DNA from: a virus
DNA length: 64,000 nucleotides
IMG/VR virus record: IMGVR_UViG_3300033156_000272
Span: 23,094 to 87,093 of that record
Strand: one strand, 5' to 3'
In this document: piece by piece, positions 1 to 64,000 of the stretch
How positions within the stretch are numbered: the stretch's first letter is position 1
Layout of the letters: each line of letters begins with the position of its first letter
Notes under the pieces: model-generated
What the model was told of the DNA's origin: nothing
Databases searched by the model: none
The model's input: only the letters and a program-made list of their open reading frames with translations
Position numbers and translations under genes: made by a program

Positions 1-894
1 ACATCATCCGATCCAATCGAATTCGTGCAGATTGATGATTATAACGTTCAAGTTGTTAACTCAGCTCCGCAAGAACTCATACCTGGTTTCCGTGGAGTAT
101 TTGAAGGGCTCTCCGGGATGCACAAACAATTTATTCGTGTGAGAGAAACATACGAGAACGCCGATGGCTATATGGATCGTGTCTCGAGCGACGAAGAAAT
201 CATCACTGGTATCTTTGTGATCCCGAGTAAAGTAACTGCTCCCCAACCTGAAGGTGGTGTTGACAGTGATACCGAGTGGCTATATACCAAATGTCAGGTA
301 AAGAAAGACGACATAATATACCCTCTCGATTATTCCGAATCACGTGAAATGGTATCTTTCATTAATGGCAACTATGATGAAGGGGGAACTTCTGCATGGA
401 GTCATCCTGAAATGGCCTGTGATGGAGATGAATATACTACAGCGAGTATACTGTCTCCTGACGCACCTGGAAACTTCTGGTTAAAAATACTAACACCAGA
501 TACTTTTAATGTTGATGAAACGATTACCAAGGTTGAGATAGGTGCAAAGCATGTTGTTGCGGGAGCGAAGGCAAATGCTTCTCTGACACTGCTTATTGGT
601 TTACAACCAGGAAACTCATACGACTTTACTCCGGTATCACCAAATGTCGTCCCTGAATTTAAGTTTGTAGATGTTACACTAGATCCCATTGCTCCTGATG
701 TGTGGACATTCAAAGATATTGATAATATTAGTGTTGTATATGAAATTGTTCATCCATTACAGGTTGAAGTGTTATTGTATGAAGTATTTATTCGAGTGAC
801 TACTGTGCGCAATGGTTCAAAATATAAAGTTACAAGCGTTCACGATTATGGTGATATATTGCTGTGTGAAGTGGTGAAAATACATGCTGAGTGA
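1..894 (+). CDS. Virion/tail-region structural protein, 5' end cut by window
   Basis: The frame is open to base 1, so the GTG at 25 need not be the true start. About 297 codons are visible. I do not recognise a family. The protein is rich in beta-forming residues and has no membrane segment or nucleotide-binding motif. It overlaps the next gene by 11 bases and heads the tail operon, four genes before the sheath, so a head-tail connector, neck or decoration role is likely from position only. Confidence 0.75.
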   Translation, partial: TSSDPIEFVQIDDYNVQVVNSAPQELIPGFRGVFEGLSGMHKQFIRVRETYENADGYMDRVSSDEEIITGIFVIPSKVTAPQPEGGVDSDTEWLYTKCQVKKDDIIYPLDYSESREMVSFINGNYDEGGTSAWSHPEMACDGDEYTTASILSPDAPGNFWLKILTPDTFNVDETITKVEIGAKHVVAGAKANASLTLLIGLQPGNSYDFTPVSPNVVPEFKFVDVTLDPIAPDVWTFKDIDNISVVYEIVHPLQVEVLLYEVFIRVTTVRNGSKYKVTSVHDYGDILLCEVVKIHAE

Positions 895-1915
895 TTCTCA
901 AAAGAAGTTCATATATCAGAACATGCCGAGTACAGCAGAATATCTAACAGAGAATGCTGTATATCCCACTGGTGATGATGCTATTGAAAATCATCCCCAT
1001 GGTTCGTCTTCCAATTATAGTTGTGTTGATGATGATTTCCCAGATGAGGGAGATACTTATATTTATCCTCCGGGTGTTGTTGGTGATTTTAGCAAAGATA
1101 TATACACTATTGGTAGTGGCTTTGGTAGTGGAGATATTACGAAGGTTACTGTATACTGTCGTGTGAGAAAGGATCAACATTCTGCAGGTGCTCATGCTAA
1201 TTTTGGTATTGATATTGATGGAAGTGAGTATACAATGGGATATTTCGTTCCAACGGGTGAGTGGATAACATATACAAAATCATGGACTGCTAATCCTCAT
1301 ACGGCATATGATTGGAACTGGAACGATATTGCTAAAATCAAACTTCTCGTGCAATTACAAACTCCTGATACTGGTAGGATGATGTGTACACAGCTATATA
1401 TGGTAATTACGCATACTGGGAAGAATATTTCCTTCCGGAAGAGATACGCAAACCAGTGGGAGCTTGAACACAATAACGATGAGGAAATAACATATCCTGT
1501 GATATTACTCAGATATAGTACTCAAGATGATGCAAAGAATCCACTCGACGAACGCAGGTGGACGGACGAAAACTCTGATGATACTGTTACAATAGGGTAT
1601 GGTGCTGAATCAAAATCGCGTCTAATAATTGATGTAGTCTCACCGATGGTTAGTGTTGTGGGGAGAACATTAGCAGCAACTCGTGTAACGGATATGATGG
1701 CTAATCTCATATGGAAGTGGCTTAAGCGCCATGTATCACGTACTGATATGTCCTGTAATGATGTGAGTGACATAGTAGATCTTGATAATCTCATGCCTGG
1801 TCAGAATATCTCCAGGAAGAGAATTATTGCATTCGTAGTTCATAATGTTATCACTGAAAAGATAACTACTGAACAGCTAACAGATGTAAACTACGAGGTG
1901 GAAATAGATGACTAA
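884..1915 (+). CDS. Virion protein of the head-tail or neck region, unknown family
   Basis: This 343-residue ORF overlaps both the preceding and the following gene, as expected for a translationally coupled virion operon. The N-terminal two thirds looks beta-rich, with acidic and aromatic residues. The C-terminal third (from about residue 225) resembles the short adaptor or terminator proteins found just before tail sheath genes. That comparison is inference from position and size; I see no diagnostic motif. Confidence 0.7.
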   Translation: MLSDSQKKFIYQNMPSTAEYLTENAVYPTGDDAIENHPHGSSSNYSCVDDDFPDEGDTYIYPPGVVGDFSKDIYTIGSGFGSGDITKVTVYCRVRKDQHSAGAHANFGIDIDGSEYTMGYFVPTGEWITYTKSWTANPHTAYDWNWNDIAKIKLLVQLQTPDTGRMMCTQLYMVITHTGKNISFRKRYANQWELEHNNDEEITYPVILLRYSTQDDAKNPLDERRWTDENSDDTVTIGYGAESKSRLIIDVVSPMVSVVGRTLAATRVTDMMANLIWKWLKRHVSRTDMSCNDVSDIVDLDNLMPGQNISRKRIIAFVVHNVITEKITTEQLTDVNYEVEIDD

Positions 1916-2354
1916 AAAGGAAGCAACTGCAAAAACAACCGTTCAGCTGTTTTCCGTAGGCAAAATCTTGCAGAGAGGTGATACTGCAATTGTCGAGGCA
2001 GATCTCCCAGAAATCAAGAAAGCTGCCGAAATAGGCTTAATTAAGCTCGCGGAAATAAAGGCTGAAAGGCCCAAGAAGGAATTTCCTAAGAAGGAATTTC
2101 CTAAGAAGGAAGTTACTAAGAAGGAAGTTACTAAGAAGGAAGCACCCGAGAAACTGGCTCCTGCAGAGGAAGAAACTCCTAAAGAGGAAGAAACTCCTGT
2201 AGAAGAGCCCCCAAAAGAAGAAGCTCCCGAAAGTAAGAAGAAATCTTCAGGCAAAAAGAGAGCGGAGTGCCCAACATGTGGGAAGAAATACTACGACCTC
2301 AGTAAACACAACTGCCCCAAAGTTGAAGAGTCTTCTGAAAAAGACAACAAGTAA
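1908..2354 (+). CDS. Small protein with Lys/Glu repeat linker and C-terminal zinc finger
   Basis: The 148 residues fall into three parts: a compact N-terminal domain (about 1-48), a low-complexity linker of KKEFP/KKEVT/KEE repeats (about 52-118), and a C-terminal zinc-finger-like segment with a CPTCGKKYYDLSKHNCP pattern. The linker is encoded by perfect 15-bp DNA repeats. It lies directly before the sheath gene and starts within the end of the previous gene. It may be a small virion or neck protein that contacts nucleic acid; the function is unknown. Confidence 0.65.
   Translation: MTKKEATAKTTVQLFSVGKILQRGDTAIVEADLPEIKKAAEIGLIKLAEIKAERPKKEFPKKEFPKKEVTKKEVTKKEAPEKLAPAEEETPKEEETPVEEPPKEEAPESKKKSSGKKRAECPTCGKKYYDLSKHNCPKVEESSEKDNK
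2073..2147 (+). repeat. In-frame tandem 15-bp repeats
   Basis: Five copies of a 15-bp unit (AAGAAGGAATTTCCT twice, AAGAAGGAAGTTACT twice, then a partial copy) encode the KKEFP/KKEVT linker. The near-identity of the DNA units points to recent slippage or recombination rather than slow protein evolution. Confidence 0.9.
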
Positions 2355-2369
2355 GAATAGGTGATATAA

Positions 2370-3626
2370 ATGCCCGTAGATCCAATAATAGTGGACACAA
2401 CTATATCAGCGCGACCTAGCGAGAGACGTACCTATGGTGCCATATTAGTCATGGGTTTCTCATCTACAGGAACCGCAACTACCAACACGGTGTATCAAGT
2501 CTCTACCGTTACAGAAGCTGCTGCTTTGTTTGGCAGTGCGAGTGATGTGTACAAGGGAATAGAAGCTGCTTTCGTACAGGGAGCAGTTGAAGTATATGCC
2601 GTGTATGTGACCCCGTTAAACAAAACCGACATTGCTGTGGCTGCTGGAAGCGTTCAGGCGCTCTCAGAAGACAATATCCACGATATCTCTATAGCTGCGT
2701 TTACCATCGAGTATACTGATGGCGTTCCGACAGACCCGGGCGCAAACAAAGCGATGGTAAACTTGCTGACTGGAGATATATATATAAATGGTGCTGTTGC
2801 AAGCGATGTCAGCATTGACTATGTTAACTGGGACACAGATGGAGATGCTGAGGGTTGGGTTGAAGACAGTACTGCAAATATTGTCATCATATCCGACGCG
2901 AACGTTACAGATGATACCAAAATAGGTGACTTTGGTGGCCTTGTCGATCTCTGTGACGCACAGCATCTTGTGACAGCTCTACCCTGTGGTAAAGCTGCTG
3001 TAGTTGCCGACTGTATTACTGCTGCCGCGCTGTTCCCATCTCGGAACGTAGTAGTCGTTGCACACAATTCCGACGACGAAATAGCAGGTTCTGTGGCTGG
3101 AGTAATAGCAACTACCCTCCCCTGGGATAAGCTCATGTGGAAGGCAGTTAGCATAACGCAGAGTACCGAATATCGCAAGTCAGAGATAGGCACACTTGAA
3201 GCTGGCGACGTAAATGTTCTCTTTACGAGAGACCTAATTCGTATGTCTGACGGACTTACTACAAGTGTATCGAGCTTGTATAAATTCATCGATGTTGCGA
3301 GAACACAGTACTACCTGGAAGAGGGATTCAAGGATCGTCTTGGCGACCTGATGACGGGTGCTAAAATACCATACGAACAACGCGGAATTGATACCGTAAA
3401 AACCGCACTACAGAATGTGTGTGAAACCGCAGTTGCGTCTGGTGCAATACGGCAACCAACCACAATTGCTGGCGTAATTACCAAAGGATACGCAGTACAG
3501 GTCCCCAAATTTGTTGATGTATCATCGGCAGATATAGCGAGTAGGACGCTCAATGACGTGTATGTAATGGTGCAATTGTCTGGCGCAATTCAGACGATAG
3601 TGATAAACCTCAACATACAGATATAG
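2370..3626 (+). CDS. Contractile tail sheath protein
   Basis: The 418-residue product has the build of tail sheath proteins: an N-terminal arm (PSERRTYGAILV), repeated alpha/beta segments in the middle, and the typical C-terminal part with YKFIDVARTQYYLEEGFKD, then GAKIPYEQRGI and a final strand for the donor-strand mesh. It is followed directly by a tube-type protein, the usual gene order in myoviruses. The sheath contracts around the tube to drive DNA delivery. An SD (AGGTGAT) precedes the ATG. Assignment is from recognised sequence pattern and context. Confidence 0.88.
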   Translation: MPVDPIIVDTTISARPSERRTYGAILVMGFSSTGTATTNTVYQVSTVTEAAALFGSASDVYKGIEAAFVQGAVEVYAVYVTPLNKTDIAVAAGSVQALSEDNIHDISIAAFTIEYTDGVPTDPGANKAMVNLLTGDIYINGAVASDVSIDYVNWDTDGDAEGWVEDSTANIVIISDANVTDDTKIGDFGGLVDLCDAQHLVTALPCGKAAVVADCITAAALFPSRNVVVVAHNSDDEIAGSVAGVIATTLPWDKLMWKAVSITQSTEYRKSEIGTLEAGDVNVLFTRDLIRMSDGLTTSVSSLYKFIDVARTQYYLEEGFKDRLGDLMTGAKIPYEQRGIDTVKTALQNVCETAVASGAIRQPTTIAGVITKGYAVQVPKFVDVSSADIASRTLNDVYVMVQLSGAIQTIVINLNIQI

Positions 3627-3638
3627 GTGGTGTAAATA

Positions 3639-4070
3639 ATGCCTGAACCAGCTGTATACGATATAAGAAAGGCCACGCTTAAAATAAACGGCGTAATAAT
3701 CGAAGGCATCGGTGAAGATGGATATGGAATCACTCCATCGGGTGAAACCACCCTAATCACTGGTCTCTTCGGGGAAAACGGTTTCAATGTAGACCCCAGT
3801 ACCGGCGCTGAAGCAACGGTTAATCTGCAAAGTACAAGCCCATCAAATGAAATGTTGACCTTGCTAAAGAAGGTACAAGACGCTGGCACGCAGCAGCCAT
3901 TCACGTTCGAAATTATCGTTGATTACGAATTTGTCGAAGCGTTTGGCTTCAAGTCACAGATAATCAACTACTGTCTGATTGTCGGCTGGCCTGAGCACGA
4001 GTCATCCAAAGAGTCAAACCAGTATGAATGGAAATTCATAGGCTATGGCTACGAGAGACAGCCCATATAA
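3639..4070 (+). CDS. Tail tube protein
   Basis: This 143-residue beta-rich protein (GVIIEGIGEDGYGITPSGE near the N-terminus; ends in a YEWKFIGYGYERQPI strand) sits between sheath and tail-assembly chaperone, the standard place for the tube subunit. Length and strand pattern fit DUF3277-like tube proteins of contractile tails. It would polymerise into the inner tube on the tape measure. Confidence 0.82.
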   Translation: MPEPAVYDIRKATLKINGVIIEGIGEDGYGITPSGETTLITGLFGENGFNVDPSTGAEATVNLQSTSPSNEMLTLLKKVQDAGTQQPFTFEIIVDYEFVEAFGFKSQIINYCLIVGWPEHESSKESNQYEWKFIGYGYERQPI

Positions 4071-4083
4071 GGAGGTAAACCGC

Positions 4084-4440
4084 ATGAGTGAGGAAAACCC
4101 GATCGAAAGTGCGAGCCTTGAAGAATTGTATGTCAGAGACGAGACAGTCGAAAAAGAACTCTTCGGAGTGAACTTCGAATTTCGGGAACTCAGTGGTGAA
4201 GACCTACTGAACCTAGTGTCTGGTTGTACACTTCCGGATGGAAGCGTTGACAAGGTCAAGTACGCAAAATCGCTCTTCAAGAGAGCCATCTTAAAACCGA
4301 AAGAACTCGATGTTGGCAGATTGAAGGCAACTGTCCTGACCCAGCTAATTCAGGAAACTGAAGCTGCCTGTGGTCTCGGTGGTGATGCAATAAAAAACTT
4401 CGCAACAAGGTCAGAGGATATCCAGCCCTTTACCGAGTAG
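4084..4440 (+). CDS. Tail assembly chaperone, short form (gpG-like)
   Basis: The start is set by a strong GGAGGT eight bases before ATG 4084; an upstream in-frame ATG at 4045 overlaps the tube gene and lacks an SD. The 118-residue acidic protein sits between tube and tape measure, where lambda gpG/gpGT-type chaperones lie. Near its end the codons ATA-AAA-AAC carry a slippery heptamer, so a fraction of ribosomes should produce the longer form described separately. The chaperone coats the tape measure during tail assembly. Confidence 0.85.
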   Translation: MSEENPIESASLEELYVRDETVEKELFGVNFEFRELSGEDLLNLVSGCTLPDGSVDKVKYAKSLFKRAILKPKELDVGRLKATVLTQLIQETEAACGLGGDAIKNFATRSEDIQPFTE

Positions 4441-4607
4441 CGTATGAGTGGAAGATCCCACCATCGCAGGTGAAGAAATGGAAAATCTCTGACCTGATGG
4501 AGTGTCAAGCGTATCTTGAGCTAATCGACGAAGCTCACAAGAACGGAGGAGGCAAGAGTAGCCGGTCCAAAAGCGGCAAGAAACTCTGCCAGTATCACTT
4601 TAAATAA
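4084..4607 (+). CDS. Tail assembly chaperone, -1 frameshift extension (gpGT-like)
   Basis: Reading -1 from the slippery heptamer at 4392-4398 gives an open extension of about 69 codons that ends at TAA 4605-4607, just before the tape measure gene. The extension (VAYEWKIPPSQVKKWKISDL, then a Gly/Lys/Ser-rich tail) resembles the T part of gpGT chaperones, including a YEWKxPPSxV-like segment. It has no start codon or SD of its own and otherwise would leave an unexplained 180-base gap in a tightly packed operon. The coding coordinates join 4084-4398 to 4398-4607. Confidence 0.82.
4392..4398 (+). promoter_or_regulatory. -1 ribosomal frameshift site A AAA AAC
   Basis: In the zero frame the codons are ATA AAA AAC, giving the canonical X XXY YYZ heptamer with X=A, Y=A, Z=C. 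Both tRNAs can re-pair after a one-base backward slip. It lies 42 bases before the zero-frame stop, and the -1 frame is open through 4607. Confidence 0.85.
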
Positions 4608-4620
4608 GTAGGTGAAAACG

Positions 4621-7600
4621 ATGCCGATTGATATTCCCCTTGGAAATGTAGTAACAAGTTTCACAACACATGGTGAATCAGCAGTAGTAGCTGGTGCTAT
4701 GGCTGTGGACAAAAATCTCAACCAAGTGAGGAATACAGGAGACAGCCTCCGCAACACTTTTCTATTTCTTTCTTTTGGAATGCTCGCCGCTGGCGGGATG
4801 ATGTCTCGTATGGGAAAGCGATTGACAAACCTTTCTGATACGATGAGAGATACATACGCACAAATTGAGTTTGGTTCCGTTGTTGTAGGAACTATGCTCG
4901 GCAATGTAGATGAATCCATGAAAGAAGTCATGGAAACAGCAATAAGGCTTGGTCGTGAGACCGAGCGTACAGCTCAAGACGCTGTTGATGCAATGCGTAG
5001 GCTTGCAATGGCGGGTTTCGACACTGCAGAGACTATGGGTTCAGTCGAAGCAGTTCTTAAATTAGCAACAATCGCAGAGGTTGATGCTGCAGCGGCAGCA
5101 GAATTGGCTGCTGGTGTTTTTCGTTCATTTGGATTTGAAGCACAAACTGCAGCTGATGCTGCTGCGGGAATGACAGAAGTGGTTAGTATGCTTGCGGCGG
5201 CTGCCTCAAGTAGTGCCGCAACTGCAGGGGAGCTGGCCGAAGCACTAAAGTTCGTTGGTGTAGTTGCGCAAGAAGTAGGATATACTGTCGAATCTGTACT
5301 ATCTGCATTGATGATTGGTGCAGATAACATGGTTAAGGCTGGAATAGCTGGTCGTGGATTGCGTATGTCCCTACTCAAACTATCTGGTCGAGTGGAAGCT
5401 ATGAATGAAAATACGCTCTCACTTAGTGAAGCAATGCGAAAGTACAATCTCGAACTTTCTGACGCACAAGGAAACCTAAAGCCCCTCCCTGATCTCGTTG
5501 ATGAATTCAGCGAAAAGCTCGGAGATCTTACCCAAACAGAGAAACTATGGATTCTACAGCAACTCACGACTGTTCGTGGGAGCACGCTATGGCTTGCGAT
5601 GATGCAGGAAGGGGGAGACGCACTACGCCAGAATGAGGCCATGTTGCAGATTAGTGCGGCCAGAGAAGCCATATCTACAAAGACCAGAGAAGATTCAATT
5701 ACAGTGCTTAAGAGATATAGAAGTAATATAGAGGATAGTGCGTCTGGTCTTCAGTGGCTAGTTAATGAGATGGGGTATACGGTGGAGGAAGCCAATACAA
5801 TCAATGATGCAGTATTTGCGCTGGCCGATAATCAGTCTCGATGGAATACTGCACTAGAAGAATCAAAAGAGCTTTCTGCAATAACCGCAGCTCGACTAGA
5901 AACCCTTGCGGGAACACAATTACTCCTCAAATCTAGTATGGATGCTCTCTGGGCTAGTCTAGCAGAAGGGGTTATCCCTGTCTTCACGACATTCAACCAG
6001 ATAGTACGAAGTCTTGCAGATTGGTTATCAACCCTCCCTGGCCCAATAAAGGCAATCATAGCACTTCTTGTACTAGCAACTGGAGTAATCCTTACAATAT
6101 TAGGCGCTATGTTCAAGTGGGCTGGTACTATATTTATGCTTAATGCCGCGATCGCTGCTCTTGACAAAAAAGAGATGAAGAATATTGGTATAATGGGTCT
6201 CTGGTGGTTAAGCATAAAGAATATCTCTGGTGCGTCAAGGGGACTTGCTAGAGATGTTTTCCTCAAGAGCAGGGTAGTAGAGGCCGATAATAAAACCATC
6301 GCCTCTCATGTTACTCTCCTTTCTGCTGAAGCAGCTCAATACAATATAACAAGTGGCGCAGTAATGACAGAAGCGGTCATTATACACGAAAGTACTGGAG
6401 CAAAAATCAAACACAAACTCGCCACAATAGGACAGACAATCACCCTCAAGCTCAATACAATCGCCCTCAAAATAAGCACTGCAGTAACGGTATTTCACAC
6501 CAAGATTCTTCGCATGGCCACTACAGGAGAGGCTCTTCATGCTTCTGCAATTCTTTCGAAGACGGGTGCACTCCGAGGACAAATTCTTGTTCTCAAAATA
6601 TCAATTAGTGCAACAATAAGTCGTACTCTCGCAACAATAAAAGACACCATTGCAACAAAGCTATCTGCTGCTGCAGAATGGATTAGGACACACTCACTAC
6701 TAGCCGCAATAGCAACTACGGCCATGCTCACTGCAAAGATACTGTTCAATACAATTGCACTGGGGGCAAATCTAGCACTTATAGGGATGCATACTGCGGC
6801 CACTATTACATGGGCAGCTGCTAAGTGGGTGGCTACTGCTGCAACTGGCGTTCTCACTACTGCAATGTGGGCACTCAATGCTGCGATGTATGCAAACCCA
6901 CTGGTATGGATAATTGCTGGAATCGCCGGTCTGATTGCAATAATATACCTCCTAATCACCAATCTAGACAAGGTGGTTGAAGTCTTTAGTAAACTAGCAT
7001 CACTCATAGGGGGATTCTTTAAGTCCGTACTCGACGGAATAGTATCTTCAATCAGTTTTCTCGTTGGACTCTTTCAGTCACTTAGAGATATAATAGAAGA
7101 CACTCTCGGAACCTTCTGGGATATGGCTAGTGGGGTTGGAGCGCTTCTCGGCAATTCAATCATTCCCGATTATGTTGAACATGGTGTGGGTGAGATAGGC
7201 GATAGCTTTAAAAAGATGGAAGGTATGGCAACTAACTTCACGCAGAACGTTACAGCAGCTGTTGGGCCATCAGTTATTGAATCGCCAATTACTAATCCAC
7301 CAGTTATTGAACCACCAATTACTAATCTACCAATTACTAATCCACCAATTACTAATCTACCAATTACTAATCCACCAGTTATTGAACCACCAATTATTGA
7401 ACCACCAATTATTGAATCACCAATTATCAATCCACTGGCTATCGAGACATCACCAGTTATTGAACCACCAGTTAATGAATCATCGTCACTTTCTCGGGGT
7501 ATTGGCAACATATCACCAACACCGCCAGTAGAGCGCACAACATCTGTCAATGTTGGCTCGTCGATAGGTAGCGTTACCGTTGGCAGTGCAGAAGATTTGG

Positions 7601-7686
7601 ATAAGGTTGAAGAAATGATGAAACGTAGAGACGCAGAATTGATGAGAGAGATATCATTCAAGCTCAACAAGCAGAGAGGATTCTAA
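4621..7686 (+). CDS. Tail tape measure protein
   Basis: This is the longest ORF of the window (1,021 residues from ATG 4621, which has AGGTGA five bases upstream; the in-frame GTG at 4612 overlaps that SD). The N-terminal 350 residues match the TP901-type tape measure core (AMAGF, AAGVFRSFGFEAQTAADAAAG, LMIGADNMVKAGIAGRGLRM). Hydrophobic stretches occur near residues 474-496 and 758-782. A Pro/Ile/Thr/Asn repeat linker lies at about 883-955. The protein sets tail length and is ejected with DNA. Length would predict a tail of roughly 150 nm by the usual 1.5 angstrom per residue rule. Confidence 0.92.
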   Translation: MPIDIPLGNVVTSFTTHGESAVVAGAMAVDKNLNQVRNTGDSLRNTFLFLSFGMLAAGGMMSRMGKRLTNLSDTMRDTYAQIEFGSVVVGTMLGNVDESMKEVMETAIRLGRETERTAQDAVDAMRRLAMAGFDTAETMGSVEAVLKLATIAEVDAAAAAELAAGVFRSFGFEAQTAADAAAGMTEVVSMLAAAASSSAATAGELAEALKFVGVVAQEVGYTVESVLSALMIGADNMVKAGIAGRGLRMSLLKLSGRVEAMNENTLSLSEAMRKYNLELSDAQGNLKPLPDLVDEFSEKLGDLTQTEKLWILQQLTTVRGSTLWLAMMQEGGDALRQNEAMLQISAAREAISTKTREDSITVLKRYRSNIEDSASGLQWLVNEMGYTVEEANTINDAVFALADNQSRWNTALEESKELSAITAARLETLAGTQLLLKSSMDALWASLAEGVIPVFTTFNQIVRSLADWLSTLPGPIKAIIALLVLATGVILTILGAMFKWAGTIFMLNAAIAALDKKEMKNIGIMGLWWLSIKNISGASRGLARDVFLKSRVVEADNKTIASHVTLLSAEAAQYNITSGAVMTEAVIIHESTGAKIKHKLATIGQTITLKLNTIALKISTAVTVFHTKILRMATTGEALHASAILSKTGALRGQILVLKISISATISRTLATIKDTIATKLSAAAEWIRTHSLLAAIATTAMLTAKILFNTIALGANLALIGMHTAATITWAAAKWVATAATGVLTTAMWALNAAMYANPLVWIIAGIAGLIAIIYLLITNLDKVVEVFSKLASLIGGFFKSVLDGIVSSISFLVGLFQSLRDIIEDTLGTFWDMASGVGALLGNSIIPDYVEHGVGEIGDSFKKMEGMATNFTQNVTAAVGPSVIESPITNPPVIEPPITNLPITNPPITNLPITNPPVIEPPIIEPPIIESPIINPLAIETSPVIEPPVNESSSLSRGIGNISPTPPVERTTSVNVGSSIGSVTVGSAEDLDKVEEMMKRRDAELMREISFKLNKQRGF
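7267..7485 (+). repeat. Degenerate tandem repeats in the tape measure gene
   Basis: Units of 12, 15 and 24 bases built on ATTACTAATCCACCA and GTTATTGAACCACCA encode a run of PITNPP, PITNLP and PVIEPP units. The DNA repeats are close enough to allow length change by slippage. Confidence 0.85.
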
Positions 7687-8303
7687 TGATAGCATCAGAT
7701 ATAGATATCAAACTCAATGGCAATTGGTACCGTAGGGTCAATTCAATAATCACATACAAGAATAAGAAGGTGGTTGACTTAACAAAGCATCTGGTTGTCG
7801 ATAAACAAGTTGTATTTGATGCTAAAGCAAAGGAACCACAGATACTCGAAATAATTTTTATTGTCGACTTTAAGAGAGCAGAAGATATTAGATTCTTCAA
7901 TGACTTGCTCATTTCCACTGAAAGCATTTATGTTTCTATTATCAATACTACAGATATAAAATTCAATAATATGGCAATAGAAAAAATGAAGGTTACACGA
8001 ATACCAAGTTCGATATATAGCAGGACAGTAAATGTAAAATTCGTGGAGATTAAAGTAGACGAACAACTAGAAGAATACCCAATAACAGAAGATGATACTC
8101 TCCTAGATGTAGTTGATCGCATTACTGATATTAATCTCGATACCGGGGAAGAATATGGCGTGACGAGCGCCGATATAGAATATAACTGGAGTGATGCATA
8201 TGAAATATATGGCCTTCCCATTGTGTATGATGATGATCCAAATACTACAGAGAATACTCCTAGCGAAGACATAGACTCGTGGGACCATATAACACTAGGG
8301 TAG
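7686..8303 (+). CDS. Tail protein downstream of tape measure, copy 1 of a duplicated pair (first member)
   Basis: The 205-residue product follows the tape measure stop by one base overlap. Its core (KHLVVDKQVVFDAKAKEP, then ILEIIFIVDFKRAEDIRFF and EKMKVTRIPSSIYSRTVNV) aligns with residues about 55-160 of the protein at 8613-9458 (YQVEGKDVVFDSSEMEP, LEITRVPGAVYTRMIKL). Position suggests a tail-tip or hub-connecting protein such as the LysM/gp53-class proteins of other myoviruses, but I see no LysM motif. Confidence 0.72.
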   Translation: MIASDIDIKLNGNWYRRVNSIITYKNKKVVDLTKHLVVDKQVVFDAKAKEPQILEIIFIVDFKRAEDIRFFNDLLISTESIYVSIINTTDIKFNNMAIEKMKVTRIPSSIYSRTVNVKFVEIKVDEQLEEYPITEDDTLLDVVDRITDINLDTGEEYGVTSADIEYNWSDAYEIYGLPIVYDDDPNTTENTPSEDIDSWDHITLG

Positions 8304-8308
8304 ATATA

Positions 8309-8620
8309 ATGAAAGTGAGAAGGTTTACGATCAAGCGTCAAGGCCTGCCAATGATGGAACACCTTAAGATAGACGAGGCATCCTACAAAATCAGAGTGTG
8401 GTGGAACGAGGGCTATGTTCTAAGCATGATGCGGATGATTAGTAGAGAGGTCGTAATATCTACACGAATATCTGGCCAAGGATTTCATACCGCGCGTAAT
8501 AGTAATGAACAGGTGTTATTTGGGCTATATGTGTCTTCATACTCAGAAGAACAATTCACTCTGGTATTAGTATGCAACCAAACAGAGTACAACGAACTGA
8601 GGGGGTTGGTACATGACTAA
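8309..8620 (+). CDS. Tail protein, copy 1 of a duplicated pair (second member)
   Basis: The 103-residue protein shares RxWWNEGYV, a Met-rich turn, EVV(I/L)S(T/S)R, and HTxRNSxxQxLFxL with the 9455-9781 product. ATG 8309 is chosen because the upstream ATG at 8279 lies inside the preceding gene and lacks an SD. It overlaps the next gene. It is likely a small baseplate-associated protein; the role is unknown. Confidence 0.68.
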   Translation: MKVRRFTIKRQGLPMMEHLKIDEASYKIRVWWNEGYVLSMMRMISREVVISTRISGQGFHTARNSNEQVLFGLYVSSYSEEQFTLVLVCNQTEYNELRGLVHD

Positions 8621-9458
8621 TATTACATATGAGCAATGGATATCTCACCTAGACGAGGCAACTAATACAGGTGCATACGATGTCGTTCAGAAAACTCCCC
8701 CTCCTCCCTTCCTGGATACAGCTACTATAACACTCGGCATCGGAAATAAGATATATGAGGGCATTCGTTCAATTAGTGGTCTTGAATTCACTCTATCCGC
8801 AGATCTAAGTAAGTATCAAGTAGAAGGAAAGGATGTTGTATTTGACTCTAGCGAAATGGAACCAATAGATATTACTATTAATTTTATATTAGATATTAGA
8901 CAAATAGATATGAGACGCCTGCTGCAAACTTTAGAATCAGCACATGATAACCTATACTTATGCACTCTTGTTACATTTGAATTATATGTTTCTAACTTAG
9001 GGATTAAGAACCTTGAAATAACGAGAGTTCCAGGTGCAGTATACACAAGAATGATAAAGCTCCAACTCGAAGAGATTAAAATAGAGGAGTTGTCTGGAGA
9101 GGCTGCTCTCACGGATGATGAATTAACGAACATTACTAGTGAACTCAGGCAGATATCTCTAGATTCAAAACCAAAGAGTGTAACTATAAAACCCGAGGCA
9201 GCGACGATATATGGTGTCACAATTGGGCCTTCTACCGAATCTCTTCGTCAATTAGAACAGACAATGGATGATTATTATAATATTCAACAAGTCATCTCGC
9301 AGCTAGATTATGCACACCCATATCAGGCAACTGGTTGGGTAGCACCCGAACTTCCCGCATATGATACTAACGACATGACAGAGGAGCAATTCACCGAAAT
9401 GAGACTGTGGGCGGAAGAACTGGTTCCTCATATTATACCGGGAGAGTATGAAGAGTGA
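8613..9458 (+). CDS. Tail protein, copy 2 of a duplicated pair (first member)
   Basis: At 281 residues this is a longer paralog of the 7686-8303 product, with an added N-terminal part (about 1-45) and a C-terminal helical/acidic extension (about 165-281). The conserved core carries VVFDSSEMEPIDI and RVPGAVYTRMIKLQLEEIK. It overlaps both neighbours by a few bases. A tail-tip or baseplate role is inferred from position between tape measure and hub. Confidence 0.7.
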   Translation: MTNITYEQWISHLDEATNTGAYDVVQKTPPPPFLDTATITLGIGNKIYEGIRSISGLEFTLSADLSKYQVEGKDVVFDSSEMEPIDITINFILDIRQIDMRRLLQTLESAHDNLYLCTLVTFELYVSNLGIKNLEITRVPGAVYTRMIKLQLEEIKIEELSGEAALTDDELTNITSELRQISLDSKPKSVTIKPEAATIYGVTIGPSTESLRQLEQTMDDYYNIQQVISQLDYAHPYQATGWVAPELPAYDTNDMTEEQFTEMRLWAEELVPHIIPGEYEE

Positions 9459-9781
9459 GAACTGTTGAAATAGAATATTCAGAATTGCCCGTCTATCGGT
9501 ACATTACAGTAGGAAAAGAGAAGTTCTATTTTCGTATGTGGTGGAACGAGGGATATGTAATACATTGTTTCAGAATGCAGGGTCCTGAAGTGGTACTTTC
9601 TTCCAGACTCACTCCCGCAAGCATTCACACATGCAGGAACTCTTATCAGCAATTCCTATTTGCACTTGCTATTGTGGATTATACAGAAAAATCAATAGTC
9701 ATTGCAATTATACAGAATCTATATGATCTAACAGAATTTATAGACCCGGAGGATCCAATATTTGACCCTATACGCGAATAA
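9455..9781 (+). CDS. Tail protein, copy 2 of a duplicated pair (second member)
   Basis: Paralog of the 8309-8620 product (MWWNEGYVIHCF, EVVLSSRL, HTCRNSYQQFLFAL). The GTG at 9455 overlaps the stop of the preceding gene; no ATG in frame lies nearby. Its end overlaps the next gene and contains that gene's SD. Confidence 0.68.
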   Translation: MRTVEIEYSELPVYRYITVGKEKFYFRMWWNEGYVIHCFRMQGPEVVLSSRLTPASIHTCRNSYQQFLFALAIVDYTEKSIVIAIIQNLYDLTEFIDPEDPIFDPIRE

Positions 9782-10862
9782 TCCAGGCGCAATACAGCCA
9801 AAATACGATATACCGTTTAAGTATGTGGAATTGCGCGTATTCACATCAGGAGGAGACAACTATATCCTCAAGAGTGCGACTAGACCTAACGGCCGTGGTT
9901 TCAATATACACTTCAGTGTAAATCTAGATGATACACTCGAGCCAGATACTGCAACTATCAAACTACACGGATTCAATAAACCAATCAGGAAGGGTGATAT
10001 TATAACCGTTAGAGCATTCTATATAAGGTCGAGAATGTATATTGATCCGGCATATGGAAGGATATTTTCGGGATCTGTTAAATTCATGCATGAAGAATAC
10101 CAGGATGGAGAGCGCATCATTACACTACAATGTATCAATAATGCATATAAGCTCCTCAGCCAGAAAGTTGGAGGGAAGTTTCCAAAAGGAACTCTTATCC
10201 GCGATGTGTGGCTTGTTCTTACATCTAATGTATTTGCCAACTACTTCGGTAAATCATGGACCGGGTGGGGGCGCATTGGAAGCATAAAAGGATTTACTAG
10301 TATACTTGCGGGGTGGGGGTTCTCAAATATGGTAGAAATTCTTCAAATGAACAGTCTCAGCAAATTGCGTAGCACATACCTTGAAGAAATTTCTACTGTC
10401 TTCTATATGCCATACTATCCACATCAGGCATTGACAGAGGAAATAGACTTTGATGTAAACGACACACTATATACCCACCTAGGCAGACTCGCTCAAGAGA
10501 CACAATGGAAAATATTTACGAGTGATAACAGAATATTCTTTGTCTCTCCCGACTGGAATGCTGGAGTGGTACCGTTCATGGTGAGAAAAGGAAAGCAATT
10601 CTATGTAGCGCATCCTATAGATAATGAATCAGATTATGCTGGCTCAACCCATCAGTTTAAGTTCAGATTCTATCCACAACTACGCCCCCATGTAGCATTT
10701 AGAATAGAGGAGGGAAGACTTTATCAGATTAAATCCGTAAACTATATGTGTGATGACTCAACTTTCTTCGCAGATGTTGGTGCTACTATTGGCCGAGTAG
10801 TAGACTATTCATACTATTACGGACTCAGAGAAGACTTTATAAGGGCAGGAGGTACAATATGA
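9762..10862 (+). CDS. Baseplate hub protein (gpD / gp27-like)
   Basis: The start is TTG 9762, with GGAGGA at 9748-9753 giving normal spacing. The 366-residue protein has the two-barrel hub pattern: FNIHFSVNLDDTLEPDTATIK, then IRKGDIITVRA and YGRIFSGSVKFMHE, ITLQCINNAYKLL, and a late domain with FKFRFYPQLRPHVAFRIEEG. Followed at once by a spike protein, the classical gpD-gpV order. Such hubs trimerise at the tube end and seat the puncturing spike. Confidence 0.78.
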   Translation: MTLYANNPGAIQPKYDIPFKYVELRVFTSGGDNYILKSATRPNGRGFNIHFSVNLDDTLEPDTATIKLHGFNKPIRKGDIITVRAFYIRSRMYIDPAYGRIFSGSVKFMHEEYQDGERIITLQCINNAYKLLSQKVGGKFPKGTLIRDVWLVLTSNVFANYFGKSWTGWGRIGSIKGFTSILAGWGFSNMVEILQMNSLSKLRSTYLEEISTVFYMPYYPHQALTEEIDFDVNDTLYTHLGRLAQETQWKIFTSDNRIFFVSPDWNAGVVPFMVRKGKQFYVAHPIDNESDYAGSTHQFKFRFYPQLRPHVAFRIEEGRLYQIKSVNYMCDDSTFFADVGATIGRVVDYSYYYGLREDFIRAGGTI

Positions 10863-11413
10863 GCTTTGTAAAAGAAATAGAAGAACGCATTGCACACCAG
10901 CTAGCCAAAAACCGCATATGCATTCCTGGTATAATTACGAAAGTATATGATGATCTCTCAGTAGATGTAAAGGCCAAAGATACTACAATGCTTCCTCTTG
11001 GTCACGTGCCCGTAATGACGATTAAATACGGGGATACATATATTCTCTCTCGCCCGAAAGTTGACGATCAGGTTCTCATCCTGATGTCACAATATGACAT
11101 TCGTACTATGATCGAGAGGAAGGAGACATACACCCTCCAAAATCCCACATACGCACCTAGAGGGGCTGTTGTATTGTGTGGCTTCTTCGAGCGAGTAGAA
11201 GGGGTAGAATTTCCTGAAGAAGGGGTGATCAACATAAAGGGAAATGTGTCGATGTCCCCAAATCGTTGGTTTCAACCCCCACTATTAGATCATACAGAGG
11301 AAGGTATGATGGTTGTAGGATGGGGAATAGCAGAAGAAGGCCGCTTTTGGTTCAACACTACGCAACACAGGTTCCGCGGATGGAACGGAACAGTATTAGT
11401 AGATCTAAGCTAA
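10859..11413 (+). CDS. Baseplate central spike protein (gpV / gp5-like OB domain)
   Basis: The 184-residue protein begins with a helix, then a small OB-type barrel (PGIITKVYDDLSVDVKAKD; PKVDDQVLILMSQYDI). It ends in a motif common at phage tail-tip and fibre termini (GRFWFNTTQHRFRGWNGTVL). ATG overlaps the hub stop. The protein would cap the tail tube and pierce the host envelope. Confidence 0.75.
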   Translation: MSFVKEIEERIAHQLAKNRICIPGIITKVYDDLSVDVKAKDTTMLPLGHVPVMTIKYGDTYILSRPKVDDQVLILMSQYDIRTMIERKETYTLQNPTYAPRGAVVLCGFFERVEGVEFPEEGVINIKGNVSMSPNRWFQPPLLDHTEEGMMVVGWGIAEEGRFWFNTTQHRFRGWNGTVLVDLS

Positions 11414-11429
11414 ACAATAAGGTGATAAG

Positions 11430-12542
11430 ATGGCAACTATACCAACACTACTTGAACCGCCAGAACCGAACTATGGTGTAAAGACGTATGGTTTCGAAAG
11501 AAAACTATATACCACCATTCTCGAAGAAAAGAAACAGCTCGCTCGGCTACTACTCGGCGAAGATACATTTCTCGACGAAGGAAGTCAACTGCTACTTCTT
11601 CTCGAACTTATATCGTTCGAAGAAGCACGGCTGTGGGGAGTAATCGAGGATTCATATTTCGGTGGATTTGTACAAACAGCAACAGGAAGACAGCTTACGA
11701 GCTTAGCTGAACTGGTAGGTATATCGAGAATATCTGCAAAGCATGCATCTGGAAACCTTACTGTAACGGCTAACTCTGGAACATACATCCCTGCAACTAC
11801 ACTGTTCTCAACATCAGACGGCCGTCTCTACCTTACTACTCGTGCAGTAACATATGTTGTAACAGGAAGCATGTTCGTTGAAGTTCGCGCAGTATTTGCA
11901 GGACCAAGTGGAAATGTCGGTTCTGGAGAAATTGTAAACATAGTGAATCCGATAGTGGGTGTATCTACAGTCACTAATGCAGTATCATTTAACAACGGGC
12001 AGGAAGCTGAAACAGATGCCGTTCTCAGAGTGAGGTTGCAACAGACGTTCAAGAACCGGTATGGCACGGTCGAGGGAATTCGCGGAGCATTGTTGGAACT
12101 CGAAGGAATATCTGCAGTGGAAGTTGTTGAAAATACAGGAACGCATTCAGCAGCTCTATATATATACGACAAGACACCCCCAAATCAAGATATTGATGAC
12201 ATAGTTAGTAACTGGCGACCCGTGGGGATCAGCATTACATGGGCAGGAGTTACTACAGTCCCTATCTACGTAAGTTTGGACGTAGAATTTGAGGACGGAT
12301 ATGATGGATACGAAGGAACCCTAAAACAGAGCATAGTAGATTACATAATGGGTCTAGCTCCCGGAGATGATGTAGATTATGAATCCGTAATAGGTGCTGC
12401 TTGGTCTGCAGGGCATATCATTAAAATAAATGCCGTTAAAATAGACACAGTATCTCCTCCTGCCGGTGTGATAGATATCGTAATAGCTTCCGGGAATAAA
12501 GCAACGTGCCAGCTAGCAGATATAGACGTAACGCTCTTATAG
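11430..12542 (+). CDS. Baseplate J-like wedge protein
   Basis: The 370-residue sequence is a typical Baseplate_J family member (P2 gpJ / Mu gp47): ATGRQLTSLAELVGISR, then SGNLTVTANSGTYIPATTLF, GPSGNVGSGEIVNI, and EAETDAVLRVRLQQTFKNR followed by GTVEGIRGALLELEGISAVEV. These parts form the ring that links hub to fibres. AGGTGATA precedes the ATG. I do not find a gp25-like wedge gene in its usual place before it. Confidence 0.9.
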   Translation: MATIPTLLEPPEPNYGVKTYGFERKLYTTILEEKKQLARLLLGEDTFLDEGSQLLLLLELISFEEARLWGVIEDSYFGGFVQTATGRQLTSLAELVGISRISAKHASGNLTVTANSGTYIPATTLFSTSDGRLYLTTRAVTYVVTGSMFVEVRAVFAGPSGNVGSGEIVNIVNPIVGVSTVTNAVSFNNGQEAETDAVLRVRLQQTFKNRYGTVEGIRGALLELEGISAVEVVENTGTHSAALYIYDKTPPNQDIDDIVSNWRPVGISITWAGVTTVPIYVSLDVEFEDGYDGYEGTLKQSIVDYIMGLAPGDDVDYESVIGAAWSAGHIIKINAVKIDTVSPPAGVIDIVIASGNKATCQLADIDVTLL

Positions 12543-12552
12543 GGGTGAAACT

Positions 12553-13839
12553 ATGACAATGAGAGACCCTCTGTATGAAGACAAATTCGATGGTCCATCC
12601 CCATATCTTAATCCAGATATATGGGCTACTGATAAAGGACCTACTCCACTCACAAGAAGATTCGGGAAGCTGTTTCGAGCCAGCAATCTATACATGAGAA
12701 CGATAGACGAAAAAGCACACGGTGCCTGGCTAATACGCGCATCTTTTCATATATCTGGTTCAAATCCATCTATATATTTCAACATGTCTCATTCTTCTGG
12801 GTTGTATCAGATATGGTTAGAACATATTTTTGACAAGTGGTATATCTATATAAACTGGAAAGAAGGTGCATCGTCTCCAACACTAGTAGCTCCATATATA
12901 ATAGCAACAGTGTCATCAGCCGACTTTGACAGTGATACATTTGTACAAGAACCATGTGTAATGTTCGTAAAACACACATATCACGTTGATGTATATTTTG
13001 GGTACCAACTCATAACTCGAATATACTTCAGAAAAGACCTAACTCCTATATATGATAAAATGTTATCACACTTGAGTCTGCAAATACTAAAGGATGTCGG
13101 GCTAGCATACTATGCATACTTCGAAGACAATTTCTGCTATGACTACGCAAACAATCTAACCTCTAAAATCCCCAAGTGGCAAACGATAGACAACTGGGAG
13201 TCTATTATAAATATACAAACAGAGATAGCCGAATTTGAATATATGAATATAAGCTTCCTAAATCTATACAAAAACATTAATGCCCATAAAACACAATCCT
13301 TGATAGGGTATATCGCATCACACGTAGGAGCGGCAGAAGAAACTGGCACTCACGATTCAATGGCCGCCCAGTGGAGCGCTACCGGTATAGAGCGCAATAT
13401 GTTTGGACCAGATTTTAAAGTGTTCAATTGGGCAAAACCTGGGGTTTTTCCTGACCACACCATATATCACGCACCTCCACGAGAATATGCATCTATATTC
13501 GTTACAGGCAAAATAGGAGGAATGCGCCCAGATACTAAACACGCATACAAAAACATAGTATGGGCTTCATACCCTGCAGCGACCGCCGTTGCGGTGTTCG
13601 ACAACTATCAGGACTCTGGTGCTTATGGTCATGTTACTCCCTTTGTACGCATGAAAACAGATCTTACAGCAAGTGTCGGGGCACCGAGACTACCAGATCG
13701 TTCTAGCTCCCTCTTCCAAACAAACTGGCACAATAAATTCAAGGTACTTGGACTGGTGTGTGATGATGTGGGGTTCGTAGGAGATTCAGAAGATACTGCA
13801 ATAACTTGCTATGATGAAGTAACATATACAATAACTTAA
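12553..13839 (+). CDS. Putative tail fibre or receptor-binding protein
   Basis: The 428-residue product follows the baseplate J gene, where tail fibre or gpI-type genes are found. The N-terminal half has the strand-rich, aromatic pattern of a concanavalin/LamG-like sandwich (GAWLIRASFHISGSNPSIYF; YHVDVYFGYQLITRIYF). The C-terminal half is Tyr/Trp/His rich. No enzymatic motif is visible. Host recognition is inferred from place and composition only. Confidence 0.6.
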   Translation: MTMRDPLYEDKFDGPSPYLNPDIWATDKGPTPLTRRFGKLFRASNLYMRTIDEKAHGAWLIRASFHISGSNPSIYFNMSHSSGLYQIWLEHIFDKWYIYINWKEGASSPTLVAPYIIATVSSADFDSDTFVQEPCVMFVKHTYHVDVYFGYQLITRIYFRKDLTPIYDKMLSHLSLQILKDVGLAYYAYFEDNFCYDYANNLTSKIPKWQTIDNWESIINIQTEIAEFEYMNISFLNLYKNINAHKTQSLIGYIASHVGAAEETGTHDSMAAQWSATGIERNMFGPDFKVFNWAKPGVFPDHTIYHAPPREYASIFVTGKIGGMRPDTKHAYKNIVWASYPAATAVAVFDNYQDSGAYGHVTPFVRMKTDLTASVGAPRLPDRSSSLFQTNWHNKFKVLGLVCDDVGFVGDSEDTAITCYDEVTYTIT

Positions 13840-13852
13840 GGAGTGTAACATA

Positions 13853-14302
13853 ATGAAAGGAATAGTAGAAATAAGAATAGACAAGAAGATCGTGCTGGTA
13901 AAGGAAAACCAACTCCATGATGATCTCTTCTCTACCATTATCAATTCTCTAAGAACACAGACACCCGCACTAACAACAATTAAAGCTCTTAGTATCGGAG
14001 AAGGATGGAGTGGTGAGACTCGATGGGATAAGGATGTTGATACAGAGAATCAGAGGATAACTGCGTTCACGACAGCGAAAGGAGACACTACATATGGTTA
14101 TTATATAAAATACCGTTTCTTCTGGACAAATGCAACGGGGGGAGATATACTTCTCTCTACAATGGCAATGGTCTTCCAAGACGCAGATCCAGGGAGTAGG
14201 GATGTTTGTGCAGTAATGGAAGTTAGTGCAAATCCAGTGACCATAGCAAATGGACAGCAGCTCGATGTATACTGGAAAATAATTATGGACTATCACGCAT
14301 AG
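13853..14302 (+). CDS. Small fibre-associated protein, paralog A
   Basis: The 149-residue protein shares layout with the next gene: a short basic N-terminal strand pair, an LSIGEGW or LISAGDGY turn, and a closing WxIxxDYH motif. GGAGTG lies upstream. The last genes of a tail operon often encode fibre tips or fibre chaperones; no motif distinguishes these. Confidence 0.6.
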   Translation: MKGIVEIRIDKKIVLVKENQLHDDLFSTIINSLRTQTPALTTIKALSIGEGWSGETRWDKDVDTENQRITAFTTAKGDTTYGYYIKYRFFWTNATGGDILLSTMAMVFQDADPGSRDVCAVMEVSANPVTIANGQQLDVYWKIIMDYHA

Positions 14303-14313
14303 GAGGAATGAAA

Positions 14314-14790
14314 ATGGAAGAAAAAATAAAGGTTCACGGCAAACTCACTATAGAAATAGGTGATAAAACTCACGAGATAGTGTTCAATCAAATCCAGCGA
14401 GACTTGCTTTATCGAATAATGACCGGTATCCATAGTACCGGCCCACCCCCGCCAACTCTAATATCTGCGGGAGATGGATACGTGCCTGGTGACTACGACG
14501 GCGACTTGACATCAGAAAAATATACAGCACCGATCATATCCACCGATGAAGGAATTACCCCTACTGGTCGATTCGTTCAATTCTATGGTACTTACACCAA
14601 CTTCACTGGCTTCACAATAACAGTTGATAGTTTAGTATTGGCGTGCGCTGGTGCTGTAGGAAGTAGACTTGTGTATGGTGCAGTAAAAGCCCCCTATTAT
14701 TCAACAGCATATCAACTTGATCTGTTAGATACTGAAGAAGCAAGACTACTGTGGGAAATTTTCTTCGACTATCACGACGAGGTGGTCTGA
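14314..14790 (+). CDS. Small fibre-associated protein, paralog B
   Basis: ATG 14314 is preferred over ATG 14308 because GGAGG at 14302-14306 is seven bases from the former and one base from the latter. The 158-residue product ends LDTEEARLLWEIFFDYHDE, matching the end of paralog A. It is the last rightward gene. Confidence 0.62.
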   Translation: MEEKIKVHGKLTIEIGDKTHEIVFNQIQRDLLYRIMTGIHSTGPPPPTLISAGDGYVPGDYDGDLTSEKYTAPIISTDEGITPTGRFVQFYGTYTNFTGFTITVDSLVLACAGAVGSRLVYGAVKAPYYSTAYQLDLLDTEEARLLWEIFFDYHDEVV

Positions 14791-14803
14791 GGAGCAGAGC
14801 TCC
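14791..14803 (+). terminator. Short hairpin after the tail operon
   Basis: GGAGC-AGA-GCTCC begins at the first base after the stop of the last tail gene. The stem is only five base pairs and there is no T-run, so this is a possible 3'-end structure rather than a sure terminator. The remaining bases to 14,922 show no gene on either strand. Confidence 0.35.
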
Positions 14804-14922
14804 AATGTGATGGAAGGGGACTGCTCACCATATTTCAGCTCTCAGTTCTGTGATGACTGGTTGATTAAGTGAAAGCCGCGATGAGCGAGGATACTCGGCG
14901 AATAAAACTGGATATTGCATCA

Positions 14923-15111
14923 TCAACGACCACCACCGTATAGTTTATTGCTCGCATTCAATTTCATCGTCGCTTTCATCCTCTCTTCAAATTCCTTTCT
15001 ACACTTCCCGCACATCTTAGCAACTCCCCCTGCTCTTATTGCTACTACGTTATTGCATCCCGGTCTTACACATTTAGCCAGGCGCATTCCTATGTTCCTG
15101 CATCTCATCAT
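14923..15111 (-). CDS. Small zinc-ribbon-like protein
   Basis: The 62-residue basic protein has CVRPGCNN and CGKCRKEF cysteine pairs about 15 residues apart, a small zinc ribbon layout. It is the last gene of the leftward block, close to the convergent end of the tail operon. Function unknown. Confidence 0.6.
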   Translation of the reverse strand: MMRCRNIGMRLAKCVRPGCNNVVAIRAGGVAKMCGKCRKEFEERMKATMKLNASNKLYGGGR

Positions 15112-15115
15112 CTTG

Positions 15116-15298
15116 TCACCACCACGGAGGGCTCCCGGGAGTTCCTACCCATTTCCCGCCTGAGCACGCACATCGTACCTCAATGGGCTCATTCGTAATT
15201 TCATTGTCTGGCTGCAACGGATATCTGCAGTCGGGGCAGAACGGTACCCATACATGAAACGCAATCTTATCCGGCACATTCTTATTAGTCTTCCACAT
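15116..15298 (-). CDS. Small zinc-binding protein
   Basis: ATG 15298 has AGGTGA at the right spacing; the in-frame GTG at 15307 overlaps that SD. The 60-residue product carries CPDC and CAC pairs. Function unknown. Confidence 0.6.
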   Translation of the reverse strand: MWKTNKNVPDKIAFHVWVPFCPDCRYPLQPDNEITNEPIEVRCACSGGKWVGTPGSPPWW

Positions 15299-15299
15299 C

Positions 15300-15434
15300 C
15301 TATTCACCTATCCTTATTGTTTTCACTGTTATGTTATCAGTGGGAAACATACAATATGCACCAATGCACATTTTTAGATTCCACTCGTTCATCCACTCCT
15401 GTCCTAATTCATCAGGCCACTCAATTTCAAACAT
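15300..15434 (-). CDS. Short acidic protein (44 aa), unknown
   Basis: Starts MFEIEWPDELGQEWMNEWN, rich in Trp and Glu. Its start overlaps the stop of the transglutaminase-like gene and its end abuts the next gene, which supports translation despite the small size. Confidence 0.5.
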   Translation of the reverse strand: MFEIEWPDELGQEWMNEWNLKMCIGAYCMFPTDNITVKTIRIGE

Positions 15435-16119
15435 CGCTTTCACTAGACTCACCACCTTCTCCTCTCAGTGATAGTATGTCATCGTATATATTTCCTGCTA
15501 TTTCTTCATCTGCATTCATCAGCTTGAGAATCAGTTCATCGACGGGGATCGAAAACTTCGGTTTCGCGGCCTTGTCTTTCCCGGAGATGTCCTTTCTGTA
15601 ATATACATCTGTTCTTTTTATTGTCCATTCTCCTTGTGTGTATACCTGACTATATATGGCAAATCCCCTCCAGGCTGGATACCAATAACTAACAATGTCT
15701 TCTAAATCCCATGAATCGTGTTCCACTCTACCAAACGTGCCAACAGTAGTGTATGACATTAGAGTGTGGTGTTCATAATTCGGAATTGCGCAAGTCATGT
15801 GCCCACTATCACTATCCCACATTACCAGAAGGAGGGGCTTGTCACCGTTCAGGCATTCCGCGAAGAACCTTGCCCAGTCATCACAGTCGCCGAGGAAGTG
15901 GCCGGATTTGTCTCGCCTGTTCCACGTCTCCGCTGGGGTCTGCCAATAATCTTCCGTTGGGTCATCATGCACGTACTTGAAGCAATGGATCGCCGCGGAT
16001 CCACAGTGGCTCGTAGTACAACACCGATAGAGATACTCATGTAAGTCTTTTCTCTGCTTCAACTCTGGTCGAGCATAGTACATTATCCAATCATACACCT
16101 TATTCAATATATTATTCAT
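15427..16119 (-). CDS. Transglutaminase-like cysteine protease-fold protein
   Basis: The 230-residue protein carries the transglutaminase/BTLCP-like signature: WQTPAETWNRR at about 59-69, then GDCDDWARFFAECL with the putative nucleophile Cys79, then SGHMTCAI with His107, followed by an aromatic strand region. In this superfamily the Cys-His-Asp triad cleaves or crosslinks peptide bonds. In a virus it could act on the host envelope, on virion proteins or on a host target; the sequence does not decide. The SD GGTGATGAG precedes the ATG. Confidence 0.72.
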   Translation of the reverse strand: MNNILNKVYDWIMYYARPELKQRKDLHEYLYRCCTTSHCGSAAIHCFKYVHDDPTEDYWQTPAETWNRRDKSGHFLGDCDDWARFFAECLNGDKPLLLVMWDSDSGHMTCAIPNYEHHTLMSYTTVGTFGRVEHDSWDLEDIVSYWYPAWRGFAIYSQVYTQGEWTIKRTDVYYRKDISGKDKAAKPKFSIPVDELILKLMNADEEIAGNIYDDILSLRGEGGESSESDV

Positions 16120-16667
16120 AACTCATCACCGTCTATTATTTTTCGTGCAATGTCTTCAATGGTCTCTACTTGAAACAAGTTTGAAGACTTAATCCTTAGG
16201 GGCTCAATTGTTAGATCATCGAGGATATCATCAAAGATCTCTTTTATTTCGGTCTGGAATATAATGTCTGTACTTCTGAAGCCATCTTCCTCTAGAGGCA
16301 TATCAGGTATCACATAAATCATGTAATCATATGTTTGCATCCATCTCTGCGCGAGAGAGAATAATACTTCATCACTACCTGAGTGATATTGGCAATAAAC
16401 ATAGTTATCCATTACGGTACGATCACAAATGAGGTACCTTGTTCCTGGTCTTCTGGCCTCTTCTATTTCGCGCACAATCTGAGAGGCTATTAACCAGAGC
16501 TGGGTGAAATCATCACCTTGCTCATTTACCGGCCACCCTGTTTTTCTCGCCAATTCTGTAAGTACATCGACGCCACTTGCTATCCGCGAGAGCTCGGCGC
16601 TAAGATAAAATGCGGCGGATGTTTTACCAGAACCGTGAGTTCCACTTAGCCCAACTTTAATCGCCAT
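16116..16667 (-). CDS. P-loop kinase/ATPase (NadR- or AAA_28-like)
   Basis: MAIKVGLSGTHGSGKTSAAF gives a Walker A (GTHGSGKT) at the very N-terminus. A DRTVMDN segment follows around residue 107, as in NadR-type ribosylnicotinamide kinases and thymidylate-kinase relatives. ATG 16667 follows a GGGAGTGGG SD. Substrate is uncertain: a nucleoside or nucleotide kinase role fits the neighbouring nucleotide genes, but AAA_28 proteins of unknown role look similar. Confidence 0.68.
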   Translation of the reverse strand: MAIKVGLSGTHGSGKTSAAFYLSAELSRIASGVDVLTELARKTGWPVNEQGDDFTQLWLIASQIVREIEEARRPGTRYLICDRTVMDNYVYCQYHSGSDEVLFSLAQRWMQTYDYMIYVIPDMPLEEDGFRSTDIIFQTEIKEIFDDILDDLTIEPLRIKSSNLFQVETIEDIARKIIDGDEL

Positions 16668-16668
16668 A

Positions 16669-16821
16669 TTACCCACTCCCTGGGATACATAGAGTGCAGT
16701 CTACCAGTATAATAAAGCCCTTCTCTATTGCACATGCAAGACAATAGTCATTATTGTGCCGACTGATATACGAGTGTCCTTGTAACATTGCGTTTCGACA
16801 AGTACTACAGTATAGTGCCAT
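16669..16821 (-). CDS. 50-residue zinc-ribbon protein
   Basis: ATG 16821 has AGGAGAT upstream; the longer ORF start at 16869 lacks an SD. CSTC, CLAC and a late CTLC give three cysteine pairs. Function unknown. Confidence 0.55.
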   Translation of the reverse strand: MALYCSTCRNAMLQGHSYISRHNNDYCLACAIEKGFIILVDCTLCIPGSG

Positions 16822-16825
16822 TGTA

Positions 16826-17059
16826 TCATCTCCTATTGTGTTTAAAATATTTACAGTCCGCACGAGCATTTGCTTCTCGACGTGCCCTTACACGACGTCT
16901 CATATTTTCAATCTCTATTTCATATTCTTGACACGAAACTATGCCCCAACCAATTCCCGACATATAACCTACGGCCATCTGGTGCATCCCGCATCGATTG
17001 CACGTTCGGTAACCCGATGCATCTTTTCTCCACTTATGTATCCAACATTTTTTGGTCAT
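16826..17059 (-). CDS. Small DUF1660-like zinc protein
   Basis: The 77-residue basic protein begins MTKKCWIHKWRKDASGYRTC, with a Cys-His-Trp start and a CNRCGMHQ knuckle. This resembles phage small proteins with the pattern C..H.W...C..CG..Q, as also seen at 38496-38714. A basic helix follows. It may bind nucleic acid. Confidence 0.6.
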   Translation of the reverse strand: MTKKCWIHKWRKDASGYRTCNRCGMHQMAVGYMSGIGWGIVSCQEYEIEIENMRRRVRARREANARADCKYFKHNRR

Positions 17060-17077
17060 ATTACTATCTCCTAATAG

Positions 17078-17131
17078 CAGGAAACTTCACGGAACGCGAC
17101 CGTCACCACAAGTCTTCGCCGCTAGGCGAAT
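17078..17131 (-). repeat. Two-hairpin intergenic element, copy 1
   Basis: Contains TTCGCC-GCTA-GGCGAA (17116-17131) and, 12 bases away, GTCACC and CGGAACGCG. The same order of parts occurs in inverted orientation at 52,236-52,283. It lies in the only sizeable gap of this stretch and may terminate or process the leftward transcript. Confidence 0.6.
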
Positions 17132-17134
17132 GAC

Positions 17135-17398
17135 TCATAGTTCCTTCTCTCTCTGAAGTCGTAGCTCAACTTCGCTCTTCACTTCTACCCAGTGGAGTAG
17201 TTTGAACAAGACGAATAGTGCTGCCGCAAGTGCACTGTAGTTCATGGGGTGGACATCTACATATCTGGATATATCTGGGGGCCATGAATAAAAGAACACC
17301 GCGTGTTGTATTAACGCAAGTCCAATCATCCAAGATATTGCATATAGCAGTATGTTATACACTGCTAATAGCTCATAGTAGTATTTTCCGTGTTTCAT
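17135..17398 (-). CDS. Small membrane protein with two to three TM segments
   Basis: ATG 17398 follows AGGAGGA; the upstream start at 17431 lies in the preceding gene. The 87-residue protein has hydrophobic spans at about 10-32 and 52-73 and a charged, basic C-terminus. This is holin-like in size and topology, but no lysis gene cluster is recognisable, so the role is open. Confidence 0.55.
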   Translation of the reverse strand: MKHGKYYYELLAVYNILLYAISWMIGLALIQHAVFFYSWPPDISRYVDVHPMNYSALAAALFVLFKLLHWVEVKSEVELRLQREKEL

Positions 17399-17655
17399 TA
17401 TAATTCCTCCTCTTCTATGCACATGCCACATATGAATCTATAATCATTATGTCCTGCTGCATTAACGCATGGTACTCTATCCATTAGTATTAGGTGAATA
17501 GGGCACACTTTTTGGTATATGAGTGCACTGCGCAAGAATTTGGTGAACTGTTTCTCATCAAGTGCACGAACTCCAAATGCTTCAAACTCAACAGAGATTA
17601 TGTGCCCAAGTTCTTTATATGTAATTTTTTCGCTCATAATACCCACACTCGTCAT
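17398..17655 (-). CDS. Small protein with Cys cluster, unknown
   Basis: About 85 residues (or 79 if the internal ATG at 17637 is used). A C-terminal part with CPIH, CVNAAGHND and CGMC could bind zinc. The N-terminal part looks helical. Its stop overlaps the next start. Confidence 0.58.
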   Translation of the reverse strand: MTSVGIMSEKITYKELGHIISVEFEAFGVRALDEKQFTKFLRSALIYQKVCPIHLILMDRVPCVNAAGHNDYRFICGMCIEEEEL

Positions 17656-17658
17656 TCA

Positions 17659-17778
17659 TTATATCCACTCATGTAAGCCACATGACGTACAAGTAATTGT
17701 TTTTCCCAGTCCTGTGTTAAGTATAATTGTGAATGTTGTTCCGTAACATCCTCTGCAGTGTACTAATCCGTCGTCCAT
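17659..17778 (-). CDS. 39-residue zinc-ribbon protein next to queC
   Basis: Begins MDDGLVHCRGCYG and ends CTSCGLHEWI, a complete two-knuckle zinc ribbon. It starts one base after the queC stop. A link to queC is only by position. Confidence 0.55.
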   Translation of the reverse strand: MDDGLVHCRGCYGTTFTIILNTGLGKTITCTSCGLHEWI

Positions 17779-17779
17779 G

Positions 17780-18511
17780 TTATTCACAATCCAGTAGGCG
17801 ATCATATAATAATGGGTCATTTGTATCGTTTTTCTCGAATGCTTCACTTCTAAACCTACACGAGTCACACTTCCCGCAACACTTCCGGCCTCCAGAGTAA
17901 CAGGACCAGGTGTGTTCGTATGGAACTCCGAGCTCAATTCCTTTCTTGACAATTGCTTGTTTATCCATGTTCATCAGAGGTGTGAGAATCTTGATAGGAT
18001 TTCCTTCTATTCCTCTCTTGTTTGCAAGCTTGGAGAGTTCGTTCCATTTCATAATGAATTCTGGTCTACAATCAGGATAACCACTGAAATCGATAGCATT
18101 AACTCCGAGGTATATTGCCCTAGCATTTATGGTTTCTGCATAAGAGAGACATATAGCAATAAATATGTTATTCCTTCCAGGAACGTAGCTTATAGGAATA
18201 CCACCATCATACCCATCAGTTGGAACGGTTAACTTCTTATCTGTAAGTGCACTTCCGCCAAATTCTCCGAGAAACTTGATATTTATGATTTTGTGGTGTA
18301 TCCAATAATCGTGTGCTAGTTGTTTTGCTTTCTTGAGCTCTACTTTGTGTCTCTGTCCATATGAAAACGTTATCGCATGAACCAGATCCGCAGGATAATT
18401 GTGTCTCACTATTCCGAGTACAGTTGCACTATCTAATCCGCCAGACAAAACCACAACTACTGGGGGTGTATCTATTTCTATACACTTTCCGATTTTTTCT
18501 GCTGTCTCCAT
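17780..18511 (-). CDS. queC: 7-cyano-7-deazaguanine (preQ0) synthase QueC
   Basis: The 243-residue protein has the PP-loop SGGLDS at about 23-28, GGIPISYVPGRNNIF typical of QueC, and a C-terminal zinc site (CYSGGRKCCGKCDSC). QueC converts 7-carboxy-7-deazaguanine to preQ0 with ATP and ammonia. ATG 18511 is preceded by GGAGGGATGA; the in-frame TTG just before it is not needed. FolE2, QueE, QueD and a DpdA-like enzyme are also encoded in the window, so the product is probably destined for viral DNA. Confidence 0.93.
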   Translation of the reverse strand: METAEKIGKCIEIDTPPVVVVLSGGLDSATVLGIVRHNYPADLVHAITFSYGQRHKVELKKAKQLAHDYWIHHKIINIKFLGEFGGSALTDKKLTVPTDGYDGGIPISYVPGRNNIFIAICLSYAETINARAIYLGVNAIDFSGYPDCRPEFIMKWNELSKLANKRGIEGNPIKILTPLMNMDKQAIVKKGIELGVPYEHTWSCYSGGRKCCGKCDSCRFRSEAFEKNDTNDPLLYDRLLDCE

Positions 18512-18552
18512 CAATCATCCCTCCTTACTATTGCCTCAAACATTGCGTTCAT

Positions 18553-19377
18553 TCACTCCAGCTCCTTGTCGTTTAACATATGTGCGATAGCAATTGCATC
18601 GTGTGCGTGTATGCTCTCTACACTAGTTACTTGTACTTCTGCGGCTAGTATCTTAAATCCTTTGTTGGAGAACCTGATCTCGAGTGCATTTACTATCTCT
18701 CTGGCAGCATCCTCCACGAATCGCGGATTCTCGTAGGCCTCTTCTGTTACGGCTTTCTCATCAACTCTCTTGAGTACTGCGTATACTTGTGCACTTGCAC
18801 ACTTGGATGCGACTTCATATACATCCTCAATTCCTATTACTGTACTTCCAGCGAGTTGGTGAATAGTGACATTAATGATGGCTCTTTGATTGTGTGCACC
18901 GTAGTCCGATATCTCTTTGCTACAGGGGCACAATGTCGTTGCTGGCATGCTCACTGTCATTAGTTGAACATTTCCATTTACGGAGAAGGATACGTCCATA
19001 GGTATTGCTCCTTTCTCTCCGGTTATAGGTGCTGTTGTTTCTACGAAGTAAGTGAATCCCATAGATATAGTGCCATCGGCAGCTTCTTGTTCTTGTAGTA
19101 TCTTTATGAGGATGTTATTAAGCTCACTTAAGTCAATATCCTGGAAATCCTTGCTATGAAGAGTCTTAACAATACGACTCATGTGTATTCCTCTCTGGTC
19201 TTTTGACAATCCCACTATGACAGATATGTCTGCTTCTACTTGTTGCATGCCACCACGTGCAAAGTCTTTTACTCTCACGGGTAGTCTCACGTTCGAAACG
19301 CCAGCCTTCACTGGAATTTTTATTGTTGGTTCCGTTACCTGTACATCAGGGAGCTCATATATATCTTCTTCGGTCAT
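18553..19377 (-). CDS. folE2: GTP cyclohydrolase, FolE2/MptA type
   Basis: The 274-residue sequence has the hallmark TTLCPCSKEISDYGAHNQR (Cys150, Cys152, His162) and a C-terminal EIRFSNKGFKILAAEVQVTS segment of the GCYH-IB family. The bacterial FolE2 makes dihydroneopterin triphosphate, and the archaeal MptA makes its cyclic phosphate; here the first step of preQ0 synthesis is the sensible role. GGAGGTAAAATA precedes the ATG. Confidence 0.92.
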   Translation of the reverse strand: MTEEDIYELPDVQVTEPTIKIPVKAGVSNVRLPVRVKDFARGGMQQVEADISVIVGLSKDQRGIHMSRIVKTLHSKDFQDIDLSELNNILIKILQEQEAADGTISMGFTYFVETTAPITGEKGAIPMDVSFSVNGNVQLMTVSMPATTLCPCSKEISDYGAHNQRAIINVTIHQLAGSTVIGIEDVYEVASKCASAQVYAVLKRVDEKAVTEEAYENPRFVEDAAREIVNALEIRFSNKGFKILAAEVQVTSVESIHAHDAIAIAHMLNDKELE

Positions 19378-20249
19378 TATTTTACCTCCGTATTGGGGTA
19401 TGCTGCTATTACTCTATATCCATATTTTTTGATGAGAGAGTCGTACTCTCCTAGTAGGCACTCTTGTATGAAAGGACACCATCCGCAAAGTATCCCTACA
19501 TTTTTTGGGAAGAGTCCTGTTGAACTCTCACTTCTCACTTTTGCGAGCTTTCTATAGAAGGCTGCTACTGTCTGGTTCTTGAATTCGAACTGGAACACCC
19601 CCTTCTCTTTCGGGAATATTATCCTCCCGTACTTGATGGGTTTCGGATTGATCTTATGTACCTCTATTAGATGCTTATACCCCATAAGTTCGAATCGATA
19701 CTTACTATCCATGTACTTGTGATATATCCCTGTCTTATAGTCACTTATGATGCAGTACTTCCCATCGGGTGTATAATCGAGCCTATCTGATGTCCCCGTA
19801 AAGTTAACATCTGGGTCAGTATCATCAAGGGATTGTTCCACTGTAATGGGTGGCCAATATTCAGGGGATGCACAATCTTCAAACCATTCTACATCCATTT
19901 CTATCATGTTGTCGAATAGCATGTCAAGGATGCTGTTAAAACCATATGGAAGTCTCTTCTTATGGTGGCTTACTATATCTTCTGCGGTCATTTTGGTGAG
20001 TTTCTCTGGAGTGAGGTCGTTATATACTTTTTCCATTGAATTATGGAATGCTGTACCAATTACCATGGCGTCTGACTCATCTCCCTGTATCCCAATAAGG
20101 AACGACAACGCAAATCTGTATCTACAGTTGTCGAATGATTGGCAACCAGACTTTCTTAGTTGCATGTGCCCTACGTCTTCGGGGAGAATGTAGTACTCTC
20201 TTGGTCGGTTGGGGTCGAAGTAATTATATAGTCTCATTGGATGTATCAT
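19377..20249 (-). CDS. Cas4/RecB-like PD-(D/E)XK nuclease with Cys cluster
   Basis: ATG 20249 follows GGAAGTGA. N-terminal LRKSGCQSFDNCRYRF, GTAFHNSMEKV, a nuclease core with DRLDYTPDGKYCIISDYKTG, and a C-terminal CGWCPFIQECL give the layout of Cas4/AddB-type exonucleases that bind an iron-sulfur cluster. Next to no CRISPR genes, it is more likely a recombination or end-processing nuclease used with the Sak4-like ATPase and PolB. Confidence 0.8.
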   Translation of the reverse strand: MIHPMRLYNYFDPNRPREYYILPEDVGHMQLRKSGCQSFDNCRYRFALSFLIGIQGDESDAMVIGTAFHNSMEKVYNDLTPEKLTKMTAEDIVSHHKKRLPYGFNSILDMLFDNMIEMDVEWFEDCASPEYWPPITVEQSLDDTDPDVNFTGTSDRLDYTPDGKYCIISDYKTGIYHKYMDSKYRFELMGYKHLIEVHKINPKPIKYGRIIFPKEKGVFQFEFKNQTVAAFYRKLAKVRSESSTGLFPKNVGILCGWCPFIQECLLGEYDSLIKKYGYRVIAAYPNTEVK

Positions 20250-20895
20250 TTTTTTCACTTCCCATCGGGTTTATTGCTCCTTCATATATGAGCTTCATGA
20301 AATGAGAATCCTCGTAATTAATTCCTTGGCGAATCCAGTTAGTGTTGTTCTTTTGTATATACATTCTATATATGTCTTCTGGAGTTGCACCGAGTGCGTC
20401 GAACCACGCTAGTAGGAAGTGTAAGAGATCCACTCCTTCTTCTATAGCATGTTCTCTATCAATCGGGTGTTCTTCCTTCCACCATCGATAGTTTAGTTCT
20501 TCTTGCATCTCTGCTAGCTCTTGCCCCATAGCGATTAGTGATTTTTGTAACCATTCTTCTGTAGTTACATTTTGCGGCTTGACAAAATCCGTGAATTGCT
20601 TGTTCCTAAAGAATATATGAGAGAGTCTGTCGTGCTGTATTGATGGATGCAGGTACTTATTGAGATGTGTTTCTATATTGTATAATTCTTTGGATATTAT
20701 ATTCCCATCTTCTTTCTGTTCAATCATGTGTGATAGTATGCGAACACGAGTTTCTATATCAAGTGATTCTATTCCTTTTATGCGTGTCTCTATGAGCAGG
20801 TTCTTTACCTTGTCGAGAATCTTTCTAGCCTCTCTAAGTGCACTATCATCAACAGAAGCGGGAGCAGTTGTTATGTATGTTTCTTCGTCCTTCAT
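20224..20895 (-). CDS. dUTPase_2 / MazG-like all-alpha NTP pyrophosphohydrolase
   Basis: The 223-residue helical protein has WLQKSLIAMGQELAEMQEEL, then EEGVDLLHFLLAWFDALGAT and YIQKNNTNWIRQGINY, which follow the order of metal-binding Glu/Asp motifs of dimeric dUTPases. It would remove dUTP or another non-canonical dNTP. ATG 20895 overlaps the preceding stop as ATGA. Confidence 0.75.
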   Translation of the reverse strand: MKDEETYITTAPASVDDSALREARKILDKVKNLLIETRIKGIESLDIETRVRILSHMIEQKEDGNIISKELYNIETHLNKYLHPSIQHDRLSHIFFRNKQFTDFVKPQNVTTEEWLQKSLIAMGQELAEMQEELNYRWWKEEHPIDREHAIEEGVDLLHFLLAWFDALGATPEDIYRMYIQKNNTNWIRQGINYEDSHFMKLIYEGAINPMGSEKNDTSNETI

Positions 20896-21320
20896 TCTCC
20901 TTCCCCCTCGTAGTAAGGACATTCACCTGATAGTTCTTGCTTCAGGGAATCTTTGCATACTGGATAATGATTGCACGTGTTACATTCTGGGCGAATCACA
21001 CCAAGTATTTCTCCTTGTAGTTCTACTGTGATATGAACTCTTGCATCGTCGTACTTGCTACCATATATATTCAAGTAGTCAGCAACTTCCCATAATAGTC
21101 TGAGACCAGCGTATCTATCCATGCTGAGTTGTTGTTCTGCAGTGGTGAGACCTCTGAGTTCAGTATAGTGCTTCTCTTCTATTATGGACGTTATCCATCG
21201 ACCATTATCACCTACATACTTGACTACATATCCATTGTCTACTGCTGTTAAATGCATTTGTATACATGATGATATGATTGTGTTATACATCTCTTCTTCG
21301 GTTTCTTCGTCGAGCGTCAT
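20892..21320 (-). CDS. Unknown acidic protein with C-terminal Cys cluster
   Basis: The 142-residue protein has a helical N-terminal two thirds and CNTCNHYPVCKD...CPYY near the C-terminus, resembling a [4Fe-4S] or zinc site. It is coupled to the HD and dUTPase-like genes by four-base overlaps. I do not recognise the family. Confidence 0.6.
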   Translation of the reverse strand: MTLDEETEEEMYNTIISSCIQMHLTAVDNGYVVKYVGDNGRWITSIIEEKHYTELRGLTTAEQQLSMDRYAGLRLLWEVADYLNIYGSKYDDARVHITVELQGEILGVIRPECNTCNHYPVCKDSLKQELSGECPYYEGEGE

Positions 21321-21919
21321 TAATTCCCTCTCCTGAGTTTAACTTCAAATCTAGAGTCTAAGAAGTCTGCATATGATACAATTCGCTCTTCAATAGTATC
21401 AGGACCGGGTAAGTATTTGTACCAATGTCCACCGTGACACAAAATCATCCTACTCACGTCTCTAACTTCTTCGGGGGGTAGGTGCAACCCCAGTGTTTTC
21501 TTCGCCCACTGATGACCCTTACTGGCATGGTTCTTGTTACTTGCTCCTTCGATCTTTGCGTAATCGTGGAAAAAGCATGCGAATACTATAAGGTCTATTC
21601 TATCTTGAGTCATTCCTATTTGTAATGCCATATGTTGAGCGAGTCTCATTACATTTGCAGTATGTTTGACCAATATCGTACTCCTATAGATACCATCTGC
21701 TTTCTTCTCTAAATGGTACTTCTGACTCGGAGAACACGGTACAGTATGCCAGAGTTTTATTTTTGTATCATAGTAGTCCTTGCATAGCGCTCTCTTATCT
21801 TTGTCTGCTATCAGTGCAAGCGACTCCATCATCAGATAATGAGACTTGCTATCAAACTCATCAAACTCCTTTATCGATGGTTTCTTTACTCCTTCGAATT
21901 CTTCTTTACTCATTGGCAT
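21320..21919 (-). CDS. HD-domain phosphohydrolase
   Basis: The 199-residue protein carries HTANVMRLAQHMA, then ACFFHDYAKIEGASNKNHASKGHQWA and a late YADFLDSR, the H...HD...H...D order of HD hydrolases. ATG 21919 has GGAGGAAG six bases upstream. HD enzymes of this size often act on nucleotides or dNTPs; the neighbours support nucleotide metabolism. Confidence 0.78.
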   Translation of the reverse strand: MPMSKEEFEGVKKPSIKEFDEFDSKSHYLMMESLALIADKDKRALCKDYYDTKIKLWHTVPCSPSQKYHLEKKADGIYRSTILVKHTANVMRLAQHMALQIGMTQDRIDLIVFACFFHDYAKIEGASNKNHASKGHQWAKKTLGLHLPPEEVRDVSRMILCHGGHWYKYLPGPDTIEERIVSYADFLDSRFEVKLRRGN

Positions 21920-22076
21920 GTTGAACTTCCTCCGCGTATCCACAGTAAGTGCAGAACATTACAATCTCTTTCGTATCTACATCCATTACTTCTGTGAAGG
22001 TGTGCTTCTCGCATTTCGGACAATCATATAGTTCTTTGTTGGTCGTTAGTCTTACTGCTCTGGGGCTAAATTTCAT
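21906..22076 (-). CDS. 56-residue zinc-ribbon protein
   Basis: Starts MKFSPRAVRL after GGAGGAAAG. CPKC and CTYC pairs about 23 residues apart give a TFIIS/RPB9-like ribbon spacing. The C-terminus overlaps the HD gene start. Confidence 0.62.
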   Translation of the reverse strand: MKFSPRAVRLTTNKELYDCPKCEKHTFTEVMDVDTKEIVMFCTYCGYAEEVQHANE

Positions 22077-22092
22077 TTTCTCTTTCCTCCAT

Positions 22093-24513
22093 TTATGCGA
22101 ATGCAAACAGTTTCGTTTGCTTCTGGTCTTGTAATATCATTTTGGTAGTGGTATCAATAACATCAAGGATCGGGTCTATCTTATTCTCTATGATCTTCTC
22201 TGTCTGTAGTTTCCAGTCTACCTTGTCTCTCCACGAGATGTTGTACTCGTCTGTCATTTCGAACTCTTTATTCTTTTTGAGTCCGATCCAATCAACATCA
22301 TATATATTGGTTTTCAGCTGAATTCCCTTCTCTTCACAGGCCTTAGGAGCTGTAACATACAGTCTTACACGCCACCAGAACTTCTTCTGCAACAGTACTT
22401 TGTAGTATCTCTCACCACTGAGAGGAGTTTTGTTGAATATATGATCGTAGTAATATAATCCCTTCTTGCTACTTGGTCTATAGTACTCTTCTAGTGGCTT
22501 TGCAACCTTTTGCGGGAGTCCTATCGACTCGAGTGGTTCAGAAGATGCCTTGGCAACTAACTCCTTGATAAAAATGCTAATCTGATTTTCTCCTGCCCCA
22601 CTGAGTATATAATCAAGTAGCTGTTTTTGTGCATATCTACTCCACTTAGCAGCATCGGAACGACGTGCCTCAAATCCTTTGATGTCGAGTTCTCTGATGG
22701 CTGCTCCTTTATTCCATACACGCATCCCGGCGTATCTCTTCTTCTTTCCGTGGAAGAGAATTCGTTCATACACCTTCTCAAACTCTATACGAGGCACGAA
22801 TCTCCAGCTTTCTTCTACTGCCATCTGATCAAATAGCGAATTAACAGTTTCTTCTATCTTCTTCCCCTTCTCTACAGGATTCTCTCCAACCTCAATCAAT
22901 ACGGAATCTGTATCCCCATATATTGGATTGTATCCCAGCTCTTTAGAGAACTCCATGGTCTTTAGAATCATCTTTCTGCCCATGAAAGTTGTACACTCTG
23001 AAATTTGCGGAACGTACAATCTACTAAATGGAAACGCAAACTGCCCATACATAGCTGCAATTAGTTGCTTAATTCCATACTGCATGTTATCGAGTATATT
23101 GTACTTGTTAATGAGGTCCTTGCTCATCGGGTTCTTATTGAGATCCAATTTAAGCATAGACATATCATCCTTTACTTTCATGCGTGCTACAGACAATCGC
23201 TCGAAGATTCGCGGAACAATACCAGGCGTTTTCATATCAACCCATACATTAGCAATCTTCTTCCATCCAGCAATCTCTTTTGTACTGAGAGTCTCTGGAG
23301 ATAGATTATTGCTCCTTATTATAGTAGGATACATCTGCGAGAAGTCGAGTGCGATAACGTTATCATACAACCCTTTCTTTGGTTGAAATACGAATGCACC
23401 CTCATACTTAAGTCTCTCTTCTTTATGTCGGCGGGCGAGTGCATAATGTCCGTGGAATTCGCGGAGAAGCAGTATCTCCACGTACCTCGTTGTCGTTAGT
23501 GTGTCATTAAGACTACACCCTACAACTCTGCTGACGCCATCAAACTGATTGACTATACCGTGCTTGTTGTCAATGGCCCAAGTGCGTTCTACATCACGTT
23601 TATTGTATTCGAGAATTATGTCTATGTGTTTTCGATTCATATAATTTTCGTAATCAAAATCATCAGCTTCCATACTAACCCCATATTGATCTTCTCGCGA
23701 AGCAACCCCTTCTAGTGTATAATCCTCAAACGTCTTTCCCTGGAAGTATTTCTTAAACCCGTCCATCAAGTCAAAGATCTGAATTCCTACTATCTTCTTG
23801 TCATTCATTCCTGTCTCACGAATTATTCTGACGGGACTCATCCTCTCTGCTTCAACCTTGCATCTCTTTGCTCTATTGACTATTGTCTTTACGTCAAACT
23901 GAGGGTTCCACCCGATCCAAACGTCTGGCTGTTTTTCTTTGATCCAATCAATAAATGCCATGATCATGTGTCGCTCTTCACTAGGTTTACATGCAGTCAT
24001 GGTGAAGTCTTCAATCTCTCCGGTATTGGGATTATGGTATTTTGCTACAATTGTAAGAATCATGTTTCTTGCTTTATCGGGGTCGGGGAATGCTCCGCGA
24101 GTTTCTACTTCTGTATCAACGTGGACTCTTGTTAGGCGGCATTCGGGATTTTCTGCGGGTATCACATCTCCAGTATCTGTGATTTGAAATCCTGCAAATA
24201 TCTTACGGTCGATGAGACATCTAATCTCGTAAAGTACGTCACTTTCAAAAGTGTATGAAAAGGTATCTCTTTTCTTAGCAACGTCGCTCGGTATTCTTGT
24301 TTCTACTTTCGAACAATTAACAATCTTGGGGCCAGACTTAGCTGTCTTAATCCCCTTATAAACCCCTCCAGGATCCTCGTAGTAAAAATACGGTGCTGGT
24401 GAATTCCACCCAAAGCACTTCTTTTCCTTGCCGTCAGGAGAACGTCCTATGAGGAAAATAACGGGCTCGTTCTCTATGATTTTATAGCAAGAATCAACCA
24501 GTAAGTAGTTCAT
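22093..24513 (-). CDS. polB: Family B DNA polymerase with 3'-5' exonuclease
   Basis: The 806-residue replicase has the exonuclease motifs DTEVE (about 133), GWNPQFD and YNKRDVERTW. The polymerase motifs are DFSQMYPTI (A), KQLIAAMYG (B, with AA where NS is usual) and YGDTDS (C). The last residues QTKLFAFA resemble a PCNA-interacting box. I see no viral clamp, so the host PCNA may be used. ATG 24513 is chosen because AAGTGAT precedes it. The polymerase would copy the viral genome. Confidence 0.95.
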   Translation of the reverse strand: MNYLLVDSCYKIIENEPVIFLIGRSPDGKEKKCFGWNSPAPYFYYEDPGGVYKGIKTAKSGPKIVNCSKVETRIPSDVAKKRDTFSYTFESDVLYEIRCLIDRKIFAGFQITDTGDVIPAENPECRLTRVHVDTEVETRGAFPDPDKARNMILTIVAKYHNPNTGEIEDFTMTACKPSEERHMIMAFIDWIKEKQPDVWIGWNPQFDVKTIVNRAKRCKVEAERMSPVRIIRETGMNDKKIVGIQIFDLMDGFKKYFQGKTFEDYTLEGVASREDQYGVSMEADDFDYENYMNRKHIDIILEYNKRDVERTWAIDNKHGIVNQFDGVSRVVGCSLNDTLTTTRYVEILLLREFHGHYALARRHKEERLKYEGAFVFQPKKGLYDNVIALDFSQMYPTIIRSNNLSPETLSTKEIAGWKKIANVWVDMKTPGIVPRIFERLSVARMKVKDDMSMLKLDLNKNPMSKDLINKYNILDNMQYGIKQLIAAMYGQFAFPFSRLYVPQISECTTFMGRKMILKTMEFSKELGYNPIYGDTDSVLIEVGENPVEKGKKIEETVNSLFDQMAVEESWRFVPRIEFEKVYERILFHGKKKRYAGMRVWNKGAAIRELDIKGFEARRSDAAKWSRYAQKQLLDYILSGAGENQISIFIKELVAKASSEPLESIGLPQKVAKPLEEYYRPSSKKGLYYYDHIFNKTPLSGERYYKVLLQKKFWWRVRLYVTAPKACEEKGIQLKTNIYDVDWIGLKKNKEFEMTDEYNISWRDKVDWKLQTEKIIENKIDPILDVIDTTTKMILQDQKQTKLFAFA

Positions 24514-25246
24514 CAATATCACTTGTTTCCAGTGCCTTCTGCTCTAACCACTTGGTGAGCTTAATGGCGATTGTTTTTCTAACATCATCCCAGATCCAGT
24601 TGTATTCGATATCAATATCAAGAGCATCTCTTAATATGTTGATGGAGTCGTTGTTAATTCTCTCTCGAATACAACCAATCTCTGTCGCCTTGATTGGCAG
24701 TGTTGTGTCGAAAGAGTTTGCAACTCCTCTGATGAGTGCGAACTCTTCCATGCTGTTGATCCCCAGAACATGAATTTTTGTCGGAGGGATGATTCTTCTC
24801 AATCCTCTCGCAAGTTCAACTCTGTCAAAAGGGAGGTGTTTTGGTAGTGCAAACCCGTCAACCGGATATCTATCATTATTGAGGAGGTCAGCCTTCTCCA
24901 TCGCCTCTTCTGGGGTGTCTGCCCACAATGAAGCATACACAGCTATTCTGTCATCGTCTCCTAGTCGGTGATAAAATTGTGGGAGGAAGTCCCGAGTCAT
25001 TTCATTAGTGAGTTCAGGCTCCTTCATCTGATCGGGAGCAATAATAGCTACACTCTTAACTCCAGCATTTAAGAGCTCTTGAGCTAGCATAATGAGTGTC
25101 ATATTGTCAACAGAGCAATCCTCGTAGGCTCCGTTGTCAAGCATTACACCCTTATTCTTGTAGTCACCAAAATCGCATATTCTCGTACGCGTAGCGACCA
25201 AAAAATAAGAGTCGAAGGGGGTTGGGGTAGGTTGGTAGTACTTCAT
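24494..25246 (-). CDS. dpdA: DpdA-like DNA-guanine transglycosylase (TGT superfamily)
   Basis: The 250-residue protein has features of phage DpdA proteins: MLDNGAYED (Asp37), IAPDQM (Asp72), GFALPKHLPFDR, KIHVLGINS (His159), and SFDTTLPIKATE (Asp180 as the likely nucleophile region). DpdA enzymes exchange guanine in DNA for a 7-deazaguanine base. With folE2, queD, queE and queC in the same genome, viral DNA probably contains preQ0 or a derivative. A tRNA-directed role is less likely because the PUA and zinc parts of tRNA TGTs are absent. Confidence 0.82.
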   Translation of the reverse strand: MKYYQPTPTPFDSYFLVATRTRICDFGDYKNKGVMLDNGAYEDCSVDNMTLIMLAQELLNAGVKSVAIIAPDQMKEPELTNEMTRDFLPQFYHRLGDDDRIAVYASLWADTPEEAMEKADLLNNDRYPVDGFALPKHLPFDRVELARGLRRIIPPTKIHVLGINSMEEFALIRGVANSFDTTLPIKATEIGCIRERINNDSINILRDALDIDIEYNWIWDDVRKTIAIKLTKWLEQKALETSDIDELLTG

Positions 25247-25250
25247 GAGT

Positions 25251-26150
25251 TTATCCTTCTGGCTTTTCGAAGTCGTCTATGAGTTCTCTCAATCCATACC
25301 ATTCAGCCTTGTCGTTTGTTACCCTGGCTACGAGGTACTTCTTTCCCTCGAGGTGTAGCGCACCTTTGGCTTTGTCGACAGTAGCCCAGATTTCAACCTT
25401 TTCCGTTTCAGGGTGCTGAGAACGTTCGAGGCTTATCTTCTGAAACATCATACCAGGGGTAGTGCTTACCCAGTCTGGGTGATAACCTGTTATCTGGAGT
25501 TCTCTTCCGCCACCGGCCTTGGGAACGTATTTCTTAGCTGCCTTCAAGTGTGTGGTACAAATAAACCTGCACTTAAGTGACCGGAGGAGTAACACTGCAG
25601 TATTGAAGTGTCTGTTTCTATTGCTCCATTGCCACTGATCTTTAATCTGTGTTTTGGGGTCTATCTTGAGGTCTTCATACCTCATTACATACTCACACCA
25701 TTTAAGCAGTGTATCGAGTCCGTCACAAGCTACTGTGGCTATATTTAGGGACTGTTCATTCCTCACGATGTATCTAATTACACTTAGCAACTTCACGTAT
25801 GAAGCCACATAGTCAATTCCTCCGTTATCATCAACAACTAAACAGTTGAGGATAACTATAGATTCATCTCCCGGAAAATACTTGTCCTTCAGTGGGCCAC
25901 AGCTATCATCGAGATCCAGAACGAAGATGTCCTTCTTTTCTTTAATATCTTTCTTCGTTCTGCTATCCAGAAGTATCCCAGACTTACCAACGCCATCAAA
26001 TCCGACGAGAGCCATGCATATCGGAGAGCATTTCGTGTTCCTGCTGATTTCTATTAGTTTCTCTACTTCATCATCCGAGAGAACATTATTCTCTACAAAT
26101 GCATCAGCGCCTTCTTCTACTTTTCCTGCTTTCTTGCTTCCGAGTGACAT
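25251..26150 (-). CDS. Sak4-like RecA-fold ATPase (AAA_24)
   Basis: Walker A GFDGVGKS lies at residues 50-57 and a Walker B-like IATVACDGLD near 140, followed by FICTTHLKAA as sensor. This is the single-domain RecA-like build of phage Sak4 proteins, which assist single-strand annealing and replication fork recombination. Neighbours are an OB-fold protein, PolB and a nuclease, the usual Sak4 context. Confidence 0.8.
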   Translation of the reverse strand: MSLGSKKAGKVEEGADAFVENNVLSDDEVEKLIEISRNTKCSPICMALVGFDGVGKSGILLDSRTKKDIKEKKDIFVLDLDDSCGPLKDKYFPGDESIVILNCLVVDDNGGIDYVASYVKLLSVIRYIVRNEQSLNIATVACDGLDTLLKWCEYVMRYEDLKIDPKTQIKDQWQWSNRNRHFNTAVLLLRSLKCRFICTTHLKAAKKYVPKAGGGRELQITGYHPDWVSTTPGMMFQKISLERSQHPETEKVEIWATVDKAKGALHLEGKKYLVARVTNDKAEWYGLRELIDDFEKPEG

Positions 26151-26161
26151 GTATCATCGCC

Positions 26162-27211
26162 TCAATTTACGCGCTCTACGGCGTTCATTGGTGATTCGTC
26201 AGCCGGTATCTTAGACTCCTCGGGTGCATATAGACCAGTTACCTGTATAACAACACGCTCTTCGTCGTTGTAGGTAGACAGATTGGGTCGTCCGCAAACG
26301 ATCACTCTGCTTCCCTGCCCGAAATCAATTGCGTCGAACAGATATTCCGGTATGAAACACACAATACCAGGGTCTTCTATGTCACGAGTTTCGTCGTCCA
26401 GAACCATCATTCGCGATCCACCACGTTCGTCTCTTGCAATAAACGCAACATCACCCATAGTTATAGTGAATCGCTGGTTATCGTCGGCAACCTGGTCAAA
26501 GTAGGTTTCTATAGCACCAAGTTCTATTGCGTGTCCTTCGAGATCTCCCTCTATATCTTCGAGTATAACATCAAAGTCACTATCTGGTGCATCTGCTACG
26601 TCGAATACTATTCGGCTATACGGGTTCAACAGCCTGAATCCCTCGGCAGGCGACTTCTTGCTGAGATTCGCACGGAAGCTACTCCACTTGAATACAGGAA
26701 TATCGATCTTTCCTGCCAACTGATTTCCCAGAATCATTTTGAAGGGCCAAAGATTGCCATCTTCATCCTTTGCGACTCCTTTCACATTCTGCAGAAATTC
26801 GTTCTCAGGAAGAGGCTTTCCGAAGTTGTTGTTTGGTCTGCTTCCTATCGCTTCCCTAGTATCTAACGGGATTCCATTATCGTCGGTAAAACCCTCGTCA
26901 ACTGCCTTGTCGGGATCCGTCTTGAAAAGCTCTATAGCTGCCGCCCTGGTACTTGCAATTATATCAAAGGGATTCTCTATAGAGAACAAAAATCCCTCAT
27001 AGGTTTTCGCAGGGCTTCTAAGCTGGCTTTTGAAGTCAGATCGCAGCTGTGCCAGAACGCGCTTTTGAATTAGTGTGTCGTCTGCGTCAGGCAATGCTTC
27101 CCGCATCTGCACATTTTCCTTCTCTACCAGCTCTTTGAAGGCATCTGATCCGATGCCTAGCTTTTCCTTGAAGAGCTTTTCTAGCTCTTTCATTACGTCT
27201 TTCTTAGCCAT
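26162..27211 (-). CDS. OB-fold single-stranded DNA binding protein (RPA-like candidate)
   Basis: The 349-residue acidic protein has two barrel-like regions, one around GKIDIPVFKWSSFRANLSKK with FRLLNPYSRIVFDV, and a last one ending VIVCGRPNLSTYNDEERVVIQ, a phrase common in archaeal OB/RPA-type proteins. It is next to the Sak4-like ATPase. AAGGAGGAAAAATAAA precedes the ATG. Assignment is by pattern and context; a structure prediction would settle it. Confidence 0.55.
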   Translation of the reverse strand: MAKKDVMKELEKLFKEKLGIGSDAFKELVEKENVQMREALPDADDTLIQKRVLAQLRSDFKSQLRSPAKTYEGFLFSIENPFDIIASTRAAAIELFKTDPDKAVDEGFTDDNGIPLDTREAIGSRPNNNFGKPLPENEFLQNVKGVAKDEDGNLWPFKMILGNQLAGKIDIPVFKWSSFRANLSKKSPAEGFRLLNPYSRIVFDVADAPDSDFDVILEDIEGDLEGHAIELGAIETYFDQVADDNQRFTITMGDVAFIARDERGGSRMMVLDDETRDIEDPGIVCFIPEYLFDAIDFGQGSRVIVCGRPNLSTYNDEERVVIQVTGLYAPEESKIPADESPMNAVERVN

Positions 27212-27230
27212 TTTATTTTTCCTCCTTGTT

Positions 27231-27285
27231 TTTACTCATCACGCTTTTACTCATCACGCTTTTACTCATCACGCTTTTACTCATC
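27231..27285 (-). repeat. Tandem 15-bp repeat between AbrB-like and OB-fold genes
   Basis: Three and two-thirds perfect copies of TTTACTCATCACGCT (+ strand). On the coding strand each copy contains ATGAGTAAAAGC, so the array adds several in-frame start-like codons just upstream of the OB-fold gene's SD. The first copy also supplies the stop of the AbrB-like gene. Confidence 0.9.
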
Positions 27286-27471
27286 GGTTTCCATATCATC
27301 TTCATGGTCTTTTTCGAATGCATACTTCTCTTTTCCTTCAGGCGATAGAACTCGCACTACTTGCAAGAAGATTACATCTCCTGCTTCGATGCCCAGTAGG
27401 TCGCGAATTTTTTTACGAACCGTGACCTGGCTGTTTTTCGCTACTGTCGACTCAAATACTTGTTGTTCCAT
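27277..27471 (-). CDS. AbrB/SpoVT-type transcription regulator
   Basis: The 64-residue protein has the swapped-hairpin AbrB pattern (VAKNSQVTVRKKIRDLLGIE, AGDVIFLQV) and an acidic tail. Such dimers bind AT-rich operators. Two perfect palindromes lie directly upstream of this gene, consistent with autoregulation. It leads the transcript that continues into the OB-fold, Sak4, dpdA and polB genes. Confidence 0.82.
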   Translation of the reverse strand: MEQQVFESTVAKNSQVTVRKKIRDLLGIEAGDVIFLQVVRVLSPEGKEKYAFEKDHEDDMETDE

Positions 27472-27525
27472 GATGTCACCGATATGTTCGTGTGGTATTT
27501 TTCCACTATTATAGTTATCCCTTTA

Positions 27526-27553
27526 ATAGTATTAATACTATATGTAATTACAT
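27526..27553 (-). promoter_or_regulatory. Tandem palindromes upstream of the AbrB-like gene
   Basis: ATAGTATTAATACTAT (27526-27541) and ATGTAATTACAT (27542-27553) are both perfect palindromes and touch each other. The second shares the TGTAATTACA core found at three other leftward promoters. An AT-rich TATA-like stretch lies inside. Likely promoter/operator for the AbrB-like and replication operon. Confidence 0.65.
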
Positions 27554-27739
27554 TTTCAATGGTTCTTCTTCACTGGAAACTGCCACCTTCTTCACGGTCT
27601 TCTTCTCTATCAGCTGTACCCTTGTAATGTCCATCTTAGGATGAATTTCTCTAAACATTTTCAGTGCAGTCTCTAGATCGTCGGCCTCATATACTCCGAC
27701 GACTTTTGCAAGTGTCCATCGAACCGTTGTGTTACTCAT
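27548..27739 (-). CDS. Unknown 63-residue protein
   Basis: Starts MSNTTVRWTLAKVVGVYEAD; mixed alpha/beta with a basic KKTVKKV near the end. Overlaps the upstream membrane protein by eight bases. No family recognised. Confidence 0.55.
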   Translation of the reverse strand: MSNTTVRWTLAKVVGVYEADDLETALKMFREIHPKMDITRVQLIEKKTVKKVAVSSEEEPLKM

Positions 27740-27935
27740 TGATCAGGTCACCCCTCTCAATGTAAAATCCAGTTGTTGCTATTATACACACGATCCACAG
27801 TATGAGCATACCACACAGAGCGTTTCCAGATAATAAATTATGTTCAACTAATAACTTAGTAAAGTAGAACAATAGTATAAGTACTACTATTCGTGTGATA
27901 CCACCAAAGTCTAGTTTCCATGCCATTGAATTCAT
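27732..27935 (-). CDS. Small two-TM membrane protein
   Basis: The 67 residues hold two hydrophobic spans (IVVLILLFYFTKLLV and CGMLILWIVCIIATTGFYI). GAGGTGAT precedes the ATG. Function unknown. Confidence 0.6.
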   Translation of the reverse strand: MNSMAWKLDFGGITRIVVLILLFYFTKLLVEHNLLSGNALCGMLILWIVCIIATTGFYIERGDLINE

Positions 27936-27944
27936 TAGATCACC

Positions 27945-28022
27945 TCAATCAATTAACTCTAATGCTTCCTCTTCTATACTTATGGACCAGTGAATGGTAG
28001 GCAGGTCCATTACTCGTTTCAT
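27945..28022 (-). CDS. Micro-ORF (25 aa), possible coupled peptide
   Basis: Starts MKRVMDLPTIHWSISIEEE. Its ATG overlaps the stop of the micro-ORF at 28019-28078 as ATGA. Size makes this uncertain; an overlapping GTG-started frame of 41 codons is an alternative. Confidence 0.3.
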   Translation of the reverse strand: MKRVMDLPTIHWSISIEEEALELID

Positions 28023-28078
28023 GGATCGATATCAATACATGACTTAATTCTACCGGATCTGTTATAATACACACTCAT
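28019..28078 (-). CDS. Micro-ORF (19 aa)
   Basis: Starts MSVYYNRSGRIKSCIDID behind GAGGTGAT at the end of the upstream gene. The pair of micro-ORFs might be one gene broken by a single-base change, since the two peptides together look like one small protein. Confidence 0.3.
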   Translation of the reverse strand: MSVYYNRSGRIKSCIDIDP

Positions 28079-28344
28079 ATCACCTCGGGGAGATAATAAT
28101 ATCCTTCATCATCAGTTATGTAGAATCTTCTAGTTCTTGGAATATTCATTCCTGAAAATATATCGAATATATCATTACCATTCCTCACTACTACTGACAT
28201 AGGATATCTTCCATGTCCACAACAACAACCCAGTGTCTCTACGCCACATTCATTAAGAGAAACTATGAACTCTTGCATACAACCATCTACTCTAAATTTT
28301 CTTCCCCTTACTTGTATCATTCTTGAGTTTCTTGTATTACACAC
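28075..28344 (-). CDS. Small Cys-rich phage-type protein
   Basis: The 89-residue protein starts with GTG directly after the preceding TGA, with GGAAGTGAT as SD. It holds CGVETLGCCCGHGRYPMSVVV, a phrase I recognise from small conserved phage proteins of unknown function. It may bind metal. Confidence 0.65.
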   Translation of the reverse strand: MCNTRNSRMIQVRGRKFRVDGCMQEFIVSLNECGVETLGCCCGHGRYPMSVVVRNGNDIFDIFSGMNIPRTRRFYITDDEGYYYLPEVI

Positions 28345-28920
28345 TCATATCACTTCCATTGCGTATAATATATTACGAACATGAGCCCAGTTTTTCACCC
28401 TGAGGAACCCCCCTTCAAATGCGTTGAGATGCCTGTTCCAAGGCTGATCGATGCATAATACTCTCTTGTCATTGTCAACCGCAGTACTGATTGTATTTGG
28501 ATTATCATCAATTACTATATCAATCCAATCAAAAGTTTTTGTTCTGTGATCCATAGAAACGAAAAGTACGGAATAAGGTATCCCAGAAAATTGTTCATGA
28601 AGCCAGTCGAATTTTTGTCGAACCTGCCCTCCATCGTATGTATGGGTTACAAAATAGATTGTATGAAGATTTTTTACAAGAAGCTCTATCACTTCTCTAG
28701 AGTTATCAAACGGGGGGCCGGTATATTCCACATTAACAAACTCTTGCTTGATTCTATCGGCATTCCATTTCTTCAGATATTCTTCAATTCCCCATCCTTT
28801 GATATTAGCTGTTGTGAGGCGTGTATCAAATTCTTCATTATACTTGTTAATGAGTGGTTGTACATTGTCATACAAAGTGCTGTCTATATCTATTCCGACG
28901 TTTAGTCCTTTCTTTACCAT
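28345..28920 (-). CDS. 5'(3')-deoxyribonucleotidase (HAD family)
   Basis: ATG 28920 lies eight bases after AGGAGC. GIDIDSTLYDN near the N-terminus is the HAD DxDxT-type motif; IYFVTHTYDG gives motif II and DIVIDDNPNTI motif IV, followed by the typical LCIDQPWNRHL. These enzymes remove phosphate from dNMPs. The 191-residue length matches the family. Confidence 0.83.
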   Translation of the reverse strand: MVKKGLNVGIDIDSTLYDNVQPLINKYNEEFDTRLTTANIKGWGIEEYLKKWNADRIKQEFVNVEYTGPPFDNSREVIELLVKNLHTIYFVTHTYDGGQVRQKFDWLHEQFSGIPYSVLFVSMDHRTKTFDWIDIVIDDNPNTISTAVDNDKRVLCIDQPWNRHLNAFEGGFLRVKNWAHVRNILYAMEVI

Positions 28921-28943
28921 GTTCATTGCTCCTATATATTTTC

Positions 28944-28982
28944 TATTTGTCGCTCGTACATTTCTCATATTTGTCGCTCGTA
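28944..28982 (-). repeat. Pair of 15-bp direct repeats
   Basis: TATTTGTCGCTCGTA (+ strand) occurs at 28944-28958 and 28968-28982, a 24-bp period, just upstream of the nucleotidase SD. It could be an operator or leftover of a coding duplication. Confidence 0.55.
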
Positions 28983-28984
28983 AC

Positions 28985-29007
28985 AAAGAGTAGTTTCACT
29001 ACTCTTT
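28985..29007 (-). terminator. Strong hairpin at the end of the 28999-29298 gene
   Basis: AAAGAGTAG-TTTCA-CTACTCTTT forms a perfect nine-pair stem that includes the stop codon of the upstream gene. Likely 3'-end or processing signal between two operons. Confidence 0.5.
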
Positions 29008-29298
29008 CTGTTCAGATGGCCGCGTTCCGCGAAGTTTCCTATTACGACCATCTTGTACTTTTCGCACCTTGTCTTTCCGCTCGCCAGCCATATATGCGCG
29101 CACCACCGTCTTCGCAAGATTTATTCTGTCCAGTTTGGTCTCAAACGCCATTGTGCACGATTCTGATACGCCTCGTCTCTCGAGCTCATTCATAATATAT
29201 GCGGCCTCTAAGACTAATATTTCTGTCCGTTCTTCGTCGATTCTGAGGAACAGATTTTTCATAGTTGTCCCGTTTTTTAGTGTCAATTTATCCATCAT
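28999..29298 (-). CDS. Unknown basic protein (99 aa)
   Basis: Predicted helical, with a strongly basic C-terminus (GERKDKVRKVQDGRNRKLRG). Its 3' end is formed by the GGAAACTTCGCGGAACGCGG sequence related to the intergenic elements at 17.1 and 52.3 kb. Confidence 0.55.
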   Translation of the reverse strand: MMDKLTLKNGTTMKNLFLRIDEERTEILVLEAAYIMNELERRGVSESCTMAFETKLDRINLAKTVVRAYMAGERKDKVRKVQDGRNRKLRGTRPSEQKE

Positions 29299-29311
29299 TA
29301 AGTCTCCTTCA

Positions 29312-30478
29312 TTAATCTACAATCACCACTAGAGTCTTTGCTCTTCCCCCGCCTTTGGTGTTTTCGTCCTTTATAAACTTAATCATACTCATGCGGGACA
29401 TTGCCTGTAGAATATCAGAGCTACGCCTCCAATCCATCCCGAATACGGCAAGCTTCTTTTTGACTTCGGTAACCGTTGCATAGTTCATCTCTTTTAATAT
29501 TTCGAATACCTGTGTGAACTCGGTCCCTCTGTTCAGCTCTCCTCTCCACATATTTTCCATCTTGAATAGTTTGTAGAGTTCAGGAAATGCCTTAATTGTG
29601 AGATGCTTGTCGAACGTTTTGGCTCTTGCAATATTCATTCCGAGGGCAAACCGCTCATACAAGGGCTCCTCGTAGTGAGGAACATCTATTTCATCGAGCC
29701 ATTTATATATCATGGGATCATAAGAGACTGACGTTATGGCCTTTAACCCTTCCTTCATGTGTTCAATATCCTTTCTGATTTCCATAAGGATTCTAACATT
29801 CGGTCTGATATTTCTGCCGTCTCTTCTTGCTAGCTTGATTGCATGGCGCTCTTGTTCATTAGGTATGAATATCATGAACATCAACCTTCGCGGAAGACCA
29901 GAGGAGAGATCTATGCGACACGGCTGGCTACCCGTCCACAGCGATAGTCTTGTCTGATATTGTATCTTTCCCATGGCGAGGCGCTTTATTACAAACCCTT
30001 GGTCAAGTGCCGTAAGCATAGCATTATCTAGATTGACGGAATGTTCCATTTTCATGGCGTTTGTTAAGGCCGCGAATTCGTCGATCCCTAAGATTCCGTT
30101 GCGATGTTCATATGCTGCACCCGGTACTTCAGTAGGATCGCCGTCTATCATACGAATACTTCCGGTGAACGCTGCTTCTGTCATTACACCTTCCATCCCG
30201 TGTGGTACGCCGCCACCATATAGTATACTCCCTTTGCCTATGAGAAACTTTTGCAGTATGGTGGTTTTGAGATATCCGGGTGGTGCAACGAAGAAGATAT
30301 TCATCCTCATTTGAGGGATCTTGCCGCCTTCGTAATAGAACTCTCGTTTCTGATTTTCCAGGTTGAAGAGATGCGCGCCTACACTCGCAGAGTAGAACGG
30401 TACGAACCGCTCATGGTAGACTATCCTTGCGTGATCGAAATACTCTAGCGTACTATCGTAGAACGTCAATTGTTTCAC
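29312..30478 (-). CDS. MCM-like AAA+ helicase/ATPase
   Basis: Walker A APPGYLKTT at 65-73, Walker B NGILGIDEFAAL with IDE at 132-134, sensor-type LSLWTGSQP, and SGLPRRLMFMIF as arginine finger follow the MCM order. A C-terminal winged-helix-like domain (from about 330) is present. At 388 residues it lacks the N-terminal OB/zinc collar of host MCM. GTG start overlaps the preceding stop. Most likely the viral replicative helicase. Confidence 0.75.
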   Translation of the reverse strand: MKQLTFYDSTLEYFDHARIVYHERFVPFYSASVGAHLFNLENQKREFYYEGGKIPQMRMNIFFVAPPGYLKTTILQKFLIGKGSILYGGGVPHGMEGVMTEAAFTGSIRMIDGDPTEVPGAAYEHRNGILGIDEFAALTNAMKMEHSVNLDNAMLTALDQGFVIKRLAMGKIQYQTRLSLWTGSQPCRIDLSSGLPRRLMFMIFIPNEQERHAIKLARRDGRNIRPNVRILMEIRKDIEHMKEGLKAITSVSYDPMIYKWLDEIDVPHYEEPLYERFALGMNIARAKTFDKHLTIKAFPELYKLFKMENMWRGELNRGTEFTQVFEILKEMNYATVTEVKKKLAVFGMDWRRSSDILQAMSRMSMIKFIKDENTKGGGRAKTLVVIVD

Positions 30479-31149
30479 CCGTTCAGCTTCCGGTGTATTG
30501 TCCTAGCAGTTACTGGTCCAACACCGTTCACTGACACGAGTTGTTTATGGTCCGCCTCTGCGACACCATGGAGACTTACGAATCTATCAAGTAGCTTCTT
30601 AGCTGTGTTTCTTGTTACACCCGGTATAAACTCAGTGAGTATATCTACTGGAGTTAATTCTGCTTTGGTCCTGGCTAACTGCTGCTTCCCATATTTCCCT
30701 TCTTTTATTTTTTCAAATATCCGTTTTACAAGTTCGATTGCTTGATCGTCAGTTTCCACCCAAAGTATATGGAAATTGTTTCTAACCATGATTGATGCAA
30801 GTGAGCCGTAGATAACACTTGTGTTCACTTTCATCTTCATCTTTGCCATTCGCAGAATTACATCGTCTAATCTTCCAACTATGAGGAGTATGCGCAGAGG
30901 ATAGTGTCTCGTCATCATCTCCGTTTGTTTGAATATCCTTCTCGACTGTATAGAGTTTACGAGATCTTGCACCCGCTTGCGCTCTATGCCTACTAGCCAT
31001 TCACTGTGGCCATCTTTTTCTTTTTTACGCAGCGCAAAATCTCCACATTGTAATGCCATCTTTGTATAATCAAGTTTCCTTCTGTCTGCTATTGCAAACA
31101 CAAAGGACTTCTCTCTACTGTCCATTGCTATCTCATATTCATCAGACAT
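30475..31149 (-). CDS. XPF/ERCC4-type nuclease with HhH tail
   Basis: The signature ERKRVQD (about 56-62) is the ERKxxxD active site; MDSREKS near the N-terminus and CGDFAL are further family strands. The C-terminal ELTPVDILTEFIPGVTRNTA and VNGVGPVTARTI give a helix-hairpin-helix pair. The protein would cut flap or fork DNA. ATG 31149 follows AGGTGG. It lacks the Hef helicase domain. Confidence 0.88.
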   Translation of the reverse strand: MSDEYEIAMDSREKSFVFAIADRRKLDYTKMALQCGDFALRKKEKDGHSEWLVGIERKRVQDLVNSIQSRRIFKQTEMMTRHYPLRILLIVGRLDDVILRMAKMKMKVNTSVIYGSLASIMVRNNFHILWVETDDQAIELVKRIFEKIKEGKYGKQQLARTKAELTPVDILTEFIPGVTRNTAKKLLDRFVSLHGVAEADHKQLVSVNGVGPVTARTIHRKLNG

Positions 31150-31173
31150 TTTAACCACCTACTGCTAATTTCA

Positions 31174-31698
31174 TTACTCGATCTTTCGTGCATAAATTTC
31201 TATTTCCCCTAGTGCGTATGTCTCTATTTCTATACCCTCATAACCTAGTTCAAACAGGGTACTCCTATAATACTGATTGAATGCAAGTATATCATCATAG
31301 CGGTCGTCTACTTCAACCATTTTTGCTGGGTCAGGACAGAGTAGGAATACTACATGCGGGTGTGGAGATATCCAAATAAACCATCTAGATATCTTCTTTA
31401 ATGATGGAACATTATACTTCTGAGATAGATACCTGCCATATACTACAGCATCTATATAACATCTGTCCAGTAATGTTACTTTATTGAATCGTAATTTTAT
31501 GTACTGTTTCGCTCTGTCAAACGCGAACAATACTTCACGAATTTTTAACCAAGTTTTATTATCCGTAACTGGTAATTTCCTCATCAGAGGAGCTGCGTGG
31601 ATGTTCTCCATCTTCTCCCCGAACCGCTCTCTTATCAGCGTCGTCTTTCCTGCTTTGTCGACACCAATTACTGCTATTAGTTCTTTTTTCACTTTCAT
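31174..31698 (-). CDS. tmk-like: Thymidylate-kinase-like P-loop kinase
   Basis: GVDKAGKTT (about 12-20) is the Walker A loop and LLDRCYIDAVVYGRYL provides the DR(Y/x) motif of dTMP kinases; VVFLLCPDPAKMVE resembles the following strand and LID region. At 174 residues it is shorter than cellular Tmk. GGAGG precedes the ATG. Role in dTTP supply is likely. Confidence 0.75.
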   Translation of the reverse strand: MKVKKELIAVIGVDKAGKTTLIRERFGEKMENIHAAPLMRKLPVTDNKTWLKIREVLFAFDRAKQYIKLRFNKVTLLDRCYIDAVVYGRYLSQKYNVPSLKKISRWFIWISPHPHVVFLLCPDPAKMVEVDDRYDDILAFNQYYRSTLFELGYEGIEIETYALGEIEIYARKIE

Positions 31699-31805
31699 TG
31701 GATTCCTCCGTTTTTCGGGTTTTATTCATTCGAGCAAGATCCTGTACGTTCTGACCAAGCGACCATAATAGAAATATAATACGCAGGTCACGGGAATTAA
31801 TATAT

Positions 31806-32018
31806 TCATCTGTTGGAGTCTCCATCAGGGCTCTCTCCAGCGTCCATTCGCTTCATATGTAATAGAAAGTCTGCCATTAGTCCATTAAATTCGGACTCGA
31901 GAAGCGCGCACGTTTCATATGCAACACAACCCGTATTCCGTTCTTTTTCGTTCTGCCACTTTTTCAAGTATGAACGAATCAGCCTCTTAGATTCTGATAG
32001 TACTTCTTCTGCATTCAA
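31806..32018 (-). CDS. Small helical protein, TTG start
   Basis: TTG 32018 has GGAGG seven bases upstream; no ATG fits the SD. The 70-residue product begins MNAEEVLSESKRLIRSYLKK and is largely helical. It is first after a clear TATA-type promoter. Confidence 0.58.
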   Translation of the reverse strand: MNAEEVLSESKRLIRSYLKKWQNEKERNTGCVAYETCALLESEFNGLMADFLLHMKRMDAGESPDGDSNR

Positions 32019-32044
32019 ACAATTTCCTCCTTACTTTATCACGA

Positions 32045-32062
32045 TAGTAATATATAAATGGG
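32045..32062 (-). promoter_or_regulatory. Archaeal TATA-type promoter
   Basis: The minus strand reads CCATTTATATATTAC, a good TATA element about 35 bases upstream of the TTG start at 32018. Confidence 0.55.
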
Positions 32063-32074
32063 TTGGTGTTACTA

Positions 32075-32374
32075 TTACTCTAATCCTGAGCGATGTCGAT
32101 CTTTGAGTTCGGCGATCTTACCTGAGTTCCATGAGCTAACCCTTGAAAAGAACCCGGTCACTCTGGTCATCTGCTGAATGTTCCTACCATTGTGCAGTTG
32201 GCGTATTATGTCGTTGGATGTTACGTTACTCATGTTGGCTGTATCTATTATGATAGCACATTCATCTTCGTCGTCTTCAAACTTGATTATGATGCTACCC
32301 GGTTTTTCTGGGTGTTCTGACCATACTAGTCTGTCGTACGACTCTAAAAACTTATCTAGTTCTTTTCTGTCCAT
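32075..32374 (-). CDS. Stand-alone glycyl-radical domain similar to the C-terminus of anaerobic RNR (NrdD)
   Basis: ATG 32374 has GAGGTG eight bases upstream. The last 30 residues read MTRVTGFFSRVSSWNSGKIA plus ELKDRHR, which follows the NrdD end motif RVTGYxxxVxxWNxGKxxELKDR with the radical glycine at about residue 74. The first 60 residues are acidic and unlike NrdD. The rest of NrdD is not encoded here. Phage T4 carries a comparable spare part for pyruvate formate-lyase; a repair or substitute role for host NrdD is my inference. Confidence 0.5.
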   Translation of the reverse strand: MDRKELDKFLESYDRLVWSEHPEKPGSIIIKFEDDEDECAIIIDTANMSNVTSNDIIRQLHNGRNIQQMTRVTGFFSRVSSWNSGKIAELKDRHRSGLE

Positions 32375-33452
32375 GTTTATACACCTCTTGTATTCCATTA
32401 AACGCCATTAGGCCGAGTTCAATTCCTTGGATCGCAAGTCGTTTTCCGCTGGGCATTATGATAAGTACGTGACCATCATCAGAGCCACTTCCGGATGCAA
32501 ATCCAACGCGCTCTGCGTAGTTATCTCTCTGTACAGCACATCCTGCATTAATTATAAGTCTCTGAAGCCCGCCGACCTTGCTCTGGCAAACTCCGGGATT
32601 ATGGGTATGTGCGTGTATTAGTATGTCGCAGTCTCTGGCCCTCTCTGCGTTGTCAAACAATACGGCTCTAAATCCTGCCTGAAAAGGATGATACTGTGAA
32701 TGTCCCTTTCCCTTGTGTCGTGCGTATATGCGGGTGAGGTGATCTCCCACTCTGAGTGCTGCGGGTTCGCCGTACCATCCATATTTCGTCTCGCTGTATG
32801 TTTGGGCAATATGACCAGATATATCAAAGTGGTCGGATATGTAACTGCGAGCTTCGTGGTTTCCCTCCCATAAACATAAAAGCTTCCTTTTGCATAGCCC
32901 AAGCAAGTAGGTCACCATATCTAGCTGCTCGCTCTTAGCTACAAGATCAATCGCGTCGTCGGGAGCCTTTGTGTTGAGAGAGTTGTCAATTATATCTCCG
33001 ATGAGAAAGAGATAACAGTTCGGTGTCTTTCCTACCTGTTCAAACACCCACTTGGTATATGGATAGCGAGCGGCTGCTAGACCAAGGTGCGAGTCTGCAA
33101 GTATTACTATTGCGGTTGGTCCTTTGAATTCCCCGAGCCAAACATATCCCTCTGCAGGGAGCTTCTCCTTCAATACTTCACTAAGGTCACTCACCTTGTT
33201 GAATAACCTTTCTCCATACCTTTCCCTCTCTGTACGAATGAAATATAATGTCTTATATCCCACGCGACTAGAGGTAATTGGATATTGCCATCCCATCTTT
33301 TTGCATCGCTTCTTTATACGGTGCATTGCCTGTTGAACTTGTGGCACTGTAAATCCAAGTTCCTTACCTAACTCTGCTGATGTTGTTCCGTCTTCATGAG
33401 ATGTTATTGCATCTATTACTAGTGATTCCTTATCTGTAAGTATTATATTCAT
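32352..33452 (-). CDS. Calcineurin-like metallophosphoesterase with N-terminal winged helix
   Basis: Residues about 1-75 look like a winged helix-turn-helix (AELGKELGFTVPQVQQAMHR). The catalytic part has ADSHLG, GDIIDN, GNHEARS and HAHTHNP, the full DxH, GDxxD, GNH(D/E), H...HxH series. Substrate may be DNA, RNA or nucleotide; the winged helix suggests nucleic acid. AAGGTGA precedes the ATG. Confidence 0.82.
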   Translation of the reverse strand: MNIILTDKESLVIDAITSHEDGTTSAELGKELGFTVPQVQQAMHRIKKRCKKMGWQYPITSSRVGYKTLYFIRTERERYGERLFNKVSDLSEVLKEKLPAEGYVWLGEFKGPTAIVILADSHLGLAAARYPYTKWVFEQVGKTPNCYLFLIGDIIDNSLNTKAPDDAIDLVAKSEQLDMVTYLLGLCKRKLLCLWEGNHEARSYISDHFDISGHIAQTYSETKYGWYGEPAALRVGDHLTRIYARHKGKGHSQYHPFQAGFRAVLFDNAERARDCDILIHAHTHNPGVCQSKVGGLQRLIINAGCAVQRDNYAERVGFASGSGSDDGHVLIIMPSGKRLAIQGIELGLMAFNGIQEVYKHGQKRTR

Positions 33453-33456
33453 ATTT

Positions 33457-33561
33457 TCACCTTAGGCATTTGGGGCAAATTCCTTCTTCATCTGATATGA
33501 TGTTGCATTGACAACTTGTTTTATATCCTTTGTGACACCGTCGGCATAAATATATGCACAT
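33457..33561 (-). CDS. 34-residue Cys-rich zinc protein
   Basis: Starts MCIYLCRRCHKGYKTSCQC and ends CPKCLR, eight cysteines in 34 residues. Located between two well supported genes with an SD-like GGAGAA. Confidence 0.5.
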   Translation of the reverse strand: MCIYLCRRCHKGYKTSCQCNIISDEEGICPKCLR

Positions 33562-33562
33562 A

Positions 33563-33751
33563 TCATTTCTCCAAGAATTTGTCGAGTTGATCCTTCACGA
33601 TCTTGTACATCTCAATCTTCTTGGTGAGCTCTTGCTTATCTTCTTCAAGATTGAATATTTGTACTTGCATCTCTTCAATGAGTTCGTCTCTGGCAACTAT
33701 CTCTGACATAATCTTCTCGAATATTTTTTCAATATCAGCTTTCTCTATCAT
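33563..33751 (-). CDS. Coiled-coil protein (62 aa)
   Basis: ATG 33751 follows GAGGGTGAAAG. Nearly all of the protein is a charged heptad-like helix (IEEMQVQIFNLEEDKQELTK). Likely an oligomerising accessory protein. Confidence 0.58.
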   Translation of the reverse strand: MIEKADIEKIFEKIMSEIVARDELIEEMQVQIFNLEEDKQELTKKIEMYKIVKDQLDKFLEK

Positions 33752-33893
33752 CACTTTCACCCTCCTCGAACGATTCCAGTGTCCCGTATACACATCGCTT
33801 AATAGCTGCCTGCTCGATGGAAGTGAGTTGTATCTTCTCCTTTCCCCTCTCGAGCAAGTTTTTAAGAATTAAGCGAGCTGATTCATTGTCCAC
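33735..33893 (-). CDS. 52-residue helical acidic protein, GTG start
   Basis: GTG 33893 directly follows the queE stop, with AGGGAT as SD. Starts MDNESARLILKNLLERGKEK and overlaps the next gene by 17 bases. Unknown function. Confidence 0.52.
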   Translation of the reverse strand: MDNESARLILKNLLERGKEKIQLTSIEQAAIKRCVYGTLESFEEGESDDRES

Positions 33894-34637
33894 TCATATC
33901 CCTCTTGTTTTCTCTGGCCAGACAATCTTATGGATCTGTAGAACAAACTTCACACAGGTGAAGGGCATGAGGGATTGTAATTTGATCACTCCATCAGCAA
34001 CAGCTTGTGCATTCACGCATTTGTTATTGTCGTCAAATATTGGAGATATGTGTACCTCTGGATTATTTCCCAACTTACTCACTATATCAGGTATGAGAGT
34101 TATATGCTTCCATTCTCCGACAACAAACTTGAGGCAATCACAGTCATCTAGTGCTTCATAGTTGTTGGGGTGAAAGTATGCATTAAATTTATAGTCACAT
34201 ACAAAACAGTCGACCCATGGAAAGGATTCTATGTTCTGTGTACCGTTCGTTTCTAGTACAATGTGAAAATCTTCTTCGGAAAGCGCACTCAGAAGTCTGT
34301 CCATGTTTGCGTGTATAAGTGGCTCTCCGCCAGTTATACATATACTATTAATTTTGGTGTCTTCTCTTATCGTCACGATTTCTGCCATGATGTCATTGAC
34401 AGACATCACTTTCCCGTGGTGTGCATACTTTGAATCACAATAATCGCAATTCAAGTTGCACCCTGCTACACGAATGAATATCTCAGGAAGGCCCTGCATT
34501 GGACCCTCCCCTTGTAGCGATACGAATATCTCGACAACCTCTAGGGGGGCGTCATAATATTCTTCTGCAGATATATCTTCGTATAACGATTCTACATCTT
34601 CGTTCTTCGGTTCAGTTTCTTGTTTAGTCTGAGACAT
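33894..34637 (-). CDS. queE: 7-carboxy-7-deazaguanine synthase QueE (radical SAM)
   Basis: CNLNCDYCDSKY (Cys60, Cys64, Cys67) is the radical SAM cluster site; SLQGEGPMQGLPEIFIRVAG before it and ICITGGEPL after it are QueE phrases. The enzyme contracts 6-carboxytetrahydropterin to CDG, feeding QueC. The N-terminal 30 residues are an acidic extension not usual in the family. AGGAGG precedes the ATG and its promoter carries the shared palindrome. Confidence 0.93.
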   Translation of the reverse strand: MSQTKQETEPKNEDVESLYEDISAEEYYDAPLEVVEIFVSLQGEGPMQGLPEIFIRVAGCNLNCDYCDSKYAHHGKVMSVNDIMAEIVTIREDTKINSICITGGEPLIHANMDRLLSALSEEDFHIVLETNGTQNIESFPWVDCFVCDYKFNAYFHPNNYEALDDCDCLKFVVGEWKHITLIPDIVSKLGNNPEVHISPIFDDNNKCVNAQAVADGVIKLQSLMPFTCVKFVLQIHKIVWPEKTRGI

Positions 34638-34663
34638 TTTATCTGCCTCCTATTTACTATATA

Positions 34664-34696
34664 GTTGTAATATTATAAGTACTATTTGTAATTACT
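34664..34696 (-). promoter_or_regulatory. queE promoter with GTAATTAC operator
   Basis: The minus strand reads AGTAATTACA, AATAGTA, then CTTATAATA about 35 bases upstream of queE. The first part matches nine of ten positions of TGTAATTACA. Confidence 0.55.
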
Positions 34697-34705
34697 TATC
34701 CCAGC

Positions 34706-34891
34706 TCACCAACTATCGTAGTTCGTAATATCGGCCGTTATATACTGCTTTGAGTACTTTGCTACTGCGAGTATCTGCATTCCAATCCCGGATTCTCTGC
34801 ACTCAAACCATATATCATCGGTGCCTCTGTGAATGCTCTTGAACTGCTCCCATCGAGCCACCTCTGTTTCATTTAGTATTATTCTTTTCAT
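34706..34891 (-). CDS. Unknown 61-residue protein
   Basis: ATG 34891 follows GGAGGGG. Starts MKRIILNETEVARWEQFKS. Mixed alpha/beta; no family recognised. Confidence 0.55.
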   Translation of the reverse strand: MKRIILNETEVARWEQFKSIHRGTDDIWFECRESGIGMQILAVAKYSKQYITADITNYDSW

Positions 34892-34892
34892 A

Positions 34893-35063
34893 CTACACCC
34901 CTCCATATTCTTGGTTGCACCACGGACAATGGCACACAGGGATAATGGCCTCATCCTTCTCTGCATCTGCTATCACATTCATTATCTCATCGAGCACAGA
35001 ACAAAGCGGTTCGGGTAGGTCTTTTATTTGGCTCCTGAGATACCGCTCGGTTTCCTTATCCAT
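34893..35063 (-). CDS. 56-residue protein with C-terminal zinc knuckle
   Basis: Starts MDKETERYLRSQIKDLPEPL after AAAGGAAG; ends with CHCPWCNQEY. Stop lies two bases before the next start. Confidence 0.52.
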   Translation of the reverse strand: MDKETERYLRSQIKDLPEPLCSVLDEIMNVIADAEKDEAIIPVCHCPWCNQEYGGV

Positions 35064-35068
35064 CGAAG

Positions 35069-35206
35069 TTACTTCCTTTTTGCTTTATATATACACTTGA
35101 GTATGGGAAAATGATCTAAACATTCTTGTTTGTATAAGCAACTATCGCAGATGGTCGGAGTATTCTTTAGCATCTCTATTAGCTCACAGTTGGTTATCTC
35201 ACTCAT
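35069..35206 (-). CDS. 45-residue Cys-rich protein
   Basis: Starts MSEITNCELIEMLKN and has CDSCLYKQECLDHFPILKC, a four-cysteine cluster like those in small archaeal iron-sulfur or zinc proteins. Confidence 0.5.
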   Translation of the reverse strand: MSEITNCELIEMLKNTPTICDSCLYKQECLDHFPILKCIYKAKRK

Positions 35207-35564
35207 TGGGCTCATTCCACCAGACTATTTCGGTCCATCCAAATGGACCCCTTTCTTTATTTATTTCCATAAGATGTTGTACACAGACATTTGACCAAGA
35301 ACCTTCGCGCTCGAAAAATATCTCGCAGTAAGCTCTGGCAGTACATCCTTTAACATCGCACGTTGGCCATAATCGAAGGACGAACAATCGAAGGTGGTTA
35401 ATTAACCATTCTTTGAAGTCCCACCATCTCCAACGTACGTTCGTGTACCAAGGGATACTTATCTTGCTCCCCTCTGGGAATACCTCTTCCCACGAACACA
35501 TGCGTGAATGTGCTTTCGTTCTGTCCTGTGTTTGGATTGCTGCTTCAAGAGAATTGTACATCAT
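35199..35564 (-). CDS. Unknown Trp-rich protein with Cys/His site
   Basis: The 121-residue protein has a hydrophobic, Trp-rich centre (YTNVRWRWWDFKEWLINHLR) and CDVKGCTARAYCEIFF...CVQH, a likely metal site. Partial amphipathic helix could bind membrane. Confidence 0.55.
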   Translation of the reverse strand: MMYNSLEAAIQTQDRTKAHSRMCSWEEVFPEGSKISIPWYTNVRWRWWDFKEWLINHLRLFVLRLWPTCDVKGCTARAYCEIFFEREGSWSNVCVQHLMEINKERGPFGWTEIVWWNEPNE

Positions 35565-35831
35565 TCACCTTTTTACTGGGAATTTGTAGTCGCTTGTCTT
35601 TGGTGCGTATTTGAACAAGAACCAAGCGAGTTCGCGCCTTGCCCTTTTGTTCGATAGTCGCAGTCCCGTCATGACGAACTTGACTGCCCACTCTCGATAT
35701 TCATCTTCTTCTGCCATCGTCCACTCGAGCTTTGACCACTGTTCCTGCGCGTCCTCGGCATGTCTGTCAAAGTCTGGCCACTTCTCAAATAGCTTGTCGA
35801 GAAGGTTATCTACTACTTCTTCTATTTTCAT
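35565..35831 (-). CDS. Unknown helical protein (88 aa)
   Basis: Starts MKIEEVVDNLLDKLFEKWPD; helix-rich with many Trp and Glu. Contiguous with both neighbours. Confidence 0.56.
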   Translation of the reverse strand: MKIEEVVDNLLDKLFEKWPDFDRHAEDAQEQWSKLEWTMAEEDEYREWAVKFVMTGLRLSNKRARRELAWFLFKYAPKTSDYKFPVKR

Positions 35832-36106
35832 ATATCTTTCCTCCCCACGATTGAGAGCAATTTGTCGTATATTGTTATAGTATGTTCCAATGCTTCATCG
35901 ATCCTTTCTTGTGGGATCTCTTGAGCATCGATCTTCGCGGCTTCGTACTCGGCCGAATTACAACATCCGTCACAACCATGACTCCACCAAGCAGAGTCGT
36001 TAGTATGTTCTAGAGGCACTCTAACTGTATGGCCAACTCCGTGAATACATATCCATTCCAATCGCCCGTCACCACGCAATACAAAGTTATAGCTTCCTTC
36101 TTTCAT
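35828..36106 (-). CDS. Small protein with HGxGH and Cys cluster
   Basis: The 92-residue protein holds CIHGVGHTVRVPL and WWSHGCDGCC, then a C-terminal helix. The pattern recurs in small archaeal and phage proteins without known role. Probable metal binding. Confidence 0.57.
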   Translation of the reverse strand: MKEGSYNFVLRGDGRLEWICIHGVGHTVRVPLEHTNDSAWWSHGCDGCCNSAEYEAAKIDAQEIPQERIDEALEHTITIYDKLLSIVGRKDI

Positions 36107-36468
36107 TAGCCTTCCTCCAGCAGTTCTGGGTTATCATAGATGTTACCAATGATTTCTCCTTTGTGAAATTCGAGATGCATTTGGTCATCAAACATAGCCC
36201 AAAAGAAATGTTCTATATCTTTGATTACATACTGATAACCATTTTTGAATCGCACTACATCCCCTTCGTATATCTCCCTGACGTACTTATCCTTCTTGCT
36301 TGTGTATTGACCAACACTTTCAGGTACTACAATGGTGGTAGCCATCATCCGGTATGAAATATTATCCTTCGGATAATGTATCTTATGCTCATTATTACTA
36401 TAAAGATAATAGCCGTAGACCCAATCGCCGCCATCAATCTCTTTTCCTCTGAACTTTATCTCTCTCAT
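36106..36468 (-). CDS. YopX-family protein
   Basis: REIKFRGKEIDGGDWVYGYY, PESVGQYTSKKDK, REIYEGDVVRF and GNIYDNPELL are the standard YopX phrases in order. YopX proteins are common in phage genomes and of unknown function. Confidence 0.88.
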   Translation of the reverse strand: MREIKFRGKEIDGGDWVYGYYLYSNNEHKIHYPKDNISYRMMATTIVVPESVGQYTSKKDKYVREIYEGDVVRFKNGYQYVIKDIEHFFWAMFDDQMHLEFHKGEIIGNIYDNPELLEEG

Positions 36469-36689
36469 TCTATTTCACCTTCCCAGGCAGCCTCCTCTCC
36501 CCAAGCAGCCTCCTCTCTCCAAGACGCCTTTATCATTTCCATCATATCATCCCTGGTCAGTTCGCCCTCGATGATATGGCCTGTGCCGTTACACTCTTCG
36601 CACATCTGTTTATGAGGGAAAATCGCCACTGCTGCTACGTCGTAAATTATTCCCTTTCCGCTACATTTCTTACAGTGAGTTACTTTCAT
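36465..36689 (-). CDS. DnaJ-type zinc finger protein
   Basis: Two CxxCxGxG-type knuckles (CKKCSGKG and CEECNGTG) form a DnaJ-like central zinc finger; the C-terminus holds an 18-bp-encoded repeat EEAAWG. There is no J domain. Confidence 0.68.
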   Translation of the reverse strand: MKVTHCKKCSGKGIIYDVAAVAIFPHKQMCEECNGTGHIIEGELTRDDMMEMIKASWREEAAWGEEAAWEGEIE

Positions 36690-36937
36690 TTCATCGTCTC
36701 CAACTCGACCATAAAGATACGCCTTATCTCATCCCCTGTTATTCTTCGCCACCGTTTATTGAGCGGGGGAAAATGTAGATAATCTCCTTCATCACTTTTT
36801 AGCGCCGTAGATGCATAAAATTCTGCGCTATTGGTACTACAATCTAATATTCTCTTGTATACCATATTCCTCCATCTGAAATAACCTACTTGTATGATCT
36901 GCCCCTGATTCGCTACTGGTTCGATAAAATGTAACAT
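36686..36937 (-). CDS. Unknown protein (83 aa)
   Basis: Beta-rich N-terminal half and basic LNKRWRRITGDEIRR near the end. Overlaps the DnaJ-finger gene by four bases. Confidence 0.55.
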   Translation of the reverse strand: MLHFIEPVANQGQIIQVGYFRWRNMVYKRILDCSTNSAEFYASTALKSDEGDYLHFPPLNKRWRRITGDEIRRIFMVELETMK

Positions 36938-37294
36938 TCACTCACCCCCCATCGTTTTCATAGCAACGACCTTCCAAAAAGCAAAGGGCATATCAGTCTT
37001 GTTCAGTTTCGCACAGTAGTCTTGCGCTAACGTTTTTGTGGGGAATGTCTCTCGATACATTCCTCGTGAGCTGTGTTTTAGGCCGTAGACCATCTCTGGT
37101 GCACCATGTGGCGGGGTAGCCGCCGAATCTCCGGTCATACATGGATTTTGTTTGTAATGTTTCACTTGTAGGATACTCGTAAGAGAAACTAGAGATTTCC
37201 CGTCTAGTAAAATCTCTATCCCATTATCTCTTCGGTACACACCGAATATTCCTAGTTCTGTTTTTATCAGTCTGCCACTATATAGCTCATTCAT
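36938..37294 (-). CDS. Unknown protein (118 aa)
   Basis: Starts MNELYSGRLIKTELGIFGVY. Mixed alpha/beta, with no clear motif; ends one base before the next gene. Confidence 0.55.
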   Translation of the reverse strand: MNELYSGRLIKTELGIFGVYRRDNGIEILLDGKSLVSLTSILQVKHYKQNPCMTGDSAATPPHGAPEMVYGLKHSSRGMYRETFPTKTLAQDYCAKLNKTDMPFAFWKVVAMKTMGGE

Positions 37295-37298
37295 CTAA

Positions 37299-37445
37299 TC
37301 ACCTTCTTTCCATCTCGTCTATATAATCCCCCTCTGCACAGTTAAGACACAGCCATACTACCTTCCCATCTTTCCTGTAGTAGGCCCAGTCGCTTGTGTC
37401 CACATCTTCTTCGGCTATTTCTCTACCACATCTGCATTTTATCAT
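37299..37445 (-). CDS. 48-residue zinc-ribbon protein
   Basis: MIKCRCGREIAEEDV, then CLNC: two Cys pairs separated by about 30 residues. Starts by ATGA overlap with the upstream gene. Confidence 0.52.
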   Translation of the reverse strand: MIKCRCGREIAEEDVDTSDWAYYRKDGKVVWLCLNCAEGDYIDEMERR

Positions 37446-37597
37446 TCCACATCCTCCAAATCCTGGATCTCTCTCACCCTGTGCTCAGCCATCTCGGAAC
37501 CCATACTCAATACGTGGTCCAAATATGAATCCACCATGATAGGCAACCCAAAGAAAAGCTCTGTCTTGTAACCGCACATACATACTATTCGTTTCAT
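37442..37597 (-). CDS. 51-residue protein with N-terminal CxC
   Basis: Starts MKRIVCMCGYKTELFFGLPI, then a long acidic helix. GAGGTGAGT lies upstream. Confidence 0.5.
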   Translation of the reverse strand: MKRIVCMCGYKTELFFGLPIMVDSYLDHVLSMGSEMAEHRVREIQDLEDVE

Positions 37598-37606
37598 TCA
37601 CTCACC

Positions 37607-37750
37607 TCATTCTTCCAACGGCGGAGGAGTTGTATCACACACCCCACTCAACCTATCTGGACATTCCTTCGCACAATACCGCCTCGACACCCTCCAACTC
37701 CTATCCTTCTTACATGCCACAGTCGCAGTATCATATGGCCATTTAGTCAT
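37607..37750 (-). CDS. 47-residue Cys protein
   Basis: Starts MTKWPYDTATVACKKDRSWR and has CAKECPDRLSGVC, a three-to-four Cys cluster. GGGAGGTGAG precedes the ATG. Confidence 0.52.
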   Translation of the reverse strand: MTKWPYDTATVACKKDRSWRVSRRYCAKECPDRLSGVCDTTPPPLEE

Positions 37751-37914
37751 ACGTGCTCACCTCCCCCAGTCGGATACTTCCTCACCTTCTCCTCGGAGTT
37801 CATATCACCTATGCGAATTAATGGTGTTCCAATAGCTCGATGATAAGTAACACAATCTAAACACAAATCTTTGGGCGGGGGAAAGGAGGGGTCAAAGCTA
37901 CAACATTCACTCAT
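37747..37914 (-). CDS. 55-residue Cys protein
   Basis: Starts MSECCSFDPSFPPPKDLCLD and has CC and CLDC pairs, followed by a basic tail. GAGGTGA upstream and ATGA coupling downstream. Confidence 0.5.
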   Translation of the reverse strand: MSECCSFDPSFPPPKDLCLDCVTYHRAIGTPLIRIGDMNSEEKVRKYPTGGGEHV

Positions 37915-38097
37915 TCACCTCACCTCCCAAAGATGTTCAGGATCGTAGACAAAAGTCATTGACGCGTTATCATCTATTTTGTAGTCTCTTTCATCCCGGT
38001 TCCCTTCATTATGCTTGACAAGCCATCCGGTAGGAAGCCTAGCACGCTGAGTACAATACCTTTCCTGCTCTTCCACTAATTCCCATTCTAACTTCAT
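37915..38097 (-). CDS. Unknown 60-residue protein
   Basis: Starts MKLEWELVEEQERYCTQRAR. Beta/alpha mixture; position in a dense operon supports expression. Confidence 0.5.
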   Translation of the reverse strand: MKLEWELVEEQERYCTQRARLPTGWLVKHNEGNRDERDYKIDDNASMTFVYDPEHLWEVR

Positions 38098-38412
38098 TCA
38101 CATCATCTCCTTTTTCCAATCTACCTGCCTACCACAACCAGGACAGAAGTGGGTATCTTCTGTTATGGCTTTGCAGTGGCAATTTGAACATTCATACCAA
38201 TTACACCACACATCTGTTTTGTATGCAAGAGTTGGATAGCACATATTTTCTTCGTCTTCAGTGCACAGTATGTTGTCCTTTAGATGCTGAGCAGGGCTCC
38301 CTTTCTCTATCTTTTCGATGTGAACTATCACCAGGTCATTAGGTTGTAGGTTTAATGATTCTTTCTTTTTCGATAACCAGTTGTCGAGTAATTTCACTTT
38401 TCTTATTTCCAT
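38098..38412 (-). CDS. Zinc-ribbon protein (104 aa)
   Basis: A C-terminal CSNC-x11-CPGCGRQ ribbon follows an N-terminal domain with an LVIVHIEKI strand. Possibly nucleic-acid binding. Confidence 0.6.
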   Translation of the reverse strand: MEIRKVKLLDNWLSKKKESLNLQPNDLVIVHIEKIEKGSPAQHLKDNILCTEDEENMCYPTLAYKTDVWCNWYECSNCHCKAITEDTHFCPGCGRQVDWKKEMM

Positions 38413-38416
38413 TTAC

Positions 38417-38503
38417 TTATTCCTCCGCGTTTCCTTTCCATGTATATTCGCCCTCATCTCCGAAAGCATGTTCACCATCACAATCTCTATTTCCATCACT
38501 CAT
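38417..38503 (-). CDS. 28-residue acidic micro-protein
   Basis: Starts MSDGNRDCDGEHAFGDEGEY behind AGGAGGAATG. Very short, so uncertain. Confidence 0.35.
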   Translation of the reverse strand: MSDGNRDCDGEHAFGDEGEYTWKGNAEE

Positions 38504-38714
38504 TCCTCCTGAGCTTTCCATATGCATTGTTTAAGAGATGATCGTGATACTTCTCTGGGATGTATATCCACCCGCCACTAGAATGTTCGAGTTGGCATAG
38601 CTTGCAGAATTGGCATTGTCTCAATTCTTCTATTGTTTGCCCGAAGTGATTTATTGCATATAGCCAAGTGTGAATCTTGAATATATGACAGAGAAACTTT
38701 CGAAACATATACAC
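38496..38714 (-). CDS. DUF1660-like small zinc protein
   Basis: Has FKIHTWLY near the start and QCQFCKLCQLEHSSGGW in the middle, the H.W...C..C...Q pattern also seen at 16826-17059. Confidence 0.6.
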   Translation of the reverse strand: MYMFRKFLCHIFKIHTWLYAINHFGQTIEELRQCQFCKLCQLEHSSGGWIYIPEKYHDHLLNNAYGKLRRNE

Positions 38715-38894
38715 TTACCCTATGAACATTTTTATCATTATTATACCGCCGACAATTGTGAAATTGAGTCCGCCGAATAATAAACAGCCACCTACAAAGT
38801 CATCATGATTGCCATGAATGGACCCGAATAACATTCCACCAAAAAAGGTCGCTGAAATCGTGGACCAAACCAGTAGAAATACTTGTTCTATCAT
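38715..38894 (-). CDS. 59-residue membrane protein
   Basis: Starts MIEQVFLLVWSTISATFFGG; two hydrophobic spans rich in Gly and Phe with a short charged turn (HGNHDD). GAGGTGAT precedes the ATG. Holin-like size, role unproven. Confidence 0.55.
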   Translation of the reverse strand: MIEQVFLLVWSTISATFFGGMLFGSIHGNHDDFVGGCLLFGGLNFTIVGGIIMIKMFIG

Positions 38895-38908
38895 TATATC
38901 ACCTCATA

Positions 38909-39148
38909 TTAATATGTGTAAGAGCCACCTACCGATGCGCGCGTTTCTCTAGACTTCTTAACTGCAAGTTCGAAGTTATCTTTTAACACCTTCTGACATT
39001 GGTTTTTAAGTTCCGTTGTTGACCTGTCGTGAGACTTGGCTTCTATGCTCACTGTTACTTCATGCGTAGCTATAGTTGCCTTGAACTCGTTGAATTGCTC
39101 TTCCTTCTTCTCGTCCTTCTTCTCTTCGCATCCACAATCATCGGTCAT
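38909..39148 (-). CDS. Small charged protein (79 aa)
   Basis: ATG 39148 follows AAAGGAGGA. Begins MTDDCGCEEKKDEKKEEQ; the remainder is a beta/alpha unit (ATHEVTVSIEAKSHDRST). Confidence 0.56.
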   Translation of the reverse strand: MTDDCGCEEKKDEKKEEQFNEFKATIATHEVTVSIEAKSHDRSTTELKNQCQKVLKDNFELAVKKSRETRASVGGSYTY

Positions 39149-39345
39149 CAGGAATCCTCCTTTCCATATCGTTTGTTCCACTCGGCATAAGAAATTTGTA
39201 CCTCCTTAAACACCACGTCATCTATTTTTATGCCGAAACTAACAGTCTCGTTTGGTTGTGTAACAATATGATTACGTCTATTGCCATTAAAGAAATAAAC
39301 CTTCTTCCCGTCGGGGAATTTGTAGTAGTACATTGTGTTCAACAT
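39148..39345 (-). CDS. Unknown 65-residue protein
   Basis: Starts MLNTMYYYKFPDGKKVYFFN; strand-rich small domain. ATG-stop overlap with the next gene. Confidence 0.53.
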   Translation of the reverse strand: MLNTMYYYKFPDGKKVYFFNGNRRNHIVTQPNETVSFGIKIDDVVFKEVQISYAEWNKRYGKEDS

Positions 39346-39352
39346 ATCACGC

Positions 39353-39619
39353 TCACTTATTCAACCCGGGAAACTTCTCTTCGGCAGACATCTTGTCTTT
39401 GAGCTTCCGGACTTCAGTCTCTCCTCTGTCCATAGTCCTCTTCATGGTATTGGGTTTCACTAGCTTCAAGAACAACCTCCCTCTCTTGAATCTGGTTATC
39501 TTGAAACTTAATCCCTTAACCTCAACTATCTCGCCCTCGTGAAAAGGTTTGCTATATCTCGCTCTATTGCTCTCTGGTATCTCGTCGTAAGGTACTACTT
39601 CTCCGGTGTCTTCATTCAT
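39353..39619 (-). CDS. Unknown protein with SH3-like pattern (88 aa)
   Basis: FHEGEIVEVKGLSFKITRFK and RGRLFLKLVKP look like a small beta-barrel, with a basic C-terminal helix. Similar small proteins occur in many phages. Confidence 0.56.
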   Translation of the reverse strand: MNEDTGEVVPYDEIPESNRARYSKPFHEGEIVEVKGLSFKITRFKRGRLFLKLVKPNTMKRTMDRGETEVRKLKDKMSAEEKFPGLNK

Positions 39620-39749
39620 CTATATCACCACCATTTCTGCACTTTGGGCATCTGCATATATCTGTACACTGGTCGGGATCATCCTCTGTAACTTCTAGTC
39701 CTTCATTTCTGCAAAAGAAATGCAACCCACAGTTTTTACAAATTGCCAT
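39612..39749 (-). CDS. 45-residue zinc-ribbon protein
   Basis: Starts MAICKNCGLHFFCRNEGLEV and ends CRCPKCRNGGDIDE: a complete rubredoxin-like two-knuckle ribbon. Confidence 0.55.
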   Translation of the reverse strand: MAICKNCGLHFFCRNEGLEVTEDDPDQCTDICRCPKCRNGGDIDE

Positions 39750-39755
39750 ATCTAC

Positions 39756-40214
39756 TCACATCTCCACAATCATATGGCCCGTGCCATTACACTTCTTGCA
39801 CTTCAGCCAAACAGTTCTGCGAGGTATTGTATTATATTCTAACTGGTCGACTATCTCGCCTCTTCCACCACACTCATCACAATGCGTGAATGTTGCAATG
39901 TTGTTATAGTTTATTCGTTCGTCGGCCATTGATTTTGTTAAACAATCTTCTGTGGGTTGCGGGTCTGGGAATCCTATCACTCTTCTATTTGGAGGGGAAA
40001 GAGGGATTTCTCCCTCGGGTTTTGGTTCTTGCGGCATTACGTCAGAGATTAAGTGACCTATCCCACTGGAATCGTCTTCCAATAGAAATTTCACTGCCTC
40101 TATTCCGTTTTTACATCCGCCTTTTACTATGCGTGTATTTGCGAACATGGCATAGTAATGTTCTCCATCTTGGTCCATTCCTACTATTATGTTTACTTCA
40201 TTCATTGTACTCAT
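39756..40214 (-). CDS. Protein with C-terminal DnaJ-type zinc finger (152 aa)
   Basis: The N-terminal 60 residues form a small alpha/beta domain (MDQDGEHYYAMFANTRIVKG). After a Pro-rich linker, CDECGGRG and CKKCNGTG form a DnaJ-like finger, the second such finger in this region. Confidence 0.62.
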   Translation of the reverse strand: MSTMNEVNIIVGMDQDGEHYYAMFANTRIVKGGCKNGIEAVKFLLEDDSSGIGHLISDVMPQEPKPEGEIPLSPPNRRVIGFPDPQPTEDCLTKSMADERINYNNIATFTHCDECGGRGEIVDQLEYNTIPRRTVWLKCKKCNGTGHMIVEM

Positions 40215-40405
40215 CCCCTTAGTATGCTGCGTAGTTCATTTTGGATGTATGAAAGGTCTTCATGATAGTTGTCTAACAGCTCCAACTTATCTTCATCGGC
40301 AGCTGTCTTATTCCAGTGAAGACCGAGATCTGTGACACTCGCCAGACAATTACTCACTATGATCTCTAGTCGCAACAATCTGTTCAACATTATTTTCTTC
40401 CGCAT
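40211..40405 (-). CDS. Helical protein (64 aa)
   Basis: Starts MRKKIMLNRLLRLEIIVSNC; almost entirely helical and probably coiled coil. Confidence 0.52.
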   Translation of the reverse strand: MRKKIMLNRLLRLEIIVSNCLASVTDLGLHWNKTAADEDKLELLDNYHEDLSYIQNELRSILRG

Positions 40406-40920
40406 CTGATCCGCTCCATCTCTTTGTTGTGTTCTTCATCACATTTGTCACAGCGACACTGTACATATCCATCCGAGCGAATAGTACCGGGCTTCCCGCA
40501 AGTTTCACATGTTCTGCGCGATATTGAAGTTGCGAAATCTATTGCTCCGTAAAAGTAGGTAGATCCATCTTTGCGCCAATTAGTTATCTTTTCCCACTGT
40601 TCATCGGTAAGAGGCTTTTCGTTAAACGATTCACACTCCTCTCTAGAATAGTTATACATCACAGTGTATACACGCAACTCGCCCCACTTCTCCTTAATTT
40701 GAGAGAATTCTACTCTCGGGTAGTGCCTCCAGTTTCTCTTCATATTGAAGTCGATGAAACGGCATAACGTTTCGAGTAAGTCATACCACCCGTCATCACA
40801 CCCGAGGCCGAAGGCCATCGGACATATCATCTCACCTTTCTTCGGTACGTATGTTGCTTGTACAAACAACTCTGGGTATGATTTATATAGCTTATCTTGT
40901 AGTTCTGCTCTCATTTGCAT
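40390..40920 (-). CDS. Conserved phage protein with zinc site (176 aa)
   Basis: The order RAELQDKLYKSYPELF, GCDDGWYDLLETLCRFID, QIKEKWGELRVYT, GAIDFATSISRRTCETCG and YVQCRCDKCDEEH matches a widespread phage protein family of unknown function. Two Cys pairs probably bind zinc. Confidence 0.75.
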   Translation of the reverse strand: MQMRAELQDKLYKSYPELFVQATYVPKKGEMICPMAFGLGCDDGWYDLLETLCRFIDFNMKRNWRHYPRVEFSQIKEKWGELRVYTVMYNYSREECESFNEKPLTDEQWEKITNWRKDGSTYFYGAIDFATSISRRTCETCGKPGTIRSDGYVQCRCDKCDEEHNKEMERIRCGRK

Positions 40921-41003
40921 TCCTCCTTATCTGCTAGTTCTTTATTCGGCGTAAATACATTCACACCAATATGAACTCTAAGTTTTTGGCAGTTAGTTAG
41001 CAC
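40911..41003 (-). CDS. 30-residue micro-protein, GTG start
   Basis: Starts MLTNCQKLRVHIGVNVFTPN six bases after GGGGGAG. Ends by overlapping the next start. Low confidence because of size. Confidence 0.35.
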   Translation of the reverse strand: MLTNCQKLRVHIGVNVFTPNKELADKEECK

Positions 41004-41006
41004 TGG

Positions 41007-41240
41007 TTACTCCCCCCATTCAGTTCCAGGAGGTGCACCAACAGGATTCTCTATATTCAGCTTACTCACCTTCTTAGTTAAGATGTCGATGTGCATTTGC
41101 ATGTATGATATGGTAGCACATAAAGCGTAATTGTCACAATTTGTACACCCTTCAAATTCGCAGAAAGCCCTAGGATCGGGTCCCAAGTGGTCTTTCAGGC
41201 TAGTGTTGCACTTAGAATAGGGTATTTTGGTTTTCGTCAT
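41007..41240 (-). CDS. Cys-rich protein (77 aa)
   Basis: ATG 41240 follows GAGGAGGGAG; the longer ORF to 41537 is a shadow of the overlapping gene. CEFEGCTNCDNYALCATISY is a clustered Cys motif like those of small iron-sulfur proteins. Confidence 0.58.
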   Translation of the reverse strand: MTKTKIPYSKCNTSLKDHLGPDPRAFCEFEGCTNCDNYALCATISYMQMHIDILTKKVSKLNIENPVGAPPGTEWGE

Positions 41241-41640
41241 ACACTCTCCCTCCTCGCTTCTTTCTAATGGCCCCACTGGTCCCTTTACTATTCGATGAAG
41301 ATTCCTCTTCCCCGTTAGTACGTTTTCTGTCTTCATCAGAATCGGATTCCTCGAGTCCGGAACTCCCGCTTTCTTGTGCATCTTTACTAGTGGGTTCGGG
41401 GTCGTCGCTTTGGGGTTTATAGTTATCCCTCCGTAATTCCCTGGCGGAAGATCTCCTTGCTCTTTCCTTCTCGTAGTCTTCCTTATTGAATCTGCAGTAT
41501 TCATCTTCATCACCATTGTAGTATCTACATTCTCCATTCTCGTATAGGTGTGCTATCTTACATATAATCGCCGAGTTCTGTGAACAATGGTATATGGGAC
41601 ATAAGTATGGTGTTGATCTCTGTTGAGAATCCTTTTCCAT
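41212..41640 (-). CDS. Protein with N-terminal Cys cluster and acidic/Ser-rich tail (142 aa)
   Basis: ATG 41640 follows AAAGGAGGA. Residues 13-50 hold CPIYHCSQNSAIICKI and CRYY...CRFN; the remainder is disordered, charged and Ser-rich. Function unknown. Confidence 0.56.
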   Translation of the reverse strand: MEKDSQQRSTPYLCPIYHCSQNSAIICKIAHLYENGECRYYNGDEDEYCRFNKEDYEKERARRSSARELRRDNYKPQSDDPEPTSKDAQESGSSGLEESDSDEDRKRTNGEEESSSNSKGTSGAIRKKRGGRVYDENQNTLF

Positions 41641-42106
41641 ATTGTTTCCTCCTTTCCTCTTCCATCTTGTCAAAGAAAAACTTGGCGGTCTTTCTGTCTA
41701 AGCTCCTTTCGTTCCAGATAGCCCATCGAACACATGCATCATCGAATGATTTTGCACTGTCTTCTATTGATTGATTGGGTAACCATATTGCAGATACTGG
41801 ACAATTTTCAACATGTGCCTTGAGCTTGTGGAGTACTTTCTCCTTTGCACCAAGCTCTACAAAACTACCTATAATTTCTTTTTCTATGTCAACTTCCTTT
41901 ATATTAAAATCAAAGGTTCCCGTCTTTGTAACTCCCTCTGCGTCTTTTACAAATACCGCAAATATCTCACCATTGACTCCATCCCAGGTGAATTGCGGTC
42001 TGCGAAAGTTAAACCTAAATCCGTGCTTTAAGAATAGTCTTTTTAGGGCCACTTTGTTGTTATGATATGCCTGGCCATCAAGTATAAACGTTCTCATTCT
42101 ACTCAT
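41558..42106 (-). CDS. Unknown protein (182 aa)
   Basis: Starts MSRMRTFILDGQAYHNNKVA; alpha/beta with a helical C-terminal half (KTAKFFFDKMEEERRKQYG). Overlaps the following gene by 83 bases, so one of the two ends may be misjudged. Confidence 0.57.
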   Translation of the reverse strand: MSRMRTFILDGQAYHNNKVALKRLFLKHGFRFNFRRPQFTWDGVNGEIFAVFVKDAEGVTKTGTFDFNIKEVDIEKEIIGSFVELGAKEKVLHKLKAHVENCPVSAIWLPNQSIEDSAKSFDDACVRWAIWNERSLDRKTAKFFFDKMEEERRKQYGKGFSTEINTILMSHIPLFTELGDYM

Positions 42107-42414
42107 AGATAGTATTCCCCATCTGGTTCTGGTATTGGAATTGGCGATATGCCAACGTGCTTCATCTCAACTTGCTCTACTGTGGATTCCTGCTCCTTCT
42201 TGAAGAGCGACTTTCCACATACCTCACTTACCAGTATGAACGCGAGGCCAGCTGCTTCCTTCCTATCTGACTGCATCATTATTATATCGACAGAACTTCT
42301 TCTGTAGATGCAACGAAGAGTTGGGTATCTGTCTTCCAATACTCGTCCCATTGTAGAGATTTCTGCTGGTCGTGCTTTTATAGTCAAGCAAGGCATATGG
42401 ATATGTATTTTCAT
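42103..42414 (-). CDS. Unknown protein (103 aa), probably leaderless mRNA
   Basis: Starts MKIHIHMPCLTIKARPAEIS. There is no SD, and a strong TATA box lies about 30 bases upstream, so the transcript probably begins at or next to the ATG. It is the first gene of its operon. Confidence 0.58.
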   Translation of the reverse strand: MKIHIHMPCLTIKARPAEISTMGRVLEDRYPTLRCIYRRSSVDIIMMQSDRKEAAGLAFILVSEVCGKSLFKKEQESTVEQVEMKHVGISPIPIPEPDGEYYL

Positions 42415-42440
42415 ATTTCATATAGTATATCGCTGTCGTC

Positions 42441-42467
42441 GTATATAAATGCGTTGTAATTACAACG
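42441..42467 (-). promoter_or_regulatory. TATA promoter with 16-bp palindromic operator
   Basis: CGTTGTAATTACAACG (42452-42467) is a perfect palindrome; on the minus strand the inner TTGTAATTACAA is followed after four bases by TTTATATAC. The same arrangement and spacing occurs at 62,588-62,611. Confidence 0.75.
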
Positions 42468-42469
42468 AC

Positions 42470-42577
42470 CTACTCGTCATCAGACAGATTGGTACTCTCG
42501 CAGATTGGACAGTACATGTTGGGAGGATGGCCAAAGTCAGTGTGGCTGGTGTATCCGCAGTTGTTACATTCTATCAT
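42470..42577 (-). CDS. 35-residue zinc-ribbon protein
   Basis: Starts MIECNNCGYTSHTDFGHPPN and has a second CPIC pair; a complete rubredoxin-like ribbon that ends two bases before the palindrome. Confidence 0.52.
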   Translation of the reverse strand: MIECNNCGYTSHTDFGHPPNMYCPICESTNLSDDE

Positions 42578-42876
42578 TGTATCACGTCTCTCCATGCTTT
42601 TGAGTCCCCGGTTTGACAAGACTTAATCCCTTTATCAATTTCCGCCTTCTCTTCGGGAGTGAGGTTTATGGTGTCTGTCTCTTCAATATAGTGAGGCATC
42701 TTCCTGAATGCAGTATTCGAGAAGCCAGAGAGCTTGCGGACAGCTCTAGAGAAAGCCATTTCAGTTCCAACAATAGTATCGAATGTATCGCTCTCGTTAC
42801 ATATTGATATTCCCTCTGCCTTGTATCCATCGTATGTATATACGATAACCTTGATCCATCGTCTTTCCGGCAACAT
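42574..42876 (-). CDS. Unknown protein (100 aa)
   Basis: ATG 42876 follows GGTGAGAAT. VIVYTYDGYKAEGISICNES with FDTIVGTEMAFSRAVRKLSG resembles small phage proteins of unknown role. Confidence 0.58.
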   Translation of the reverse strand: MLPERRWIKVIVYTYDGYKAEGISICNESDTFDTIVGTEMAFSRAVRKLSGFSNTAFRKMPHYIEETDTINLTPEEKAEIDKGIKSCQTGDSKAWRDVIQ

Positions 42877-42927
42877 TATTCTCACCACACGATATATCGT
42901 TAGTGGTAAAGCTCTTTCCGTGGTAGT

Positions 42928-43000
42928 GAGCCTGGAGGGATTCGAACCCCCGATCAATGGATTAAAAGTCCATAGCCATACCTAGCTAGGCCACAGGCTC
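42928..43000 (-). tRNA. tRNA-Lys (UUU)
   Basis: A full cloverleaf: acceptor GAGCCTG/CAGGCTC, D arm with GCTAGG loop, anticodon arm GGACTTTTAATCC with anticodon TTT, and T arm with TTCGAAT loop. No CCA is encoded. Its first 19 bases overlap the last codons and stop of the phosphatase gene. Confidence 0.9.
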
Positions 43001-43362
43001 TCTGAAGGCACGGTTAGCCACTCTGGATGCTTTCGAATGCAGCCCCGAGCTTTCTTTATTAGGTCATATGCATTATGTATTCCATTACTATGGTATTTGT
43101 ATAAGTAGTACGCTACTACTAGTGGACTTCTATCAATTCCAGCGTTACAGAATATGAGTACTTGTTTATTTGCATCACGATACGCGCGGATAATACTAGT
43201 GAGTGCGTTATAGTGATTCATGTTCACTTTCGTGGTTTTTTCATTGACATCAGCTATGTCACGACAATCAACAATGCGCCATCTACTATTATACTCATGG
43301 ATACTGATAAACTCTGCATCGTACACATCGCCGATCCATATTCCAGGGATAATCTCATCCAT
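42982..43362 (-). CDS. Dual-specificity-type protein phosphatase
   Basis: The 126-residue protein has FCNAGIDRSPLVVAYYL with Cys72-x5-Arg78, the PTP loop (Phe replaces the usual His before Cys), and VDCRDI before it. Small DSP domains dephosphorylate proteins or RNA 5' ends. Its 3' end overlaps the tRNA-Lys gene, which then supplies the last six codons. Confidence 0.78.
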   Translation of the reverse strand: MDEIIPGIWIGDVYDAEFISIHEYNSRWRIVDCRDIADVNEKTTKVNMNHYNALTSIIRAYRDANKQVLIFCNAGIDRSPLVVAYYLYKYHSNGIHNAYDLIKKARGCIRKHPEWLTVPSESLWPS

Positions 43363-43374
43363 AATGACACCTTA

Positions 43375-43524
43375 TTAGTTCCATTCGATTGTTATTTCAC
43401 CACTACATTCACCATCAGAACAGTATGCATTGATGTTCTTCTTTATCCAATCGAGTACATCGTCCTGGTATTTGTCCGTCAGTAGTTCCAGCATTTCTTC
43501 TACCATCTTGCATTCAGTATCCAT
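43375..43524 (-). CDS. 49-residue acidic protein
   Basis: Starts MDTECKMVEEMLELLTDKYQ after AGGAGGAA. A helix is followed by NAYCSDGECSGEITIEW. Unknown function. Confidence 0.52.
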   Translation of the reverse strand: MDTECKMVEEMLELLTDKYQDDVLDWIKKNINAYCSDGECSGEITIEWN

Positions 43525-43548
43525 CGTTCATTCCTCCTGATATTCAGA

Positions 43549-43616
43549 CCCGAGCGCAGGACTCAAACCTGCTTTTGTCGACGCATCAACTGAGACACAC
43601 TCAGGTGTCACCCGGG
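43549..43616 (-). ncRNA. Aberrant tRNA-like structure 1
   Basis: Acceptor-like CCCGGGT/GCTCGGG (with G-U pairs) and a canonical T arm GCAGG-TTTGAGT-CCTGC are present, but only 37 bases separate them. The middle folds as GACAC-CTGAGT-GTGTC and GTTGA-TGCG-TCGAC instead of normal D and anticodon arms. It may be a degenerate tRNA or a tRNA mimic; no anticodon can be assigned. Confidence 0.4.
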
Positions 43617-43626
43617 ATGATGAATA

Positions 43627-43791
43627 GGCCGGGTAGGGATTTGAACCCACGACGGAAGTCCTGTTGCTAAGACTACTCGAACCGCGCGCCATGTACAAGC
43701 AACGTACGCTGAGATCTTTGTCTCGTAGGCGCTCTGGGAGGCCTCCTTAATGCACTCCCTTCTGGTGCATTACCTGACTATGCTACCGGCC
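43627..43791 (-). ncRNA. tRNA-like element with long insert (possible intron)
   Basis: The 5' part has GGCCGGT then a perfect D arm GCAT-AGTCAGGTA-ATGC. The 3' part has a TTCAAAT T loop and CCCGGCC. About 100 extra bases lie between, and three bases at the T/acceptor junction do not pair. An intron-bearing tRNA or a decayed one are both possible. Confidence 0.35.
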
Positions 43792-43808
43792 ATTTTGCGA
43801 ATGTTGGT

Positions 43809-43878
43809 GCTCGCGGAAGGATTTGAACCTTCATCACCATAAAACACTGGTGTCATCGCCAGGTTAAACTACGCGAGC
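43809..43878 (-). tRNA. tRNA with eight-base anticodon loop
   Basis: Acceptor GCTCGCG/CGCGAGC and T arm GAAGG-TTCAAAT-CCTTC are perfect. The anticodon stem CACCA/TGGTG encloses eight bases, GTGTTTTA, and only two bases separate it from the T arm. I leave the identity open. Confidence 0.5.
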
Positions 43879-43920
43879 AAGTCGTGGCTTTTTGATAACG
43901 CAGAAGCCTAACTGCCAACT

Positions 43921-43975
43921 TGGTCGGCTAATCACCCAGCCCGGTGGTAACACCATGGCCACTTCGCCTAGCCGA
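43921..43975 (-). ncRNA. Short structured element with CCA-like end
   Basis: TCGGCTA/TAGCCGA forms a seven-pair stem followed by CCA, around 38 bases that hold short hairpins (CACC/GGTG, TGGT/ACCA). No T loop is present. May be a tRNA relic. Confidence 0.3.
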
Positions 43976-43982
43976 AACCATG

Positions 43983-44092
43983 CTCCAGGATTTTATCGAA
44001 TTTTGTATCCTGTTCCCTAATCGTTCATCATTTTGAACTTTGACTCTTAATCGTTGAGTCCTGATGTTTGAATGTTGAACTTTCTAGTTCAT
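43983..44092. other. Run of four short hairpins
   Basis: AGGAT/ATCCT, GTTCA/TGAAC, GACTC/GAGTC and GAACT/AGTTC stems of five pairs follow each other in about 110 bases without an ORF. Together with the tRNA-like elements this covers the gene-free stretch 43,525-44,260. Confidence 0.45.
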
Positions 44093-44099
44093 CAGTCTA

Positions 44100-44172
44100 T
44101 AATATGGTGGGATTCGAACCCACGACCTCAATCTCATATAGATTGCGCTCTACCAGACAGAGCTTCATATAT
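44100..44172 (-). tRNA. tRNA-like gene with UAU anticodon position, atypical
   Basis: D arm GCTC-TGTCTGGTA-GAGC, anticodon stem CAATC/GATTG and T arm GTGGG-TTCGAAT-CCCAC are good. The anticodon loop is TATATGA with A instead of U at position 33, giving UAU (Ile) at 34-36. The first two acceptor pairs are mismatched. Function doubtful. Confidence 0.5.
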
Positions 44173-44204
44173 CCATCGAAGAACTCTTAACCCAGAGCTT
44201 AGGG

Positions 44205-44242
44205 GGAACGAGTTTACCCGCTCGTTCCACACGGGGGCGTGT
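44205..44242 (-). terminator. Two stable hairpins between gene and tRNA cluster
   Basis: GGAACGAG-TTTACCCG-CTCGTTCC (eight pairs) and ACACG-GGGG-CGTGT lie just downstream of the 44261-44893 stop. They may end the mRNA or guide tRNA processing. Confidence 0.5.
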
Positions 44243-44260
44243 CTTTAGGTTTTCGAGTGA

Positions 44261-44893
44261 TTAGCCGACGTTAATTGTTATCTTGGTCACGGCATTGCAC
44301 TCGCTCAAGGACTGGTCTACATCAGCCTTGAACTCATCTATCTCTTTGTCGAGTTTCTCGATGAGCTTCTCAATGCCTGCAGGATCAAAGAGTGACATAG
44401 CATTGGTATCACGATACGACTTGCTGATGTTCTCTACATCAATGTTCTGTACACCTTCTTTTCCCGCAATTTTCTCTAACATGGTTTTCAGGCTTACTTC
44501 CACACTGCTATTGGCCAACTCTACCTGGTCTTTGAGATGTGCAAACTGTGTTCTCATCTGCATGAGAAGAATTTCATCATACTGAATGCTACCCTTCCTC
44601 TCTATGGCACCCGCCACAGTATAACTTTCTCCTGCAATCTTTACAGAAGTAGATGCGTTCGACGCAACAACTGCGGTTTTGATGATGTTTCTGCGCTCAA
44701 TCATTGCACGGATACTCTGCAAGTTCTTTCTGCAATGTTTCTCCATATCTTCCTTCGAAGTACGGTGTACGGTAGTGGTCTCTTTTCCTCGTACTGCCGA
44801 TAGGAATATTGCATTTACGGTCTCCTTCAGTATGCGCTTATCGAGGAGCTTCAACTCCACTAGCGCACGTGTTACGGTCATTTCTTCCATCAT
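44261..44893 (-). CDS. Conserved phage helical protein (210 aa)
   Basis: MTVTRALVELKLLDKRI at the start and KIAGESYTVAGAIERKGSI with a following LLMQMRTQF helix match a protein type I know from bacterial phages, without assigned role. The C-terminus is a coiled coil (IEKLIEKLDKEIDEFKADVD). GGAGGAATGA precedes the start. Confidence 0.68.
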   Translation of the reverse strand: MMEEMTVTRALVELKLLDKRILKETVNAIFLSAVRGKETTTVHRTSKEDMEKHCRKNLQSIRAMIERRNIIKTAVVASNASTSVKIAGESYTVAGAIERKGSIQYDEILLMQMRTQFAHLKDQVELANSSVEVSLKTMLEKIAGKEGVQNIDVENISKSYRDTNAMSLFDPAGIEKLIEKLDKEIDEFKADVDQSLSECNAVTKITINVG

Positions 44894-45013
44894 TCATTCC
44901 TCCGTTGGACGAGTCGGGAATTTAACCCATATAATCGTCCATGATGACATGTTGTTTCGTGAGAGCGACTCACTGGCACATACATGTAAAGCCAAGGCGA
45001 TTGCATCCGACAT
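44894..45013 (-). CDS. 39-residue possible protein
   Basis: Starts MSDAIALALHVCASESLSRN after GGTGGGC and stops at the SD of the next gene. The DNA also forms GGACGA/TCGTCC with an inner T-arm-like GGG/CCC hairpin, so it may instead be an RNA element. Confidence 0.35.
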   Translation of the reverse strand: MSDAIALALHVCASESLSRNNMSSWTIIWVKFPTRPTEE

Positions 45014-45036
45014 GCCCACCGTCGGGGAATATGTTA

Positions 45037-45096
45037 CGACGTGTCTGGAGTCACACCAGATTGCGCAGGGGAAGCCTGCTGGTTCCCTTCACGTCG
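45037..45096. ncRNA. Three-way-junction RNA candidate
   Basis: CGACGTG/CACGTCG closes two hairpins, TCTGG-AGTCACA-CCAGA (seven-base loop) and GCAGG-GGAAG-CCTGC. The 60-base fold is tRNA-like in scale but lacks a T loop. Strand uncertain. Confidence 0.4.
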
Positions 45097-45178
45097 ATAG
45101 AGTTGCCGGGTTTTTCTATACCGCGCCGGCTAGCGGTTCCAGCAAGGAGATGCTGGTTGCAGGGGTTTAGAGAGGGGT

Positions 45179-45334
45179 TCAGGGGGATTCGTCAATTTCT
45201 ACAGGCTTACCATACATTTGCATGGCTGCCTCTATTATTACGTGGCCCATTAGTAGTAGTTCCGATGGCTTCAAATTAGTATAGTGGAATTCTACGAGGT
45301 CATCCTCAATCCTTAGTTCTATTTTGCGACTCAT
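45179..45334 (-). CDS. 51-residue protein
   Basis: Starts MSRKIELRIEDDLVEFHYTN behind AGGAGTGG; a beta strand pair then a helix (LLLMGHVIIEAAMQMYG). Unknown function. Confidence 0.5.
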   Translation of the reverse strand: MSRKIELRIEDDLVEFHYTNLKPSELLLMGHVIIEAAMQMYGKPVEIDESP

Positions 45335-45400
45335 TATACCACTCCTGGTGGGGGGTTGAACATAACGGCATGCTTAAAGTTCTTCCCCCCTTGATGTAGT

Positions 45401-45461
45401 GGGAACGGCAGGACTTTAACCTGCGTCATCTTCTGCAGAGAATCGTTTGCTCCACGCTCCC
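45401..45461 (-). ncRNA. Aberrant tRNA-like structure 2
   Basis: Acceptor GGGAGCG/CGTTCCC and T arm GCAGG-TTAAAGT-CCTGC are well formed, but only 30 bases lie between, with no room for normal D and anticodon arms. The 5' end touches the stop codon of the DJ-1-like gene. Confidence 0.42.
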
Positions 45462-45797
45462 TTACTGTAACTCATCAATCATTATTGTTTTGTGCTTAAC
45501 AGGACTTTCCCACTCTTCATCATTGATTTGCGCAATGAGCGCTTCCGACCACCATTCTACAGCATGCTGGTGTTCTCCGGTTACCACTCGTTTGTCTACT
45601 GTGACAGACTTCCCTGATATAATTGCACCGTGTTCTCTAAGTCTATTCTTTGCTTCCCTGAACGGATAACAAGATACAGTTACCCCTCCAAGTATTCTAT
45701 GGAAGATGCTTATGGCAGCACAAATGCCACCTATAATCAACCCTTGCTTTTTTGCTTCATCAACCAATGCCTGCACCTTCTCGTCTTCCCAGAACAT
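45462..45797 (-). pseudogene. DJ-1/PfpI-like protein, N-terminally truncated
   Basis: The 111 residues match the second half of DJ-1/PfpI proteins: FWEDEKVQALVDEAKKQG, IIGGICAAISIF with the nucleophile Cys, and VTVDKRVVTGEHQHAVEWW. The usual 70-80 N-terminal residues are absent; the same frame continues upstream as SGAFGLTK before losing similarity. It could be a relic or a reduced viral form. Confidence 0.65.
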
Positions 45798-45819
45798 TTT
45801 AGTGAGTCCAAATGCACCA

Positions 45820-45990
45820 CTAGTTGTTGTATATTGACTTTGGTTTCTGGGGCATCCCGCTAGTATCCACTTTTCCAGAGTACAAGTTACTCTCCATAAA
45901 CATCTTAATGATTGGGTAACTTACTCGACCTCTGCGTCTCACATCAGACATGGATGGCATATCTTCTGGGTCTACTTCAATTATTTTCAC
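45820..45990 (-). CDS. 56-residue basic protein, GTG start
   Basis: Starts MKIIEVDPEDMPSMSDVRRR after AGGAGAT and ends with SGKVDTSGMPQKPKSIYNN. Unknown function. Confidence 0.48.
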   Translation of the reverse strand: MKIIEVDPEDMPSMSDVRRRGRVSYPIIKMFMESNLYSGKVDTSGMPQKPKSIYNN

Positions 45991-46007
45991 TATTCTAACA
46001 TCTCCTT

Positions 46008-46082
46008 TTATTTGGTAGAACAGCCAGGCATTAAAGCCATCGTGCTCATGAGGATGAGAGTCAGGGGGCGAACCCCCATCAT
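46008..46082 (-). CDS. 24-residue lipoprotein-like micro-peptide
   Basis: Reads as a signal peptide with lipobox: RPLTLILMSTMALMPGCSTK then stop. A short basic start, hydrophobic core and L-M-P-G-C end are seen. The start codons lie inside competing hairpins and no SD is evident, so expression is uncertain. Confidence 0.35.
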   Translation of the reverse strand: MMGVRPLTLILMSTMALMPGCSTK

Positions 46083-46091
46083 CTCGGGGTT
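46064..46091 (-). promoter_or_regulatory. Mutually exclusive hairpins with UUCG tetraloop
   Basis: On the minus-strand RNA GGGGG-UUCG-CCCCC (46064-46077) competes with AACCCC-(N9)-GGGGUU (46071-46091) for the same G/U tract. Placed right after the winged-helix gene, this could be a terminator/antiterminator or translation switch. Confidence 0.5.
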
Positions 46092-46098
46092 GTGACGA

Positions 46099-46392
46099 TT
46101 ACTCGTCTTCCTCGCTGTCGTCGTCCTCTCCCGGCTCTCCGCCAATCCAAAGGTAATGGATGTGTGCATCGACAGCTTTCTTCTCCACCAGTCCTCTCTC
46201 GACCATCTTGTTGACAGCCTGGTTGATGGTGGGTTTCGCGAGACCGGTTGCTTCGTGTATTTCCGCAACGGTAAATGCCTCGTCCTCGTGTTCGAAAAGG
46301 TACTTCATGATCGCTGGTTTCACGGTTCCCTTTGGTCTGCCTGTGGGTTCTACCCCTTTGCTGTCGAAATCGTCTCTACTTACTGGGCTCAT
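46099..46392 (-). CDS. Winged-helix regulator (97 aa)
   Basis: An AT-hook-like GRPKGTVKPA precedes a winged helix (MKYLFEHEDEAFTVAEIHEA, TGLAKPTINQAVNKMVERGL, VEKKAVDAHIHYLW). The C-terminus is acidic. It has its own promoters upstream and is a good candidate for a viral transcription regulator. Confidence 0.75.
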   Translation of the reverse strand: MSPVSRDDFDSKGVEPTGRPKGTVKPAIMKYLFEHEDEAFTVAEIHEATGLAKPTINQAVNKMVERGLVEKKAVDAHIHYLWIGGEPGEDDDSEEDE

Positions 46393-46500
46393 TGTTTTTC
46401 AACTCCTTTGTTTCTGCTTCTTCACACTGAAGAATGTGATGTGTGATTATGGTAATTTTGTATTTTATCATATCTTACATATATGGTATCCGTGTTATAG

Positions 46501-46510
46501 TATATAACCG
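46501..46510 (-). promoter_or_regulatory. TATA promoter upstream of winged-helix gene
   Basis: Minus strand GAAACGGTTATATAC gives BRE plus TATA, about 110 bases from the start codon at 46392. Confidence 0.5.
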
Positions 46511-46608
46511 TTTCGGAGTTACTTTGACTAGCTCGACAATCTATCTGATTGCTCGCGACCTTCATCCGGATCATAGTGCATCGTTCCTTATGCTTAGATT
46601 TTGTTGCT

Positions 46609-46654
46609 AATATAGTATAGCTTTTATAGTATATATAGTTTTTGTTTTTACACT
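46609..46654 (-). promoter_or_regulatory. Repeated promoter block, copy 1
   Basis: Minus strand carries AAAAACTATATATACTATAA flanked by TGTAAAAAC. Similar blocks occur at 51193-51240 and 62445-62494. Together with 46501-46510 this fills the gene-free gap 46,393-46,667. Confidence 0.65.
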
Positions 46655-46667
46655 GAGGGGATTACCC

Positions 46668-46856
46668 TTAATTTAGTGTCTCTGCTCCATATACGGGATA
46701 CCACTTCATCTCGTATTCATAGAAATTTTGTGTTATGTGCATCCAGCAACTTATATGACACGGCCCCTGTCTAGTTGGTACATAGAGAGCATCTATAACC
46801 ATGCTTTTGTTGCATATGTAGCACTTACAGTTTGGATCATCTTTCTTGTTTGTCAT
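46668..46856 (-). CDS. 62-residue zinc protein
   Basis: CKCYICNKS and CHISCWMH form a likely four-ligand zinc site. Unknown function. Confidence 0.57.
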   Translation of the reverse strand: MTNKKDDPNCKCYICNKSMVIDALYVPTRQGPCHISCWMHITQNFYEYEMKWYPVYGAETLN

Positions 46857-46860
46857 TATA

Positions 46861-47019
46861 TCACCCTGCTACTGGATTTGGCTGCACGATCTGAAGCTCT
46901 CCGCACTCTTCGCACTGCAGTACACCAACCTGTAGCACGAGATCCACCTTTCTAACGAGTCCCTTGTTTCCTTTACATTTAGCACACTCAAATCCCGTAA
47001 CGTAGCAATGTAGTTTCAT
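46861..47019 (-). CDS. 52-residue zinc-ribbon protein
   Basis: Starts MKLHCYVTGFECAKCKGNKG and has a second CEECGE pair. AGGTGAAAAT precedes the ATG. Confidence 0.55.
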   Translation of the reverse strand: MKLHCYVTGFECAKCKGNKGLVRKVDLVLQVGVLQCEECGELQIVQPNPVAG

Positions 47020-47027
47020 ATTTTCAC

Positions 47028-47312
47028 CTATCCAAATGATGGATCAAATTCCTCATTCTCTCTAATTGCTGCATCTAGTTCTACCATATCTTTAACCTTT
47101 ATATATAGAACAGGGGCATCGTCTTCATGCTCATGGTACCAATACACTTCAACTATTCCCTTTTTGTGGTACTCGTGTATTATTTGTTCCATTTCATACG
47201 GAAACATATTTAGATGGTATGCTAACTCATTTATCGTATAAGCCAGCCTCTCCATCTTCTTTCGCGGGTTTGCGTTCTTCTTCCTCTTGTTTTTCTTGCC
47301 GAATAGAGACAT
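47028..47312 (-). CDS. Winged-helix-like protein with basic N-terminus (94 aa)
   Basis: Basic start (MSLFGKKNKRKKNANPRKKM) and a helix-turn-helix-like YTINELAYHLNMFPYEMEQI. It overlaps the upstream gene by 86 bases; an internal ATG at 47255 would reduce this. Confidence 0.57.
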   Translation of the reverse strand: MSLFGKKNKRKKNANPRKKMERLAYTINELAYHLNMFPYEMEQIIHEYHKKGIVEVYWYHEHEDDAPVLYIKVKDMVELDAAIRENEEFDPSFG

Positions 47313-47508
47313 ACATCATACCTCGTTTCTTCTTTTTGTCAACTTTAATTCGCTTGACTTTGATTTTTCCTTCTTCCTCGAGGGAGCGAATCGCTCCATA
47401 TATAGAACGCATATCTTCCTCAAGAGCTGACGTTATCTCTGCAACTGTGAACGCCCAAGTGGGATTCATTCCCAGAAATGACATCAACCTTCTTTGTAGT
47501 TCATACAT
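47227..47508 (-). CDS. Winged-helix protein (93 aa)
   Basis: FTVAEITSALEEDMRSIYGA and IRSLEEEGKIKVKRIKVDKK give a typical winged helix with a basic wing and charged tail. Candidate regulator. Confidence 0.65.
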   Translation of the reverse strand: MYELQRRLMSFLGMNPTWAFTVAEITSALEEDMRSIYGAIRSLEEEGKIKVKRIKVDKKKKRGMMYVSIRQEKQEEEERKPAKEDGEAGLYDK

Positions 47509-47786
47509 TATAAACCATGACCTGGTATTAATATATCTAATCCTAATACACGCAACGCCAGATCTATATCTGCCTCATTTATTACCACTCGATGACCGTG
47601 CTTAGCCATGTACGCAGATTGCTCTGCAACAAGAGTGAATAACTTGTCTAATACAACTACCATTCTTGCTTCTGCAGGACTCCCAAGAGTACCATCTATG
47701 TGTTGCTCAATTATGCGTTTTATGGTTTTCCGAGGAATGGTCACCCTGTGTATATACTGTCGTGCACTCTTCTCTTCTGGTAGCAT
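47508..47786 (-). CDS. Histone-fold protein
   Basis: Residues 14-82 follow the archaeal HMf pattern: RVTIPRKTIKRIIEQH (alpha1), GSPAEARMVVVLDKLFTLVA with EQSAYMAKHG (alpha2) and HRVVINEADIDLALRVL (alpha3). The Arg...Asp pair of the histone signature is kept (Arg66, Asp73), while the Thr is Val. A longer alpha1-alpha2 loop and a C-terminal extension set it apart from host histones. It may compact viral DNA or remodel host chromatin. AAGGAGGTAAAATAAA precedes the ATG. Confidence 0.7.
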   Translation of the reverse strand: MLPEEKSARQYIHRVTIPRKTIKRIIEQHIDGTLGSPAEARMVVVLDKLFTLVAEQSAYMAKHGHRVVINEADIDLALRVLGLDILIPGHGL

Positions 47787-47787
47787 T

Positions 47788-47988
47788 TTATTTTACCTCC
47801 TTCTTCTTTGGTATCTTGATACCGAATGACTCTTCCCACTTTTTGTCCAAATATGGGCATATAATATCATGATGTAGGAGAGTACCAGCAAGCCGCTTCT
47901 CGGTACATCTTCTTAAACCGAGTCCGTTGCTGTAAAATCTTCTACATCTTCTGCAGTCTCTTCTATATCTAGGTCCAGGAAACGCCAT
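47788..47988 (-). CDS. Basic Cys/His protein (66 aa)
   Basis: RDCRRCRRFYSNGLGLRRCT and LLHHDIICPY form a plausible zinc site in a strongly basic protein. It overlaps the previous gene by 76 bases, which lowers confidence in its start. Confidence 0.48.
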   Translation of the reverse strand: MAFPGPRYRRDCRRCRRFYSNGLGLRRCTEKRLAGTLLHHDIICPYLDKKWEESFGIKIPKKKEVK

Positions 47989-48416
47989 TCTCTAATCGCC
48001 TCAATGTCAATGTTTTTCGAATTTCGATTGCCAACAGGTGCAATGTATCTTTTTGTTCTACCAACCTTATGTACAACTATAGCACGCTTCTCTAGAATCA
48101 TGTCTAGTAATACCAGAGATTCTGTGTATGTTGTCTTAAAAGTGTAAGCTATCCATTTAATGAGAACAGCATGACTAATTCCGTCGGGTTCTGTCTTTTG
48201 TGCATCCGCAATATATTCGAATACCTTATTTATGATACCAACTCGAACAGTTCCAGTAGTCATCGTCGACTCGACGAAACAGCTCTTATCTACACTACAC
48301 TTGTTTTCCAACTTAGGACACTCGAGGGGTATTGTGCACCCACATCTATACAGTCCTTTAGTCACACGTCGCAAGTTCTTGCCGCATATAGTAGTTATCA
48401 CCTTATCCAATTTCAT
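47913..48416 (-). CDS. Protein with Cys-rich start and winged-helix-like core (167 aa)
   Basis: Residues 11-45 have CGKNLRRVTKGLYRCGC, CPKLENKC and C; residues 60-125 look like a winged helix (ISHAVLIKWIAYTFKTTYTE). The tail is acidic. Candidate regulator. Confidence 0.57.
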   Translation of the reverse strand: MKLDKVITTICGKNLRRVTKGLYRCGCTIPLECPKLENKCSVDKSCFVESTMTTGTVRVGIINKVFEYIADAQKTEPDGISHAVLIKWIAYTFKTTYTESLVLLDMILEKRAIVVHKVGRTKRYIAPVGNRNSKNIDIEAIREWRFLDLDIEETAEDVEDFTATDSV

Positions 48417-48687
48417 AATGCTTCTTCACTACCAGTATAGGCAGCCCCCCAAACATTTTGAGATCTGTCACCTTCACGAATATATGCGGACTCTTTGGAG
48501 AGCTCGCATTCGAGATGGTTAAGAATAAATTCCCTGCCTTGCTATCAATAGAGTCTATCCGGAACACATGTAACATTCCGTCATCTTCGTTCTCTACGAC
48601 CACATTAGTTCGCGGAACTACTATCAACTCCATTTTCTGCTTTGTTATACATGCAACCGTTGTTTCATACCTTCTGTGTGATATCAT
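48403..48687 (-). CDS. Unknown beta-rich protein (94 aa)
   Basis: Starts MISHRRYETTVACITKQKME; alternating strands throughout. Overlaps both neighbours. Confidence 0.54.
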   Translation of the reverse strand: MISHRRYETTVACITKQKMELIVVPRTNVVVENEDDGMLHVFRIDSIDSKAGNLFLTISNASSPKSPHIFVKVTDLKMFGGLPILVVKKHYEIG

Positions 48688-48959
48688 GTCTTTTCCTCCT
48701 TTATAGCCCAGTAGATTATTTTGTTAATCATCTGCCGGGTTATCTTATCTTTGCGTAACAGAGCATGTAATGCAACGTATACGCATGCTGGCTTTGATAT
48801 TTCAAGCTCTTGCTGTATCTCTGTCTGTGTAAACGCCAATTCCTTGTTGTCTTCCAGGAAATTGTGTATTGCGTCCTGATTCTTCCCAACAGTCTTGGGT
48901 TTGTCGATCGGGAGATCTTCAGCCTCCTCAAATTCATTTACTGGCATTGGCACAGTCAT
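48684..48959 (-). CDS. Winged-helix protein (91 aa)
   Basis: FTQTEIQQELEISKPACVYV and LHALLRKDKITRQMINKIIY form the helix-turn-helix and wing, behind an acidic N-terminus. It is similar in layout to the 46099-46392 regulator. Confidence 0.66.
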   Translation of the reverse strand: MTVPMPVNEFEEAEDLPIDKPKTVGKNQDAIHNFLEDNKELAFTQTEIQQELEISKPACVYVALHALLRKDKITRQMINKIIYWAIKEEKT

Positions 48960-49207
48960 CCCTCGTCAATAAGTTCAGTAATAATATCATTATCTGGTCC
49001 TATACATACAACAGCAGATGCATCATTCTTCGTGATTATAAAATCGAACGCACTTACAATTGCATGTATGTTCATGCCATACCCACGCAACTTGGTTACC
49101 ACATCTTTGGTAGATCTCTCATCAGATATATATATGCGGTCGGCGTGAACCGTGTATTCTGACTTTATCAATAGTTCAGTTCTCATATTTTTGATTCTCT
49201 TTCTCAT
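48956..49207 (-). CDS. Unknown protein (83 aa)
   Basis: ATG 49207 is six bases after GGAGAT. Alpha/beta, with ISDERSTKDVVTKLRGYGMN. No family recognised. Confidence 0.54.
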   Translation of the reverse strand: MRKRIKNMRTELLIKSEYTVHADRIYISDERSTKDVVTKLRGYGMNIHAIVSAFDFIITKNDASAVVCIGPDNDIITELIDEG

Positions 49208-49228
49208 GATCATATCTCCATTTATCAG

Positions 49229-49720
49229 CTAGCGTTCCCAAGGGAATACGAGTCGTTTATCTATAGTGTGTCCATATCCTGCTATGGCGAATGTGCTCGA
49301 CAATCCTTGCGGAACATTAATTGCATCAGCACAAAAGCCCACGAATATGTGTACGTCACAAGGCAATATTCCTGCCATCCTACATATCATATCGAGCGTT
49401 TTTCCAGTCTCGCATATGTCGTCAATTAGGATGTCTCCTTTCTGTACAGGGCCACTAACTTTCAATGGAATGCCTGTAAGGTGCGAGAGCTTTACTCCCA
49501 AGATCAGGCCTCCTCGCGGAATTCCATAGAGAGAACCAATACTGCCTCCTCCTTTCATTACTTCTATGGCACGGGCAATCTCCTTGCATATTTCATCTAT
49601 TAACTCCCATGACACATAATATGCTTCTTCATATACTGTTATGTCAGGAGGTTTCACAACAAGATGAGAGTGGAGATCGTCTATTTCAACTTCCTCAATG
49701 TCTCTGGATATTAGTACCAT
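49229..49720 (-). CDS. Phosphoribosyltransferase (purine PRTase-like)
   Basis: GDILIDDICETGKTLDMIC is the PRPP-binding loop and SLYGIPRGGLILGVKLSHLT the N-terminal motif of type I PRTases. At 163 residues it fits xanthine-guanine or hypoxanthine PRTases. It could salvage purines, or perhaps deazapurines. Confidence 0.82.
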   Translation of the reverse strand: MVLISRDIEEVEIDDLHSHLVVKPPDITVYEEAYYVSWELIDEICKEIARAIEVMKGGGSIGSLYGIPRGGLILGVKLSHLTGIPLKVSGPVQKGDILIDDICETGKTLDMICRMAGILPCDVHIFVGFCADAINVPQGLSSTFAIAGYGHTIDKRLVFPWER

Positions 49721-50076
49721 CAGCTCACCTTCCTAATTAACCTCACTTTCTCGAACATTTCAACACCATCCATAATCGATGTCGATATAGACATTATATC
49801 ATCTGATATAACAGTAACGCCATATCTATTGATCACATGATACGCGTGTAGACGTGCATTATTTATCTTCCCTTTACATTCTACCTCCCATATCTCTACA
49901 GATGGATCAATTATGCAACTACCTCTTGCAATATCAATATCATTATACACTAGTAAATGATATCCTAGTCTTGCTGCTACTGGATGTGCTTTAACCCACT
50001 TATTGGGCTTATATCTCACACATAAAGTCGGGTGATCCATCACACTAGAGAAGAGCTCTCCGTTCTGGTTCACCAC
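49720..50076 (-). CDS. Unknown protein (118 aa)
   Basis: Starts MVNQNGELFSSVMDHPTLCV; a conserved-looking EIWEVECKGKINNARL strand region. Coupled to the PRTase gene by adjoining stop/start. Confidence 0.55.
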   Translation of the reverse strand: MVNQNGELFSSVMDHPTLCVRYKPNKWVKAHPVAARLGYHLLVYNDIDIARGSCIIDPSVEIWEVECKGKINNARLHAYHVINRYGVTVISDDIMSISTSIMDGVEMFEKVRLIRKVS

Positions 50077-50094
50077 TACCTTGTAGAATGTCGT

Positions 50095-50442
50095 TCATAT
50101 CACCTCGAACACTCCTTCAGGGTGTTGATTCGCCCATTTCAGTAGTAAATTGAGTGCATATCCAGCATTTCCAGGAGTAGGTGACCAATAGTCACCAGAT
50201 CTGGCTACTCCGAATTCTGCAATAGCTTTTTCTAGAGCAGCAATGCAATGTTTTGCCTTCTTGCCATCTAGCCACAGCAATCCGTCATCGTGGAGAAACC
50301 GCATGTAAAACCACGAGTAGTTGTATGTTATATTAAGGCTTGCTTCTATGGTACCGCCTACAACATAATTACCGCCTTCGCTGTGCTTCTCGACCTGTAG
50401 TGTGTTGCCATCCAAGTCAATAAGTCGTACATCAAAGCTCAT
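50095..50442 (-). CDS. Conserved phage protein (115 aa)
   Basis: EGGNYVVGGTIEASLNITYN with YSWFYMRF and SGDYWSPTPGNAGYALNLLL matches a small protein common in bacterial phages and plasmids; function unknown. Confidence 0.72.
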   Translation of the reverse strand: MSFDVRLIDLDGNTLQVEKHSEGGNYVVGGTIEASLNITYNYSWFYMRFLHDDGLLWLDGKKAKHCIAALEKAIAEFGVARSGDYWSPTPGNAGYALNLLLKWANQHPEGVFEVI

Positions 50443-50446
50443 TGTT

Positions 50447-50662
50447 TCACCTCCGTATAAATATCACGCGCAATCGCTCGTTGTAGTTATTGGGGTTCTG
50501 CATGATCTTTTTGTGTATCTGACTCCTTATTCGCCGCACGACATTTCTCGCATCTCGAGTACTCGTTTCGAGGTGCTCGCCGAGCTCAACATATGTGTAC
50601 CCGAGCTCAGGGTCGGCTTTCAACAGTTCCAATATTTTCGTTTCTTTGTCTTCTATTTTCAT
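50447..50662 (-). CDS. Winged-helix protein (71 aa)
   Basis: ATG 50662 follows AGGAGG. ILELLKADPELGYTYVELGE with ARNVVRRIRSQI reads as helix-turn-helix plus wing. Confidence 0.63.
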   Translation of the reverse strand: MKIEDKETKILELLKADPELGYTYVELGEHLETSTRDARNVVRRIRSQIHKKIMQNPNNYNERLRVIFIRR

Positions 50663-50846
50663 CAAGATTTCCTCCTAGGCTTATTACCTGCTTCCGAAGA
50701 GCGAGGATTTCTGTCAATTTGAATTTGTTATCATGTGCTAGCATTTCTATATCGTGACAACTCATACACTGGTGAAGATTTGCTTCCACTCGACAAGGGA
50801 GTATTATCCATCTTCCACAGTCTATACACTTAGTTAGAAGTGTCAT
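50607..50846 (-). CDS. Zinc-ribbon plus helix protein (79 aa)
   Basis: ATG 50846 follows GGAGGAGAAAG. MTLLTKCIDCGRWIILPCRV and CMSCHD give two knuckles, followed by a basic helix. It overlaps the next gene by 56 bases. Confidence 0.56.
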   Translation of the reverse strand: MTLLTKCIDCGRWIILPCRVEANLHQCMSCHDIEMLAHDNKFKLTEILALRKQVISLGGNLDENRRQRNENIGTVESRP

Positions 50847-51099
50847 CTTTCTCCTCCAGCTCTCCCACTTTGTCGTCGAAGATATACATTCCATGAATAG
50901 GGCATCCTTTCACCCACGGTCCTGTATGCGTAATACGTATTTCTTTACCAAGTAGAGTACGTACCTTGTCATGATCTCCTGCTGATCTGTGGTGATTGGT
51001 CAGCTTTCTTCCACATCTTTTGCCATCAGTGTTGATCGTTCGCTGACAATATTCTTCTTGCATCTTAAGCGCATCTTTCATCTTTCTTCGTCGTGCCAT
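50830..51099 (-). CDS. HNH-like or zinc protein (89 aa)
   Basis: ATG 51099 follows AGGAGGAA. Basic start, then CGRKLTNHHRSAGDHDKV and CPIHGMY. The His-rich centre is reminiscent of HNH nucleases but is too short to call. Confidence 0.55.
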   Translation of the reverse strand: MARRRKMKDALKMQEEYCQRTINTDGKRCGRKLTNHHRSAGDHDKVRTLLGKEIRITHTGPWVKGCPIHGMYIFDDKVGELEEKDDTSN

Positions 51100-51192
51100 T
51101 ATATTTCCTCCTGTTGAATGTTGAATGTAACCCATAGATGTATGGTGTGCACATATGGTAGTATGATCTTTGCTATCATAATTTCATTATCT

Positions 51193-51240
51193 CCATATAG
51201 TAATAGATTTAATAGTATATATAGTTTTTGGTTTTACACT
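51193..51240 (-). promoter_or_regulatory. Repeated promoter block, copy 2
   Basis: Minus strand AGTGTAAAACCAAAAACTAT then ATATACTATTAAAT, matching copies at 46.6 and 62.5 kb. Drives the 51099 gene leftward. Confidence 0.68.
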
Positions 51241-51266
51241 AGTCGCCCATCCCTAAGGGAAATGTA

Positions 51267-51497
51267 CTATTTGTCATGTGTAAGTTGGTACTTGAGTCGT
51301 TCAATCATAGTTTCACACTCTCCTCTGAGTTGTCTGATATCATCAACAACATTCTCTATGTCTTCTTCATCTCCCTCTAGGGATAATTTCCCTTTATGTA
51401 CCCATTCAGTATCTACCATATTGGTGACACATATATCCTCAATAGCGTGTTCCATTTCAAAGCTCTGGTCGTTGGTGTCTATTTCTATTCGCATCAT
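51267..51497 (-). CDS. Acidic protein (76 aa)
   Basis: ATG 51497 follows AAGGAGATGAA. Starts MMRIEIDTNDQSFEMEHAIE; helical acidic tail. Unknown. Confidence 0.54.
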   Translation of the reverse strand: MMRIEIDTNDQSFEMEHAIEDICVTNMVDTEWVHKGKLSLEGDEEDIENVVDDIRQLRGECETMIERLKYQLTHDK

Positions 51498-51688
51498 TTC
51501 ATCTCCTTTATTCTGCTTATCAGAGGGACACGAATATCTGTATAACATCCTCCTGTTAAGATTGTTATCTTCCCTGTCTGTACAGCAAGCAAGTTGCCAC
51601 TAGTGCGTTCTCCATCTCCCCAGAATACTACTACGTTTCTGTTTATCAGGTGGAGCATCTGTTGCGCCGTTACATTATTATGAACCAT
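51494..51688 (-). CDS. Small Sm/SH3-like protein (64 aa)
   Basis: VVVFWGDGERTSGNLLAVQT and YTDIRVPLISRI suggest a small beta-barrel. Overlaps its neighbours by four to eleven bases. Confidence 0.54.
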   Translation of the reverse strand: MVHNNVTAQQMLHLINRNVVVFWGDGERTSGNLLAVQTGKITILTGGCYTDIRVPLISRIKEMK

Positions 51689-51956
51689 TACTATTCCCCT
51701 CCTCTAGTAGTAAGAGAGCCTCATCAAAGGCGTTTAACTTCTCTTCTTTGGCGATGATGTTCAACTTTCCCACTTCTACTATCTCATTCCATACTTCTTT
51801 AGGGATCGCAACTGTAATACTATTTCGGGAGGCTGTAAAGTTTGCCTTCCTGATCTCTAAGTATACATTCTCTCCGTCGAAACACTCCTCATAGAAGTGA
51901 TAGGGATGTTTTTCCTCTGGACTTCTGTGCTTAATTGAACATTTGGTGCTCATCAT
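51678..51956 (-). CDS. Unknown protein (92 aa)
   Basis: NSITVAIPKEVWNEIVEVGK could be a ribbon-helix-helix-like unit. Starts MMSTKCSIKHRSPEEKHPYH. Confidence 0.54.
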   Translation of the reverse strand: MMSTKCSIKHRSPEEKHPYHFYEECFDGENVYLEIRKANFTASRNSITVAIPKEVWNEIVEVGKLNIIAKEEKLNAFDEALLLLEEGNSNGS

Positions 51957-51965
51957 ATCACTCCT

Positions 51966-52157
51966 TTATTCTACCTTCTTCCAATACTTGTGTGTGCCTT
52001 CCCCTTCTGTCAATATGCTAAGAGTGTATTCACCAGAGATGGCATTCATTCCTACAGCATCAATATGCACGCTAAAACCCATACTCCTAAGTACTGTCTC
52101 TAGGGTGCTTTGGTCATCTTCACAACATTTCAGTCGTATGTACTTGTCCATATTCAT
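51966..52157 (-). CDS. Unknown protein (63 aa)
   Basis: ATG 52157 follows CGGAGGAATC. Starts MNMDKYIRLKCCEDDQSTLE; small alpha/beta fold. Confidence 0.54.
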   Translation of the reverse strand: MNMDKYIRLKCCEDDQSTLETVLRSMGFSVHIDAVGMNAISGEYTLSILTEGEGTHKYWKKVE

Positions 52158-52235
52158 TTCGGATTCCTCCGTTAGCGAGAATGTAGTACAGTACCCCGGG
52201 AAACATGAAAACCAGGACACTCCTCTGTACTATCA

Positions 52236-52283
52236 TTCTTTTCGCCTAAAGGCGAAATTAGGGTGACGCCTGCGCGTTCCGCG
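52236..52283 (-). repeat. Two-hairpin intergenic element, copy 2
   Basis: TTTCGCC-TAAA-GGCGAAA (52237-52254), then GGTGACGCC and CGCGTTCCGCG. It is the inverted counterpart of 17,078-17,131 and lies just after the stop of the 52290-52592 gene. Confidence 0.6.
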
Positions 52284-52289
52284 ACTTAC

Positions 52290-52592
52290 CTAATATCTTG
52301 GGTCTTTGTGCCATGATCCTCCTGGGATGCAAAACGCGGCCGGTATTTTGCTACTTGCATCGAACACATTTACTGGGCCCCATATGTGAGGTTCTGCGCC
52401 GAGTATCTCCACAATTGCCGCCCTTGCCTCTCTTTCGTTGTATGCAATTGCAATTGCTAGACCGTCGCCGGAGTTCGGGCAGAATTCCTCCCACACAAAT
52501 ACTTTGAGCTTCTTTTCACAGGTATCGCCCTTTGAGCTATGAGCTAGCGGGCAAGTGTTTGGTTTGTCGTAGATTTGCTTTAATCCGTTCAT
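52290..52592 (-). CDS. Unknown protein (100 aa)
   Basis: GLAIAIAYNEREARAAIVEI with VFDASSKIPAAFCIPGGSWH; an alpha/beta domain with several Cys. Similar small proteins occur in phages. Confidence 0.58.
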   Translation of the reverse strand: MNGLKQIYDKPNTCPLAHSSKGDTCEKKLKVFVWEEFCPNSGDGLAIAIAYNEREARAAIVEILGAEPHIWGPVNVFDASSKIPAAFCIPGGSWHKDPRY

Positions 52593-52618
52593 GTTTATCA
52601 GTCCTGTTTTTGTGTTTT

Positions 52619-52645
52619 GGTGGAGGAAGACAGAGTTGAACTGTC
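52619..52645 (-). ncRNA. tRNA 3'-half-like element with CCA
   Basis: GACAG-TTCAACT-CTGTC is a canonical T arm, followed by TTCCTCC and ACCA. No matching 5' half (GGAGGAA) is found upstream, so it looks like a tRNA fragment. Confidence 0.35.
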
Positions 52646-52706
52646 ATTCCTGCAAATATGTTGGGAAGGGGGTTGAAATGCCCAGGCACTAAGCCTTGCT
52701 CACCGG

Positions 52707-52874
52707 TCATCGCTGAAACCATTCAGCTGTTATTTTATACCAGTTGCTCGTGGGTATATCTTTGAAGTGGATTTCTCCGGTTCCTTCTTCAAAGTAGACA
52801 TGCGATGGTGTTAGATCTTGGTGCTCGAGCAGTCTTACCACGGCACTGAGAAGGTTTTCCACATTTGTTGTCAT
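52707..52874 (-). CDS. 55-residue protein
   Basis: Starts MTTNVENLLSAVVRLLEHQD; helix then strands (YFEEGTGEIHFKDIPTSNWY). Confidence 0.5.
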   Translation of the reverse strand: MTTNVENLLSAVVRLLEHQDLTPSHVYFEEGTGEIHFKDIPTSNWYKITAEWFQR

Positions 52875-52881
52875 TCATTCA

Positions 52882-53058
52882 CTACTCCCATATCATTGTT
52901 GTATTTCTTTTCGGGCAGCCTGGCAGGAACTTGTATGCATTGTGTATCCTATTGTCGGGCTCTCTGATTATTCTGCACGTTACTCCAGTATATGCTGTGT
53001 TGTGCTGATATGAGATGAACGGGCAGTCTATGCATCCTTTTACTGTAGTAGTTTCCAT
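52882..53058 (-). CDS. 58-residue Cys protein
   Basis: GCIDCPFISYQHNTAYTGVT and PGCPKRNT give four cysteines in the pattern of a small iron-sulfur or zinc protein. Confidence 0.53.
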   Translation of the reverse strand: METTTVKGCIDCPFISYQHNTAYTGVTCRIIREPDNRIHNAYKFLPGCPKRNTTMIWE

Positions 53059-53062
53059 GTGT

Positions 53063-53494
53063 TTATTCTCCTTCCATGTATGCTTCGAACATCCGATCTA
53101 CTTTGCCGCTGAATGATCCGTTGTCGCTGTACAGAGAGTCCACGCTAACTCCACCAGAATCAATCTCTTCACTTATGATGTCCAGTATTGTATCGATCTC
53201 TTGTGCAGGGAAGTCGTCTGTGAAATAGTCGCATGCGTAGTCCCAGTCGCGACCGATCATCCAGCCTTCAAATAGTTCGTCTATCTTCTGTTTGACTCCT
53301 GCATAGTTTTCATAGATGTCCTCGTACCAGTCGATCTCTTCTTCTTGTAGCAATATCATGAGTGCTTCTTTAATGCTTCCACTGTCGTCCTCCCAGAATT
53401 TATCCCATGCTTCGTCTTCTGGTCGGTTTCCCGGTATGTCGCACTCTCTGCATCCTGGTGGGAGATTCCCTCTACTCGGTGGTAGATCGCTCAT
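53063..53494 (-). CDS. Acidic protein (143 aa)
   Basis: N-terminal GCRECDIPGNRP, then a very acidic helical body (EEEIDWYEDIYENYAGVKQK). Charge could mimic DNA, but nothing specific is seen. Confidence 0.55.
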   Translation of the reverse strand: MSDLPPSRGNLPPGCRECDIPGNRPEDEAWDKFWEDDSGSIKEALMILLQEEEIDWYEDIYENYAGVKQKIDELFEGWMIGRDWDYACDYFTDDFPAQEIDTILDIISEEIDSGGVSVDSLYSDNGSFSGKVDRMFEAYMEGE

Positions 53495-53645
53495 GATGGT
53501 ACCCTCCTGCAGAGACTAGGTATGCAATGCCACTACATACACAGCCCAATATTGGATCTCCTCTGAGTGCGGTGATGATACCAGCACCCACCATCATGAA
53601 TACTATTGCTGTGTCCATCAGTATAAGTGTTTTGACCCTGTTCAT
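53472..53645 (-). CDS. 57-residue membrane protein
   Basis: Starts MNRVKTLILMDTAIVFMMVG; two hydrophobic spans separated by ALRGDPIL. Overlaps the next gene by 23 bases. Confidence 0.5.
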   Translation of the reverse strand: MNRVKTLILMDTAIVFMMVGAGIITALRGDPILGCVCSGIAYLVSAGGYHHERSTTE

Positions 53646-53854
53646 TGTTCCATCTCCGTTGTTTCTCTGTCAGGGGCGTTTTTTGGCACCTTTCTGAGTG
53701 CGCGGTTTTGCTTGTTTATGTGATGAGGGTGTCGGTGCTTCTTGCTGTGCTTTGCGTCTGTTACTCCCATGTTCACGAACGTTCGCCTGGCGTATTTGTC
53801 TATCGGCCTTCCTTCGTCGAATCTATCCTTTATTCTCTTCGGTAGTCTGTTCAT
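53642..53854 (-). CDS. Basic protein (70 aa)
   Basis: Starts MNRLPKRIKDRFDEGRPIDK; rich in Lys, Arg and His (AKHSKKHRHPHHINKQNRAL). Probably nucleic-acid binding. Confidence 0.53.
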   Translation of the reverse strand: MNRLPKRIKDRFDEGRPIDKYARRTFVNMGVTDAKHSKKHRHPHHINKQNRALRKVPKNAPDRETTEMEQ

Positions 53855-54287
53855 TAGATTTCACCTGTCCTGTCTTGTCGAGTACAACGATGTATGGCAT
53901 TCCTCCTGGGAAGATGTTCCACATCTCTCGTGGCATAAGGAACTTGCATAGACCGAGCCCGATTCCCATTATGAAGAGTCCTTCCATCATATATTGCATT
54001 CCTGTCCACTGTGTTCCGTCTTTCCTGTTACAGGCATTTAAGAAGGACCATCCTCCGCCACCCGACTCCGTGAATTCAGTCGGTAGTTGCATGAGCATAC
54101 TTCTTATTTCTTCTCTATGAGATTCGAGTCGTTCTCTGTTGAAGCTAAAGCTTGCCATTATTCCCTGAACATGGTTGCAGGCGTCTGATTTTATCATTTC
54201 TTCGTCAGTCATTCCTTCGTTTTCGTCTTTGTCGAACAAACAGTCCGTTATTATGCTATTCACGTTGTTGCTTGTCAATTCCATCAT
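53823..54287 (-). CDS. Unknown protein with hydrophobic C-terminal half (154 aa)
   Basis: ATG 54287 follows GGGAGGAATGC. MQYMMEGLFIMGIGLGLCKF is a possible membrane segment. The N-terminal half is acidic helical. Confidence 0.56.
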   Translation of the reverse strand: MMELTSNNVNSIITDCLFDKDENEGMTDEEMIKSDACNHVQGIMASFSFNRERLESHREEIRSMLMQLPTEFTESGGGGWSFLNACNRKDGTQWTGMQYMMEGLFIMGIGLGLCKFLMPREMWNIFPGGMPYIVVLDKTGQVKSNEQTTEENKG

Positions 54288-54751
54288 GCATTCCTCCCTT
54301 GTCTTGTCATGTCCCAGTGGTCGCATCCGGGCCAGCTGTCTTCGTTCCAGAACGACTCACACCATCGAATTGCTTGTAGTCTGGTCATGTTTTCGCGTGC
54401 TTCAATGTATGTTACGAATGCTTCGAATGCATCTAGGGTGTCGATGTCGCCGTCGAATTCGTCCTCGAAGTCGTTGAATAGGTTGTCTATGCATTCGTCG
54501 ATGTGCGGCTCGTTGTACATACTTTCCTGGTCTCTTACGTGGTATTGTGCGCCAAGTCTTTCGGAGTATGTTTCTGTGCTATCGTCATCTGGTGTGTAGC
54601 AGTAGGATAATCCTCCTTTCAGTCTGATCGATATCACTCCTTGGCTGTCTATGTGGAAGTGGGTTATTGGCGGTCGTTTCTTATTTATTGCCTTTTCTCT
54701 ATCTGTTCTTTCTCTATCTGTTCTTTCTCTATCTGTTCTTTCTGTTTTCAT
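54284..54751 (-). CDS. Acidic protein with RTDRE repeats (155 aa)
   Basis: The N-terminus is a short RTDRE repeat encoded by 15-bp DNA repeats. Then a strand region (FHIDSQGVISIRLKGGLSYC) and an acidic helical part (NLFNDFEDEFDGDIDTLDAF). Unknown. Confidence 0.57.
   Translation of the reverse strand: MKTERTDRERTDRERTDREKAINKKRPPITHFHIDSQGVISIRLKGGLSYCYTPDDDSTETYSERLGAQYHVRDQESMYNEPHIDECIDNLFNDFEDEFDGDIDTLDAFEAFVTYIEARENMTRLQAIRWCESFWNEDSWPGCDHWDMTRQGRNA
54694..54743 (-). repeat. Tandem 15-bp repeats
   Basis: Three copies of TCTATCTGTTCTTTC (+ strand) encode the RTDRE units at the start of the 54284-54751 protein. Confidence 0.88.
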
Positions 54752-55269
54752 GTCCGTCTCCTCCCTTTGTATTTTTGGGGCTTGTTGCTTTCTTTCGGTG
54801 GTATTGATGTTATGTTTCTGATTGCCACCTTTCCTTGTTTCATTAATAATTCTTCCTGTATGCGCTTGTTCACGCCGGTCTGCTTCGGTATGCTCTTGTA
54901 GTTGAGTACTGTTTCGTCTTTTATTGACAGTTTCTTCCTGAGCTTCTTGAACCAGAATTCGTTTTCAAATGTTATCGATACGAGCAGTATATCCATATAC
55001 TGCATTGCCATGTTGTGCAATTTTATGGGGGACATTGTTGTTGTCTCTGGGTGTGATTTCACGCGGTTGTATGCATGCGATAGTGTGTCATATGCCGATG
55101 ATAGATCGGCTATAGTGTCCTTCCCTCCCATCCTAGGATCATCGCGGATATGTTTCAGCGTTGCTATGTATGCATCGTCGTACGACATTCGCATTGATAG
55201 ACTTACTATGCAAGCCGCTTTTTGTGTTCTCCCGATGTGTCTCCTGTAATGCTTGTGACAGTAGCTCAT
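54748..55269 (-). CDS. Unknown helical protein (173 aa)
   Basis: ATG 55269 follows GGAGGTACAC. Starts MSYCHKHYRRHIGRTQKAAC; long helical stretches and a basic C-terminus. Unknown. Confidence 0.57.
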   Translation of the reverse strand: MSYCHKHYRRHIGRTQKAACIVSLSMRMSYDDAYIATLKHIRDDPRMGGKDTIADLSSAYDTLSHAYNRVKSHPETTTMSPIKLHNMAMQYMDILLVSITFENEFWFKKLRKKLSIKDETVLNYKSIPKQTGVNKRIQEELLMKQGKVAIRNITSIPPKESNKPQKYKGRRRT

Positions 55270-55775
55270 AGGTGTACCTCCTTCAGTAGTGTTACTTGTT
55301 TGTACATTGATGTGCCGGATGGCCACTGTCCCATGTGTTGTGCGTCCAGCCCGTCCTCTGAAACCCAGCGCCAATCGAGCATTTGAGGGAGTGTTACTTT
55401 GTCCTTGCATGCGACCAAGAACAATGTGTCGTGGAACGCTGTATAGTTACCTGCCCATTTGCGTATGTCCCCCTTCGTGTCGAACACACATATGTGATAT
55501 CCTGCTTTTGCATATTGTCGCTTTGCGCGAGTGGGCTTACCTTTTGCGTATATTACTCCGGGGAGGTGTCTCTGTCTTCCTAGGTACTCACAGAACGCAA
55601 CGTTTGACACGAGAATCTTGCGTCCTTTGTATTTATACTCCTTCACTATCTTGTAGGCGAGTATTTCGTCATCTTCTATTTCGATAGTGTCGTTGGTGAG
55701 GGGAATCCTTACTACTTTCACAATGCCACTCTCCTCTTCCTGGTGCAGTCGGCGCGTGCTGTTGAACTTTCCCAC
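55266..55775 (-). CDS. Unknown protein (169 aa)
   Basis: Starts MGKFNSTRRLHQEEESGIVK; the centre LPGVIYAKGKPTRAKRQYAK is basic, the end beta-rich. It overlaps queD by 58 bases. Confidence 0.55.
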   Translation of the reverse strand: MGKFNSTRRLHQEEESGIVKVVRIPLTNDTIEIEDDEILAYKIVKEYKYKGRKILVSNVAFCEYLGRQRHLPGVIYAKGKPTRAKRQYAKAGYHICVFDTKGDIRKWAGNYTAFHDTLFLVACKDKVTLPQMLDWRWVSEDGLDAQHMGQWPSGTSMYKQVTLLKEVHL

Positions 55776-56182
55776 ACAGATACAGAAACTGTAACTACTT
55801 GGTCAAACTTGTCTAGTATGCTTTCTGCTATATACTCTGCCAGGTGTTCTGCGGTGATCGTCTCTATGGGTAAATCCTCGACCATCTTTCCCGGAACGAT
55901 TATCTCTCCCCAAGGGTGGTTGATTATTGCAACGCGGTGCTCTTCATATTTTTTATTATTGTTCCACGTTATCAGATCCATCGGTACTAGGAGTTTGTGG
56001 TCCAGCTGGTCTACTATTTCTTTGATGCTTGTGAAGTCGACCAACATCCCGTCGGGTTGCACCTTCCCTGTGAGCTCTAGCTCCACTTTCCATGTGTGGC
56101 CGTGTATATTTCTGCAAGGGGTATTTGTTGTGTGGACAAAGTGTGCTGCATCGAACTTAAGCGTCTTGTGTATCGTCGTCAT
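55718..56182 (-). CDS. queD: 6-carboxy-tetrahydropterin synthase QueD
   Basis: FDAAHFVHTTNTPCRNIHGH followed by TW gives zinc ligands His14, His28, His30 and catalytic Cys23. MLVDFTSIKEIVDQLDHKLL, ETITAEHLAEYIAESI and VSVWES complete the family. QueD turns dihydroneopterin triphosphate into CPH4 for QueE. ATG 56182 fits the GGAGGAGAAGATC SD better than ATG 56197. It is 21 kb from queE, within a run of unknown genes. Confidence 0.93.
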   Translation of the reverse strand: MTTIHKTLKFDAAHFVHTTNTPCRNIHGHTWKVELELTGKVQPDGMLVDFTSIKEIVDQLDHKLLVPMDLITWNNNKKYEEHRVAIINHPWGEIIVPGKMVEDLPIETITAEHLAEYIAESILDKFDQVVTVSVSVWESSTARADCTRKRRVAL

Positions 56183-56516
56183 GATCTTCTCCTCCATCGA
56201 TCATCTGGCACGTTTGTATTATCTGTCCGACGAGGCGCATCGTTTCCCTGCATCCGGCCTGTACGATATTGTTGGGTATGTCTTCATCTATATCTTCATC
56301 GGACAGAATGTGTTTTGATAGTGACAATAGGGATGAATATTCCATCGCAACTTCGGGGTGTATCCTCAATCTCACTATAACCATCTCGTCGTTGTCATCT
56401 GCTACTTCTAGCTTCTTGAATTCTGCCGTTACGCTCTCATAGGCAGGATTTTTCTTCGCTGCTTCTACGTCAATCAACGCAAGGGGCAGCAGTTTTTCTA
56501 GTTGTTTGTCATTCAT
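56157..56516 (-). CDS. Small acidic protein, member of a local paralog family
   Basis: Starts MNDKQLEKLLPLALIDVEAA; MVIVRLRIHPEVAMEYSSLL is the central strand-helix and IVQAGCRETMRLVGQIIQTC the later helix. The last part matches ILSSCIQAGCNRVAKEI of the 59264 gene. Unknown. Confidence 0.56.
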   Translation of the reverse strand: MNDKQLEKLLPLALIDVEAAKKNPAYESVTAEFKKLEVADDNDEMVIVRLRIHPEVAMEYSSLLSLSKHILSDEDIDEDIPNNIVQAGCRETMRLVGQIIQTCQMIDGGEDHDDDTQDA

Positions 56517-56519
56517 GTT

Positions 56520-56882
56520 TCATTCCTCCATGGTCTTCTTTGCCAGCTCGATGAGTGAAACTGGGACCGGGATGCTAGAGTTTCCATTCAAGACTTTGAA
56601 TGTTTCAATTATATACTGCATCCCGAGTGATATTGCTATGGATTTTATTTCGAGTGCCAGATCCTCGTCGTCTGTTGCTTGTTTGAGGAGTTCCTCTACG
56701 AATGCAACTGTTACTGCTGTGTCTGCGTTCACTGTTAGTGGGGTCACTATCTTTTTGTCCTCGGTTAGTGTGTATTTTTCGATTCTCTGGCGGATCTCAT
56801 TCTGGTGGTCGATGGGTATTTCTTCTTCCCAGCCTGATTTTAGTCCATGCTCCATCACAAGCCTTGCTTCTTCTTCATTCAT
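56520..56882 (-). CDS. Small acidic protein, paralog family
   Basis: Starts MNEEEARLVMEHGLKSGWEE. A central LTVNADTAVTVAFVEELLKQ aligns with FTIAIDKQSAAAFIELVEAV at 58595-58915. Ends with a helix. Confidence 0.57.
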   Translation of the reverse strand: MNEEEARLVMEHGLKSGWEEEIPIDHQNEIRQRIEKYTLTEDKKIVTPLTVNADTAVTVAFVEELLKQATDDEDLALEIKSIAISLGMQYIIETFKVLNGNSSIPVPVSLIELAKKTMEE

Positions 56883-56894
56883 GTTGTCATCTCC

Positions 56895-57098
56895 TTATAT
56901 CTTGCTGTGTCCGTGTGGGTGTTTGTTGTCCGTTCCGTGCCTGTGCTTGTGCTTTTTGCAGTAGTAGAAACCTGCGCTACATCTCCATCGGGCAGTCTTC
57001 TTGCAATTGGGCACATCACACTTTGGCCTTTGCTCCGGTATGTTGGGTTCGTATGTTAGTGTCGTACCGTACTGGCCTTTCTCCATTATATGTACCAT
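56895..57098 (-). CDS. Zinc finger protein (67 aa)
   Basis: CDVPNCKKTARWRCSAGFYY then CKKHKHRHG: a B-box/ZnF-like Cys4-His pattern with basic tail. AAGGAGAA upstream. Confidence 0.6.
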   Translation of the reverse strand: MVHIMEKGQYGTTLTYEPNIPEQRPKCDVPNCKKTARWRCSAGFYYCKKHKHRHGTDNKHPHGHSKI

Positions 57099-57129
57099 TT
57101 TTCGTTCTCCTTAATGCTGTTTAAGGGGG

Positions 57130-57234
57130 TTATTTCTTCCTGCTGTGTACTGCCCACAGTGATATGATTTCTTGATTTCTTATCGTAGTTTCTTGCGAAG
57201 AATCAGGGGTTTCAACCCAGTACTCTTCATGCAT
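57130..57234 (-). CDS. 34-residue possible protein
   Basis: Starts MHEEYWVETPDSSQETTIRN and ends AVHSRKK. SD is weak. A T-arm-like GGGTTGAAACCC lies within but has no tRNA around it. Confidence 0.38.
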   Translation of the reverse strand: MHEEYWVETPDSSQETTIRNQEIISLWAVHSRKK

Positions 57235-57282
57235 TGGGGCCTTTTGTATACCGCTCCTCCTGCGCGGTGAGGTGAAACATGG

Positions 57283-64000: not shown

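What the first reader, a model, noticed from the sequence alone, without database searches (positions are those of the whole stretch)
17780..56182. Complete preQ0 pathway plus DpdA-like enzyme: 7-deazaguanine viral DNA
folE2, queD, queE and queC are all present with catalytic residues intact, and a DpdA-like transglycosylase (24494-25246) can place the base in DNA. The genes are spread over 38 kb in at least four transcription units rather than in one cluster, so the modification seems built into the replication programme. No ArcS, Gat-QueC or QueF-like gene is seen, so preQ0 itself is the expected base unless host enzymes alter it.
Basis: partly seen in the sequence, partly recalled or inferred. 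Interest (0 to 1): 0.75.

Follow-up and report, generated by a model that had tools for sequence, protein, structure and literature searches.

The report
Viral 7-deazaguanine DNA modification beside polymerase
This uncultured tailed virus, probably of an archaeon, carries all the genes needed to make a substitute for the DNA letter G and a compact, previously unrecognisable enzyme that very likely swaps it into DNA; that enzyme's gene overlaps the gene for the virus's DNA polymerase, and the two are neighbours in 24 of 24 related virus contigs where both could be seen.

Summary
Observation confirmed. folE2, queC, queE and queD are intact and profile-supported. The open point was 24494-25246, which matches no Pfam, NCBIfam or PHROGs model, including Pfam's DpdA model. 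It is nevertheless a real DNA-guanine-transglycosylase homologue. A motif scan plus iteration recovered a family of short (~250 aa) viral proteins with invariant catalytic-type residues (D37, D180). The family profile's best hit in the whole PDB is the DNA-guanine transglycosylase 7ui4 (E 1.9e-5). An AlphaFold model built on the family returns tRNA-guanine transglycosylases as all 50 listed top PDB matches. Twenty-three of 28 virus contigs bearing the gene also encode QueD. Named members include Campylobacter CPt10, Cellulophaga phiST, Bacillus BSP7 and Flavobacterium immuto (annotated DpdA); from memory this is the group called DpdA3. All 46 proteins lack the CxCxxC zinc motif of tRNA enzymes. 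New here: the gene sits in a replication operon, overlaps polB, and in 24/24 contigs with both genes polB lies downstream on the same strand within 0.7 kb. The final base (preQ0 or a derivative) and the archaeal host remain inferences.

The parts
24494..25246 (-). short DNA-guanine transglycosylase (DpdA; DpdA3-like), 250 aa; motifs LDNGAYE (D37), APD (D72), R142, HVLG (H159), SFDTTLP (D180)
   Evidence: family alignments, PDB profile hit 7ui4, AF2 + Foldseek
22093..24522 (-). family B DNA polymerase; likely ATG at 24513, 20 nt inside dpdA
   Evidence: NCBIfam polymerase models, junction sequence, pairing conserved
25251..26150 (-). AAA_24 RecA/Sak4-like ATPase directly upstream of dpdA
   Evidence: PF13479 E 6.7e-6, just under cut-off; conserved position; the Sak4-like name is inference
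26162..27211 (-). conserved replication-module protein, called OB/RPA-like by inference
   Evidence: no family hit; conserved position in relatives
17780..18514 (-). QueC, preQ0 synthase, no amidotransferase domain
18553..19377 (-). FolE2-type GTP cyclohydrolase
33894..34637 (-). QueE, radical SAM 7-carboxy-7-deazaguanine synthase
55718..56197 (-). QueD, 6-carboxytetrahydropterin synthase
21320..21943 (-). HD-domain phosphohydrolase; a homologue lies between folE2 and queC in the relative L009 (possible accessory)
   Evidence: PF01966 E 2e-11; phmmer to L009 5.5e-12
29312..30478 (-). ATPase-like protein marking this virus lineage; used to find 36 related loci
30475..31158 (-). ERCC4/XPF-type nuclease with HhH (archaeal-type)
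   Evidence: PF02732 E 3.7e-21

Best explanation
The virus makes preQ0 from GTP with its own FolE2, QueD, QueE and QueC. A compact DpdA-type transglycosylase (24494-25246), using D180 as the nucleophile and D37 as the general acid/base by analogy with TGT, removes guanine from DNA and inserts the 7-deazaguanine base. It is probably made from a transcript shared with the DNA polymerase, whose frame overlaps it, so modification is timed to replication. The product is 7-deazaguanine-modified virion DNA that resists host restriction. Shown: the genes, intact motifs, transglycosylase family and fold, co-occurrence with preQ0 genes, conserved polB pairing. Inferred: activity, DNA as substrate, shared transcript, the identity and density of the base, the protective role, an archaeal host.
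For: Pathway genes. Family with invariant P8, D37, N38, G39, A40, E42, P71, R142, H159, G162, D180 across 27 members; D37 and D180 in all 46 of a larger set. Profile against PDB: best hit DNA-guanine transglycosylase 7ui4, E 0.0013, then 1.9e-5 with more members; tRNA TGTs only at 0.6-0.8. AF2 pLDDT 79.9, pTM 0.74, barrel core above 90; the 50 best PDB matches are all TGTs, E 1e-6 to 3e-5; the viral library returns a phiST member, a Sulfolobales rod-shaped virus 'queuine tRNA-ribosyltransferase', a mycophage homologue and nt-1 DpdA2. The same profile, run over 15 virus loci, gives as its significant hits known or apparent DpdAs: immuto, CPt10, phiST, BSP7, then CAjan DpdA1 and nt-1 DpdA2. QueD in 23 of 28 contigs with the gene against 1 of 5 chance-pattern controls. 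polB downstream of dpdA on the same strand, within 0.7 kb, in 24 of 24 contigs. Published precedent: DpdA is required for 7-deazaguanine in CAjan DNA and the modification protects against restriction (PMC6884629).
Against: No library profile (Pfam DpdA PF23859, PHROGs, NCBIfam) recognises the window protein, and it is on a long branch. Foldseek TM-scores are moderate (about 0.5-0.55). Co-occurrence and fold do not show DNA as the substrate. No chemistry exists for this virus or its lineage.
Confidence: 0.85

Rival explanations
1. Nucleotide-level modification: the short transglycosylase exchanges guanine on dGMP or dGTP, a viral kinase completes the triphosphate, and the partner polymerase incorporates it. 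The polB pairing would then reflect substrate supply rather than DNA editing.
For: dpdA-polB pairing; dNMP-kinase-like genes in the window (16116-16676, 31174-31698) and P-loop kinase-like genes directly beside dpdA in CPt10, BSP7, Youna2, phiST and MA9V-3; 250-aa proteins with no added DNA-binding domain; Hutinet 2019 raised a modified-dGTP route for Campylobacter phages (PMC6884629).
Against: Characterised members of the superfamily act on polymer; CAjan loses modification when dpdA is inactivated (PMC6884629). The kinases may serve ordinary dNTP supply.
Confidence: 0.12
2. The final base is not preQ0 but an amide (ADG), archaeosine-like or reduced derivative made by host enzymes or an unrecognised viral gene.
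For: Phages lacking a known modifying enzyme still carry dADG (Salmonella 7-11, PMC6884629; MED16, PMC8306585). An archaeal host would bring its own archaeosine enzymes. Most genes here are of unknown function.
Against: QueF absent from all 87 kb; QueC carries no amidotransferase domain. ArcS was not tested with its own profile; host ArcS is tRNA-directed.
Confidence: 0.4
3. The pathway is an auxiliary supply of preQ0 for host tRNA, and the candidate is a tRNA transglycosylase.
For: Archaea need preQ0 for tRNA archaeosine; phage groups with preQ0 genes and no DpdA are known (PMC6884629).
Against: Profile closer to DNA-guanine transglycosylase than to any tRNA TGT in the PDB; no zinc motif CxCxxC in 46 of 46 members, present in E. 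coli TGT; gene embedded in the replication module.
Confidence: 0.04

Closest known systems
Short DpdA of Campylobacter CPt10, Flavobacterium immuto, Cellulophaga phiST, Bacillus BSP7 (DpdA3 in Cui et al. 2023, from memory; paper not readable here)
   Same: Length, invariant motifs, E 3.5e-36 or better to the family profile, neighbouring preQ0 genes in immuto, phiST, BSP7 and Youna2
   Different: Window copy only about 19-26% identical to the family members aligned; carried by a virus with archaeal-type replication genes, FolE2 instead of FolE1, and polB instead of polA as partner
DpdA1 of Escherichia phage CAjan / 9g
   Same: TGT superfamily, preQ0 pathway, replication-gene neighbourhood
   Different: Only a distant profile match (18 bits); FolE1; pathway genes clustered
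HVTV-1 and Druskaviridae (archaeal viruses; DpdA4 from memory)
   Same: preQ0 pathway in a tailed virus of archaea; HVTV1_69 beside folE is a weak homologue (19 bits)
   Different: Carries a QueF homologue and mainly dPreQ1 (PMC6884629); transglycosylase of another subfamily; clustered genes
DNA-guanine transglycosylase DpdA, PDB 7ui4
   Same: Best PDB match of the family profile; HLLG and SIDSTTP motifs align
   Different: 436 aa against 250; two bDpdA-like proteins examined (L011, L014) carry CxCxxC, the window family does not

Membership tests
TGT superfamily | TIM-barrel TGT fold | tested here: met
   AF2 pLDDT 79.9; top 50 PDB matches all TGT, best E 1e-6, TM about 0.48-0.55
TGT superfamily | two catalytic aspartates | tested here: met
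   D37 (LDNGAYE) and D180 (FDTTLP) in 46 of 46 members; equivalence to TGT D102/D280 by motif order, not superposed
DpdA, DNA-guanine transglycosylase | sequence homology to DpdA above tRNA TGT | tested here: met
   7ui4 E 1.9e-5, TGTs 0.6-0.8
DpdA, DNA-guanine transglycosylase | match to Pfam PF23859 | tested here: not met
   no match at E up to 10; a model that fits other DpdA subfamilies, so not taken as defining
DpdA, DNA-guanine transglycosylase | association with preQ0 synthesis genes | tested here: met
   four genes in the window; QueD in 23 of 28 contigs with the gene
DpdA, DNA-guanine transglycosylase | base exchange in DNA | not testable with these tools
   needs enzyme assay or LC-MS
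short DpdA of CPt10/immuto type (DpdA3) | same profile family as CPt10 and immuto | tested here: met
   both hit the family profile, at E 3.5e-36 and 1.7e-41; the subfamily name is from memory
short DpdA of CPt10/immuto type (DpdA3) | complete replacement of G | not testable with these tools
   recalled from Cui et al. 2023, not readable here
tRNA TGT / ArcTGT | CxCxxC...H zinc site | tested here: not met
   absent in 46 of 46, present in E. coli TGT

The most novel reading that the evidence does not exclude
A lineage of archaeal-type tailed viruses in which a compact DpdA is translationally coupled to, and works with, the replicative DNA polymerase B, so that guanine is replaced by a 7-deazaguanine at or directly behind the fork, close to genome-wide.
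Probability: 0.3. Interest if true: 0.8.

Novelty: new variant of a known kind. Interest (0 to 1): 0.55.

Why it matters
Viral 7-deazaguanine DNA is known, but this transglycosylase escapes the usual profile libraries, so viruses like this are likely to be missed in surveys. The conserved dpdA-polymerase pairing, over highly diverged proteins and with different polymerase families, makes it testable whether these enzymes act on the finished duplex, at the fork, or on nucleotides, and why some viruses replace far more G than others. It also extends the short DpdA family from bacterial phages to viruses with archaeal-type replication genes.

Tried and rejected
Direct single-sequence searches of the candidate in IMG/VR, INPHARED and PDB found only an identical contig of another record or nothing. 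Single-sequence AF2 gave pLDDT 51 and was not used. COBRA1 (E 0.001, below cut-off) was rejected as chance. CAjan gp46 ('FtrA') was checked as a possible extra modifying enzyme: no homologue in the genome. HD protein as a general dpdA partner: by sequence similarity seen only in this virus, L009 and weakly L094, so left as possible. Host by genome-contig scans with the lineage ATPase and the DpdA family: no confirmed hits. Host by nearest named virus: best-ranked polB hits are haloviruses at 25% but best terminase hits are bacterial phages at 26%, so unresolved; the ERCC4 nuclease and polB favour archaea. Palindrome avoidance: CATG and GATC mildly low, most other 4-mers near expectation, not informative. 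Cui et al. 2023 (gkad657) and the 2024 review could not be read, so the DpdA3/DpdA4 names rest on memory.

Full report
Observation. All five genes are present at the stated places on the minus strand. QueC (17780-18514), FolE2 (18553-19377), QueE (33894-34637) and QueD (55718-56197) are supported by family models and keep their catalytic motifs; QueE and QueD score below the curated NCBIfam cut-offs although QueE/QueD models are their best hits. The window is part of an 87,093-base virus record whose other 23 kb carry terminase and, by inference from position and sequence, portal and structural genes. No QueF is found in the whole record and QueC has no fused amidotransferase domain.

The weak point was 24494-25246. 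No Pfam, NCBIfam or PHROGs model supports it, and Pfam's DpdA model PF23859 gives nothing at E up to 10. By eye it carries the ordered motifs of guanine transglycosylases. A degenerate pattern for DNGA[YF]E...PD across IMG/VR returned 18 stretches, 13 of which encode proteins of the same motif order; a profile from these found 17 more loci. Across 27 members P8, D37, N38, G39, A40, E42, P71, R142, H159, G162 and D180 are invariant; D37 and D180 hold in 46 of 46.

What the family is. Against all PDB sequences its profile has one significant hit, 7ui4, 'DNA-guanine transglycosylase' (E 0.0013 with 10 sequences, 1.9e-5 with 27); queuine tRNA-ribosyltransferases follow only at 0.6-0.8. AlphaFold2 on the alignment gives pLDDT 79.9 with a barrel core above 90 (single sequence only 51). 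The 50 best Foldseek matches in the PDB are all TGTs, and the viral library returns a phiST member, a Sulfolobales rod-shaped virus queuine tRNA-ribosyltransferase, a mycophage homologue and Vibrio nt-1 DpdA2. Over 15 virus loci the profile's significant hits are DpdA proteins or homologues of them: immuto (annotated DpdA), CPt10, phiST, BSP7, Youna2, MA9V-3, two bDpdA-like proteins, a ParB-DpdA fusion, CAjan DpdA1 and nt-1 DpdA2. No member has the CxCxxC zinc motif seen in E. coli TGT. From memory, Cui et al. (NAR 2023) call the Campylobacter-type enzymes DpdA3, linked to complete replacement of G, and the archaeal-virus type DpdA4; that paper could not be read here. HVTV1_69, beside HVTV-1 folE, is a weak homologue and may be the DpdA4.

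Genome context. In the 17 loci newly fetched by the family profile (L110-L126), 16 hold at least one preQ0 gene within the fetched stretch; over whole contigs QueD is present in 23 of 28 with the gene and in 1 of 5 chance-pattern controls, QueC in 14 of 28 and 1 of 5 (many contigs are fragments). A lineage marker, the ATPase-like protein at 29312-30478, fetched 36 related virus loci. Many share a module: kinase, ERCC4/XPF nuclease and ATPase on one side; OB/RPA-like, AAA_24, DpdA, PolB and dUTPase-like on the other. In 24 of 24 distinct contigs with both genes (my count, duplicates removed by contig, one of them the record identical to the window), polB lies downstream of dpdA on the same strand, at -69 to +673 bases between open frames, and in 13 of them the open frames overlap. 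In the window the polB ATG lies 20 nt inside dpdA. In Bacillus BSP7 and Weizmannia Youna2 the partner is a family A polymerase and the genes also overlap. The pairing thus survives a change of polymerase type, though not everywhere: in immuto the polymerase is 3 kb away and in several bacterial-phage contigs none was detected nearby. The tree places the window copy among the polB-virus proteins with weak support and a long branch.

Scattering. In the window queC-folE2, dpdA, queE and queD are apart; the relative L121/L139 is also split (folE2 and queC on one side, queE and queD on the other), while L009 has queD-queE-folE2-HD-queC together. Scattering is therefore a trait of some members only. 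All genes share one strand, so separate transcription units are not shown.

How it works. Best reading: virus-made preQ0 is exchanged for guanine in the viral DNA by this compact DpdA, expressed with the polymerase, protecting the genome from restriction as shown for CAjan (PMC6884629). Steps shown: genes, motifs, fold, family, context. Steps inferred: activity, DNA as substrate, base identity and density, protection. A nucleotide-level route is the main rival: P-loop kinase-like genes adjoin dpdA in several phages.

Host. PolB resembles haloviruses (25%) and the ERCC4 nuclease is of archaeal type, but the terminase resembles bacterial phages at 26%, and searches of named genomes found no provirus. 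Archaeal host: likely, not shown.

Noticed in passing
L139 18442-20124 (-): QueE of a relative virus is interrupted by an intein exactly inside the radical-SAM Cx3Cx2C motif (GCNLRCEW | CIGEGEK...FIVHN | CDTTYAF).
   Followed up: partly
L009 4629-6251 with L137 5666-6448 (one contig, 3300037493_005411): The same virus carries both the short DpdA beside polB and a second, 541-aa ORF in which a ParB-like N-terminal part is fused to a PF23859 DpdA domain; two transglycosylases in one virus are unexplained.
   Followed up: partly
L143 17358-20714, L147 5158-8580, L154 1629-5234: polB open frames about 1 kb longer than the 2.4-kb norm of the lineage; possible inteins.
   Followed up: no
49229-49720 (-): Phosphoribosyltransferase-like protein similar (E 2.8e-12) to one lying between queE and folE in Flavobacterium phage immuto; it might salvage the guanine released by DpdA.
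   Followed up: no
42926-44173 (-): tRNA-Lys(ttt), tRNA-Ile(tat) and one odd tRNA-like gene with a two-base anticodon call.
   Followed up: no
L003 4570-5334 (+): Open frame resembling a homing endonuclease, just upstream of the terminase gene (by eye).
   Followed up: no
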